Shown: positions 1 through 64,000 of the stretch, in pieces
Numbering within the stretch: position 1 is the stretch's first letter
Layout: the number at the start of each line of letters is the position of its first letter
NCBI GenBank assembly: GCA_030549335.1
Contig: CM060197.1
Coordinates: 17,248,501 to 17,312,500, forward strand
Direction of reading: 5' to 3'
DNA from: Pontederia crassipes
Taxonomy: Eukaryota > Streptophyta > Magnoliopsida > Commelinales > Pontederiaceae
Length of the DNA: 64,000 bases
Program-made: the position numbers and the translations under genes
The notes under the pieces: model-generated
Told to the model about the DNA's origin: nothing
Seen by the model: the letters and a program-made list of their open reading frames with translations, nothing else
The model's database searches: none

Positions 1-165
1 AATCAAAGATAACGCTCTTAGGGATTAGAGTCTTAGAGTTAGGTTCAAAGCTGTAAGTTATAGATACTTATTACAACCTTTGGGTGTCCTAAGAGGTCAT
101 AGATCTTTAGAACTTTAACTCTATTTCAAACCGAAGTTGAACCGTTACAATCAAAGATAACGCTC

Positions 166-193
166 TTAGGGATTAGAGTCTTAGAGTTAGGTT
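166..193 (+). repeat. Telomere-like subrepeats inside the monomer (example)
   Basis: Monomer positions 18-45 hold four related hexamers: TTAGGG at 18, TTAGAG at 25, TTAGAG at 33 and TTAGG at 39, spaced 7, 8 and 6 bases apart. The 7-base TTAGAGT at 25-31 and 33-39 is a perfect direct repeat, and CTTAG occurs at both 17-21 and 32-36. These short repeats mark the endpoints of the 8-bp and 15-bp deletions seen elsewhere in the array. In seven units a substitution at position 37 turns the third hexamer into TTAGGG, giving TTAGGGTTAGG; these start at 14956, 22777, 29719, 31042, 35916, 40643 and 45813. The similarity to telomeric repeats is visible in the sequence. Descent from telomeric DNA is only a possibility, since four degenerate hexamers in an AT-rich repeat could arise otherwise. 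Confidence 0.75.
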
Positions 194-198
194 CAAAG

Positions 199-211
199 CT
201 ATAAGTTATAG
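199..211. repeat. Perfect 13-bp dyad CTATAAGTTATAG (example)
   Basis: Monomer positions 51-63 form a perfect inverted repeat of 6 + 1 + 6 bases; as a hairpin it would have a 5-bp stem and a 3-base loop. It is intact in the large majority of units. It is broken in the cassette units with CTATAGG (for example near 8910, 11870, 20284, 27078, 33568, 44503, 56002) and in the CTATATG units (near 10095, 13054, 21468, 28410, 38887, 43614, 51720, 55113). It looks like a possible protein-binding or cruciform site, but no specific binding protein can be named from sequence. Confidence 0.8.
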
Positions 212-219
212 ATACTTAT

Positions 220-236
220 GACAACCTTTGGGTGTC
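220..236. repeat. Imperfect 17-bp hairpin motif carrying the T/G dimorphism (example)
   Basis: Monomer positions 72-88 read GACAACCTTTGGGTGTC in G-type units: two 7-base arms around a TTT loop, with six of seven pairs matched and one A-G mismatch. In T-type units position 72 is T and the outermost pair is lost. Near 11437, 19855, 26648, 33139, 37273, 39641, 42001, 44072, 47170, 50402, 53796, 55572, 60011 and 61195 a third form has CTTTTGAC, with A to T at position 70. Confidence 0.7.
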
Positions 237-248
237 CTAAGAGGTGAT

Positions 249-254
249 AGATCT
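249..254. other. Conserved BglII site, once per monomer (example)
   Basis: AGATCT at monomer positions 101-106 is present in nearly every unit, so BglII (or an enzyme cutting GATC) should reduce most of the array to a 148-bp ladder. Exceptions include AGATAT near 991 and 3356, AGATTT near 20037 and 26831, AGATGT near 37457, 42184 and 44256, and AGATCA near 55608. Confidence 0.85.
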
Positions 255-3200
255 TTAGAACTTTAACTCTATTTCAAACCGAAGTTCAACCGTTACAATC
301 AAAGATAACGCTCTTAGGGATTAGAGTCTTAGAGTTAGGTTCAAAGCTATAAGTTATAGATACTTATGACAACCTTTGGGTGTCCTAAGAGGTGATAGAT
401 CTTTAGAACTTTAACTCTATTTCAAGCCGAAGTTGAACCGTTACAATCAAAGATAACGCTCTTAGGGATTAGAGCCTTAGAGTTAGGTTCAAAGCTATAA
501 GTTATAGATACTTATTACAACCTTTGGGTGTCCTAAGAGGTGATAGATCTTTAGAACTTTAACTCTATTTCAAATCGAAGTTGAACCGTTACAATCAAAG
601 ATAACGCTCTTAGGGATTAGAGTCTTAGAGTTAGGTTCAAAGCTATAAGTTATAGATACTTATGACAACCTTTGGGTGTCCTAAGAGGTGATAGATCTTT
701 AGAACTTTAACTCTATTTCAAACCGAAGTTGAACCGTTACAATCAAAGATAACGCTCTTAGGGATTAGAGTCTTAGAGTTAGGTTCAAAGCTATAAGTTA
801 TAGATACTTATTACAACCTTTGGATGTCCTAAGAGGTGATAGATCTTTAGAACTTTAACTCTATTTCAAACCGAAGTTGAACCATTACAATCAAAGATAA
901 CGCTCTTAGGGATTAGAGTCTTAGAGTTAGGTTCAAAGCTATAAGTTATAGATACTTATGACAACCTTTGGGTGTCCTAAGAGGTGATAGATATTTAGAA
1001 CTTTAACTCTATTTCAAACCGAAGTTGAACCGTTACAATCAACGATAACGCTCTTAGGGATTAGAGTCTTAGAGTTAGGTTCAAGGCTATAAGTTATAGA
1101 TACTTATGACAACCTTTGGGTGTCCTAAGAGGTGATAGATCTTTAGAACTTTAACTCTATTTCAAACCGAAGTTCAACCGTTACAATCAAAGATAACGCT
1201 CTTAGGGATTAGAGTCTTAGAGTTAGGTTCAAAGCTACAAGTTATAGATACTTATTACAACCTTTGGGTGTCCTAAGAGGAGATAGATCTTTAGAACTAT
1301 AACTCTATTTCAAACCGAAGTTGAACCGTTACAATCAAAGATAACGCTCTTAGGGATTTGAGTCTTAGAGTTAGGTTCAAAGTTATAAGTCATAGATACT
1401 TATGACAACCTTTGGGTGTCCTAAGAGGTGATAGATCTTTAGAACTTTAACTCTATTTCAAACCGAAGTTGAACCGTTACAATCAAAGATAACGCTCTTA
1501 GGGATTAGAGTCTTAGAGTTAGGTTCAAAGCTATAAGTTATAGATACTTATGACAACCTTTGGGTGTCTAAGAAGTGATAGATCTTTAGAACTTTAACTC
1601 TATTTCAAACCGAAGTTGAACCGTTACAATCAAAGATAACGCTCTTAGGGATTAGAGTCTTAGAGTTAGGTTCAAAGCTATAAGTTATAGATACTTATTA
1701 CAACCTTTGGGTGTCCTAAGAGGTGATAGATCTTTAGAACTTTAACTCTATTTCAAACCGAAGTTGAACCGTTACAATCAAAGATAACGCTCTTAGGGAT
1801 TAGAGTCTTAGAGTTAGGTTCAAAGCTATAAGTTATAGATACTTATGACAACCTTTGGGTGTCCTAAGAGGTGATAGATCTTTAGAACTTTAACTCTATT
1901 TCAAACCGAAGTTGAACCGTTACAATCAAAGATAACGCTCTTAGGGATTAGAGTCTTAGAGTTAGGTTCAAAGCTATAAGTTATAGATACTTATTACAAC
2001 CTTTGGGTGTCCTAAGAGGTGATAGATCTTTAGAACTTTAACTCTATTTCAAACCGAAGTTGAACCGTTACAATCAAAGATAACGCTCTTAGGGATTAGA
2101 GTCTTAGAGTTAGGTTCAAAGCTATAAGTTATAGATACTTATGACAACCTTTGGGTGTCTAAGAGGTGATAGATCTTTAGAACTTTAACTCTATTTCAAA
2201 CCGAAGTTGAACCGTTACAATCAAAGATAACGCTCTTAGGGATTAGAGTCTTAGAGTTAGGTTCAAAGCTATAAGTTATAGATACTTATTACAACCTTTG
2301 GGTGTCCTAAGAGGTGATAGATCTTTAGAACTTTAACTCTATTTCAAACCGAAGTTGAACCGTTACAATCAAAGATAACGCTCTTAGGGATTAGAGTCTT
2401 AGAGTTAGGTTCAAAGCTATAAGTTATAGATACTTATGACAACCTTTGGGTGTCCTAAGAGGTGATAGATCTTTAGAACTTTAACTCTATTTCAAACCGA
2501 AGTTGAACTGTTACAATCAAAGATAACGCTCTTAGGGATTAGAGTCTTAGAGTTAGGTTCAAAGCTATAAGTTATAGATACTTATTACAACCTTTGGGTG
2601 TCCTAAGAGGTGATAGATCTTTAGAACTTTAACTCTATTTCAAATCGAAGTTGAACCGTTACAATCAAAGATAACGCTCTTAGGGATTATAGTCTTAGAG
2701 TTAGGTTCAAAGCTATAAGTTATAGATACTTATGACAACCTTTGGGTGTCCAAAGAGGTGATAGATCTTTAGAACTTTAACTCTATTTCAAACCGAAGTT
2801 GAACCGTTACAATCAAAGATAACGCTCTTAGGGATTAGAGCCTTAGAGTTAGGTTCAAAGCTATAAGTTATAGATACTTACTACAACCTTTCGGTGTCCT
2901 AAGAGGTGATAGATCTTTAGAACTTTAATTCTATTTCAAACCGAAGTTGAACCGTTACAATCAAAGATAACGCTCTTAGGGATTAGAGTCTTAGAGTTAG
3001 GTTCAAAGCTATAAGTTATAGATACTTATGACAACCTTTGGGTGTCCTAAGAGGTGATAGATCTTTAGAACTTTAACTCTATTTCAAACCGAAGTTGAAC
3101 CGTTACAATCAAAGATAACGCTCTTAGGGATTAGAGTCTTAGAGTTAGGTTCAAAGCTATAAGTTATAGATACTTATGACAACCTTTGGGTGTCTAAGAG

Positions 3201-3845
3201 GAGAAAGATCTTTAGAACTTTAACTCTATTTCAAACCGAAGTTGAACCGTTACAATCAAAGATAACGCTCTTAGGGATTAGAGTCTTAGAGTTAGGTTCA
3301 AAGCTATAAGTTATAGATACTTATTACAACCTTTGGGTGTCCTAAGAGGTGATAGATATTTAGAACTTTAACTCTATTTCAAACCGAAGTTGAACCGTTA
3401 CAATCAAAGATAATGCTCTTAGGGATTAGAGTCTTAGAGTTAGGTTCAAAGCTATAAGTTATAGATACTTATGACAACCTTTGGGTGTCCAAAGAGGTGA
3501 TAGATCTTTAGAACTTTAACTCTATTTCAAACCGAAGTTGAACCGTTACAATAAAAAATAACGCTCTTAGGGATTAGAGTCTTAGAGTTAGGTTCAAAGC
3601 TATAAGTTATAGATACTTATTACAACCTTTGGGTGTCCTAAGAGGAGATAGATCTTTAGAACTATAACTCTATTTCAAACCGAAGTTGAACCGTTACAAT
3701 CAAAGATAACGCTCTTAGGGATTAGAGTCTTAGAGTTAGGTTCAAAGCTATAAGTTATAGATACTTATTACAACCTTTGGGTGTCCTAAGAGGTGATAGA
3801 TCTTTAGAACTTTAACTCTATTTCAAACCGAAGTTGAACCGTTAC

Positions 3846-3994
3846 AATCAAAGATAACGCTCTTAGGGATTAGAGTCTTAGAATTAGGTTCAAAGCTATA
3901 AGTTATAGATACTTATTACAACCTTTGGGTGTCGTAAGAGGTGATAGATCTTTAGAACTTTTAACTCTATTTCAAACCGAAGTTGAAGCGTTAC
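3846..3994 (+). repeat. 149-bp monomer with a 1-bp insertion
   Basis: The T run after AGAAC is one base longer (AACTTTTAACTC), the only net insertion I found in the array. The unit also has GTCGTAAG in place of GTCCTAAG and GAAGCG in place of GAACCG. Confidence 0.85.
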
Positions 3995-5030
3995 AATCAA
4001 AGATAACGCTCTTAGGGATTAGAGTCTTAGAGTTAGGTTCAAAGCTATAAGTTATAGATACTTATGACAACCTTTGGGTGTCCAAAGAGGTGATAGATCT
4101 TTAGAACTTTAACTCTATTTCAAACCGAAGTTGAACCGTTACAATCAAAGATAACGCTCTTAGGGATTAGAGTCTTAGAGTTAGTTTCAAAGCTATAAGT
4201 TATAGATACTTATTACAACCTTTGGGTGTCCTATGAGGTGATAGATCTTTAGAACTTTAACTCTATTTCAAACCGAAGTTGAACCGTTACAATCAAAGAT
4301 AACGCTCTTAGGGATTAGAGTCTTAGAGTTAGGTTCAAAGCTGTAAGTTATAGATACTTATTACAACCTTTGGGTGTCCTAAGAGGTGATAGATCTTTAG
4401 ACCTTTAACTCTATTTCAAACCGAAGTTGAACCGTTACAATCAAAGATAACGCCCTTAGGGATTAGAGTCTTAGAGTTAGGTTCAAAGCTGTAAGTTATA
4501 GATACTTATGACATCCTTTGGGTGTCCTAAGAGGTGATAGATCTTAAGAACTTTAACTCTATTTCAAACCGAAGTTGAACCGTTACAATCAAAGATAACG
4601 CTCTTAGGGATTAGAGTCTTAGAGTTAGGTTCAAAGCTATAAGTTATAGATACTTATGACAACCTTTGGGTGTCCTAAGAGGTGATAGATCTTTAGAACT
4701 TTAACTCTATTTCAAACCGAAGTTGAACCGTTACAATCAAAGATAACGCTCTTAGGGATTAGAGTCTTAGAGTTAGGTTCAAAGCTATAAGTTATAGATA
4801 CTTATTACAACCTTTGGGTGTCCTAAGAGGTGATAGATCTTTAGAACTTTAACTCTATTTCAAATCGAAGTTGAACCGTTACAATCAAAGATAACGCTCT
4901 TAGGGATTAGAGTCTTAGAGTTAGGTTCAAAGCTATAAGTTATAGATACTTATGACAACCTTTGGGTGTCCAAAGAGGTGATAGATCTTTAGAACTTTAA
5001 CTCTATTTCAAACCGAAGTTGAACCGTTAC

Positions 5031-5168
5031 AATCAAAGATAACGCTCTTAGGGATTAGAGCCTTAGAGTTAGGTTCAAAGCTATAAGTTATAGATACTTA
5101 TTACAACCTTTGGGTGTCCTAGATCTTTAGAACTTTAACTCTATTTCAAATCGAAGTTGAACCGTTAC
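5031..5168 (+). repeat. 138-bp monomer with a 10-bp deletion
   Basis: Near 5120 the sequence runs GTCCTAGATCTTT, so ten bases between GTCCT and AGATCT are missing (monomer positions about 91-100). The lost segment is bounded by a 2-base TA repeat, so the junction has little homology. The neighbouring units carry AGCCTTAG and CAAATCGAAG. I saw no second copy, which suggests a late or non-propagated event. Confidence 0.85.
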
Positions 5169-7979
5169 AATCAAAGATAACGCTCTTAGGGATTAGAGCC
5201 TTAGAGTTAGGTTCAAAGCTATAAGTTATAGATACTTATGACAACCTTTGGGTGTCCTAAGAGGTGATAGATCTTTAGAACTTTAACTCTATTTCAAACC
5301 GAAGTTGAACCGTTACAATCAAAGATAACGCTCTTAGGGATTAGAGTCTTAGAGTTAGGTTCAAAGCTATAAGTTATAGATACTTATTACAACCTTTGGA
5401 TGTCCTAAGAGGTGATAGATCTTTAGAACTTTAACTCTATTTCAAACCGAAGTTGAACCGTTACAATCAAAGATAACGCTCTTAGGGATTAGAGTCTTAG
5501 AGTTAGGTTCAAAGCTATAAGTTATAGATACTTATGACAACCTTTGGGTGTCCTAAGAGGTGATAGATCTTTAGAACTTTAACTCTATTTCAAACCGAAG
5601 TTGAACCGTTACAATCAAAGATAACGCTCTTAGGGATTAGAGTCTTAGAGTTAGGTTCAAAGCAATAAGTTATAGATACTTATTACAACCTTTGGGTGTC
5701 CTAAGAGGTGATAGATCTTTAGAACTTTAACTCTATTTCAAACCGAAGTTGAACCGTTACAATCAAAGATAACGCTCTTAGGGATTAGAGTCTTAGAGTT
5801 AGGTTCAAAGCTATAAGTTATAGATACTTATGACAACCTTTGGGTGTCCTAAGAGGTGATAGATCTTTAGAACTTTAACTCTATTTCAAACCGAAGTTGA
5901 ACCGTTACAATCAAAGATAACGCTCTTAGGGATTGGATTCTTAGAGTTAGGTTCAAAGCTATAAGTTATAGATACTTATGACAACCTTTGGGTGTCCTAA
6001 GAGGTGATAGATCTTTAGAACTTTAACTCTATTTCAAACCGAAGTTGAACCGTTACAATCAAAGATAACGCTCTTAGGGATTAGAGTCTTAGAGTTAGGT
6101 TCCAAGCTATAAGTTATAGATACTTATGACAACCTTTGGGTGTCCTAAGAGGTGATAGATCTTTATAACTTTAACTCTATTTCAAACCGAAGTTGAACCG
6201 TTACAATCAAAGATAACGCTCTTAGGGATTAGAGTCTTAGAGTTAGGTTCAAAGCTATAAGTTATAGATACTTATGACAACCTTTGGGTGTCCTAAGAGG
6301 TGATAGATCTTTAGAACTTTAACTCTATTTCAAACCGAAGTTGAACCGTTACAATCAAAGATAACGCTCTTAGGGATTAGAGTCTTAGAGTTAGGTTCAA
6401 AGCTATAAGTTATAGATACTTATTACAACCTTTGGGTGTCCTAAGAGGAGATAGATCTTTAGAACTTTAACTCTATTTCAAACCGAAGTTGAACCGTTAC
6501 AATCAAAGATAACGCTCTTAGGGATTAGAGTCTTAGAGTTAGGTTCAAAGCTATAAGTTATAGATACTTATTACAACCTTTGGGTGTCCTAAGAGGTGAT
6601 AGATCTTTAGAACTTTAACTCTATTTCAAACCGAAGTTGAACCGTTACAATCAAAGATAACGCTCTATGGGATTAGCGTCTTAGAGTTAGGTTCAAAGCT
6701 ATAAGTTATAGATACTTATGACAACCTTTGGGTGTCCTAAGAGGTGATAGATCTTTAGAACTTTAACTCTATTTCAAACCGAAGTTGAACCGTTACAATC
6801 AAAGATAACGCTCTTAGGGATTAGAGTCTTAGAGTTAGGTTCAAAGCTATAAGTTATAGATACTTATGACAACCTTTGGGTGTCTTAAGAGGTGATAGAT
6901 CTTTAGAACTTTAACTCTATTTCAAACCGAAGTTGAACCGTTACAATCAAAGATAACGCTCTTAGGGATTAGAGTCTTAGAGTTAGGTTCAAAGCTATAA
7001 GTTATAGATACTTATGACAACCTTTTGGTGTCCTAAGAGGTGATAGATCTTTAGAACTTTAACTCTATTTCAAACCGAAGTTGAACCGTTACAATCAAAG
7101 ATAACGCTCATAGGGATTAGAGTCTTAGAGTTAGGTTCAAAGCTATAAGTTATAGATACTTATTACAACCTTTGGGTGTCCTAAGAGGTGATAGATCTTT
7201 AGAACTTTAATTCTATTTCAAACCGAAGTTGAACCGTTACAATCAAAGATAACGCTCTTGGGGATTAGAGACTTAGAGTTAGGTTCAAAGCTATAAGTTA
7301 TAGATACTTATTACAACCTTTGGGTGTCCTAAGAGGTGATAGATCTTTAGAACTTTAACTCTATTTCAAACCGAAGTTGAACCGTTACAATCAAAGATAA
7401 CGCTCTTAGGGATTAGAGTCTTAGAGTTAGGTTCAAAGCTATAAGTTATAGATACTTATGACAACCTTTGGGTGTCTAAGAGGTGATAGATCTTTAGAAC
7501 TTTAACTCTATTTCAAACCGAAGTTGAACCGTTACAATCAAAGATAACGCTCTTAGGGATTAGAGTCTTAGAGTTAGGTTCAAAGCTATAAGTTATAGAT
7601 ACTTATTACAACCTTTGGGTGTCCTAAGAGGTGATAGATCTTTAGAACTTTAACTCTATTTCAAACCGAAGTTGAACCGTTACAATCAAAGATAACGCTC
7701 TTAGGGATTAGAGTCTTAGAGTTAGGTTCAAAGCTATAAGTTATAGATACTTATGACAACCTTTGGGTGTCCTAAGAGGTGATAGATCTTTAGAACTTTA
7801 ACTCTATTTCAAACCGAAGTTGAACCGTTACAATCAAAGATAACGCTCTTAGGGATTAGAGTCTTAGAGTTAGGTTCAAAGCTATAAGTTATAGATACTT
7901 ATTACAACCTTTGGGTGTCCTAAGAGGAGATAGATCTTTAGAACTATAACTCTATTTCAAACCGAAGTTGAACCGTTAC

Positions 7980-8119
7980 AATCAAAGATAACGCTCTTAG
8001 GGATTAGAGTTAGGTTCAAAGCTATAAGTTATAGATACTTATGACAACCTTTGGGTGTCCTAAGAGGTGATAGATCTTTAGAACTTTAACTCTATTTCAA
8101 ACCGAAGTTGAACCGTTAC
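7980..8119 (+). repeat. 140-bp monomer (8-bp deletion), copy 1
   Basis: The unit reads GGATTAGAGTTAGG, lacking one 8-base step between the direct repeats TTAGAGT at monomer positions 25 and 33. The preceding unit carries GAGGAGATAG and AACTATAAC, a linked pair of markers that accompanies this deletion in almost every later copy and shows common descent. Confidence 0.92.
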
Positions 8120-8714
8120 AATCAAAGATAACGCTCTTAGGGATTAGAGTCTTAGAGTTAGGTTCAAAGCTATAAGTTATAGATACTTATTACAACCTTT
8201 GGGTGTCCTAAGATGTGATAGATCTTTAGAACTTTAACTCTATTTCAAACCGAAGTTGAACCGTTACAATCAAAGATAACGCTCTTAGGGATTAGAGTCT
8301 TAGAGTTAGGTTCAAAGCTATAAGTTATAGATACTTATGACAACCTTTGGGTGTCTAAGAGGTGATAGATCTTTAGAACTTTAACTCTATTTCAAACCGA
8401 AGTTGAACCGTTACAATCAAAGATAACGCTCTTAGGGATTAGAGTCTTAGAGTTAGGTTCAAAGCTATAAGTTATAGATACTTATTACAACCTTTGGGTG
8501 TCCTAAGAGGTGATAGATCTTTAGAACTTTAACTCTATTTCAAACCGAAGTTGAACCGTTCCAATCAAAGATAACGCTCTTAGGGATTAGAGTCTTAGAG
8601 TTAGGTTCAAAGCTATAAGTTATAGATACTTATGACAACCTTTGGGTGTCCTAAGAGGTGATAGATCTTTAGAACTTTAACTCTATTTCAAACCGAAGTT
8701 GAACCGTTCCAATC

Positions 8715-11385
8715 AAAGATAACGCTCTTAGGGATTAGAGTCTTAGAGTTAGGTTCAAAGCTATAAGTTATAGATACTTATGACAACCTTTGGGTGTCCT
8801 AAGAGGTGATAGATCTTTAGAACTTTAACTCTATTTCAAACCGAAGTTGAACCGTTACAATCAAAGATAACGCTCTTAGGGATTAGAGTCGTAGAGTTAG
8901 GTTCAAGGCTATAGGTTATAGATACTTATGACAACCTTTGGGTGTCCAAAGAGGTGATAGATCTTTAGAACTTTAACTCTATTTCAAACCGAAGTTGAAC
9001 CGTTACAATCAAAGATAACGCTCTTAGGGATTGGAGTCTTAGAGTTAGGTTCAAAGCTATAAGTTATAGATACTTATGACAACCTTTGGGTGTCCTAAGA
9101 GGTGATAGATCTTTAGAACTTTAACTCTATTTCAAACCAAAGTTGAACCGTTACAATCAAAGATAACGCTCTTAGGGATTAGAGTCTTAGAGTTAGGTTC
9201 AAAGCTATAAGTTATAGATACTTATTACAACCTTTGGGTGTCCTAAGAGGTGATAGATCTTTAGAACTTTAACTCTATTTCAAACCGAATTTGAACCGTT
9301 ACAATCAAAGATAACGCTCTTGGGGATTAGAGTCTTAGAGTTAGGTTCAAAGCTATAAGTTATAGATACTTATGACAACCTTTGGGTGTCCTAAGAGGTG
9401 ATAGATCTTTAGAACTTTAACTCTATTTCAAACCGAAGTTGAACCATTACAATCAAAGATAATGCTCTTAGGGATTAGAGTCTTAGAGTTAGGTTCAAAG
9501 CTATAAGTTATAGATACTTATGACAACCTTTGGGTGTCCTAAGAGGTGATAGATCTTTAGAACTTTAACTCTATTTCAAACCGAAGTTGAACCGTTACAA
9601 TCAAAGATAACGCTCATAGGGATTAGAGTCTTAGAGTTAGGTTCAAAGCTATAAGTTATAGATACTTATTACAACCTTTGGGTGTCCTAAGAGGTGATAG
9701 ATCTTTAGAACTTTAACTCTATTTCAAACCGAAGTTGAACCGTTACAATCAAAGGTAACGCTCTTAGGGATTAGAGTCTTAGAGTTAGGTTCAAAGCTAT
9801 AAGTTATAGATACTTATGACAACCTTTGGGTGTCCTAAGAGGTGATAGATCTTTAGAACTTTAACTCTATTTCAAACCGAAGTTGAACCGTTACAATCAA
9901 AGATAACGCTCTGAGGGATTAGAGTCTTACAGTTAGGTTCAAAGCTATAAGTTATAGATACTTATTACAACCTTTGGGTGTCCTAAGAGGAGATAGATCT
10001 TTAGAACTTTAACTCTATTTCAAACCGAAGTTGAACCGTTACAATCAAAGATAACGCTCTTAGGGATTAGAGTCTTAGAGTTAGGTTCAAAGCTATATGT
10101 TATAGATACTTATTACAACCTTTGGGTGTGCTAAGAGGTGATAGATCTTTAGAACTTTAATTCTATTTCAAACCGAAGTTGAACCGTTACAACCAAAGAT
10201 AACGCTCTTAGGGATTAGAGACTTAGAGTTAGGTTCAAAGCTATAAGTTACAGATACTTATTACAACCTTTGGGTGTCCTAAGAGGTGATAGATCTTTAG
10301 AACTTTAACTCTATTTCAAACCGAAGTTGAACCGTTACAATCAAAGATAACGCTCTTAGGGATTAGAGTCTTAGAGTTAGGTTCAAAGTTATAAGTTATA
10401 GATACTTATGACAACCTTTGGGTGTCTAAGAGGTGATAGATCTTTAGAACTTTAACTCTATTTCAAACCGAAGTTGAACCGTTACAATCAAAGATAACGC
10501 TTTTAGGGATTAGAGTCTTAGAGTTAGGTTCAAAGCTATAAGTTATAGATACTTATTACAACCTTTGGGTGTCCTAAGAGGTGATAGATCTTTAGAACTT
10601 TAACTCTATTTCAAACCGAAGTTGAACCGTTACAATCAAAGATAACGCTCTTAGGGATTAGAGTCTTAGAGTTAGGTTCAAAGCTATAAGTTATAGATAC
10701 TTATGACAACCTTTGGGTGTCCTAAGAGGTGATAGATCTTTAGAACTTTAACTCTATTTCAAACCGAAGTTGAACCGTTACAATCAAAGATAACGCTCTT
10801 AGGGATTAGAGTCTTAGAGTTAGGTTCAAAGCTATAAGTTATAGATACTTATGACAACCTTTGGGTGTCCTAAGAGGTGATAGATCTTTAGAACTTTAAC
10901 TCTATTTCAAACCGAAGTTGAACCGTTACAATCAAAGATAACGCTCATAGGGATTAGAGTCTTAGAGTTAGGTTCAAAGCTATAAGTTATAGATACTTAT
11001 TACAACCTTTGGGTGTCCTAAGAGGTGATAGATCTTTAGAACTTTAACTCTATTTCAAACCGAAGTTGAACCGTTACAATCAAAGATAACGCTCTTAGGG
11101 ATTAGAGTCTTAGAGTTAGGTTCAAAGCTATAAGTTATAGATACTTATGACAACCTTTGAGTGTCCTAAGAGGTGATAGATCTTTAGAACTTTAACTCTA
11201 TTTCAAACCGAAGTTGAACCGTTACAATCAAAGATAACGCTCTTAGGGATTAGAGTCTTAGAGTTAGGTTCAAAGCTATAAGTTATAGATACTTATGACA
11301 ACCTTTGGGTGTCCTAAGAGGTGATAGATCTTTAGAACTTTAACTCTATTTCAAACCGAAGTTGAACCGTTACAATCAAAGATAA
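8715..11385 (+). repeat. Block A, copy 1 (about 18 monomers)
   Basis: This stretch matches 11674-14344 at a constant offset of 2959 bp. Markers in order are: GTCGTAGAG with CTATAGG (8891), GTCCAAAG, GATTGGAG, AACCAAAG, GAATTTG with CTTGGGG, GAACCATT with AATGCTC, CTCATAGG, AAAGGTAAC, CTGAGGG with TTACAG, CTATATG with GTGTGCTAAG, AATTCTA, AGAGACTT with TTACAGAT, CAAAGTTATAAG, a 1-bp-deleted unit, GCTTTTAGG, then CTCATAGG (10944) and TTTGAGTG (11156). Offset 2959 equals 20 monomers minus the single 1-bp deletion. The match stops before AACACTC at about 11391. Confidence 0.85.
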
Positions 11386-11673
11386 CACTCTTAGGGATTA
11401 GAGTCTTAGAGTTAGGTTCAAAGCTATAAGTTATAGATACTTTTGACAACCTTTGGGTGTCCTAAGAGGAGATAGATCTTTAGAACTATAACTCTATTTC
11501 AAACCGAAGTTGAACCGTTACAATCAAAGATAACGCTCTTAGGGATTAGAGTCGTAGAGTTAGGTTCAAAGCTATAAGTTATAGATACTTATGACAACCT
11601 TTGGGTGTCCTAAGAGGTGATAGATCTTTAGAACTTTAACTCTATTTCAAACCGAAGTTGAACCGTTACAATC

Positions 11674-14344
11674 AAAGATAACGCTCTTAGGGATTAGAGT
11701 CTTAGAGTTAGGTTCAAAGCTATAAGTTATAGATACTTATGACAACCTTTGGGTGTCCTAAGAGGTGATAGATCTTTAGAACTTTAACTCTATTTCAAAC
11801 CGAAGTTGAACCGTTACAATCAAAGATAACGCTCTTAGGGATTAGAGTCGTAGAGTTAGGTTCAAAGCTATAGGTTATAGATACTTATGACAACCTTTGG
11901 GTGTCCAAAGAGGTGATAGATCTTTAGAACTTTAACTCTATTTCAAACCGAAGTTGAACCGTTACAATCAAAGATAACGCTCTTAGGGATTGGAGTCTTA
12001 GAGTTAGGTTCAAAGCTATAAGTTATAGATACTTATGACAACCTTTGGGTGTCCTAAGAGGTGATAGATCTTTAGAACTTTAACTCTATTTCAAACCAAA
12101 GTTGAACCGTTACAATCAAAGATAACGCTCTTAGGGATTAGAGTCTTAGAGTTAGGTTCAAAGCTATAAGTTATAGATACTTATTACAACCTTTGGGTGT
12201 CCTAAGAGGTGATAGATCTTTAGAACTTTAACTCTATTTCAAACCGAATTTGAACCGTTACAATCAAAGATAACGCTCTTGGGGATTAGAGTCTTAGAGT
12301 TAGGTTCAAAGCTATAAGTTATAGATACTTATGACAACCTTTGGGTGTCCTAAGAGGTGATAGATCTTTAGAACTTTAACTCTATTTCAAACCGAAGTTG
12401 AACCATTACAATCAAAGATAATGCTCTTAGGGATTAGAGTCTTAGAGTTAGGTTCAAAGCTATAAGTTATAGATACTTATGACAACCTTTGGGTGTCCTA
12501 AGAGGTGATAGATCTTTAGAACTTTAACTCTATTTCAAACCGAAGTTGAACCGTTACAATCAAAGATAACGCTCATAGGGATTAGAGTCTTAGAGTTAGG
12601 TTCAAAGCTATAAGTTATAGATACTTATTACAACCTTTGGGTGTCCTAAGAGGTGATAGATCTTTAGAACTTTAACTCTATTTCAAACCGAAGTTGAACC
12701 GTTACAATCAAAGGTAACGCTCTTAGGGATTAGAGTCTTAGAGTTAGGTTCAAAGCTATAAGTTATAGATACTTATGACAACCTTTGGGTGTCCTAAGAG
12801 GTGATAGATCTTTAGAACTTTAACTCTATTTCAAACCGAAGTTGAACCGTTACAATCAAAGATAACGCTCTGAGGGATTAGAGTCTTACAGTTAGGTTCA
12901 AAGCTATAAGTTATAGATACTTATTACAACCTTTGGGTGTCCTAAGAGGAGATAGATCTTTAGAACTTTAACTCTATTTCAAACCGAAGTTGAACCGTTA
13001 CAATCAAAGATAACGCTCTTAGGGATTAGAGTCTTAGAGTTAGGTTCAAAGCTATATGTTATAGATACTTATTACAACCTTTGGGTGTGCTAAGAGGTGA
13101 TAGATCTTTAGAACTTTAATTCTATTTCAAACCGAAGTTGAACTGTTACAATCAAAGATAACGCTCTTAGGGATTAGAGACTTAGAGTTAGGTTCAAAGC
13201 TATAAGTTACAGATACTTATTACAACCTTTGGGTGTCCTAAGAGGTGATAGATCTTTAGAACTTTAACTCTATTTCAAACCGAAGTTGAACCGTTACAAT
13301 CAAAGATAACGCTCTTAGGGATTAGAGTCTTAGAGTTAGGTTCAAAGTTATAAGTTATAGATACTTATGACAACCTTTGGGTGTCTAAGAGGTGATAGAT
13401 CTTTAGAACTTTAACTCTATTTCAAACCGAAGTTGAACCGTTACAATCAAAGATAACGCTTTTATGGATTAGAGTCTTAGAGTTAGGTTCAAAGCTATAA
13501 GTTATAGATACTTATTACAACCTTTGGGTGTCCTAAGAGGTGATAGATCTTTAGAACTTTAACTCTATTTCAAACCGAAGTTGAACCGTTACAATCAAAG
13601 ATAACGCTCTTAGGGATTAGAGTCTTAGAGTTAGGTTCAAAGCTATAAGTTATAGATACTTATGACAACCTTTGAGTGTCCTAAGAGGTGATAGATCTTT
13701 AGAACTTTAACTCTATTTCAAACCGAAGTTGAACCGTTACAATCAAAGATAACGCTCTTAGGGATTAGAGTCTTAGAGTTAGGTTCAAAGCTATAAGTTA
13801 TAGATACTTATGACAACCTTTGGGTGTCCTAAGAGGTGATAGATCTTTAGAACTTTAACTCTATTTCAAACCGAAGTTGAACCGTTACAATCAAAGATAA
13901 CGCTCATAGGGATTAGAGTCTTAGAGTTAGGTTCAAAGCTATAAGTTATAGATACTTATTACAACCTTTGGGTGTCCTAAGAGGTGATAGATCTTTAGAA
14001 CTTTAACTCTATTTCAAACCGAAGTTGAACCGTTACAATCAAAGATAACGCTCTTAGGGATTAGAGTCTTAGAGTTAGGTTCAAAGCTATAAGTTATAGA
14101 TACTTATGACAACCTTTGAGTGTCCTAAGAGGTGATAGATCTTTAGAACTTTAACTCTATTTCAAACCGAAGTTGAACCGTTACAATCAAAGATAACGCT
14201 CTTAGGGATTAGAGTCTTAGAGTTAGGTTCAAAGCTATAAGTTATAGATACTTATGACAACCTTTGGGTGTCCTAAGAGGTGATAGATCTTTAGAACTTT
14301 AACTCTATTTCAAACCGAAGTTGAACCGTTACAATCAAAGATAA
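11674..14344 (+). repeat. Block A, copy 2 (about 18 monomers)
   Basis: The second copy of the 8715-11385 segment, with the same ordered markers from GTCGTAGAG (11850) to TTTGAGTG (14115). Differences I noticed include CAAAGCTATAGG in place of CAAGGCTATAGG, GAACTGTTAC near 13141 and GCTTTTATGG near 13459. About two monomers (11386-11673), carrying AACACTC, CTTTTGAC and a first GTCGTAGAG, lie between the copies. From about 11280 to 13455 this region also matches 19693-21868 at an offset of 8413 bp (57 monomers). Confidence 0.85.
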
Positions 14345-14490
14345 CGCTCTTAGGGATTAGAGTCTTAGAGTTAGGTTCAAAGCTATAAGTTATAGATACT
14401 TATTACAACCTTTGGGTGTCCTAAGAGGTGATAGATCTTTAGAACTTTAATTCTATTTCAAACCGAAGTTGAACCGTTACAATCAAAGAT
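13600..14490 (+). repeat. Tandem 3-monomer (444-bp) duplication
   Basis: TTTGAGTGTCC occurs at 13671 and again at 14115, exactly 444 bp (3 x 148) apart, followed each time by a standard G-type unit. In block A copy 1 the corresponding marker occurs once at 11156. The first occurrence therefore looks like a local three-unit change specific to this copy. Boundaries are approximate. Confidence 0.55.
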
Positions 14491-15219
14491 AACGCTCTTA
14501 GGGATTAGAGACTTAGAGTTAGGTTCAAAGCTATAAGTTATAGATACTTATTACAACCTTTGGGTGTCCTAAGAGGTGATAGATCTTTAGAACTTTAACT
14601 CTATTTCAAACCGAAGTTGAACCGTTACAATCAAAGATAACGCTCTTAGGGATTAGAGTCTTAGAGTTAGGTTCAAAGCTATAAGTTATAGATACTTATG
14701 ACAACCTTTGGGTGTCTAAGAGGTGATAGATCTTTAGAACTTTAACTCTATTTCAAACCGAAGTTGAACCGTTACAATCAAAGATAACGCTCTTAGGGAT
14801 TAGAGTCTTAGAGTTAGGTTCAAAGCTATAAGTTATAGATACTTATTACAACCTTTGGGTGTCCTAAGAGGTGATAGATCTTTAGAACTTTAACTCTATT
14901 TCAAACCGAAGTTGAACCGTTACAATCAAAGATAACGCTCTTAGGGATTAGAGTCTTAGGGTTAGGTTCAAAGCTATAAGTTATAGATACTTATGACAAC
15001 CTTTGGGTGTCCTAAGAGGTGATAGATCTTTAGAACTTTAACTCTATTTCAAACCGAAGTTGAACCGTTACAATCAAAGATAACGCTCTTAGGGATTAGA
15101 GTCTTAGAGTTAGGTTCAAAGCTATAAGTTATAGATACTTATTACAACCTTTTGGTGTCCTAAGAGGAGATAGATCTTTAGAACTATAACTCTATTTCAA
15201 ACCGAAGTTGAACCGTTAC

Positions 15220-15359
15220 AATCAAAGATAACGCTCTTAGGGATTAGAGTTAGGTTCAAAGCTATAAGTTATAGATACTTATGACAACCTTTGGGTGTCC
15301 TAAGAGGTGATAGATCTTTAGAACTTTAACTCTATTTCAAACCGAAGTTGAACCGTTAC
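15220..15359 (+). repeat. 140-bp monomer (8-bp deletion), copy 2
   Basis: Same deletion as at 7980, preceded by the GAGGAGATAG / AACTATAAC unit, which here also has CCTTTTGGTG. It lies 7240 bp after copy 1, which is 49 monomers minus the 12 deleted bases I count between them. Confidence 0.92.
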
Positions 15360-18300
15360 AATCAAAGATAACGCTCTTAGGGATTAGAGTCTTAGAGTTA
15401 GGTTCAAAGCTATAAGTTATAGATACTTATTACAACCTTTGGGTGTCCTAAGAGGTGATAGATCTTTAGAACTTTAACTCTATTTCAAACCGAAGTTGAA
15501 CCGTTACAATCAAAGATAACGCTCTAAGGGATTAGAGTCTTAGAGTTAGGTTCAAAGCTATAAGTTATAGATACTTATGACAACCTTTGGGTGTCTAAGA
15601 GGTGATAGATCTTTAGAACTTTAACTCTATTTCAAACCGAAGTTGAACCGTTACAATCAAAGATAACGCTCTTAGGGATTAGAGTCTTAGAGTTAGGTTC
15701 AAAGCTATAAGTTATAGATACTTATTACAACCTTTGGGTGTCCTAAGAGGTGATAGATCTTTAGAACTTTAGCTCTATTTCAAACCGAAGTTGAACCGTT
15801 ACAATCAAAGATAACGCTCTTAGGGATTAGAGTCTTAGAGTTAGGTTCAAAGCTATAAGTTATAGATACTTATGACAACCTTTGGGTGTCCTAAGAGGTG
15901 ATAGATCTTTAGAACTTTAACTCTATTTCAAACCGAAGTTGAACCGTTACAATCAAAGATAACGCTCTTAGGGATTAGAGTCTTAGAGTTAGGTTCAAAG
16001 CTATAAGTTATAGATACTTATGACAACCTTTGGGTGTCTAAGAGGTGATAGATCTTTAGAACTTTAACTCTATTTCAAACCGAAGTTGAACCGTTACAAT
16101 CAAAGATAACGCTCTTAGGGATTAGAGTCTTAGAGTTAGGTTCAAAGCTATAAGTTATAGATACTTATTACAACCTTTGGGTGTCCTAAGAGGTGATAGA
16201 TCTTTAGAACTTTAACTCTATTTCAAACCGAAGTTGAACCGTTACAATCAAAGATAACCCTCTTAGGGATTAGAGTCTTAGAGTTAGGTTCAAAGCTATA
16301 AGTTATAGATACTTATGACAACCTTTGGGTGTCCTAAGAGGTGATAGATCTTTAGAACTTTAACTCTATTTCAAACCGAAGTTGAACCGTTACAATCAAA
16401 GATAACGCTCTTAGGGATTAGAGTCTTAGAGTTAGGTTCAAAGCTATAAGTTATAGATACTTATGACAACCTTTGGGTGTCCTAAGAGGTGATAGATCTT
16501 TAGAACTTTAACTCTATTTCAAACCGAAGTTGAACCGTTACAATCAAAGATAACGCTCTTAGGGATTAGAGTCTTAGAGTTAGGTTCAAAGCTATAAGTT
16601 ATAGATACTTATTACAACCTTTGGGTGTCCTAAGAGGTGATAGATCTTTAGAACTTTAACTCTATTTCAAACCGAAGTTGAACCGTTACAATCAAAGATA
16701 ACGCTCTTAGGGATTAGAGTCTTAGAGTTAGGTTCAAAGCTATAAGTTATAGATACTTATGACAACCTTTGGGTGTCTAAGAGGTGATAGATCTTTAGAA
16801 CTTTAACTCTATTTCAAACCGAAGTTGAACCGTTACAATCAAAGATAACGCTCTTAGGGATTAGAGTCTTAGAGTTAGGTTCAAAGCTATAAGTTATAGA
16901 TACTTATTACAACCTTTGGGTGTCCTAAGAGGTGATAGATCTTTAGAACTTTAACTCTATTTCAAACCGAAGTTGAACCGTTACAATCAAAGATAACGCT
17001 CTTAGGGATTAGAGTCTTAGAGTTAGGTTCAAAGCTATAAGTTATAGATACTTATGACAACCTTTGGGTGTCCTAAGAGGTGATAGATCTTTAAAACTTT
17101 AACTCTATTTCAAACCGAAGTTGAACCGTTACAATCAAAGATAACGCTCTTAGGGATTAGAGTCTTAGAGTTAGGTTCAAAGCTATAAGTTATAGATACT
17201 TATGACAACCTTTGGGTGTCCTAAGAGGTGATAGATCTTTAGAACTTTAACTCTATTTCAAACCGAAGTTGAACCGTTACAATCAAAGATAACGCTCATA
17301 GGGATTAGAGTCTTAGAGTTAGGTTCAAAGCTATAAGTTATAGATACTTATGACAACCTTTGGGTGTCCTAAGAGGTGATAGATCTTTAGAACTTTAACT
17401 CTATTTCAAACCGAAGTTGAACCATTACAATCAAAGATAATGCTCTTAGGGATTAGAGTCTTAGAGTTAGGTTCAAAGCTATAAGTTATAGATACTTATG
17501 ACAACCTTTGGGTGTCCTAAGAGGTGATAGATCTTTAGAACTTTAACTCTATTTCAAACCGAAGTTGAACCGTTACAATCAAAGATAACGCTCATAGGGA
17601 TTAGAGTCTTAGAGTTAGGTTCAAAGCTATAAGTTATAGATACTTATTACAACCTTTGGGTGTCCTAAGAGGTGATAGATCTTTAGAACTTTAACTCTAT
17701 TTCAAACCGAAGTTGAACCGTTACAATCAAAGATAACGCTCTTAGGGATTAGAGTCTTAGAGTTAGGTTCAAAGCTATAAGTTATAGATACTTATGACAA
17801 CCTTTGGGTGTCCTAAGAGGTGATAGATCTTTAGAACTTTAACTCTATTTCAAACCGAAGTTGAACCGTTACAATCAAAGATAACGCTCTTAGGGATTAG
17901 AGTCTTAGAGTTAGGTTCAAAGCTATAAGTTATAGATACTTATTACAACCTTTGGGTGTCTAAGAGGTGATAGATCTTTAGAACTTTAACTCTATTTCAA
18001 ACCGAAGTTGAACCGTTACAATCAAAGATAACGCTCTTAGGGATTAGAGTCTTAGAGTTAGGTTCAAAGCTATAAGTTATAGATACTTATTACAACCTTT
18101 GGGTGTCCTAAGAGGTGATAGATCTTTAGAACTTTAACTCTATTTCAAACCGAAGTTGAACCGTTACAATCAAAGATAACGCTCTTAGGGATTAGAGTCT
18201 TAGAGTTAGGTTCAAAGCTATAAGTTATAGATACTTATGACAACCTTTGGGTGTCCTAAGAGGTGATAGATCTTTAGAACTTTAACTCTATTTCAAACCG

Positions 18301-18463
18301 AAGTTGAACCGTTACAATCAAAGATAACGCTCTTAGGGATTAGAGTCTTAGAGTTAGGTTCAAAGCTATAAGTTATAGATACTTATTACAACCTTTGGGT
18401 GTCCTAAGAGGAGATAGATCTTTAGAACTATAACTCTATTTCAAACCGAAGTTGAACCGTTAC

Positions 18464-18603
18464 AATCAAAGATAACGCTCTTAGGGATTAGAGTTAGGTT
18501 CAAAGCTATAAGTTATAGATACTTATGACAACCTTTGGGTGTCCTAAGAGGTGATAGATCTTTAGAACTTTAACTCTATTTCAAACCGAAGTTGAACCGT
18601 TAC
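18464..18603 (+). repeat. 140-bp monomer (8-bp deletion), copy 3
   Basis: Marker unit of block B copy 1, with the GAGGAGATAG / AACTATAAC unit before it. Its counterpart in copy 2 is exactly 6794 bp downstream. Confidence 0.92.
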
Positions 18604-21600
18604 AATCAAAGATAACGCTCTTAGGGATTAGAGTCTTAGAGTTAGGTTCAAAGCTATAAGTTATAGATACTTATTACAACCTTTGGGTGTCCTAAGAGGT
18701 GATAGATCTTTAGAACTTTAACTCTATTTCAAACCGAAGTTGAACCGTTACAATCAAAGATAACGCTCTTAGGGATTAGAGTCTTAGAGTTAGGTTCAAA
18801 GCTATAAGTTATAGATACTTATGACAACCTTTGGGTGTCTAAGAGGTGATAGATCTTTAGAACTTTAACTCTATTTCAAACCGAAGTTGAACCGTTACAA
18901 TCAAAGATAACGCTCTTAGGGATTAGAGTCTTAGAGTTAGGTTCAAAGCTATAAGTTATAGATACTTATTACAACCTTTGGGTGTCCTAAGAGGTGATAG
19001 ATCTTTAGAACTTTAACTCTATTTCAAACCGAAGTTGAACCGTTACAATCAAAGATAACGCTCTTAGGGATTAGAGTCTTAGAGTTAGGTTCAAAGCTAT
19101 AAGTTATAGATACTTATGACAACCTTTGGGTGTCCTAAGAGGTGATAGATCTTTAGAACTTTAACTCTATTTCAAACCGAAGTTGAACCGTTACAATCAA
19201 AGATAACGCTCTTAGGGATTAGAGTCTTAGAGTTAGGTTCAAAGCTATAAGTTATAGATACTTATGACAACCTTTGGGTGTCCTAAGAGGTGATAGATCT
19301 TTAGAACTTTAACTCTATTTCAAACCGAAGTTGAACCGTTACAATCAAAGATAACGCTCATAGGGATTAGAGTCTTAGAGTTAGGTTCAAAGCTATAAGT
19401 TATAGATACTTATTACAACCTTTGGGTGTCCTAAGAGGTGATAGATCTTTAGAACTTTAACTCTATTTCAAACCGAAGTTGAACCGTTACAATCAAAGAT
19501 AACGCTCTTAGGGATTAGAGTCTTAGAGTTAGGTTCAAAGCTATAAGTTATAGATACTTATGACAACCTTTGGGTGTCCTAAGAGGTGATAGATCTTTAG
19601 AACTTTAACTCTATTTCAAACCGAAGTTGAACCGTTACAATCAAAGATAACGCTCATAGGGATTAGAGTCTTAGAGTTAGGTTGAAAGCTATAAGTTATA
19701 GATACTTATTACAACCTTTGGGTGTCCTAAGAGGTGATAGATCTTTAGAACTTTAACTCTATTTCAAACCGAAGTTGAACCGTTACAATCAAAGATAACA
19801 CTCTTAGGGATTAGAGTCTTAGAGTTAGGTTCAAAGCTATAAGTTATAGATACTTTTGACAACCTTTGGGTGTCCTAAGAGGAGATAGATCTTTAGAACT
19901 ATAACTCTATTTCAAACCGAAGTTGAACCGTTACAATCAAAGATAACGCTCTTAGGGATTAGAGTCGTAGAGTTAGGTTCAAAGCTATAAGTTATAGATA
20001 CTTATGACAACCTTTGGGTGTCCTAAGAGGTGATAGATTTTTAGAACTTTAACTCTATTTCAAACCGAAGTTGAACCGTTACAATCAAAGATAACGCTCT
20101 TAGGGATTAGAGTCTTAGAGTTAGGTTCAAAGCTATAAGTTATAGATACTTATGACAACCTTTGGGTGTCCTAAGAGGTGATAGATCTTTAGAACTTTAA
20201 CTCTATTTCAAACCGAAGTTGAACCGTTACAATCAAAGATAACGCTCTTAGGGATTAGAGTCGTAGAGTTAGGTTCAAAGCTATAGGTTATAGATACTTA
20301 TGACAACCTTTGGGTGTCCAAAGAGGTGATAGATCTTTAGAACTTTAACTCTATTTCAAACCGAAGTTGAACCGTTACAATCAAAGATAACGCTCTTAGG
20401 GATTGGAGTCTTAGAGTTAGGTTCAAAGCTATAAGTTATAGATACTTATGACAACCTTTGGGTGTCCTAAGAGGTGATAGATCTTTAGAACTTTAACTCT
20501 ATTTCAAACCAAAGTTGAACCGTTACAATCAAAGATAACGCTCTTAGGGATTAAAGTCTTAGAGTTAGGTTCAAAGCTATAAGTTATAGATACTTATTAC
20601 AACCTTTGGGTGTCCTAAGAGGTGATAGATCTTTAGAACTTTAACTCTATTTCAAACCGAATTTGAACCGTTACAATCAAAGATAACGCTCTTGGGGATT
20701 AGAGTCTTAGAGTTAGGTTCAAAGCTATAAGTTATAGATACTTATGACAACCTTTGGGTGTCCTAAGAGGTGATAGATCTTTAGAACTTTAACTCTATTT
20801 CAAACCGAAGTTGAACCATTACAATCAAAGATAATGCTCTTAGGGATTAGAGTCTTAGAGTTAGGTTCAAAGCTATAAGTTATAGATACTTATGACAACC
20901 TTTGGGTGTCCTAAGAGGTGATAGATCTTTAGAACTTTAACTCTATTTCAAACCGAAGTTGAACCGTTACAATCAAAGATAACGCTCATAGGGATTAGAG
21001 TCTTAGAGTTAGGTTCAAAGCTATAAGTTATAGATACTTATTACAACCTTTGGGTGTCCTAAGAGGTGATAGATCTTTAGAACTTTAACTCTATTTCAAA
21101 CCGAAGTTGAACCGTTACAATCAAAGGTAACGCTCTTAGGGATTAGAGTCTTAGAGTTAGGTTCAAAGCTATAAGTTATAGATACTTATGACAACCTTTG
21201 GGTGTCCTAAGAGGTGATAGATCTTTAGAACTTTAACTCTATTTCAAACCGAAGTTGAACCGTTACAATCAAAGATAACGCTCTGAGGGATTAGAGTCTT
21301 ACAGTTAGGTTCAAAGCTATAAGTTATAGATACTTATTACAACCTTTGGGTGTCCTAAGAGGAGATAGATCTTTAGAACTTTAACTCTATTTCAAACCGA
21401 AGTTGAACCGTTACAATCAAAGATAACGCTCTTAGGGATTAGAGTCTTAGAGTTAGGTTCAAAGCTATATGTTATAGATACTTATTACAACCTTTGGGTG
21501 TGCTAAGAGGTGATAGATCTTTAGAACTTTAATTCTATTTCAAACCGAAGTTGAACCGTTACAATCAAAGATAACGCTCTTAGGGATTAGAGACTTAGAG

Positions 21601-23188
21601 TTAGGTTCAAAGCTATAAGTTACAGATACTTATTACAACCTTTGGGTGTCCTAAGAGGTGATAGATCTTTAGAACTTTAACTCTATTTCAAACCGAAGTT
21701 GAACCGTTACAATCAAAGATAACGCTCTTAGGGATTAGAGTCTTAGAGTTAGGTTCAAAGTTATAAGTTATAGATACTTATGACAACCTTTGGGTGTCTA
21801 AGAGGTGATAGATCTTTAGAACTTTAACTCTATTTCAAACCGAAGTTGAACCGTTACAATCAAAGATAACGCTCTTAGGGATTAGAGTCTTAGAGTTAGG
21901 TTCAAAGCTATAAGTTATAGATACTTATGACAACCTTTGGGTGTCCTAAGAGGTGATAGATCTTTAGAACTTTAACTCTATTTCAAACCGAAGTTGAACC
22001 GTTACAATCAAAGATAACGCTCTTAGGGATTAGAGTCTTAGAGTTAGGTTCAAAGCTATAAGTTATAGATACTTATGACAACCTTTGGGTGTCCTAAGAG
22101 GTGATAGATCTTTAGAACTTTAACTCTATTTCAAACCGAAGTTGAACCGTTACAATCAAAGATAACGCTCTTAGGGATTAGAGTCTTAGAGTTAGGTTCA
22201 AAGCTATAAGTTATAGATACTTATTACAACCTTTGGGTGTCCTAAGAGGTGATAGATCTTTAGAACTTTAATTCTATTTCAAACCGAAGTTGAACCGTTA
22301 CAATCAAAGATAACGCTCTTAGGGATTAGAGACTTAGAGTTAGGTTCAAAGCTATAACTTATAGATACTTATTACAACCTTTGGGTGTCCTAAGAGGTGA
22401 TAGATCTTTAGAACTTTAACTCTATTTCAAACCGAAGTTGAACCGTTACAATCAAAGATAACGCTCTTAGGGATTAGAGTCTTAGAGTTAGATTCAAAGC
22501 TATAAGTTATAGATACTTATGACAACCTTTGGGTGTCTAAGAGGTGATAGATCTTTAGAACTTTAACTCTATTTCAAACCGAAGTTGAACCGTTACAATC
22601 AAAGATAACGCTCTTAGGGATTAGAGTCTTAGAGTTAGGTTCAAAGCTATAAGTTATAGATACTTATTACAACCTTTGGGTGTCCTAAGAGGTGATAGAT
22701 CTTTAGAACTTTAACTCTATTTCAAACCGAAGTTGAACCGTTACAATCAAAGATAACGCTCTTAGGGATTAGAGTCTTAGGGTTAGGTTCAAAGCTATAA
22801 GTTATAGATACTTATGACAACCTTTGGGTGTCCTAAGAGGTGATAGATCTTTAGAACTTTAACTCTATTTCAAACCGAAGTTGAACCGTTACAATCAAAG
22901 ATAACGCTCTTAGGGATTAGAGTCTTAGAGTTAGGTTCAAAGCTATAAGTTATAGATACTTATGACAACCTTTGGGTGTCCTAAGAGGAGATAGATCTTT
23001 AGAACTTTAACTCTATTTCAAACTGAAGTTGAACCGTTACAATCAAAGATAACGCTCTTAGGGATTAGAGTCTTAGAGTTAGGTTCAAAGCTATAAGTTA
23101 TAGATACTTATTACAACCTTTGGGTGTCCTAAGAGGTGATAGATCTTTAGAACTTTAACTCTATTTCAAACCGAAGTTGAACCGTTAC

Positions 23189-23334
23189 AATCAAAGATAA
23201 CGCTCTTAGGGATTAGAGTCTTAGAGTTAGGTTCAAAGCTATAAGTTATAGATACTTTTGACAACCTTTGGGTGTCCTAAGAGGTGATAGATCTTTAGAA
23301 CTTTAACTCTATTTCAAACCGAAGTTGCCGTTAC
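23189..23334 (+). repeat. 146-bp monomer with a 2-bp deletion
   Basis: GTTGCCG replaces GTTGAACCG near 23326, removing two A residues at monomer positions 140-141. The unit also carries CTTTTGAC. I saw no other copy of this deletion, although it lies inside a duplicated block, so it arose after the duplication or was lost from the other copy. Confidence 0.85.
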
Positions 23335-25257
23335 AATCAAAGATAACGCTCTTAGGGATTAGAGTCTTAGAGTTAGGTTCAAAGCTATAAGTTATAGATA
23401 CTTATGACAACCTTTGGGTGTCCTAAGAGGTGATAGATCTTTAGAACTTTAACTCTATTTCAAACCGAAGTTGAACCGTTACAATCAAAGATAACGCTCA
23501 TAGGGATTAGAGTCTTAGAGTTAGGTTCAAAGCTATAAGTTATAGATACTTATGACAACCTTTGGGTGTCCTAAGAGGTGATAGATCTTTAGAACTTTAA
23601 CTCTATTTCAAACTGAAGTTGAACCGTTACAATCAAAGATAACGCTCTTAGGGATTAGGGTCGTAGAGTTAGGTTCAAAGCTATAAGTTATAGATACTTA
23701 TTACAACCTTTGGGTGTCCAAAGAGGTGATAGATCTTTAGAACTTTAACTCTATTTCAAACCGAAGTTGAACCGTTACAATCAAAGATAACGCTCTTAGG
23801 GATTGGAGTCTTAGAGTTAGGTTCAAAGCTATAAGTTATAGATACTTATGACAACCTTTGGGTGTCCTAAGAGGTGATAGATCTTTAGAACTTTAACTCT
23901 ATTTCAAACCGAAGTTGAACCGTTACAATCAAAGATAACGCTCTTAGGGATTAGAGTCTTAGAGTTAGGTTCAAAGCTATAAGTTATAGATACTTATTAC
24001 AACCTTTGGGTGTCCTAAGAGGTGATAGATCTTTAGAACTTTAACTCTATTTCAAACCGAATTTGAACCGTTACAATCAAAGATAACGCTCTTGGGGATT
24101 AGAGTCTTAGAGTTAGGTTCAAAGCTATAAGTTATAGATACTTATGACAACCTTTGGGTGTCCTAAGAGGTGATAGATCTTTAGAACTTTAACTCTATTT
24201 CAAACCGAAGTTGAACCATTACAATCAAAGATAACGCTCTTAGGGATTAGAGTCTTAGAGTTAGGTTCAAAGCTATAAGTTATAGATACTTATGACAACC
24301 TTTGGGTGTCCTAAGAGGTGATAGATCTTTAGAACTTTAACTCTATTTCAAACCGAAGTTGAACCGTTACAATCAAAGATAACGCTCATAGGGATTAGAG
24401 TCTTAGAGTTAGGTTCAAAGCTATAAGTTATAGATACTTATTACAACCTTTGGGTGTCCTAAGAGGTGATAGATCTTTAGAACTTTAACTCTATTTCAAA
24501 CCGAAGTTGAACCGTTACAATCAAAGATAACCCTCTTAGGGATTAGAGTCTTAGAGTTAGGTTCAAAGCTATAAGTTATAGATACTTATGACAACCTTTG
24601 GGTGTCCTAAGAGGTGATAGATCTTTAGAACTTTAACTCTATTTCAAACCGAAGTTGAACCGTTACAATCAAAGATAACGCTCTTAGGGATTAGAGTCTT
24701 AGAGTTAGGTTCAAAGCTATAAGTTATAGATACTTATTACAACCTTTGGGTGTCTAAGAGGTGATAGATCTTTAGAACTTTAACTCTATTTCAAACCGAA
24801 GTTGAACCGTTACAATCAAAGATAACGCTCTTAGGGATTAGAGTCTTAGAGTTAGGTTCAAAGCTATAAGTTATAGATACTTATTACAACCTTTGGGTGT
24901 CCTAAGAGGTGATAGATCTTTAGAACTTTAACTCTATTTCAAACCGAAGTTGAACCGTTACAATCAAAGATAACGCTCTTAGGGATTAGAGTCTTAGAGT
25001 TAGGTTCAAAGCTATAAGTTATAGATACTTATGACAACCTTTGGGTGTCCTAAGAGGTGATAGATCTTTAGAACTTTAACTCTATTTCAAACCGAAGTTG
25101 AACCGTTACAATCAAAGATAACGCTCTTAGGGATTAGAGTCTTAGAGTTAGGTTCAAAGCTATAAGTTATAGATACTTATTACAACCTTTGGGTGTCCTA
25201 AGAGGAGATAGATCTTTAGAACTATAACTCTATTTCAAACCGAAGTTGAACCGTTAC

Positions 25258-25397
25258 AATCAAAGATAACGCTCTTAGGGATTAGAGTTAGGTTCAAAGC
25301 TATAAGTTATAGATACTTATGACAACCTTTGGGTGTCCTAAGAGGTGATAGATCTTTAGAACTTTAACTCTATTTCAAACCGAAGTTGAACCGTTAC
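25258..25397 (+). repeat. 140-bp monomer (8-bp deletion), copy 4
   Basis: Counterpart of the unit at 18464, with the same preceding marker unit and an offset of 6794 bp. Confidence 0.92.
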
Positions 25398-28208
25398 AAT
25401 CAAAGATAACGCTCTTAGGGATTAGAGTCTTAGAGTTAGGTTCAAAGCTATAAGTTATAGATACTTATTACAACCTTTGGGTGTCCTAAGAGGTGATAGA
25501 TCTTTAGAACTTTAACGCTATTTCAAACCGAAGTTGAACCGTTACAATCAAAGATAACGCTCTTAGGGATTAGAGTCTTAGAGTTAGGTTCAAAGCTATA
25601 AGTTATAGATACTTATGACAACCTTTGGGTGTCTAAGAGGTGATAGATCTTTAGAACTTTAACTCTATTTCAAACCGAAGTTGAACCGTTACAATCAAAG
25701 ATAACGCTCTTAGGGATTAGAGTCTTAGAGTTAGGTTCAAAGCTATAAGTTATAGATACTTATTACAACCTTTGGGTGTCCTAAGAGGTGATAGATCTTT
25801 AGAACTTTAGCTCTATTTCAAACCGAAGTTGAACCGTTACAATCAAAGATAACGCTCTTAGGGATTAGAGTCTTAGAGTTAGGTTCAAAGCTATAAGTTA
25901 TAGATACTTATGACAACCTTTGGGTGTCCTAAGAGGTGATAGATCTTTAGAACTTTAACTCTATTTCAAACCGAAGTTGAACCGTTACAATCAAAGATAA
26001 CGCTCTTAGGGATTAGAGTCTTAGAGTTAGGTTCAAAGCTATAAGTTATAGATACTTATGACAACCTTTGGGTGTCCTAAGAGGTGATAGATCTTTAGAA
26101 CTTTAACTCTATTTCAAACCGAAGTTGAACCGTTACAATCAAAGATAACGCTCATAGGGATTAGAGTCTTAGAGTTAGGTTCAAAGCTATAAGTTATAGA
26201 TACTTATTACAACCTTTGGGTGTCCTAAGAGGTGATAGATCTTTAGAACTTTAACTCTATTTCAAACCGAAGTTGAACCGTTACAATCAAAGATAACGCT
26301 CTTAGGGATTAGAGTCTTAGAGTTAGGTTCAAAGCTATAAGTTATAGATACTTATGACAACCTTTGGGTGTCCTAAGAGGTGATAGATCTTTAGAACTTT
26401 AACTCTATTTCAAACCGAAGTTGAACCGTTACAATCAAAGATAACGCTCATAGGGATTAGAGTCTTAGAGTTAGGTTGAAAGCTATAAGTTATAGATACT
26501 TATTACAACCTTTGGGTGTCCTAAGAGGTGATAGATCTTTAGAACTTTAACTCTATTTCAAACCGAAGTTGAACCGTTACAATCAAAGATAACACTCTTA
26601 GGGATTAGAGTCTTAGAGTTAGGTTCAAAGCTATAAGTTATAGATACTTTTGACAACCTTTGGGTGTCCTAAGAGGAGATAGATCTTTAGAACTATAACT
26701 CTATTTCAAACCGAAGTTGAACCGTTACAATCAAAGATAACGCTCTTAGGGATTAGAGTCGTAGAGTTAGGTTCAAAGCTATAAGTTATAGATACTTATG
26801 ACAACCTTTGGGTGTCCTAAGAGGTGATAGATTTTTAGAACTTTAACTCTATTTCAAACCGAAGTTGAACCGTTACAATCAAAGATAACGCTCTTAGGGA
26901 TTAGAGTCTTAGAGTTAGGTTCAAAGCTATAAGTTATAGATACTTATGACAACCTTTGGGTGTCCTAAGAGGTGATAGATCTTTAGAACTTTAACTCTAT
27001 TTCAAACCGAAGTTGAACCGTTACAATCAAAGATAACGCTCTTAGGGATTAGAGTCGTAGAGTTAGGTTCAAAGCTATAGGTTATAGATACTTATGACAA
27101 CCTTTGGGTGTCCAAAGAGGTGATAGATCTTTAGAACTTTAACTCTATTTCAAACCGAAGTTGAACCGTTACAATCAAAGATAACGCTCTTAGGGATTGG
27201 AGTCTTAGAGTTAGGTTCAAAGCTATAAGTTATAGATACTTATGACAACCTTTGGGTGTCCTAAGAGGTGATAGATCTTTAGAACTTTAACTCTATTTCA
27301 AACCAAAGTTGAACCGTTACAATCAAAGATAACGCTCTTAGGGATTAAAGTCTTAGAGTTAGGTTCAAAGCTATAAGTTATAGATACTTATTACAACCTT
27401 TGGGTGTCCTAAGAGGTGATAGATCTTTAGAACTTTAACTCTATTTCAAACCGAATTTGAACCGTTACAATCAAAGATAACGCTCTTGGGGATTAGAGTC
27501 TTAGAGTTAGGTTCAAAGCTATAAGTTATAGATACTTATGACAACCTTTGGGTGTCCTAAGAGGTGATAGATCTTTAGAACTTTAACTCTATTTCAAACC
27601 GAAGTTGAACCATTACAATCAAAGATAATGCTCTTAGGGATTAGAGTCTTAGAGTTAGGTTCAAAGCTATAAGTTATAGATACTTATGACAACCTTTGGG
27701 TGTCCTAAGAGGTGATAGATCTTTAGAACTTTAACTCTATTTCAAACCGAAGTTGAACCGTTACAATCAAAGATAACGCTCATAGGGATTAGAGTCTTAG
27801 AGTTAGGTTCAAAGCTATAAGTTATAGATACTTATTACAACCTTTGGGTGTCCTAAGAGGTGATAGATCTTTAGAACTTTAACTCTATTTCAAACCGAAG
27901 TTGAACCGTTACAATCAAAGGTAACGCTCTTAGGGATTAGAGTCTTAGAGTTAGGTTCAAAGCTATAAGTTATAGATACTTATGACAACCTTTGGGTGTC
28001 CTAAGAGGTGATAGATCTTTAGAACTTTAACTCTATTTCAAACCGAAGTTGAACCGTTACAATCAAAGATAACGCTCTGAGGGATTAGAGTCTTACAGTT
28101 AGGTTCAAAGCTATAAGTTATAGATACTTATTACAACCTTTGGGTGTCCTAAGAGGAGATAGATCTTTAGAACTTTAACTCTATTTCAAACCGAAGTTGA
28201 ACCGTTAC

Positions 28209-28356
28209 AATCAAAGATAACGCTCTTGGGGATTAGAGACTTAGAGTTAGGTTCAAAGCTATAAGTTATAGATACTTATTACAACCTTTGGGTGTCCTAA
28301 GAGGTGATAGATCTTTAGAACTTTAACTCTATTTCAAACTGAAGTTGAACCGTTAC
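28209..28356 (+). repeat. Extra monomer inserted in block B copy 2
   Basis: Block B copy 1 runs from the CTGAGGG / TTACAG unit directly to the CTATATG unit. Copy 2 has one additional 148-bp unit between them, carrying CTTGGGG, AGAGACTT and CAAACTGAAG. The marker offset changes here from 6794 to 6942, exactly one monomer. CTTGGGG with AGAGACTT together is otherwise seen near 60405 and 61589. Confidence 0.8.
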
Positions 28357-30130
28357 AATCAAAGATAACGCTCTTAGGGATTAGAGTCTTAGAGTTAGGT
28401 TCAAAGCTATATGTTATAGATACTTATTACAACCTTTGGGTGTGCTAAGAGGTGATAGATCTTTAGAACTTTAATTCTATTTCAAACCGAAGTTGAACCG
28501 TTACAATCAAAGATAACGCTCTTAGGGATTAGAGACTTAGAGTTAGGTTCAAAGCTATAAGTTACAGATACTTATTACAACCTTTGGGTGTCCTAAGAGG
28601 TGATAGATCTTTAGAACTTTAACTCTATTTCAAACCGAAGTTGAACCGTTACAATCAAAGATAACGCTCTTAGGGATTAGAGTCTTAGAGTTAGGTTCAA
28701 AGTTATAAGTTATAGATACTTATGACAACCTTTGGGTGTCTAAGAGGTGATAGATCTTTAGAACTTTAACTCTATTTCAAACCGAAGTTGAACCGTTACA
28801 ATCAAAGATAACGCTCTTAGGGATTAGAGTCTTAGAGTTAGGTTCAAAGCTATAAGTTATAGATACTTATGACAACCTTTGGGTGTCCTAAGAGGTGATA
28901 GATCTTTAGAACTTTAACTCTATTTCAAACCGAAGTTGAACCGTTACAATCAAAGATAACGCTCTTAGGGATTAGAGTCTTAGAGTTAGGTTCAAAGCTA
29001 TAAGTTATAGATACTTATGACAACCTTTGGGTGTCCTAAGAGGTGATAGATCTTTAGAACTTTAACTCTATTTCAAACCGAAGTTGAACCGTTACAATCA
29101 AAGATAACGCTCTTAGGGATTAGAGTCTTAGAGTTAGGTTCAAAGCTATAAGTTATAGATACTTATTACAACCTTTGGGTGTCCTAAGAGGTGATAGATC
29201 TTTAGAACTTTAATTCTATTTCAAACCGAAGTTGAACCGTTACAATCAAAGATAACGCTCTTAGGGATTAGAGACTTAGAGTTAGGTTCAAAGCTATAAG
29301 TTATAGATACTTATTACAACCTTTGGGTGTCCTAAGAGGTGATAGATCTTTAGAACTTTAACTCTATTTCAAACCGAAGTTGAACCGTTACAATCAAAGA
29401 TAACGCTCTTAGGGATTAGAGTCTTAGAGTTAGATTCAAAGCTATAAGTTATAGATACTTATGACAACCTTTGGGTGTCTAAGAGGTGATAGATCTTTAG
29501 AACTTTAACTCTATTTCAAACCGAAGTTGAACCGTTACAATCAAAGATAACGCTCTTAGGGATTAGAGTCTTAGAGTTAGGTTCAAAGCTATAAGTTATA
29601 GATACTTATTACAACCTTTGGGTGTCCTAAGAGGTGATAGATCTTTAGAACTTTAACTCTATTTCAAATCGAAGTTGAACCGTTACAATCAAAGATAACG
29701 CTCTTAGGGATTAGAGTCTTAGGGTTAGGTTCAAAGCTATAAGTTATAGATACTTATGACAACCTTTGGGTGTCCTAAGAGGTGATAGATCTTTAGAACT
29801 TTAACTCTATTTCAAACCGAAGTTGAACCGTTACAATCAAAGATAACGCTCTTAGGGATTAGAGTCTTAGAGTTAGGTTCAAAGCTATAAGTTATAGATA
29901 CTTATGACAACCTTTGGGTGTCCTAAGAGGAGATAGATCTTTAGAACTTTAACTCTATTTCAAACTGAAGTTGAACCGTTACAATCAAAGATAACGCTCT
30001 TAGGGATTAGAGTCTTAGAGTTAGGTTCAAAGCTATAAGTTATAGATACTTATTACAACCTTTGGGTGTCCTAAGAGGAGATAGATCTTTAGAACTATAA
30101 CTCTATTTCAAACCGAAGTTGAACCGTTAC

Positions 30131-30270
30131 AATCAAAGATAACGCTCTTAGGGATTAGAGTTAGGTTCAAAGCTATAAGTTATAGATACTTATGACAACC
30201 TTTGGGTGTCCTAAGAGGTGATAGATCTTTAGAACTTTAACTCTATTTCAAACCGAAGTTGAACCGTTAC
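30131..30270 (+). repeat. 140-bp monomer (8-bp deletion), copy 5
   Basis: Same deletion and preceding marker unit. It has no counterpart at the expected place in block B copy 1, so it marks the switch point at which copy 2 was rearranged. It lies 1618 bp (11 monomers) before copy 6, the closest pair in the array. Confidence 0.92.
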
Positions 30271-31024
30271 AATCAAAGATAACGCTCTTAGGGATTAGAG
30301 TCTTAGAGTTAGGTTCAAAGCTATAAGTTATAGATACTTATTACAACCTTTGGGTGTCCTAAGAGGTGATAGATCTTTAGAACTTTAACTCTATTTCAAA
30401 CCGAAGTTGAACCGTTACAATCAAAGATAACGCTCTTAGGGATTAGAGTCTTAGAGTTAGGTTCAAAGCTATAAGTTATAGATACTTATGACAACCTTTG
30501 GGTGTCTAAGAGGTGATAGATCTTTAGAACTTTAACTCTATTTCAAACCGAAGTTGAACCGTTACAATCAAAGATAACGCTCTTAGGGATTAGAGTCTTA
30601 GAGTTAGGTTCAAAGCTATAAGTTATAGATACCTATTACAACCTTTGGGTGTCCTAAGAGGTGATAGATCTTTAGAACTTTAACTCTATTTCAAATCGAA
30701 GTTGAACCGTTACAATCAAAGATAACGCTCTTAGGGATTAGAGTCTTAGAGTTAGGTTCAAAGCTATAAGTTATAGATACTTATGACAACCTTTGGGTGT
30801 CCTAAGAGGTGATAGATCTTTAGAACTTTAACTCTATTTCAAACCGAAGTTGAACCGTTACAATCAAAGATAACGCTCTTAGGGATTAGAGTCTTAGAGT
30901 TAGGTTCAAAGCTATAAGTTATAGATACTTATGACAACCTTTGGGTGTCCTAAGAGGTGATAGATCTTTAGAACTTTAACTCTATTTCAAACCGAAGTTG
31001 AACCGTTACAATCAAAGATAACGC

Positions 31025-34000
31025 TCTTAGGGATTAGAGTCTTAGGGTTAGGTTCAAAGCTATAAGTTATAGATACTTATGACAACCTTTGGGTGTCCTA
31101 AGAGGTGATAGATCTTTAGAACTTTAACTCTATTTCAAACCGAAGTTGAACCGTTACAATCAAAGATAACGCTCTTAGGGATTAGAGTCTTAGAGTTAGT
31201 TTCAAAGCTATAAGTTATAGATACTTATTACAACCTTTGGGTGTCTAAGAGGTGATAGATCTTTAGAACTTTAACTCTATTTCAAACCGAAGTTGAACCG
31301 TTACAATCAAAGATAACGCTCTTAGGGATTAGAGTCTTAGAGTTAGGTTCAAAGCTATAAGTTATAGATACTTATTACAACCTTTGGGTGTCCTAAGAGG
31401 TGATAGATCTTTAGAACTTTAACTCTATTTCAAACCGAAGTTGAACCGTTACAATCAAAGATAACGCTCTTAGGGATTAGAGTCTTAGAGTTAGGTTCAA
31501 AGCTATAAGTTATGGATACTTATGACAACCTTTGGGTGTCCTAAGAGGTGATAGATCTTTAGAACTTTAACTCTATTTCAAACTGAAGTTGAACCGTTAC
31601 AATCAAAGATAACGCTCTTAGGGATTAGAGTCTTAGAGTTAGGTTCAAAGCTATAAGTTATAGATACTTATTACAACCTTTGGGTGTCCTAAGAGGAGAT
31701 AGATCTTTAGAACTATCACTCTATTTCAAACCGAAGTTGAACCGTTACAATCAAAGATAACGCTCTTAGGGATTAGAGTTAGGTTCAAAGCTATAAGTTA
31801 TAGATACTTATGACAACCTTTGGGTGTCCTAAGAGGTGATAGATCTTTAGAACTTTAACTATATTTCAAACCGAAGTTGAACCGTTACAATCAAAGATAA
31901 CGCTCTTAGGGATTAAAGTATTAGAGTTAGGTTCAAAGCTATAAGTTATAGATACTTATTACAACCTTTGGGTGTCCTAAGAGGTGATAGATCTTTAGAA
32001 CTTTAACTCTATTTCAAACCGAAGTTGAACCGTTACAATCAAAGATAACGCTCTTAGGGATTAGAGTCTTAGAGTTAGGTTCAAAGCTATAAGTTATAGA
32101 TACTTATGACAACCTTTGGGTGTCTAAGAGGTGATAGATCTTTAGAACTTTAACTCTATTTCAAACCGAAGTTGAACCGTTACAATCAAAGATAACGCTC
32201 TTAGGGATTAGAGTCTTAGAGTTAGGTTGAAAGCTATAAGTTATAGATACTTATTACAACCTTTGGGTGTCCTAAGAGGTGATAGATCTTTAGAACTTTA
32301 ACTCTATTTCAAACCGAAGTTGAACCGTTACAATCAAAGATAACGCTCTTAGGGATTAGAGTCTTAGAGTTAGGTTCAAAGCTATAAGTTATAGATACTT
32401 ATGACAACCTTTGGGTGTCCTAAGAGGTGATAGATCTTTAGAACTTTAACTCTATTTCAAACCGAAGTTGAACCGTTACAATCAAAGATAACGCTCTTAG
32501 GGATTAGAGTCTTAGAGTTAGGTTCAAAGCTATAAGTTATAGATACTTATGACAACCTTTGGGTGTCCTAAGAGGTGATAGATCTTTAGAACTTTAACTC
32601 TATTTCAAACCGAAGTTGAACCGTTACAATCAAAGATAACGCTCATAGGGATTAGAGTCTTAGAGTTAGGTTCAAAGCTATAAGTTATAGATACTTATTA
32701 CAACCTTTGGGTGTCCTAAGAGGTGATAGATCTTTAGAACTTTAACTCTATTTCAAACCGAAGTTGAACCGTTACAATCAAAGATAACGCTCTTAGGGAT
32801 TAGAGTCTTAGAGTTAGGTTCAAAGCTATAAGTTATAGATACTTATGACAACCTTTGGGTGTCCTAAGAGGTGATAGATCTTTAGAACTTTAACTCTATT
32901 TCAAACCGAAGTTGAACCGTTACAATCAAAGATAACGCTCATAGGGATTAGAGTCTTAGAGTTAGGTTGAAAGCTATAAGTTATAGATACTTATTACAAC
33001 CTTTGGGTGTCCTAAGAGGTGATAGATCTTTAGAACTTTAACTCTATTTCAAACCGAAGTTGAACCGTTACAATCAAAGATAACACTCTTAGGGATTAGA
33101 GTCTTAGAGTTAGGTTCAAAGCTATAAGTTATAGATACTTTTGACAACCTTTGGGTGTCCTAAGAGGAGATAGATCTTTAGAACTATAACTCTATTTCAA
33201 ACCGAAGTTGAACCGTTACAATCAAAGATAACGCTCTTAGGGATTAGAGTCGTAGAGTTAGGTTCAAAGCTATAAGTTATAGATACTTATGACAACCTTT
33301 GGGTGTCCTAAGAGGTGATAGATCTTTAGAACTTTAACTCTATTTCAAACCGAAGTTGAACCGTTACAATCAAAGATAACGCTCTTAGGGATTAGAGTCT
33401 TAGAGTTAGGTTCAAAGCTATAAGTTATAGATACTTATGACAACCTTTGGGTGTCCTAAGAGGTGATAGATCTTTAGAACTTTAACTCTATTTCAAACCG
33501 AAGTTGAACCGTTACAATCAAAGATAACGCTCTTAGGGATTAGAGTCGTAGAGTTAGGTTCAAAGCTATAGGTTATAGATACTTATGACAACCTTTGGGT
33601 GTCCAAAGAGGTGATAGATCTTTAGAACTTTAACTCTATTTCAAACCGAAGTTGAACCGTTACAATCAAAGATAACGCTCTTAGGGATTGGAGTCTTAGA
33701 GTTAGGTTCAAAGCTATAAGTTATAGATACTTATGACAACCTTTGGGTGTCCTAAGAGGTGATAGATCTTTAGAACTTTAACTCTATTTCAAACCAAAGT
33801 TGAACCGTTACAATCAAAGATAACGCTCTTAGGGATTAGAGTCTTAGAGTTAGGTTCAAAGCTATAAGTTATAGATACTTATTACAACCTTTGGGTGTCC
33901 TAAGAGGTGATAGATCTTTAGAACTTTAACTCTATTTCAAACCGAATTTGAACCGTTACAATCAAAGATAACGCTCTTGGGGATTAGAGTCTTAGAGTTA

Positions 34001-34690
34001 GGTTCAAAGCTATAAGTTATAGATACTTATGACAACCTTTGGGTGTCCTAAGAGGTGATAGATCTTTAGAACTTTAACTCTATTTCAAACCGAAGTTGAA
34101 CCATTACAATCAAAGATAATGCTCTTAGGGATTAGAGTCTTAGAGTTAGGTTCAAAGCTATAAGTTATAGATACTTATGACAACCTTTGGGTGTCCTAAG
34201 AGGTGATAGATCTTTAGAACTTTAACTCTATTTCAAACCGAAGTTGAACCGTTACAATCAAAGATAACGCTCATAGGGATTAGAGTCTTAGAGTTAGGTT
34301 CAAAGCTATAAGTTATAGATACTTATTACAATCTTTGGGTGTCCTAAGAGGTGATAGATCTTTAGAACTTTAACTCTATTTCAAACCGAAGTTGAACCGT
34401 TACAATCAAAGGTAACGCTCTTAGGGATTAGAGTCTTACAGTTAGGTTCAAAGCTATAAGTTATAGATACTTATGACAACCTTTGGGTGTCCTAAGAGGT
34501 GATAGATCTTTAGAACTTTAACTCTATTTCAAACCGAAGTTGAACCGTTACAATCAAAGATAACGCTCTGAGGGATTAGAGTCTTACAGTTAGGTTCAAA
34601 GCTATAAGTTATAGATACTTATTACAACCTTTGGGTGTCCTAAGAGGAGATAGATCTTTAGAACTTTAACTCTATTTCAAACCGAAGTTG
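31025..34690 (+). repeat. Higher-order repeat B, partial copy 3
   Basis: Markers recur 6491 bp after those of copy 2: 1-bp-deleted unit (31246), 140-bp unit (31749), GTTGAAAG (near 32966), AACACTC / CTTTTGAC (near 33084-33140), GTCGTAGAG (33252 and 33548), AACCAAAG, GAATTTG, CTTGGGG, GAACCATT, CTCATAGG, AAAGGTAAC and CTGAGGG (34568). It stops after about 25 units, where the sequence passes into block C. Private changes include AACTATCAC near 31715 and AATCTTTGGG near 34331. Confidence 0.8.
31749..31888 (+). repeat. 140-bp monomer (8-bp deletion), copy 6
   Basis: Counterpart of the unit at 25258, offset 6491 bp. The preceding unit has AACTATCAC instead of AACTATAAC, a private change. This unit itself has CTATATTTC in place of CTCTATTTC near 31859. 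Confidence 0.9.
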
Positions 34691-34919
34691 AACCGTTACA
34701 ATCAAAGATAACGCTCTTAGGGATTAGAGTCTTAGAGTTAGGTTCAAAGCTATAAGTTATAGATACTTATGACAACCTTTGGGTGTCCTAAGAGGAGATA
34801 GATCTTTAGAACTTTAACTCTATTTCAAACCGAAGTTGAACCGTTACAATAAAAGATAATGCTCTTAGGGATTAGAGTCTTAGAGTTAGGTTCAAGGCTA
34901 TAAGTTATAGATACTTATG

Positions 34920-37900
34920 ACAACCTTTGGGTGTCCTAAGAGGTGATAGATCTTTAGAACTTTAACTCTATTTCAAGCCGAAGTTGAACCGTTACAATCA
35001 AAGATAACGCTCTTAGGGATTAGAGTCTTAGAGTTAGGTTCAAAGCTATAAGTTATAGATACTTATGACAACCTTTGGGTGTCCTAAGAGGAGATAGATC
35101 TTTAGAACTTTAACTCTATTTCAAACCGAAGTTGAACCGTTACAATCAAAGATAACGCTCTTAGGGATTAGAGTCTTAGAGTTAGGTTCAAGGCTATAAG
35201 TTATAGATACTTATGACAACCTTTGGGTGTCCTAAGAGGTGATAGATCTTTAGAACTTTAACTCTATTTCAAACCGAAGTTGAACCGTTACAATCAAAGA
35301 TAACGCTCTTAGTGATTAGAGTCTTAGAGTTAGGTTCAAAGCTATAAGTTATAGATACTTATGACAACCTTTGAGTGTCCTAAGAGGTGATAGATCTTTA
35401 GAACTTTAACTCTATTTCAAACCGAAGTTGAACCGTTACAATCAAAGATAACGCTCTTAGGGATTAGAGTCTTAGAGTTAGGTTCAAAGCTATAAGTTAT
35501 AGATACTTATGACAACCTTTGGGTGTCCTAAGAGGTGATAGATCTTTAGAACTTTAACTCTATTTCAAACCGAAGTTGAACCGTTACAATCAAAGATAAC
35601 GCTCATAGGGATTAGAGTCTTAGAGTTAGGTTCAAAGCTATAAGTTATAGATACTTATTACAACCTTTGGGTGTCCTAAGAGGTGATAGATCTTTAGAAC
35701 TTTAACTCTATTTCAAACCGAAGTTGAACCGTTACAATCAAAGATAACGCTCTTAGGGATTAGAGTCTTAGAGTTAGGTTCAAAGCTATAAGTTATAGAT
35801 ACTTATTACAACCTTTGGGTGTCCTAAGAGGTGATAGATCTTTAGAACTTTAACTCTATTTCAAACCGAAGTTGAACCGTTACAATCAAAGATAACGCTC
35901 TTAGGGATTAGAGTCTTAGGGTTAGGTTCAAAGCTATAAGTTATAGATACTTATGACAACCTTTGGGTGTCCTAAGAGGTGATAGATCTTTAGAACTTTA
36001 ACTCTATTTCAAACCGAAGTTGAACCGTTACAATCAAAGATAACGCTCTTAGGGATTAGAGTCTTAGAGTTAGGTTCAAAGCTATAAGTTATAGATACTT
36101 ATTACAACCTTTGGGTGTCCTAAGAGGAGATAGATCTTTAGAACTATAACTCTATTTCAAACCGAAGTTGAACCGTTACAATCAAAGATAACGCTCTTAG
36201 GGATTAGAGTTAGGTTCAAAGCTATAAGTTATAGATACTTATGACAACCTTTGGGTGTCCTAAGAGGTGATAGATCTTTAGAACTTTAACTCTATTTCAA
36301 ACCGAAGTTGAACCGTTACAATCAAAGATAACGCTCTTAGGGATTAGAGTCTTAGAGTTAGGTTCAAAGCTATAAGTTATAGATACTTATTACAACCTTT
36401 GGGTGTCCTAAGAGGTGATAGATCTTTAGAACTTTAACTCTATTTCAAACCGAAGTTGAACCGTTACAATCAAAGATAACGCTCTAAGGGATTAGAGTCT
36501 TAGAGTTAGGTTCAAAGCTATAAGTTATAGATACTTATGACAACCTTTGGGTGTCTAAGAGGTGATAGATCTTTAGAACTTTAACTCTATTTCAAACCGA
36601 AGTTGAACCATTGCAATCAAAGATAACGCTCTTAGGGATTAGAGTCTTAGAGTTAGGTTCAAAGCTATAAGTTATAGATACTTATTACAACCTTTGGGTG
36701 TCCTAAGAGGTGATAGATCTTTAGAACTTTAACTCTATTTCAAACCAAAGTTGAACCGTTACAATCAAAGATAACGCTCATAGGGATTAGAGTCTTAGAG
36801 TTAGGTTCAAAGCTATAAGTTATAGATACTTATTACAACCTTTGGGTGTCCTAAGAGGTGATAGATCTTTAGAACTTTAACTCTATTTCAAACCGAAGTT
36901 TAACCGTTACAATCAAAGATAATGCTCTTAGGGATTAGAGTCTTAGAGTTAGGTTCAAAGCTATAAGTTATAGATACTTATGACAACCTTTGGGTGTCCT
37001 AAGAGGTGATAGATCTTTAGAACTTTAACTCTATTTCAAACCGAAGTTGAACCGTTACAATCAAAGATAACGCTCATAGGGATTAGAGTCTTAGAGTTAG
37101 GTTCAAAGCTATAAGTTATAGATACTTATTACAACCTTTGGGTGTCCTAAGAGGTGATAGATCTTTAGAACTTTAACTCTATTTCAAACCGAAGTTGAAC
37201 CGTTACAATCAAAGATAACGCTCTTAGGGATTAGAGTCTTAGAGTTAGGTTCAAAGCTATAAGTTATAGATACTTTTGACAACCTTTGGGTGTCCTAAGA
37301 GGTGATAGATCTTTAGAACTTTAACTCTATTTCAAACCGAAGTTGAACCGTTACAATCAAAGATAACGCTCTTAGGGATTAGAGTCTTAGAGTTAGGTTC
37401 AAAGCTATAAGTTATAGATACTTATGACAACCTTTGGGTGTCCTAAGAGGTGATAGATGTTTAGAACTTTAACTCTATTTCAAACCGAAGTTGAACCGTT
37501 ACAATCAAAGATAACGCTCATAGGGATTGGAGTCTTAGAGTTAGGTTCAAAGCTATAAGTTATAGATACTTATGACAACCTTTGGGTGTCCTAAGAGGTG
37601 ATAGATCTTTAGAACTTTAACTCTATTTCAAACCGAAGTTGAACCGTTACAATCAAAGATAACGCTCTTAGGGATTAGAGTCGTAGAGTTAGGTTCAAAG
37701 CTATAAGTTATAGATACTTATGACAACCTTTGGGTGTCCAAAGAGGTGATAGATCTTTAGAACTTTAACTCTATTTCAAACCGAAGTTGAACCGTTACAA
37801 TCAAAGATAACGCTCTTAGGGATTGGAGTCTTAGAGTTAGGTTCAAAGCTATAAGTTATAGATACTTATGACAACCTTTGGGTGTCCTAAGAGGTGATAG

Positions 37901-39646
37901 ATCTTTAGAACTTTAACTCTATTTCAAACCGAAGTTGAACCGTTACAATCAAAGATAACGCTCTTAGGGATTAGAGTCTTAGAGTTAGGTTCAAAGCTAT
38001 AAGTTATAGATACTTATTACAACCTTTGGGTGTCCTAAGAGGTGATAGATCTTTAGAACTTTAACTCTATTTCAAACCGAATTTGAACCGTTACAATCAA
38101 AGATAACGCTCTTGGGGATTAGAGTCTTAGAGTTAGGTTCAAAGCTATAAGTTATAGATACTTATGACAACCTTTGGGTGTCCTAAGAGGTGATAGATCT
38201 TTAGAACTTTAACTCTATTTCAAACCGAAGTTGAACCATTACAATCAAAGATAACGCTCTTAGGGATTAGAGTCTTAGAGTTAGGTTCAAAGCTATAAGT
38301 TATAGATACTTATGACAACCTTTGGGTGTCCTAAGAGGTGATAGATCTTTAGAACTTTAACTCTATTTCAAACCGAAGTTGAACCGTTACAATCAAAGAT
38401 AACGCTCATAGGGATTAGAGTCTTAGAGTTAGGTTCAAAGCTATAAGTTATAGATACTTATTACAACCTTTGGGTGTCCTAAGAGGTGATAGATCTTTAG
38501 AACTTTAACTCTATTTCAAACCGAAGTTGAACCGTTACAATCAAAGATAACGCTCTTAGGGATTAGAGTCTTAGAGTTAGGTTCAAAGCTATAAGTTATA
38601 GATACTTATGACAACCTTTGGGTGTCCTAAGAGGTGATAGATCTTTAGAACTTTGACTCTATTTCAAACCGAAGTTGAACCGTTACAATCAAAGATAACG
38701 CTCTTAGGGATTAGAGTCTTAGAGTTAGGTTCAAAGCTATAAGTTATAGATACTTATTACAACCTTTGGGTGTCCTAAGAGGAGATAGATCTTTAGAACT
38801 TTAACTCTATTTCAAATTGAAGTTGAACCGTTACAATCAAAGATAACGCTCTTAGGGATTAGAGTCTTAGAGTTAGGTTCAAAGCTATATGTTATAGATA
38901 CTTATTACAACCTTTGGGTGTCCTAAGAGGTGATAGATCTTTAGAACTTTAACTCTATTTCAAACCGAAGTTGAACCGTTACAATCAAAGATAACGCTCT
39001 TAGGGATTAGAGTCTTAGAGTTAGGTTCAAAGCTATAAGTTATAGATACTTATGACAACCTTTGGGTGTCCTAAGAGGTGATAGATCTTTAGAACTTTAA
39101 CTCTATTTCAAACCGAAGTTGAACCGTTACAATCAAAGATAACGCTCATAGGGATTAGAGTCTTAGAGTTAGGTTCAAAGCTATAAGTTATAGATACTTA
39201 TGACAACCTTTGGGTGTCCTAAGAGGTGATAGATCTTTAGAACTTTAACTCTATTTCAAACCGAAGTTTAACCGTTACAATCAAAGATAATGCTCTTAGG
39301 GATTAGAGTCTTAGAGTTAGGTTCAAAGCTATAAGTTATAGATACTTATGACAACCTTTGGGTGTCCTAAGAGGTGATAGATCTTTAGAACTTTAACTCT
39401 ATTTCAAACCGAAGTTGAACCGTTACAATCAAAGATAACGCTCATAGGGATTAGAGTCTTAGAGTTAGGTTCAAAGCTATAAGTTATAGATACTTATTAC
39501 AACCTTTGGGTGTCCTAAGAGGTGATAGATCTTTAGAACTTTAACTCTATTTCAAACCGAAGTTGAACCGTTACAATCAAAGATAACGCTCTTAGGGATT
39601 AGAGTCTTAGAGTTAGGTTCAAAGCTATAAGTTATAGATACTTTTG
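34920..39646 (+). repeat. Higher-order repeat C, copy 1 (32 monomers, 4727 bp)
   Basis: Markers repeat 4727 bp downstream: CAAGCCGAAG (34976), GAGGAGATAG, CAAGGCTATAAG (near 35191), AGTGATTAG (near 35312), TTTGAGTG, AGGGTTAGG (35916), 140-bp unit (36180), CTCTAAGGG, GAACCATTGC (near 36607), GTTTAACC (near 36899), CTTTTGAC, AGATGTTTAG, GTCGTAGAG (37683), GAATTTG, CTTTGACTC (near 38651), CAAATTGAAG and CTATATG (near 38885). 4727 is 32 x 148 minus 9 (one 8-bp and one 1-bp deletion). From about 39.2 kb the copy differs from copy 2, and the GTTTAACC to CTTTTGAC stretch is repeated internally at an offset of 2368 bp (16 monomers). Confidence 0.85.
36180..36319 (+). repeat. 140-bp monomer (8-bp deletion), copy 7
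   Basis: Marker unit of block C copy 1, with the usual preceding GAGGAGATAG / AACTATAAC unit and an AGGGTTAGG unit before that. Confidence 0.92.
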
Positions 39647-42600
39647 ACAACCTTTGGGTGTCCTAAGAGGTGATAGATCTTTAGAACTTTAACTCTATTT
39701 CAAGCCGAAGTTGAACCGTTACAATCAAAGATAACGCTCTTAGGGATTAGAGTCTTAGAGTTAGGTTCAAAGCTATAAGTTATAGATACTTATGACAACC
39801 TTTGGGTGTCCTAAGAGGAGATAGATCTTTAGAACTTTAACTCTATTTCAAACCGAAGTTGAACCGTTACAATCAAAGATAACGCTCTTAGGGATTAGAG
39901 TCTTAGAGTTAGGTTCAAGGCTATAAGTTATAGATACTTATGACAACCTTTGGGTGTCCTAAGAGGTGATAGATCTTTAGAACTTTAACTCTATTTCAAA
40001 CCGAAGTTGAACCGTTACAATCAAAGATAACGCTCTTAGTGATTAGAGTCTTAGAGTTAGGTTCAAAGCTATAAGTTATAGATACTTATGACAACCTTTG
40101 AGTGTCCTAAGAGGTGATAGATCTTTAGAACTTTAACTCTATTTCAAACCGAAGTTGAACCGTTACAATCAAAGATAACGCTCTTAGGGATTAGAGTCTT
40201 AGAGTTAGGTTCAAAGCTATAAGTTATAGATACTTATGACAACCTTTGGGTGTCCTAAGAGGTGATAGATCTTTAGAACTTTAACTCTATTTCAAACCGA
40301 AGTTGAACCGTTACAATCAAAGATAACGCTCATAGGGATTAGAGTCTTAGAGTTAGGTTCAAAGCTATAAGTTATAGATACTTATTACAACCTTTGGGTG
40401 TCCTAAGAGGTGATAGATCTTTAGAACTTTAACTCTATTTCAAACCGAAGTTGAACCGTTACAATCAAAGATAACGCTCTTAGGGATTAGAGTCTTAGAG
40501 TTAGGTTCAAAGCTATAAGTTATAGATACTTATTACAACCTTTGGGTGTCCTAAGAGGTGATAGATCTTTAGAACTTTAACTCTATTTCAAACCGAAGTT
40601 GAACCGTTACAATCAAAGATAACGCTCTTAGGGATTAGAGTCTTAGGGTTAGGTTCAAAGCTATAAGTTATAGATACTTATGACAACCTTTGGGTGTCCT
40701 AAGAGGTGATAGATCTTTAGAACTTTAACTCTATTTCAAACCGAAGTTGAACCGTTACAATCAAAGATAACGCTCTTAGGGATTAGAGTCTTAGAGTTAG
40801 GTTCAAAGCTATAAGTTATAGATACTTATTACAACCTTTGGGTGTCCTAAGAGGAGATAGATCTTTAGAACTATAACTCTATTTCAAACCGAAGTTGAAC
40901 CGTTACAATCAAAGATAACGCTCTTAGGGATTAGAGTTAGGTTCAAAGCTATAAGTTATAGATACTTATGACAACCTTTGGGTGTCCTAAGAGGTGATAG
41001 ATCTTTAGAACTTTAACTCTATTTCAAACCGAAGTTGAACCGTTACAATCAAAGATAACGCTCTTAGGTATTAGAGTCTTAGAGTTAGGTTCAAAGCTAT
41101 AAGTTATAGATACTTATTACAACCTTTGGGTGTCCTAAGAGGTGATAGATCTTTAGAACTTTAACTCTATTTCAAACCGAAGTTGAACCGTTACAATCAA
41201 AGATAACGCTCTAAGGGATTAGAGTCTTAGAGTTAGGTTCAAAGCTATAAGTTATAGATACTTATGACAACCTTTGGGTGTCTAAGAGGTGATAGATCTT
41301 TAGAACTTTAACTCTATTTCAAACCGAAGTTGAACCATTGCAATCAAAGATAACGCTCTTAGGGATTAGAGTCTTAGAGTTAGGTTCAAAGCTATAAGTT
41401 ATAGATACTTATTACAACCTTTGGGTGTCCTAAGAGGTGATAGATCTTTAGAACTTTAACTCTATTTCAAACCAAAGTTGAACCGTTACAATCAAAGATA
41501 ACGCTCATAGGGATTAGAGTCTTAGAGTTAGGTTCAAAGCTATAAGTTATAGATACTTATTACAACCTTTGGGTGTCCTAAGAGGTGATAGATCTTTAGA
41601 ACTTTAACTCTATTTCAAACCGAAGTTTAACCGTTACAATCAAAGATAATGCTCTTAGGGATTAGAGTCTTAGAGTTAGGTTCAAAGCTATAAGTTATAG
41701 ATACTTATGACAACCTTTGGGTGTCCTAAGAGGTGATAGATCTTTAGAACTTTAACTCTATTTCAAACCGAAGTTGAACCGTTACAATCAAAGATAACGC
41801 TCATAGGGATTAGAGTCTTAGAGTTAGGTTCAAAGCTATAAGTTATAGATACTTATTACAACCTTTGGGTGTCCTAAGAGGTGATAGATCTTTAGAACTT
41901 TAACTCTATTTCAAACCGAAGTTGAACCGTTACAATCAAAGATAACGCTCTTAGGGATTAGAGTCTTAGAGTTAGGTTCAAAGCTATAAGTTATAGATAC
42001 TTTTGACAACCTTTGGGTGTCCTAAGAGGTGATAGATCTTTAGAACTTTAACTCTATTTCAAACCGAAGTTGAACCGTTACAATCAAAGATAACGCTCTT
42101 AGGGATTAGAGTCTTAGAGTTAGGTTCAAAGCTATAAGTTATAGATACTTATGACAACCTTTGGGTGTCCTAAGAGGTGATAGATGTTTAGAACTTTAAC
42201 TCTATTTCAAACCGAAGTTGAACCGTTACAATCAAAGATAACGCTCATAGGGATTGGAGTCTTAGAGTTAGGTTCAAAGCTATAAGTTATAGATACTTAT
42301 GACAACCTTTGGGTGTCCTAAGAGGTGATAGATCTTTAGAACTTTAACTCTATTTCAAACCGAAGTTGAACCGTTACAATCAAAGATAACGCTCTTAGGG
42401 ATTAGAGTCGTAGAGTTAGGTTCAAAGCTATAAGTTATAGATACTTATGACAACCTTTGGGTGTCCAAAGAGGTGATAGATCTTTAGAACTTTAACTCTA
42501 TTTCAAACCGAAGTTGAACCGTTACAATCAAAGATAACGCTCTTAGGGATTGGAGTCTTAGAGTTAGGTTCAAAGCTATAAGTTATAGATACTTATGACA

Positions 42601-43928
42601 ACCTTTGGGTGTCCTAAGAGGTGATAGATCTTTAGAACTTTAACTCTATTTCAAACCGAAGTTGAACCGTTACAATCAAAGATAACGCTCTTAGGGATTA
42701 GAGTCTTAGAGTTAGGTTCAAAGCTATAAGTTATAGATACTTATTACAACCTTTGGGTGTCCTAAGAGGTGATAGATCTTTAGAACTTTAACTCTATTTC
42801 AAACCGAATTTGAACCGTTACAATCAAAGATAACGCTCTTGGGGATTAGAGTCTTAGAGTTAGGTTCAAAGCTATAAGTTATAGATACTTATGACAACCT
42901 TTGGGTGTCCTAAGAGGTGATAGATCTTTAGAACTTTAACTCTATTTCAAACCGAAGTTGAACCATTACAATCAAAGATAACGCTCTTAGGGATTAGAGT
43001 CTTAGAGTTAGGTTCAAAGCTATAAGTTATAGATACTTATGACAACCTTTGGGTGTCCTAAGAGGTGATAGATCTTTAGAACTTTAACTCTATTTCAAAC
43101 CGAAGTTGAACCGTTACAATCAAAGATAACGCTCATAGGGATTAGAGTCTTAGAGTTAGGTTCAAAGCTATAAGTTATAGATACTTATTACAACCTTTGG
43201 GTGTCCTAAGAGGTGATAGATCTTTAGAACTTTAACTCTATTTCAAACCGAAGTTGAACCGTTACAATCAAAGATAACGCTCTTAGGGATTAGAGTCTTA
43301 GAGTTAGGTTCAAAGCTATAAGTTATAGATACTTATGACAACCTTTGGGTGTCCTAAGAGGTGATAGATCTTTAGAACTTTGACTCTATTTCAAACCGAA
43401 GTTGAACCGTTACAATCAAAGATAACGCTCTTAGGGATTAGAGTCTTAGAGTTAGGTTCAAAGCTATAAGTTATAGATACTTATTACAACCTTTGGGTGT
43501 CCTAAGAGGAGATAGATCTTTAGAACTTTAACTCTATTTCAAATTGAAGTTGAACCGTTACAATCAAAGATAACGCTCTTAGGGATTAGAGTCTTAGAGT
43601 TAGGTTCAAAGCTATATGTTATAGATACTTATTACAACCTTTGGGTGTCCTAAGAGGTGATAGATCTTTAGAACTTTAACTCTATTTCAAACCGAAGTTG
43701 AACCGTTACAATCAAAGATAACGCTCTTAGGGATTAGAGTCTTAGAGTTAGGTTCAAAGCTATAAGTTATAGATACTTATGACAACCTTTGGGTGTCCTA
43801 AGAGGTGATAGATCTTTAGAACTTTAACTCTATTTCAAACCGAAGTTGAACCGTTACAATCAAAGATAACGCTCATAGGGATTAGAGTCTTAGAGTTAGG
43901 TTCAAAGCTATAAGTTATAGATACTTAT
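39647..43928 (+). repeat. Higher-order repeat C, copy 2 (about 29 monomers shared)
   Basis: The same ordered markers as copy 1, at +4727 throughout, from CAAGCCGAAG (39703) to CTATATG (43612) and the following CTCATAGG unit (43873). The match ends when the next unit is T type here but G type in copy 1. A private change is CTCTTAGGTATTAG near 41068. Confidence 0.85.
40907..41046 (+). repeat. 140-bp monomer (8-bp deletion), copy 8
   Basis: Counterpart of the unit at 36180 in block C, offset exactly 4727 bp. Confidence 0.92.
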
Positions 43929-46900
43929 TACAACCTTTGGGTGTCCTAAGAGGTGATAGATCTTTAGAACTTTAACTCTATTTCAAACCGAAGTTGAACC
44001 GTTACAATCAAAGATAACGCTCTTAGGGATTAGAGTCTTAGAGTTAGGTTCAAAGCTATAAGTTATAGATACTTTTGACAACCTTTGGGTGTCCTAAGAG
44101 GTGATAGATCTTTAGAACTTTAACTCTATTTCAAACCGAAGTTCAACCGTTACAATCAAAGATAACGCTCTTAGGGATTAGAGTCTTAGAGTTAGGTTCA
44201 AAGCTATAAGTTATAGATACTTATGACAACCTTTGGGTGTCCTAAGAGGTGATAGATGTTTAGAACTTTAACTCTATTTCAAACCGAAGTTGAACCGTTA
44301 CAATCAAAGATAACGCTCATAGGGATTAGAGTCTTAGAGTTAGGTTCAAAGCTATAAGTTATAGATACTTATGACAACCTTTGGGTGTCCTAAGAGGTGA
44401 TAGATCTTTAGAACTTTAACTCTATTTCAAACCGAAGTTGAACCGTTACAATCAAAGATAACGCTCTTAGGGATTAGAGTCGTAGAGTTAGGTTCAAAGC
44501 TATAGGTTATAGATACTTATGACAACCTTTGGGTGTCCAAAGAGGTGATAGATCTTTAGAACTTTAACTCTATTTCAAACCGAAGTTGAACCGTTACAAT
44601 CAAAGATAACGCTCTTAGGGATTGGAGTCTTAGAGTTAGGTTCAAAGCTATAAGTTATAGATACTTATGACAACCTTTGGGTGTCCTAAGAGGTGATAGA
44701 TCTTTAGAACTTTAACTCTATTTCAAACCGAAGTTGAACCGTTACAATCAAAGATAACGCTCATAGGGATTAGAGTCTTAGAGTTAGGTTCAAAGCTATA
44801 AGTTATAGATACTTATTACAACCTTTGGGTGTCCTAAGAGGTGATAGATCTTTAGAACTTTAACTCTATTTCAAACCGAAGTTGAACCGTTACAATCAAA
44901 GATAACGCTCTTAGGGATTAGAGTCTTAGAGTTAGGTTCAAAGCTATAAGTTATAGATACTTATGACAACCTTTGGGTGTCCTAAGAGGTGATAGATCTT
45001 TAGAACTTTAACTCTATTTCAAACCGAAGTTGAACCGTTACAATCAAAGATAACGCTCTTAGGGATTAGAGTCTTAGAGTTAGGTTCAAAGCTATAAGTT
45101 ATAGATACTTATGACAACCTTTGGGTGTCCTAAGAGGTGATAGATCTTTAGAACTTTAACTCTATTTCAAACCGAAGTTGAACCGTTACAATCAAAGATA
45201 ACGCTCTTAGGGATTAGAGTCTTAGAGTTAGGTTCAAAGCTATAAGTTATAGATACTTATTACAACCTTTGGGTGTCCTAAGAGGTGATAGATCTTTAGA
45301 ACTTTAATTCTATTTCAAACCGAAGTTGAACCGTTACAATCAAAGATAACGCTCTTAGGGATTAGAGACTTAGAGTTAGGTTCAAAGCTATAAGTTATAG
45401 ATACTTATTACAACCTTTGGGTGTCCTAAGAGGTGATAGATCTTTAGAACTTTAACTCTATTTCAAACCGAAGTTGAACCGTTACAATCAAAGATAACGC
45501 TCTTAGGGATTAGAGTCTTAGAGTTAGGTTCAAAGCTATAAGTTATAGATACTTATGACAACCTTTGGGTGTCTAAGAGGTGATAGATCTTTAGAACTTT
45601 AACTCTATTTCAAACCGAAGTTGAACCGTTACAATCAAAGATAACGCTCTTAGGGATTAGAGTCTTAGAGTTAGGTTCAAAGCTATAAGTTATAGATACT
45701 TATTACAACCTTTGGGTGTCCTAAGAGGTGATAGATCTTTAGAACTTTAACTCTATTTCAAACCGAAGTTGAACCGTTACAATCAAAGATAACGCTCTTA
45801 GGGATTAGAGTCTTAGGGTTAGGTTCAAAGCTATAAGTTATAGATACTTATGACAACCTTTGGGTGTCCTAAGAGGTGATAGATCTTTAGAACTTTAACT
45901 CTATTTCAAACCGAAGTTGAACCGTTACAATCAAAGATAACGCTCTTAGGGATTAGAGTCTTAGAGTTAGGTTCAAAGCTATAAGTTATAGATACTTATT
46001 ACAACCTTTGGGTGTCCTAAGAGGAGATAGATCTTTAGAACTATAACTCTATTTCAAACCGAAGTTGAACCGTTACAATCAAAGATAACGGTCTTAGGGA
46101 TTAGAGTTAGGTTCAAAGCTATAAGTTATAGATACTTATGACAACCTTTGGGTGTCCTAAGAGGTGATAGATCTTTAGAACTTTAACTCTATTTCAAACC
46201 GAAGTTGAACCGTTACAATCAAAGATAACGCTCTTAGGGATTAGAGTCTTAGAGTTAGGTTCAAAGCTATAAGTTATAGATACTTATTACAACCTTTGGG
46301 TGTCCTAAGAGGTGATAGATCTTTAGAACTTTAACTCTATTTCAAACCGAAGTTGAACCGTTACAATCAAAGATAACGCTCTAAGGCATTAGAGTCTTAG
46401 AGTTAGGTTCAAAGCTATAAGTTATAGATACTTATGACAACCTTTGGGTGTCTAAGAGGTGATAGATCTTTAGAACTTTAACTCTATTTCAAACCGAAGT
46501 TGAACCGTTACAATCAAAGATAACGCTCTTAGGGATTAGAGTCTTAGAGTTAGGTTCAAAGCTATAAGTTATAGATACTTATTACAACCTTTGGGTGTCC
46601 TAAGAGGTGATAGATCTTTAGAACTTTAACTCTATTTCAAACCGAAGTTGAACCGTTACAATCAAAGATAACGCTCATAGGGATTAGAGTCTTAGAGTTA
46701 GGTTCAAAGCTATAAGTTATAGATACTTATTACAACCTTTGGGTGTCCTAAGAGGTGATAGATCTTTAGAACTTTAACTCTATTTCAAACCGAAGTTTAA
46801 CCGTTACAATCAAAGATAATGCTCTTAGGGATTAGAGTCTTAGAGTTAGGTTCAAAGCTATAAGTTATAGATACTTATGACAACCTTTGGGTGTCCTAAG

Positions 46901-48583
46901 AGGTGATAGATCTTTAGAACTTTAACTCTATTTCAAACCGAAGTTGAACCGTTACAATCAAAGATAACGCTCATAGGGATTAGAGTCTTAGAGTTAGGTT
47001 CAAAGCTATAAGTTATAGATACTTATTACAACCTTTGGGTGTCCTAAGAGGTGATAGATCTTTAGAACTTTAACTCTATTTCAAACCGAAGTTGAACCGT
47101 TACAATCAAAGATAACGCTCTTAGGGATTAGAGTCTTAGAGTTAGGTTCAAAGCTATAAGTTATAGATACTTTTGACAACCTTTGGGTGTCCTAAGAGGT
47201 GATAGATCTTTAGAACTTTAACTCTATTTCAAACCGAAGTTGAACCGTTACAATCAAAGATAACGCTCTTAGGGATTAGAGTCTTAGAGTTAGGTTCAAA
47301 GCTATAAGTTATAGATACTTATGACAACCTTTGGGTGTCCTAAGAGGTGATAGATCTTTAGAACTTTAACTCTATTTCAAACCGAAGTTGAACCGTTACA
47401 ATCAAATATAACGCTCATAGGGATTAGAGTCTTAGAGTTAGGTTCAAAGCTATAAGTTATAGATACTTATGACAACCTTTGGGTGTCCTAAGAGGTGATA
47501 GATCTTTAGAACTTTAACTCTATTTCAAACCGAAGTTGAACCGTTACAATCAAAGATAATGCTCTTAGGGATTAGAGTCGTAGAGTTAGGTTCAAAGCTA
47601 TAAGTTATAGATACTTATGACAACCTTTGGGTGTCCAAAGAGGTGATAGATCTTTAGAACTTTAACTCTATTTCAAACCGAAGTTGAACCGTTACAATCA
47701 AAGATAACGCTCTTAGGGATTGGAGTCTTAGAGTTAGGTTCAAAGCTATAAGTTATAGATACTTATGACAACCTTTGGGTGTCCTAAGAGGTGATAGATC
47801 TTTAGAACTTTAACTCTATTTCAAACCGAAGTTGAACCGTTCCAATCAAAGATAACGCTCTTAGGGATTAGAGTCTTAGAGTTAGGTTCAAAGCTATAAG
47901 TTATAGATACTTATTACAACCTTTGGGTGTCCTAAGAGGTGATAGATCTTTAGAACTTTAACTCTATTTCAAACCGAATTTGAACCGTTACAATCAAAGA
48001 TAACGCTCTTGGGGATTAGAGTCTTAGAGTTAGGTTCAAAGCTAGAAGTTATAGATACTTATGACAACCTTTGGGTGTCCTAAGAGGTGATAGATCTTTA
48101 GAACTTTAACTCTATTTCAAACCGAAGTTGAACCATTACAATCAAAGATAACGCTCTTAGGGATTAGAGTCTTAGAGTTAGGTTCAAAGCTATAAGTTAT
48201 AGATACTTATGACAACCTTTGGGTGTCCTAAGAGGTGATAGATCTTTAGAACTTTAACTCTATTTCAAACCGAAGTTGAACCGTTACAATCAAAGATAAC
48301 GCTCATAGGGATTAGAGTCTTAGAGTTAGGTTCAAAGCTATAAGTTATAGATACTTATTACAACCTTTGGGTGTCCTAAGAGGTGATAGATCTTTAGAAC
48401 TTTAACTCTATTTCAAACCGAAGTTGAACCGTTACAATCAAAGATAACGCTCTTAGGGATTAGAGTCTTAGAGTTAGGTTCAAAGCTATAAGTTATAGAT
48501 ACTTATGACAACCTTTGGATGTCCTAAGAGGTGATAGATCTTTAGAACTTTAACTCTATTTCAAACCGAAGTTGAACCGTTAC
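43929..48583 (+). repeat. Rearranged junction region between blocks C and D
   Basis: About 31 units built from the same modules but in a different arrangement. A second GTCGTAGAG / CTATAGG start occurs at 44482, only 2072 bp (14 monomers) after the previous one, and its cassette is cut short after the GATTGGAG unit. Next come AATTCTA / AGAGACTT units, AGGGTTAGG (45813), a 140-bp unit (46077), CTCTAAGG, GTTTAACC, CTTTTGAC and another cassette from 47580. This looks like the product of unequal exchange between out-of-register HOR copies. Confidence 0.7.
46077..46216 (+). repeat. 140-bp monomer (8-bp deletion), copy 9
   Basis: Same deletion with the usual preceding unit, plus a private AACGGTC in place of AACGCTC near 46090. 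It lies 5170 bp (35 monomers) after copy 8. Confidence 0.92.
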
Positions 48584-48716
48584 AATCAAAGATAACGCTC
48601 TTAGAGTTAGGTTCAAAGCTATAAGATATAGATACTTATTACAACCTTTGGGTGTCCTAAGAGGTGATAGATCTTTAGAACTTTAACTCTATTTCAAACC
48701 GAAGTTGAACCGTTAC
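48584..48716 (+). repeat. 133-bp monomer with a 15-bp deletion
   Basis: The unit reads AACGCTCTTAGAGTTAGG: the fifteen bases between the two CTTAG direct repeats at monomer positions 17 and 32 are missing. It also has AAGATATAG in place of AAGTTATAG. It is the shortest unit in the window and occurs once, immediately before block D begins. Confidence 0.9.
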
Positions 48717-51700
48717 AATCAAAGATAACGCTCTTAGGGATTAGAGTCTTAGAGTTAGGTTCAAAGCTATAAGTTATAGATACTTATGACAACCTTTTGG
48801 TGTCCTAAGAGGTGATAGATCTTTAGAACTTTAACTCTATTTCAAACCGAAGTTGAACCGTTACAATCAAAGATAACGCTCTTAGGGATTAGAGTCTTAG
48901 AGTTAGGTTCAAAGCTATAAGTTATAGATACTTATTACAACCTTTGGGTGTCCTAAGAGGTGATAGATCTTTAGAACTTTAACTCTATTTCAAACCGAAG
49001 TTGAACCGTTACAATCAAAGATAACGCTCTTAGGGATTAGAGTCTTAGAGTTAGGTTCAAAGCTATAAGTTATAGATACTTATGACAACCTTTGGGTGTC
49101 TAAGAGGTGATAGATCTTTAGAACTTTAACTCTATTTCAAACCGAAGTTGAACCGTTACAATCAAAGATAACGCTCTTAGGGATTAGAGTCTTAGAGTTA
49201 GGTTCAAAGCTATAAGTTATAGATACTTATTACAACCTTTGGGTGTCCTAAGAGGAGATAGATCTTTAGAACTATAACTCTATTTCAAACCGAAGTTGAA
49301 CCGTTACAATCAAAGATAACGCTCTTAGGGATTAGAGTTAGGTTCAAAGCTATAAGTTATAGATACTTATGACAACCTTTGGGTGTCCTAAGAGGTGATA
49401 GATCTTTAGAACTTTAACTCTATTTCAAACCGAAGTTGAACCGTTACAATCAAAGATAACGCTCTTAGGGATTAGAGTCTTAGAGTTAGGTTCAAAGCTA
49501 TAAGTTATAGATACTTATTACAACCTTTGGGTGTCCTAAGAGGTGATAGATCTTTAGAACTTTAACTCTATTTCAAACCGAAGTTGAACCGTTACAATCA
49601 AAGATAACGCTCTAAGGGATTAGAGTCTTAGAGTTAGGTTCAAAGCTATAAGTTATAGATACTTATGACAACCTTTGGGTGTCTAAGAGGTGATAGATCT
49701 TTAGAACTTTAACTCTATTTCAAACCGAAGTTGAACCGTTACAATCAAAGATAACGCTCTTAGGGATTAGAGTCTTAGAGTTAGGTTCAAAGCTATAAGT
49801 TATAGATACTTATTACAACCTTTGGGTGTCCTAAGAGGTGATAGATCTTTAGAACTTTAACTCTATTTCAAACCGAAGTTGAACCGTTACAATCAAAGAT
49901 AACGCTCATAGGGATTAGAGTCTTAGAGTTAGGTTCAAAGCTATAAGTTATAGATACTTATTACAACCTTTGGGTGTCCTAAGAGGTGATAGATCTTTAG
50001 AACTTTAACTCTATTTCAAACCGAAGTTTAACCGTTACAATCAAAGATAATGCTCTTAGGGATTAGACTCTTAGAGTTAGGTTCAAAGCTATAAGTTATA
50101 GATACTTATGACAACCTTTGGGTGTCCTAAGAGGTGATAGATCTTTAGAACTTTAACTCTATTTCAAACCGAAGTTGAACCGTTACAATCAAAGATAACG
50201 CTCATAGGGATTAGAGTCTTAGAGTTAGGTTCAAAGCTATAAGTTATAGATACTTATTACAACCTTTGGGTGTCCTAAGAGGAGATAGATCTTTAGAACT
50301 TTAACTCTATTTCAAACCGAAGTTGAACCGTTACAATCAAAGATAACGCTCTTAGGGATTAGAGTCTTAGAGTTAGGTTCAAAGCTATAAGTTATAGATA
50401 CTTTTGACAACCTTTGGGTGTCCTAAGAGGTGATAGATCTTTAGAACTTTAACTCTATTTCAAACCGAAGTTGAACCGTTACAATCAAAGATAACGCTCT
50501 TAGGGATTAGAGTCGTAGAGTTAGGTTCAAAGCTATAAGTTATAGATACTTATGACAACCTTTGGGTGTCCAAAGAGGTGATAGATCTTTAGAACTTTAA
50601 CTCTATTTCAAACCGAAGTTGAACCGTTACAATCAAAGATAACGCTCTTAGGGATTGGAGTCTTGGAGTTAGGTTCAAAGCTATAAGTTATAGATACTTA
50701 TGACAACCTTTGGGTGTCCTAAGAGGTGATAGATCTTTAGAACTTTAACTCTATTTCAAACCGAAGTTGAACCGTTACAATCAAAGATAACGCTCTTAGG
50801 GATTAGAGTCTTAGAGTTAGGTTCAAAGCTATAAGTTATAGATACTTATTACAACCTTTGGGTGTCCTAAGAGGTGATAGATCTTTAGAACTTTAACTCT
50901 ATTTCAAACCGAATTTGAACCGTTACAATCAAAGATAACGCTCTTGGGGATTAGAGTCTTAGAGTTAGGTTCAAAGCTATAAGTTATAGATACTTATGAC
51001 AACCTTTGGGTGTCCTAAGAGGTGATAGATCTTTAGAACTTTAACTCTATTTCAAACCGAAGTTGAACCATTACAATCAAAGATAACGCTCTTAGGGATT
51101 AGAGTCTTAGAGTTAGGTTCAAAGCTATAAGTTATAGATACTTATGACAACCTTTGGGTGTCCTAAGAGGTGATAGATCTTTAGAACTTTAACTCTATTT
51201 CAAACCGAAGTTGAACCGTTACAATCAAAGATAACGCTCATAGGGATTAGAGTCTTAGAGTTAGGTTCAAAGCTATAAGTTATAGATACTTATTACAACC
51301 TTTGGGTGTCCTAAGAGGTGATAGATCTTTAGAACTTTAACTCTATTTCAAACCGAAGTTGAACCGTTACAATCAAAGATAACGCTCTTAGGGATTAGAG
51401 TCTTAGAGTTAGGTTCAAAGCTATAAGTTATAGATACTTATGACAACCTTTGGGTGTCCTAAGAGGTGATAGATCTTTAGAACTTTAACTCTATTTCAAA
51501 CCGAAGTTGAACCGTTACAATCAAAGATAACGCTCTTAGGGATTAGAGTCTTAGAGTTAGGTTCAAAGCTATAAGTTATAGATACTTATTACAACCTTTG
51601 GGTGTCCTAAGAGGAGATAGATCTTTAGAACTTTAACTCTATTTCAAATTGAAGTTGAACCGTTACAATCAAAGATAACGCTCTTAGGGATTAGAGTCTT

Positions 51701-52033
51701 AGAGTTAGGTTCAAAGCTATATGTTATCGATACTTATTACAACCTTTGGGTGTCCTAAGAGGTGATAGATCTTTAGAACTTTAACTCTATTTCAAACCGA
51801 AGTTGAACCGTTACAATCAAAGATAACGCTCTTAGGGATTAGAGTCTTAGAGTTAGGTTCAAAGCTATAAGTTATAGATACTTATGACAACCTTTGGGTG
51901 TCCTAAGAGGTGATAGATCTTTAGAACTTTAACTCTATTTCAAACCGAAGTTGAACCGTTACAATCAAAGATAACGCTCATAGGGATTAGAGTCTTAGAG
52001 TTAGGTTCAAAGCTATAAGTTATAGATACTTAT
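48640..52033 (+). repeat. Higher-order repeat D, copy 1 (23 monomers, 3394 bp)
   Basis: Markers repeat at +3394: CCTTTTGGTG (48791), 1-bp-deleted unit (near 49102), 140-bp unit (49308), CTCTAAGGG (near 49610), 1-bp-deleted unit (near 49683), GTTTAACC (near 50028), GATTAGACTC (near 50062), CTTTTGAC, GTCGTAGAG (50515), GATTGGAG with CTTGGAGTT (near 50663), GAATTTG, CTTGGGG, GAACCATT, CTCATAGG, CAAATTGAAG and CTATATG. 3394 is 23 x 148 minus 10 (one 8-bp and two 1-bp deletions). A private change is TTATCGATAC near 51726. Confidence 0.88.
49308..49447 (+). repeat. 140-bp monomer (8-bp deletion), copy 10
   Basis: Marker unit of block D copy 1. Here no AGGGTTAGG unit precedes it, unlike in block C. 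Confidence 0.92.
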
Positions 52034-55000
52034 TACAACCTTTGGGTGTCCTAAGAGGTGATAGATCTTTAGAACTTTAACTCTATTTCAAACCGAAGTT
52101 GAACCGTTACAATCAAAGATAACGCTCTTAGGGATTAGAGTCTTAGAGTTAGGTTCAAAGCTATAAGTTATAGATACTTATGACAACCTTTTGGTGTCCT
52201 AAGAGGTGATAGATCTTTAGAACTTTAACTCTATTTCAAACCGAAGTTGAACCGTTACAATCAAAGATAACGCTCTTAGGGATTAGAGTCTTAGAGTTAG
52301 GTTCAAAGCTATAAGTTATAGATACTTATTACAACCTTTGGGTGTCCTAAGAGGTGATAGATCTTTAGAACTTTAACTCTATTTCAAACCGAAGTTGAAC
52401 CGTTACAATCAAAGATAACGCTCTTAGGGATTAGAGTCTTAGAGTTAGGTTCAAAGCTATAAGTTATAGATACTTATGACAACCTTTGGGTGTCTAAGAG
52501 GTGATAGATCTTTAGAACTTTAACTCTATTTCAAACCGAAGTTGAACCGTTACAATCAAAGATAACGCTCTTAGGGATTAGAGTCTTAGAGTTAGGTTCA
52601 AAGCTATAAGTTATAGATACTTATTACAACCTTTGGGTGTCCTAAGAGGAGATAGATCTTTAGAACTATAACTCTATTTCAAACCGAAGTTGAACCGTTA
52701 CAATCAAAGATAACGCTCTTAGGGATTAGAGTTAGGTTCAAAGCTATAAGTTATAGATACTTATGACAACCTTTGGGTGTCCTAAGAGGTGATAGATCTT
52801 TAGAACTTTAACTCTATTTCAAACCGAAGTTGAACCGTTACAATCAAAGATAACGCTCTTAGGGATTAGAGTCTTAGAGTTAGGTTCAAAGCTATAAGTT
52901 ATAGATACTTATTACAACCTTTGGGTGTCCTAAGAGGTGATAGATCTTTAGAACTTTAACTCTATTTCAAACCGAAGTTGAACCGTTACAATCAAAGATA
53001 ACGCTCTAAGGGATTAGAGTCTTAGAGTTAGGTTCAAAGCTATAAGTTATAGATACTTATGACAACCTTTGGGTGTCTAAGAGGTGATAGATCTTTAGAA
53101 CTTTAACTCTATTTCAAACCGAAGTTGAACCGTTACAATCAAAGATAACGCTCTTAGGGATTAGAGTCTTAGAGTTAGGTTCAAAGCTATAAGTTATAGA
53201 TACTTATTACAACCTTTGGGTGTCCTAAGAGGTGATAGATCTTTAGAACTTTAACTCTATTTCAAACCGAAGTTGAACCGTTACAATCAAAGATAACGCT
53301 CATAGGGATTAGAGTCTTAGAGTTAGGTTCAAAGCTATAAGTTATAGATACTTATTACAACCTTTGGGTGTCCTAAGAGGTGATAGATCTTTAGAACTTT
53401 AACTCTATTTCAAACCGAAGTTTAACCGTTACAATCAAAGATAATGCTCTTAGGCATTAGACTCTTAGAGTTAGGTTCAAAGCTATAAGTTATAGATACT
53501 TATGACAACCTTTGGGTGTCCTAAGAGGTGATAGATCTTTAGAACTTTAACTCTATTTCAAACCGAAGTTGAACCGTTACAATCAAAGATAACGCTCATA
53601 GGGATTAGAGTCTTAGAGTTAGGTTCAAAGCTATAAGTTATAGATACTTATTACAACCTTTGGGTGTCCTAAGAGGAGATAGATCTTTAGAACTTTAACT
53701 CTATTTCAAACCGAAGTTGAACCGTTACAATCAAAGATAACGCTCTTAGGGATTAGAGTCTTAGAGTTAGGTTCAAAGCTATAAGTTATAGATACTTTTG
53801 ACAACCTTTGGGTGTCCTAAGAGGTGATAGATCTTTAGAACTTTAACTCTATTTCAAACCGAAGTTGAACCGTTACAATCAAAGATAACGCTCTTAGGGA
53901 TTAGAGTCGTAGAGTTAGGTTCAAAGCTATAAGTTATAGATACTTATGACAACCTTTGGGTGTCCAAAGAGGTGATAGATCTTTAGAACTTTAACTCTAT
54001 TTCAAACCGAAGTTGAACCGTTACAATCAAAGATAACGCTCTTAGGGATTGGAGTCTTGGAGTTAGGTTCAAAGCTATAAGTTATAGATACTTATGACAA
54101 CCTTTGGGTGTCCTAAGAGGTGATAGATCTTTAGAACTTTAACTCTATTTCAAACCGAAGTTGAACCGTTACAATCAAAGATAACGCTCTTAGGGATTAG
54201 AGTCTTAGAGTTAGGTTCAAAGCTATAAGTTATAGATACTTATTACAACCTTTGGGTGTCCTAAGAGGTGATAGATCTTTAGAACTTTAACTCTATTTCA
54301 AACCGAATTTGAACCGTTACAATCAAAGATAACGCTCTTGGGGATTAGAGTCTTAGAGTTAGGTTCAAAGCTATAAGTTATAGATACTTATGACAACCTT
54401 TGGGTGTCCTAAGAGGTGATAGATCTTTAGAACTTTAACTCTATTTCAAACCGAAGTTGAACCATTACAATCAAAGATAACGCTCTTAGGGATTAGAGTC
54501 TTAGAGTTAGGTTCAAAGCTATAAGTTATAGATACTTATGACAACCTTTGGGTGTCCTAAGAGGTGATAGATCTTTAGAACTTTAACTCTATTTCAAACC
54601 GAAGTTGAACCGTTACAATCAAAGATAACGCTCATAGGGATTAGAGTCTTAGAGTTAGGTTCAAAGCTATAAGTTATAGATACTTATTACAACCTTTGGG
54701 TGTCCTAAGAGGTGATAGATCTTTAGAACTTTAACTCTATTTCAAACCGAAGTTGAACCGTTACAATCAAAGATAACGCTCTTAGGGATTAGAGTCTTAG
54801 AGTTAGGTTCAAAGCTATAAGTTATAGATACTTATGACAACCTTTGGGTGTCCTAAGAGGTGATAGATCTTTAGAACTTTAACTCTATTTCAAACCGAAG
54901 TTGAACCGTTACAATCAAAGATAACGCTCTTAGGGATTAGAGTCTTAGAGTTAGGTTCAAAGCTATAAGTTATAGATACTTATTACAACCTTTGGGTGTC

Positions 55001-55500
55001 CTAAGAGGAGATAGATCTTTAGAACTTTAACTCTATTTCAAATTGAAGTTGAACCGTTACAATCAAAGATAACGCTCTTAGGGATTAGAGTCTTAGAGTT
55101 AGGTTCAAAGCTATATGTTATAGATACTTATTACAACCTTTGGGTGTCCTAAGAGGTGATAGATCTTTAGAACTTTAACTCTATTTCAAACCGAAGTTGA
55201 ACCGTTACAATCAAAGATAACGCTCTTAGGGATTAGAGTCTTAGAGTTAGGTTCAAAGCTATAAGTTATAGATACTTATGACAACCTTTGGGTGTCCTAA
55301 GAGGTGATAGATCTTTAGAACTTTAACTCTATTTCAAACCGAAGTTGAACCGTTACAATCAAAGATAACGCTCATAGGGATTAGAGTCTTAGAGTTAGGT
55401 TCAAAGCTATAAGTTATAGATACTTATTACAACCTTTGGGTGTCCTAAGAGGTGATAGATCTTTAGAACTTTAACTCTATTTCAAACCGAAGTTGAACCG
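52034..55500 (+). repeat. Higher-order repeat D, copy 2 (23 monomers)
   Basis: A tandem copy of 48640-52033 with every marker at exactly +3394, from CCTTTTGGTG (52185) to the CTCATAGG unit at about 55373. I noticed only two base differences: TAGGCATTAG near 53454 against TAGGGATTAG, and TTATAGATAC against TTATCGATAC. There may be others I missed. The near identity makes this the most recent large duplication in the window. Confidence 0.88.
52702..52841 (+). repeat. 140-bp monomer (8-bp deletion), copy 11
   Basis: Counterpart of the unit at 49308, offset 3394 bp. It is the last 140-bp unit: none occurs in the final 11 kb. Confidence 0.92.
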
Positions 55501-57009
55501 TTACAGTCAAAGATAACGCTCTTAGGGATTAGAGTCTTAGAGTTAGGTTCAAAGCTATAAGTTATAGATACTTTTGACAACCTTTGGGTGTCCTAAGAGG
55601 TGATAGATCATTAGAACTTTAACTCTATTTCAAACCGAAGTTGAACCGTTACAATCAAAGATAACGCTCTTAGGGATTAGAGTCTTAGAGTTAGGTTCAA
55701 AGCTATAAGTTATAGATACTTATGACAACCTTTGGGTGTCCTAAGAGGTGATAGATCTTTAGAACTTTAACTCTATTTCAAACCGAAGTTGAACCGTTAC
55801 AATCAAAGATAACGCTCATAGGGATTAGAGTCTTAGAGTTAGGTTCAAAGCTATAAGTTATAGATACTTATGACAACCTTTGGGTGTCCTAAGAGGTGAT
55901 AGATCTTTAGAACTTTAACTCTATTTCAAACCGAAGTTGAACCGTTACAATCAAAGATAACGCTCTTAGGGATTAGAGTCGTAGAGTTAGGTTCAAAGCT
56001 ATAGGTTATAGATACTTATGACAACCTTTGGGTGTCCAAAGAGGTGATAGATCTTTAGAACTTTAACTCTATTTCAAACCGAAGTTGAACCGTTACAATC
56101 AAAGATAACGCTCTTAGGGATTGGAGTCTTAGAGTTAGGTTCAAAGCTATAAGTTATAGATACTTATGACAACCTTTGGGTGTCCTAAGAGGTGATAGAT
56201 CTTTAGAACTTTAACTCTATTTCAAACCGAAGTTGAACCGTTACAATCAAAGATAACGCTCTTAGGGATTAGAGTCTTAGAGTTAGGTTCAAAGCTATAA
56301 GTTATAGATACTTATTACAACCTTTGGGTGTCCTAAGAGGTGATAGATCTTTAGAACTTTAACTCTATTTCAAACCGAATTTGAACCGTTACAATCAAAG
56401 ATAACGCTCTTGGGGATTAGAGTCTTAGAGTTAGGTTCAAAGCTATAAGTTATAGATACTTATGACAACCTTTGGGTGTCCTAAGAGGTGATAGATCTTT
56501 AGAACTTTAACTCTATTTCAAACCGAAGTTGAACCATTACAATCAAAGATAATGCTCTTAGGGATTAGAGTCTTAGAGTTAGGTTCAAAGCTATAAGTTA
56601 TAGATACTTATGACAACATTTGGGTGTCCTAAGAGGTGATAGATCTTTAGAACTTTAACTCTATTTCAAACCGAAGTTGAACCGTTACAATCAAAGATAA
56701 CGCTCATAGGGATTAGAGTCTTAGAGTTAGGTTCAAAGCTATAAGTTATAGATACTTATTACAACATTTGGGTGTCCTAAGAGGTGATAGATCTTTAGAA
56801 CTTTAACTCTATTTCAAACCGAAGTTGAACCGTTACAATCAAAGATAACGCTCTTAGGGATTAGAGTCTTAGAGTTAGGTTCAAAGCTATAAGTTATAGA
56901 TACTTATGACAACCTTTGGGTGTCCTAAGAGGTGATAGATCTTTAGAACTTTAACTCTATTTCAAACCGAAGTTGAACCGTTACAATCAAAGATAACGCT
57001 CTGAGGGAT
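55501..57009 (+). repeat. Last cassette copy and transition units
   Basis: About ten units. A GTCGTAGAG / CTATAGG start at 55981 follows the block D cassette by 2072 bp (14 monomers), the same short spacing seen between 42410 and 44482. The cassette proceeds through GATTGGAG, GAATTTG, CTTGGGG, GAACCATT with AATGCTC, and CTCATAGG, then reaches CTGAGGG (near 57000). Two neighbouring units share a private ACAACATTTGGG near 56615 and 56763. Confidence 0.7.
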
Positions 57010-59117
57010 TAGAGTCTTAGAGTTAGGTTCAAAGCTATAAGTTATAGATACTTATGACAACCTTTGGGTGTCCTAAGAGGTGATAGATCTTTAGAACTTT
57101 AACTCTATTTCAAACCGAAGTTGAACCGTTACAATCAAAGATAACGCTCTTAGGGATTAGAGTCTTAGAGTTAGGTTCAAAGCTATAAGTTATAGATACT
57201 TATTACAACCTTTGGGTGTCCTAAGAGGTGATAGATCTTTAGAACTTTAACTCTATTTCAAACCGAAGTTGAACCGTTACAATCAAAGATAACGCTCATA
57301 GGGATTAGAGTCTTAGAGTTAGGTTCGAAGCTATAAGTTATAGATACTTATTACAACCTTTGGGTGTCCTAAGAGGTGATAGATCTTTAGAACTTTAACT
57401 CTATTTCAAACCGAAGTTGAACCGTTACAGTCAAAGATAACGCTCTTAGGGATTAGAGTCTTAGAGTTAGGTTCAAAGCTATAAGTTATAGATACTTATG
57501 ACAACCTTTGGGTGTCCTAAGAGGTGATAGATCTTTAGAACTTTAACTCTATTTCAAACCGAAGTTGAACCGTTACAATCAAAGATAACGCTCTTAGGGA
57601 TTAGAGTCTTAGAGTTAGGTTCAAAGCTATAAGTTATAGATACTTATGACAACCTTTGGGTGTCCTAAGAGGTCATAGATCTTTAGAACTTTAACTCTAT
57701 TTCAAACCGAAGTTGAACCGTTACAATCAAAGATAACGCTCTTAGGGATTAGAGTCTTAGAGTTAGGTTCAAAGCTATAAGTTATAGATACTTATTACAA
57801 CCTTTGGGTGTCCTATGAGGTGATAGATCTTTAGAACTTTAATTCTATTTCAAACCGAAGTTGAACCGTTACAATCAAAGATAACGCTCATAGGGATTAG
57901 AGTCTTAGAGTTAGGTTCAAAGCTATAAGTTATAGATACTTATTACAACCTTTGGGTGTCCTAAGAGGTGATAGATCTTTAGAACTTTAACTCTATTTCA
58001 AACCGAAGTTGAACCGTTACAATCAAAGATAACGCTCTTAGGGATTAGAGTCTTAGAGTTAGGTTCAAAGCTATAAGTTATAGATACTTATGACAACCTT
58101 TGGGTGTCCTAAGAGGTGATAGATCTTTAGAACTTTAACTCTATTTCAAACCGAAGTTGAACCGTTACAATCAAAGATAACGCTCTTAGGGATTAGAGTC
58201 TTAGAGTTAGGTTCAAAGCTATAAGTTATAGATACTTATGACAACCTTTGGGTGTCCTAAGAGGTGATAGATCTTTAGTACTTTAACTCTATTTCAAATC
58301 GAAGTTGAACCGTTACAATCAAAGATAACGCTCTTAGGGATTAGAGTCTTAGAGTTAGGTTCAAAGCTATAAGTTATAGATACTTATTACAACCTTTGGG
58401 TGTCCTAAGAGGTGATAGATCTTTAGAACTTTAATTCTATTTCAAACCGAAGTTGAACCGTTACAATCAAAGATAACGCTCTTAGGGATTAGAGACTTAG
58501 AGTTAGGTTCAAAGCTATAAGTTATAGATACTTATTACAACCTTTGGGTGTTCTAAGAGGTGATAGATCTTTAGAACTTTAACTCTATTTCAAACCGAAG
58601 TTGAACCGTTACAATCAAAGATAACGCTCTTAGGGATTAGAGTCTTAGAGTTAGGTTCAAAGCTATAAGTTATAGATACTTATGACAACCTTTGGGTGTA
58701 CTAAGAGGTGATAGATCTTTAGAACTTTAACTCTATTTCAAACCGAAGTTGTACCGTTACAATCAAAGATAACGCTCTTAGGGATTAGAGTCTTAGAGTT
58801 AGGTTCAAAGCTATAAGATATAGATACTTATTACAACCTTTGGGTGTCCTAAGAGGTGATAGATCTTTAGAACTTTAACTCTATTTCAAACCGAAGTTGA
58901 ACCGTTACAATCAAAGATAACGCTCTTAGGGATTAGAGTCTTAGAGTTAGGTTCAAAGCTATAAGTTATAGATACTTATGACAACCTTTGGGTGTCCTAA
59001 GAGGTGATAGATCTTTAGAACTTTAACTCTATTTCAAACCGAAGTTGAACCGTTACAATCAAAGATAACGCTCTTAGGGATTAGAGTCTTAGAGTTAGGT
59101 TCAAAGCTATAAGTTAT
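57010..59117 (+). repeat. Block F, copy 1 (about 14 monomers)
   Basis: Matches 61893-64000 at a constant offset of 4883 bp (33 monomers minus one 1-bp deletion). Private markers shared in the same order are GGTTCGAAG (near 57323), TTACAGTCAAAG (57430), AGGTCATAG (near 57671), CCTATGAGG (near 57812), TTTAGTACTTT with CAAATCGAAG (near 58276-58300), GTGTTCTAAG (near 58548), GTGTACTAAG (near 58696), GTTGTACCG (near 58749) and AAGATATAG (near 58816). Most of these variants are not seen in the preceding 48 kb. Confidence 0.88.
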
Positions 59118-59319
59118 AGATACTTATTACAACCTTTGGGTGTCCTAAGAGGTGATAGATCTTTAGAACTTTAACTCTATTTCAAACCGAAGTTGAACCG
59201 TTACAATCAAAGATAACGCTCTTAGGGATTAGAGTCTTATAGTTAGGTTCAAAGCTATAAGTTATAGATACTTATGACAACCTTTGGGTGTCTAAGAGGT
59301 GATAGATCTTTAGAACTTT

Positions 59320-60503
59320 AACTCTATTTCAAACCGAAGTTGAACCGTTACAATCAAAGATAACGCTCTTAGGGATTAGAGTCTTAGAGTTAGGTTCAAA
59401 GCTATAAGTTATAGATACTTATTACAACCTTTGGGTGTCCTAAGAGGTGATAGATCTTTAGAACTTTAACTCTATTTCAAACCGAATTTGAACCGTTACA
59501 ATCAAAGATAACGCTCTTAGGGATTAGAGTCTTAGAGTTAGGTTCAAAGCTATAAGTTATAGATACTTATGACAACCTTTGGGTGTCCTAAGAGGTGATA
59601 GATCTTTAGAACTTTAACTCTATTTCAAACCGAAGTTGAACCATTACAATCAAAGATAACGCTCTTAGGGATTAGAGTCTTAGAGTTAGGTTCAAAGCTA
59701 TAAGTTATAGATACTTATGACAACCTTTGGGTGTCCTAAGAGGTGATAGATCTTTAGAACTTTAACTCTATTTCAAACCGAAGTTGAACCGTTACAATCA
59801 AAGATAACGCTCATAGGGATTAGAGTCTTAGAGTTAGGTTCAAAGCTATAAGTTATAGATACTTATTACAACCTTTGGGTGTCCTAAGAGGTGATAGATC
59901 TTTAGAACTTTAACTCTATTTCAAACCGAAGTTGAACCGTTACAATCAAAGATAACGCTCTTAGGGATTAGAGTCTTAGAGTTAGGTTCAAAGCTATAAG
60001 TTATAGATACTTTTGACAACCTTTGGGTGTCCTAAGAGGTGATAGATCTTTAGAACTTTAACTCTATTTCAAACCGAAGTTGAACCGTTACAATCAAAGA
60101 TAACGCTCTTAGGGATTAGAGTCTTAGAGTTAGGTTCAAAGCTATAAGTTATAGATACTTATGACAACCTTTGGGTGTCCTAAGAGGTGATAGATCTTTA
60201 GAACTTTAACTCTATTTCAAACCGAAGTTGAACCGTTACAATCAAAGATAACGCTCATAGGGATTAGAGTCTTAGAGTTAGGTTCAAAGCTATAAGTTAT
60301 AGATACTTATTACAACCTTTGGGTGTCCTAAGAGGTGATAGATCTTTAGAACTTTAATTCTATTTCAAACCGAAGTTGAACCGTTACAATCAAAGATAAC
60401 GCTCTTGGGGATTAGAGACTTAGAGTTAGGTTCAAAGCTATAAGTTATAGATACTTATTACAACCTTTGGGTGTCCTAAGAGGTGATAGATCTTTAGAAC
60501 TTT
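59320..60503 (+). repeat. Block G, copy 1 (8 monomers, 1184 bp)
   Basis: A tandem eight-unit repeat with GAATTTG (59484), GAACCATT, CTCATAGG, CTTTTGAC (near 60010), CTCATAGG, AATTCTA and CTTGGGG with AGAGACTT (near 60405). The set recurs exactly 1184 bp (8 x 148) later. Confidence 0.82.
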
Positions 60504-61800
60504 AACTCTATTTCAAACCGAAGTTGAACCGTTACAATCAAAGATAACGCTCATAGGGATTAGAGTCTTAGAGTTAGGTTCAAAGCTATAAGTTATAGAT
60601 ACTTATTACAACCTTTGGGTGTCCTAAGAGGTGATAGATCTTTAGAACTTTAACTCTATTTCAAACCGAATTTGAACCGTTACAATCAAAGATAACGCTC
60701 TTAGGGATTAGAGTCTTAGAGTTAGGTTCAAAGCTATAAGTTATAGATACTTATGACAACCTTTGGGTGTCCTAAGAGGTGATAGATCTTTAGAACTTTA
60801 ACTCTATTTCAAACCGAAGTTGAACCATTACAATCAAAGATAACGCTCTTAGGGATTAGAGTCTTAGAGTTAGGTTCAAAGCTATAAGTTATAGATACTT
60901 ATGACAACCTTTGGGTGTCCTAAGAGGTGATAGATCTTTAGAACTTTAACTCTATTTCAAACCGAAGTTGAACCGTTACAATCAAAGATAATGCTCATAG
61001 GGATTAGAGTCTTAGAGTTAGGTTCAAAGCTATAAGTTATAGATACTTATTACAACCTTTGGGTGTCCTAAGAGGTGATAGATCTTTAGAACTTTAACTC
61101 TATTTCAAACCGAAGTTGAACCGTTACAATCAAAGATAACGCTCTTAGGGATTAGAGTCTTAGAGTTAGGTTCAAAGCTATAAGTTATAGATACTTTTGA
61201 CAACCTTTGGGTGTCCTAAGAGGTGATAGATCTTTAGAACTTTAACTCTATTTCAAACCGAAGTTGAACCGTTACAATCAAAGATAACGCTCTTAGGGAT
61301 TAGAGTCTTAGAGTTAGGTTCAAAGCTATAAGTTATAGATACTTATGACAACCTTTGGGTGTCCTAAGAGGTGATAGATCTTTAGAACTTTAACTCTATT
61401 TCAAACCGAAGTTGAACCGTTACAATCAAAGATAACGCTCATAGGGATTAGAGTCTTAGAGTTAGGTTCAAAGCTATAAGTTATAGATACTTATTACAAC
61501 CTTTGGGTGTCCTAAGAGGTGATAGATCTTTAGAACTTTAATTCTATTTCAAACCGAAGTTGAACCGTTACAATCAAAGATAACGCTCTTGGGGATTAGA
61601 GACTTAGAGTTAGGTTCAAAGCTATAAGTTATAGATACTTATTACAACCTTTGGGTGTCCTAAGAGGTGATAGATCTTTAGAACTTTAACTCTATTTCAA
61701 ACCGAAGTTGAACCGTTACAATCAAAGATAACGCTCATAGGGATTAGAGTCTTAGAGTTAGGTTCAAAGCTATAAGTTATAGATACTTATTACAACCTTT
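60504..61800 (+). repeat. Block G, copy 2 (8 monomers)
   Basis: A direct tandem copy of 59320-60503 with markers at +1184, including GAATTTG (60668), CTTTTGAC (near 61194) and CTTGGGG / AGAGACTT (near 61589). One difference I saw is AATGCTCATAG near 60989 against AACGCTCATAG. The match runs slightly past one period, to about 61.8 kb. Confidence 0.82.
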
Positions 61801-61892
61801 GGGTGTCCTAAGAGGTGATAGATCTTTAGAACTTTAATTCTATTTCAAACCGAAGTTGAACCGTTACAATCAAAGATAACGCTCTTAGGGAT

Positions 61893-64000
61893 TAGAGTCT
61901 TAGAGTTAGGTTCAAAGCTATAAGTTATAGATACTTATGACAACCTTTGGGTGTCCTAAGAGGTGATAGATCTTTAGAACTTTAACTCTATTTCAAACCG
62001 AAGTTGAACCGTTACAATCAAAGATAACGCTCTTAGGGATTAGAGTCTTAGAGTTAGGTTCAAAGCTATAAGTTATAGATACTTATTACAACCTTTGGGT
62101 GTCCTAAGAGGTGATAGATCTTTAGAACTTTAACTCTATTTCAAACCGAAGTTGAACCGTTACAATCAAAGATAACGCTCATAGGGATTAGAGTCTTAGA
62201 GTTAGGTTCGAAGCTATAAGTTATAGATACTTATTACAACCTTTGGGTGTCCTAAGAGGTGATAGATCTTTAGAACTTTAACTCTATTTCAAACCGAAGT
62301 TGAACCGTTACAGTCAAAGATAACGCTCTTAGGGATTAGAGTCTTAGAGTTAGGTTCAAAGCTATAAGTTATAGATACTTATGACAACCTTTGGGTGTCC
62401 TAAGAGGTGATAGATCTTTAGAACTTTAACTCTATTTCAAACCGAAGTTGAACCGTTACAATCAAAGATAACGCTCTTAGGGATTAGAGTCTTAGAGTTA
62501 GGTTCAAAGCTATAAGTTATAGATACTTATGACAACCTTTGGGTGTCCTAAGAGGTCATAGATCTTTAGAACTTTAACTCTATTTCAAACCGAAGTTGAA
62601 CCGTTACAATCAAAGATAACGCTCTTAGGGATTAGAGTCTTAGAGTTAGGTTCAAAGCTATAAGTTATAGATACTTATTACAACCTTTGGGTGTCCTATG
62701 AGGTGATAGATCTTTAGAACTTTAATTCTATTTCAAACCGAAGTTGAACCGTTACAATCAAAGATAACGCTCATAGGGATTAGAGTCTTAGAGTTAGGTT
62801 CAAAGCTATAAGTTATAGATACTTATTACAACCTTTGGGTGTCCTAAGAGGTGATAGATCTTTAGAACTTTAACTCTATTTCAAACCGAAGTTGAACCGT
62901 TACAATCAAAGATAACGCTCTTAGGGATTAGAGTCTTAGAGTTAGGTTCAAAGCTATAAGTTATAGATACTTATGACAACCTTTGGGTGTCCTAAGAGGT
63001 GATAGATCTTTAGAACTTTAACTCTATTTCAAACCGAAGTTGAACCGTTACAATCAAAGATAACGCTCTTAGGGATTAGAGTCTTAGAGTTAGGTTCAAA
63101 GCTATAAGTTATAGATACTTATGACAACCTTTGGGTGTCCTAAGAGGTGATAGATCTTTAGTACTTTAACTCTATTTCAAATCGAAGTTGAACCGTTACA
63201 ATCAAAGATAACGCTCTTAGGGATTAGAGTCTTAGAGTTAGGTTCAAAGCTATAAGTTATAGATACTTATTACAACCTTTGGGTGTCCTAAGAGGTGATA
63301 GATCTTTAGAACTTTAATTCTATTTCAAACCGAAGTTGAACCGTTACAATCAAAGATAACGCTCTTAGGGATTAGAGACTTAGAGTTAGGTTCAAAGCTA
63401 TAAGTTATAGATACTTATTACAACCTTTGGGTGTTCTAAGAGGTGATAGATCTTTAGAACTTTAACTCTATTTCAAACCGAAGTTGAACCGTTACAATCA
63501 AAGATAACGCTCTTAGGGATTAGAGTCTTAGAGTTAGGTTCAAAGCTATAAGTTATAGATACTTATGACAACCTTTGGGTGTACTAAGAGGTGATAGATC
63601 TTTAGAACTTTAACTCTATTTCAAACCGAAGTTGTACCGTTACAATCAAAGATAACGCTCTTAGGGATTAGAGTCTTAGAGTTAGGTTCAAAGCTATAAG
63701 ATATAGATACTTATTACAACCTTTGGGTGTCCTAAGAGGTGATAGATCTTTAGAACTTTAACTCTATTTCAAACCGAAGTTGAACCGTTACAATCAAAGA
63801 TAACGCTCTTAGGGATTAGAGTCTTAGAGTTAGGTTCAAAGCTATAAGTTATAGATACTTATGACAACCTTTGGGTGTCCTAAGAGGTGATAGATCTTTA
63901 GAACTTTAACTCTATTTCAAACCGAAGTTGAACCGTTACAATCAAAGATAACGCTCTTAGGGATTAGAGTCTTAGAGTTAGGTTCAAAGCTATAAGTTAT
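61893..64000 (+). repeat. Block F, copy 2 (cut by the window end)
   Basis: All the private markers of 57010-59117 reappear in order at +4883: GGTTCGAAG (near 62206), TTACAGTCAAAG (62313), AGGTCATAG, CCTATGAGG, TTTAGTACTTT, GTGTTCTAAG, GTGTACTAAG, GTTGTACCG and AAGATATAG (near 63699). The match is still running at the last base, so this copy and a 33-monomer HOR probably continue beyond the window. Confidence 0.88.
63940..64000 (+). repeat. Partial monomer at the window edge (61 bp)
   Basis: The final unit starts at 63940 and ends inside the CTATAAGTTATAG dyad at monomer base 61. The array therefore extends past the right edge, and the left edge also begins in mid-array with no flanking sequence visible. 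Confidence 0.95.

Follow-up and report, generated by a model that had tools for sequence, protein, structure and literature searches.

The window analysed here, the whole 64-kb stretch from Pontederia crassipes, is a non-coding array of 148-bp monomers. We conclude, with a probability of about 0.82, that successive rounds of local tandem duplication and of deletion, affecting blocks of monomers, have shaped it via homologous, out-of-position exchange. The better reading is of local duplications layered over one another at several places along the window, with losses.

In the proposed history, monomer blocks would be repeatedly duplicated locally or deleted, with duplicate lags that run from 8 to 57 monomers (1.2 to 8.4 kb) and some that are longer. 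These blocks would arise by homologous exchange between monomers that is in register but out of position. This could occur via unequal sister-chromatid exchange, or via break-induced replication that restarts in a neighbouring monomer. A marker cassette, cassette X, would have a single origin, probably assembled in steps, and the layered duplications would have carried it along as it diverged into two sub-lineages. Its changing spacings would follow from the particular block copied or lost in each event, and not from steady trimming toward one focus. We infer the enzyme pathway and, except for the recent pairs, the order in which the events took place.

A continuous 148-bp satellite array

The array spans the window:

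1..64000, + strand: 148-bp satellite array, 433 head-to-tail monomers, plus an incomplete monomer at the right edge

Tandem Repeats Finder returned a single row for the whole window (1-64000; period 148, 433.4 copies, 97% matches, 0% indels). By decomposition, 387 of the 433 monomers are 148 bp long, 31 are 147 bp and 11 are 140 bp, and lengths of 149, 146, 138 and 133 bp occur once each. There are 141 distinct monomer sequences, and the mean divergence from the consensus is 1.94 of 148 positions per monomer. No insert or inversion was found in the 64 kb, and all monomers lie on one strand. Head-to-tail, non-coding monomers over many kb identify the array as satellite DNA; its longest stop-free run is 58 codons. 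The G+C content is 35%. Cytosine context was considered as a way of telling plant from animal DNA, but with only 2 CHG sites it is uninformative.

Three 15-base pieces of the consensus and their three complements had no match in the literature text searched. Exact matching of a 43-base piece against viral contigs and of a 28-base piece against prokaryote genomes gave no hit, and neither did a two-monomer query against plasmids. The best match in the consensus to a CENP-B box has 6 of 9 fixed bases and is not convincing.

Cassette X and its copies

We identified 13 copies of cassette X in the window. Seven markers were scored per copy, and type was assigned by three type markers.

8859..9746, + strand: copy 1, monomers 61-66, type I, 7/7 markers
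11818..12705, + strand: copy 2, monomers 81-86, type I, 7/7 markers
20231..21118, + strand: copy 3, monomers 138-143, type I, 7/7 markers
23631..24518, + strand: copy 4, monomers 161-166, type II, 7/7 markers
27025..27912, + strand: copy 5, monomers 184-189, type I, 7/7 markers
33516..34403, + strand: copy 6, monomers 228-233, type I, 7/7 markers
37651..38538, + strand: copy 7, monomers 256-261, type II, 7/7 markers
42378..43265, + strand: copy 8, monomers 288-293, type II, 7/7 markers
44450..44745, + strand: copy 9, monomers 302-303, ends after two monomers, 3/7 markers, intermediate type (A56G only)
47548..48435, + strand: copy 10, monomers 323-328, type II, 7/7 markers
50483..51370, + strand: copy 11, monomers 343-348, type II, 7/7 markers
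53877..54764, + strand: copy 12, monomers 366-371, type II, 7/7 markers
55949..56836, + strand: copy 13, monomers 380-385, 7/7 markers, intermediate type (A56G and C13T, without G133A)

The seven markers, spread over six monomers, occur in order in 12 of the 13 copies. The initial annotation had listed 12 cassettes. The recurrence is real. All 12 of the listed coordinates fall on the T33G base of the monomer that starts the ordered marker set. Eleven of these copies have all seven markers, and the one at 44482 is, as claimed, cut after two monomers. The count was one too low: the complete copy 4, at monomer 161 (base 23663), had been overlooked. Shuffling the monomers 2,000 times produced the ordered four-monomer marker core at most once per shuffle (mean 0.0005) versus 12 times in the array, which excludes chance recurrence. 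Longer shared stretches also connect the copies, for example 9 to 26 monomers among those of type I. The spread of cassette X by copying from one origin is supported.

With copy 4 included, the spacings of cassette X are 20, 57, 23, 23, 44, 28, 32, 14, 21, 20, 23 and 14 monomers (n = 12), the previously reported 46-monomer step dissolving into 23 + 23. A rightward shortening of the repeat unit had been proposed, but over the whole window the corrected spacings show no significant trend (Spearman rho -0.46, p 0.14); the 11 spacings originally given yield rho -0.58 (p 0.064). From the 44-monomer spacing rightward, a start chosen post hoc, rho is -0.72 (n = 8, p 0.045).

In a second cassette, cassette Y, a T97A,T115A monomer precedes a 140-bp monomer in which positions 25-32 are missing:

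7832..52841, + strand: cassette Y, 11 copies of about 288 bp each, starting at 7832, 15072, 18316, 25110, 29983, 31601, 36032, 40759, 45929, 49160 and 52554

The deletion monomers are numbers 55, 104, 126, 172, 205, 216, 246, 278, 313, 335 and 358, and the T97A,T115A monomer lies directly before them in 11/11 copies. There is no significant trend in the spacings of cassette Y (n = 10, Spearman rho -0.35, p 0.32). Zero, one and two Y copies lie between consecutive X copies in 4, 6 and 2 of the 12 intervals, respectively. Shared rare variants give peaks at many different lags (57, 23, 46, 32, 20 and others). After masking, in which one copy of each main recent duplicate was dropped (285 of the 433 monomers kept, 148 removed), the leading lags are 35, 78, 80 and 95, not 20-23 or 44-46. 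A fixed ancestral unit of 22-23 monomers with alternating X and Y was considered and rejected, given both the varying number of Y copies per X interval and the failure of any 22-23-monomer lag to lead after masking.

Duplicate blocks

Duplicate diagonals were computed ungapped with a hand-made score, and all 45 passing the cut-off of 18 were retained. They are 3 to 28 monomers long, at lags of 8 to 319 monomers, with identities of 99.47-100%. The main pairs are as follows.

8711..14332, + strand: duplicate pair 20 monomers (2959 bp) apart, monomers 60-77 vs 80-97; 5 differences in 2,663 bp, 99.81%
17577..29982, + strand: duplicate pair 46 monomers (6794 bp) apart, 120-145 vs 166-191; 3 differences in 3,838 bp, 99.92%; continued past one extra monomer (192) by 146-156 vs 193-203, 2 differences in 1,626 bp
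25110..34699, + strand: pair 44 monomers (6491 bp) apart, 171-191 vs 215-235; 11 differences in 3,099 bp, 99.64%
34996..43857, + strand: duplicate pair 32 monomers (4727 bp) apart, 238-265 vs 270-297; 1 difference in 4,135 bp, 99.98%
48717..55504, + strand: duplicate pair 23 monomers (3394 bp) apart, 331-353 vs 354-376; 2 differences in 3,394 bp, 99.94%
57133..63939, + strand: duplicate pair 33 monomers (4883 bp) apart, 388-400 vs 421-433; 0 differences in 1,924 bp (100%)
59352..61719, + strand: duplicate pair 8 monomers (1184 bp) apart, 403-410 vs 411-418; 2 differences in 1,184 bp

The diagonals named earlier (6794, 6491, 4727, 3394 and 1184 bp) were all recovered by this computation. The best-scoring pair is the 4727-bp one at 34996..43857. 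The stretch at the 44-monomer lag is present three times (monomers 125-145, 171-191 and 215-235), and the second copy of the 33-monomer pair extends past the right edge of the window. The two 14-monomer units correspond to one another, monomers 288-303 differing from 366-381 at 6 places in 16 monomers; this reads as a single event that was then copied, not two trimmings.

Homogenisation had been placed at 48-55 kb, with identity expected to rise toward this focus and the most identical tandem copies right of centre. Comparison with the 3394-bp pair found there does not bear this out. By exact test, the pairs at 18-28 kb (6794 bp, p 1.0), 35-44 kb (4727 bp, p 0.59) and 57-64 kb (4883 bp, p 0.54) are indistinguishable from that pair; clearly greater divergence is seen in the 6491-bp pair alone (99.64%, p 0.01). 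Recent duplicate pairs are scattered over 18-64 kb.

The array contains HORs in the sense that units are more alike than the monomers within a unit (diagonals at 99.47-100% vs a mean consensus difference of 1.94 in 148). It is not a regular train of one unit with a fixed period, as there are many lags. Human alpha-satellite HORs repeat regularly in long trains. This array differs, in that full-length, low-difference blocks occur in only two or three copies each.

The first 60 monomers hold 27 of the 48 single-occurrence variants. Greater age of this left part was considered but is not indicated: despite many private variants, its divergence from the consensus is ordinary (1.82 vs 1.68 events per monomer). 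Partners of these monomers may lie left of the window.

Junction monomers

Two junction monomers are exact recombinants of their predicted parents, so the out-of-register exchange invoked by the initial annotation is the right class of mechanism.

39575..39722, + strand: junction monomer 269 (A70T,A130G), with its 5' part from an A70T monomer and its 3' part from monomer 237
60536..60683, + strand: junction monomer 411 (T18A,G72T,G136T), with its 5' part from monomer 419 and its 3' part from monomer 403

Two parents reproduce monomer 269 exactly when the cut is made after any of positions 70-129, which puts the breakpoint between positions 70 and 130; the 5' parent is monomer 253, 285 or 320. 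A130G, found in 3 of 433 monomers, is common to monomers 269 and 237, exactly one lag apart. In the control, sharing of a variant of frequency <=3 by monomers that otherwise differ was seen in 12 of 23,345 combinations. Monomer 411 is fitted exactly by cuts after positions 18-118 (breakpoint between positions 18 and 119); with the parents reversed, an order tried for 411 alone, there is no fit. Its control gave such fits with a unique-sequence middle monomer in 4 of 3,329 position/lag combinations, 411 being among the 4. In both cases the predicted parentage assigns the 5' part to the downstream parent and the 3' part to the upstream parent. When the middle monomer is unrestricted, perfect recombinant fits arise in 745 of 21,576 combinations (3.5%), and at this background rate a fit carries little weight by itself when the middle monomer is a common one.

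Only these two junctions are informative, those of the 23-, 33- and 46-monomer pairs being merely compatible. Two pairs depart from the simple predicted junction: at 20 monomers, monomer 79 is without the A147C of monomer 59, and at 44 monomers, monomer 214 has a C132T that is missing in 170. These pairs require later change or a more complex path.

Since each of the two breakpoints is confined to an interval of roughly 60-100 bp and keeps the monomer register, block duplication may be homologous exchange seeded within one monomer, and the array a readable record of single exchange events. We put this forward tentatively, as a possibility that is less likely than not. If true, the full array and other haplotypes would yield the size spectrum and rate of events, and such an extension could separate unequal exchange from break-induced replication.

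Alternative explanations

The initial annotation envisaged one ancestral HOR of 44-46 monomers that was repeatedly shortened toward the right, and a centre of homogenisation at 48-55 kb. Such trimming agrees with the presence of every named diagonal, with the post hoc fall in spacings from the 44-mer rightward (rho -0.72, p 0.045) and with the arm from Y to the directly following X, which, its first value aside, falls through 12, 10 and 8 monomers. However, that leftmost arm is 6 monomers and out of sequence. In addition, the 46-mer is 23 + 23 through an overlooked copy, neither the whole-window trend (p 0.14) nor that of cassette Y (p 0.32) is significant, the pairs at 35-44 and 57-64 kb are equally alike or more so, the two 14-mers match each other, and the masked lags are 35, 78, 80 and 95. 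The single trimmed HOR is largely refuted, and we regard it as improbable. Assembly error, with the assembler falsely duplicating some of the near-identical neighbouring blocks in a repeat beyond its resolution, is also very unlikely. Blocks that are 99.94-100% identical do lie close together, where assemblers can err, but six of the seven main pairs contain differences, further copies occur at graded identities (99.47-100% over the 45 diagonals), and parental variants are found on each side of both junction monomers. A single assembly error could not account for this gradation, although an in-register misjoin could still mimic one junction.

We give almost no credence to an origin of the markers separately in every cassette, whether through recurrent mutation or through short gene conversion, with no block copying. 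Single markers do occur outside cassette X (T90A without T33G in monomers 19, 24, 28 and 34; T33G without T90A in 79, 136, 182 and 226), and gene conversion could move single variants. For the whole set this origin is refuted by order and linkage: seven ordered markers in 12/13 copies, the longer stretches that join type I copies, and shuffles that reach at most 1 vs 12. Within the favoured reading of local block duplication and deletion, break-induced replication in place of reciprocal unequal exchange is a serious candidate, to which we assign somewhat less than even odds. Duplicate lags here overlap and nest, and a review holds that unequal exchange or conversion accounted less readily for complex HORs and that break-induced replication could give rise to nested ones (PMC8997354). 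Both pathways predict identical in-register recombinant junctions, so they are inseparable here. The same review sets out block gain and loss by reciprocal exchange and by break-induced replication as models still argued (PMC8997354). For this question the array is useful: it is insert-free, its marker variants are sparse and well spaced, and two exchange points can be located in it. The array itself behaves as current models expect, and records this ordinary mode of evolution with enough clarity for two copying joints to be assigned to single monomers.

Comparison with known satellites

Block duplication and chimeric monomers are already known, for example in maize CentC. There, a recent HOR of centromere 10 is described as an adjacent segmental duplication of 10 monomers, and a chimeric monomer is attributed to homologous exchange between neighbouring monomers (PMC4806543). 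The array shares with this account a recent adjacent duplication and a chimeric monomer. In contrast, the maize centromere is reported to hold many retrotransposons, whereas there is no insert in 64 kb here and the blocks are mostly larger; the CentC chimera marks a one-monomer deletion, whereas our two mark duplications (PMC4806543).

Palv148 of Populus alba var. pyramidalis is, like this array, a 148-bp plant satellite with HORs, a likeness by description. It is reported at 29-39 Mb per haplotype, with a homogenisation structure said to resemble Arabidopsis centromeres and monomers more alike than in centromeric satellites, and is described as non-centromeric, with no CENH3 peak (PMC12046899). 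We infer that the present array may sit in a centromere or other heterochromatin of its host.

Other likenesses, also by description, are to the strawberry chromosome 1B array (148-bp unit in continuous tandem repeats; PMC10807706) and, in unit length only, to Vaccinium VaccSat1 (138-148 bp; PMC7290377) and a rice chromosome 10 repeat (148 bp; PMC10407605). Larch EulaSat2 also has a 148-bp unit, but with a reported G+C of 45% versus 35% here and a mean pairwise identity of about 84%; its two primers match our consensus poorly, at best in 12/23 and 10/22 bases (PMC8312256). Human alpha-satellite HOR arrays, as described, have 1-2% divergence in homogeneous arrays, abundant hybrid monomers, and insertions and deletions of whole monomers, sharing with this array low divergence, hybrid monomers and monomer gain or loss (PMC9549924).

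Composition of the array

A single satellite array fills the whole 64-kb window; Tandem Repeats Finder returned it as one row (1-64000, period 148, 433.4 copies, 97% matches, 0% indels). The 433 monomers, numbered along the window, are mostly 148 bp long (387); 31 are 147 bp, 11 are 140 bp, and lengths of 149, 146, 138, and 133 bp occur once each. They comprise 141 distinct sequences and differ from the consensus (35% G+C) at a mean of 1.94 positions, with every missing base counted. Nothing in the array suggests a gene, as the longest stop-free run on either strand is 58 codons. Two one-off monomers, 330 (48584-48716) and 35 (5031-5168), have lost 15 and 10 internal bases, respectively; unlike these, the monomer with an 8-base deletion has been multiplied to 11 copies.

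The array has its 148-bp unit length in common with a strawberry array and with the poplar satellite Palv148. The latter is reported to have HORs and Arabidopsis-like homogenization and to be non-centromeric (PMC12046899), so neither unit length nor HORs show that the array studied here is a centromere.

Recurrent cassettes

Cassette X is an ordered set of seven markers, which we scored across six consecutive monomers, keeping places with at least three markers. Fifteen places were identified, 13 of which start with T33G and T90A (consensus base, monomer position, base seen). All seven markers are present in 12 of these 13 copies, and three in the copy at monomer 302; monomers 401 and 409 have three markers each, without the T33G and T90A start. 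The four-monomer marker core was observed 12 times; when the monomers were put in random order 2,000 times, no shuffle contained it more than once.

The initial annotation reported 12 cassettes, and all of them exist, each coordinate being that of the T33G base. It overlooked a complete thirteenth copy at monomer 161 (base 23663), and for this reason its 46-monomer step is really 23+23. The cassette observation is thus real, but the missed copy takes away much of the claimed rightward shortening of the repeat unit. The cassette X spacings show no significant trend across the whole window (rho -0.46, p 0.14); counted from the 44-mer, a start picked by looking at the data, they do (rho -0.72, p 0.045). 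Cassette Y, in which a T97A,T115A monomer precedes one lacking positions 25-32, likewise provides no significant trend over its 10 spacings (rho -0.35, p 0.32). Its 11 copies are spaced by 49, 22, 46, 33, 11, 30, 32, 35, 22, and 23 monomers.

In nine cases (monomers 55-366) the deletion monomer is directly followed by a cassette X, which starts 6, 12, 12, 12, 10, 10, 10, 8, and 8 monomers later. All nine distances are even and, after the first, fall by steps of two; several of these cases are copies of one another.

Copies of cassette X fall into types according to three additional markers: A56G, G133A one monomer further on, and C13T in the fifth monomer.

Types of cassette X, with copies named by start monomer
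Type I, all three type markers: copies 61, 81, 138, 184, 228
Type II, none of the three: copies 161, 256, 288, 323, 343, 366
Intermediate, A56G only: copy 302
Intermediate, A56G and C13T: copy 380

Single markers also occur outside the cassette: T90A without T33G in monomers 19, 24, 28, and 34, and the converse, T33G with no T90A, in monomers 79, 136, 182, and 226, each two monomers ahead of a cassette. This suggests, without proving, that the marker set was assembled stepwise.

Duplicated blocks

A diagonal search over monomers, with a score cut-off set by hand, identified 45 segments. They span 3 to 28 monomers, their lags range from 8 to 319 monomers, and their identities from 99.47 to 100%.

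Principal neighboring duplicate pairs, named by lag
20-monomer pair, 8.7-14.3 kb: 5 differences in 2,663 aligned bases
46-monomer pair, 17.6-28.2 kb: 3 differences in 3,838; continuation past one extra monomer, 2 in 1,626
44-monomer pair, 25.1-34.7 kb: 11 differences in 3,099 aligned bases
32-monomer pair, 35.0-43.9 kb: 1 difference in 4,135 aligned bases
23-monomer pair, 48.7-55.5 kb: 2 differences in 3,394 aligned bases
33-monomer pair, 57.1-63.9 kb: 0 differences in 1,924 aligned bases
8-monomer pair, 59.4-61.7 kb: 2 differences in 1,184 aligned bases

The extra monomer, 192 (28209-28356; A20G,T31A,G72T,C132T), lies inside the right-hand copy of the 46-monomer pair and shifts the lag from 46 to 47.

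Identity had been proposed to rise toward 48-55 kb. Exact tests against the 23-monomer pair, covering the 32-, 46-, 33-, 20-, and 44-monomer pairs, contradict this (p 0.59, 1.0, 0.54, 0.25, and 0.01, respectively); of the pairs tested, the 44-monomer one alone stands out as clearly more diverged. The next-best ungapped matches in the window have 33, 36, 25, and 9 differences for the 32-, 23-, 33-, and 8-monomer blocks, so each of these blocks exists as a pair; the corresponding figure for the 20-monomer block is 14. Monomers 125-145 are present in three copies (the others at 171-191 and 215-235). The 14-monomer units at 288 and 366 show 6 differences when compared across 16 monomers, so we read them as a single event, copied inside a larger duplication 78 monomers apart.

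Junction monomers and mechanism

Block duplication by out-of-register homologous exchange would leave a recombinant monomer at the joint, with a 5' portion expected from the monomer after the block and a 3' portion from the one that precedes the block or stands at its start. At the 8-monomer joint, monomer 411 (T18A,G72T,G136T) corresponds exactly to a fusion of the 5' part of 419 (T18A,G72T,C119T) with the 3' part of 403 (G72T,G136T), with the cut between positions 18 and 119; with the parents reversed (403 5', 419 3') there is no fit. When the middle monomer had to be unique in sequence, such fits occurred in 4 of 3,329 position/lag combinations, 411 included. Without the uniqueness restriction there are 745 in 21,576, and the weight of this evidence therefore rests on the rarity of the middle monomer. 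At the 32-monomer joint, monomer 269 (A70T,A130G) shares the rare A130G (3 of 433 monomers) with monomer 237, which adjoins the first copy on its upstream side, exactly one lag away. Its 5' part carries A70T, as do monomers 253, 285, and 320, which puts the cut somewhere from position 70 to position 130. In 12 of 23,345 combinations, two otherwise different monomers at a given lag share a variant of frequency ≤3. The 23-, 33-, and 46-monomer joints are compatible with the exchange form and carry no information; the simple form does not fit the 20- and 44-monomer joints.

The class of mechanism invoked by the initial annotation, out-of-register exchange, is thus backed and sharpened by monomers 411 and 269, and the single focus and progressive trimming attached to it are unsupported. 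The array is a further case of already known behavior. In maize CentC, a recent HOR that represents an adjacent segmental duplication has been described, along with a chimeric monomer from neighbor exchange (PMC4806543), and hybrid monomers together with whole-monomer changes are described in human alpha satellite (PMC9549924). The published models include both unequal exchange and break-induced replication (PMC8997354), and layered expansion has been discussed for the centromeres of Brachypodium (PMC10910784) and Salicaceae (PMC12046899).

Possible older structure and the left end

G72T, present in 42% of monomers, alternates between neighbors at 0.65 versus 0.49 by chance across the window (shuffle p ≤0.002 in each of four sub-regions) and at 0.73 in monomers 1-60. 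This alternation points to an older two-monomer repeat underlying the blocks.

All 6 possible kinds of CpG transition were seen (57 occurrences, at consensus positions 13-14, 132-133, and 143-144) versus 16 of the 46 remaining transitions at C or G (Fisher p 0.004, in a test devised after the data had been viewed). This excess suggests that the array may be, or may formerly have been, CpG-methylated.

No copy of cassette X occurs in monomers 1-60 (window 1-8858), which contain 27 of the window's 48 single-occurrence variants. One-sided counts at 27 other start points ranged from 3 to 25, with values >15 (25 and 21) only in blocks overlapping the first 60 monomers; mirrored onto the last 60, the count was 2. 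The distance of the first 60 monomers from the consensus is ordinary (1.82 versus 1.68 events per monomer), and the simplest reading is therefore that this stretch has copies further to the left, or has had no recent duplication.
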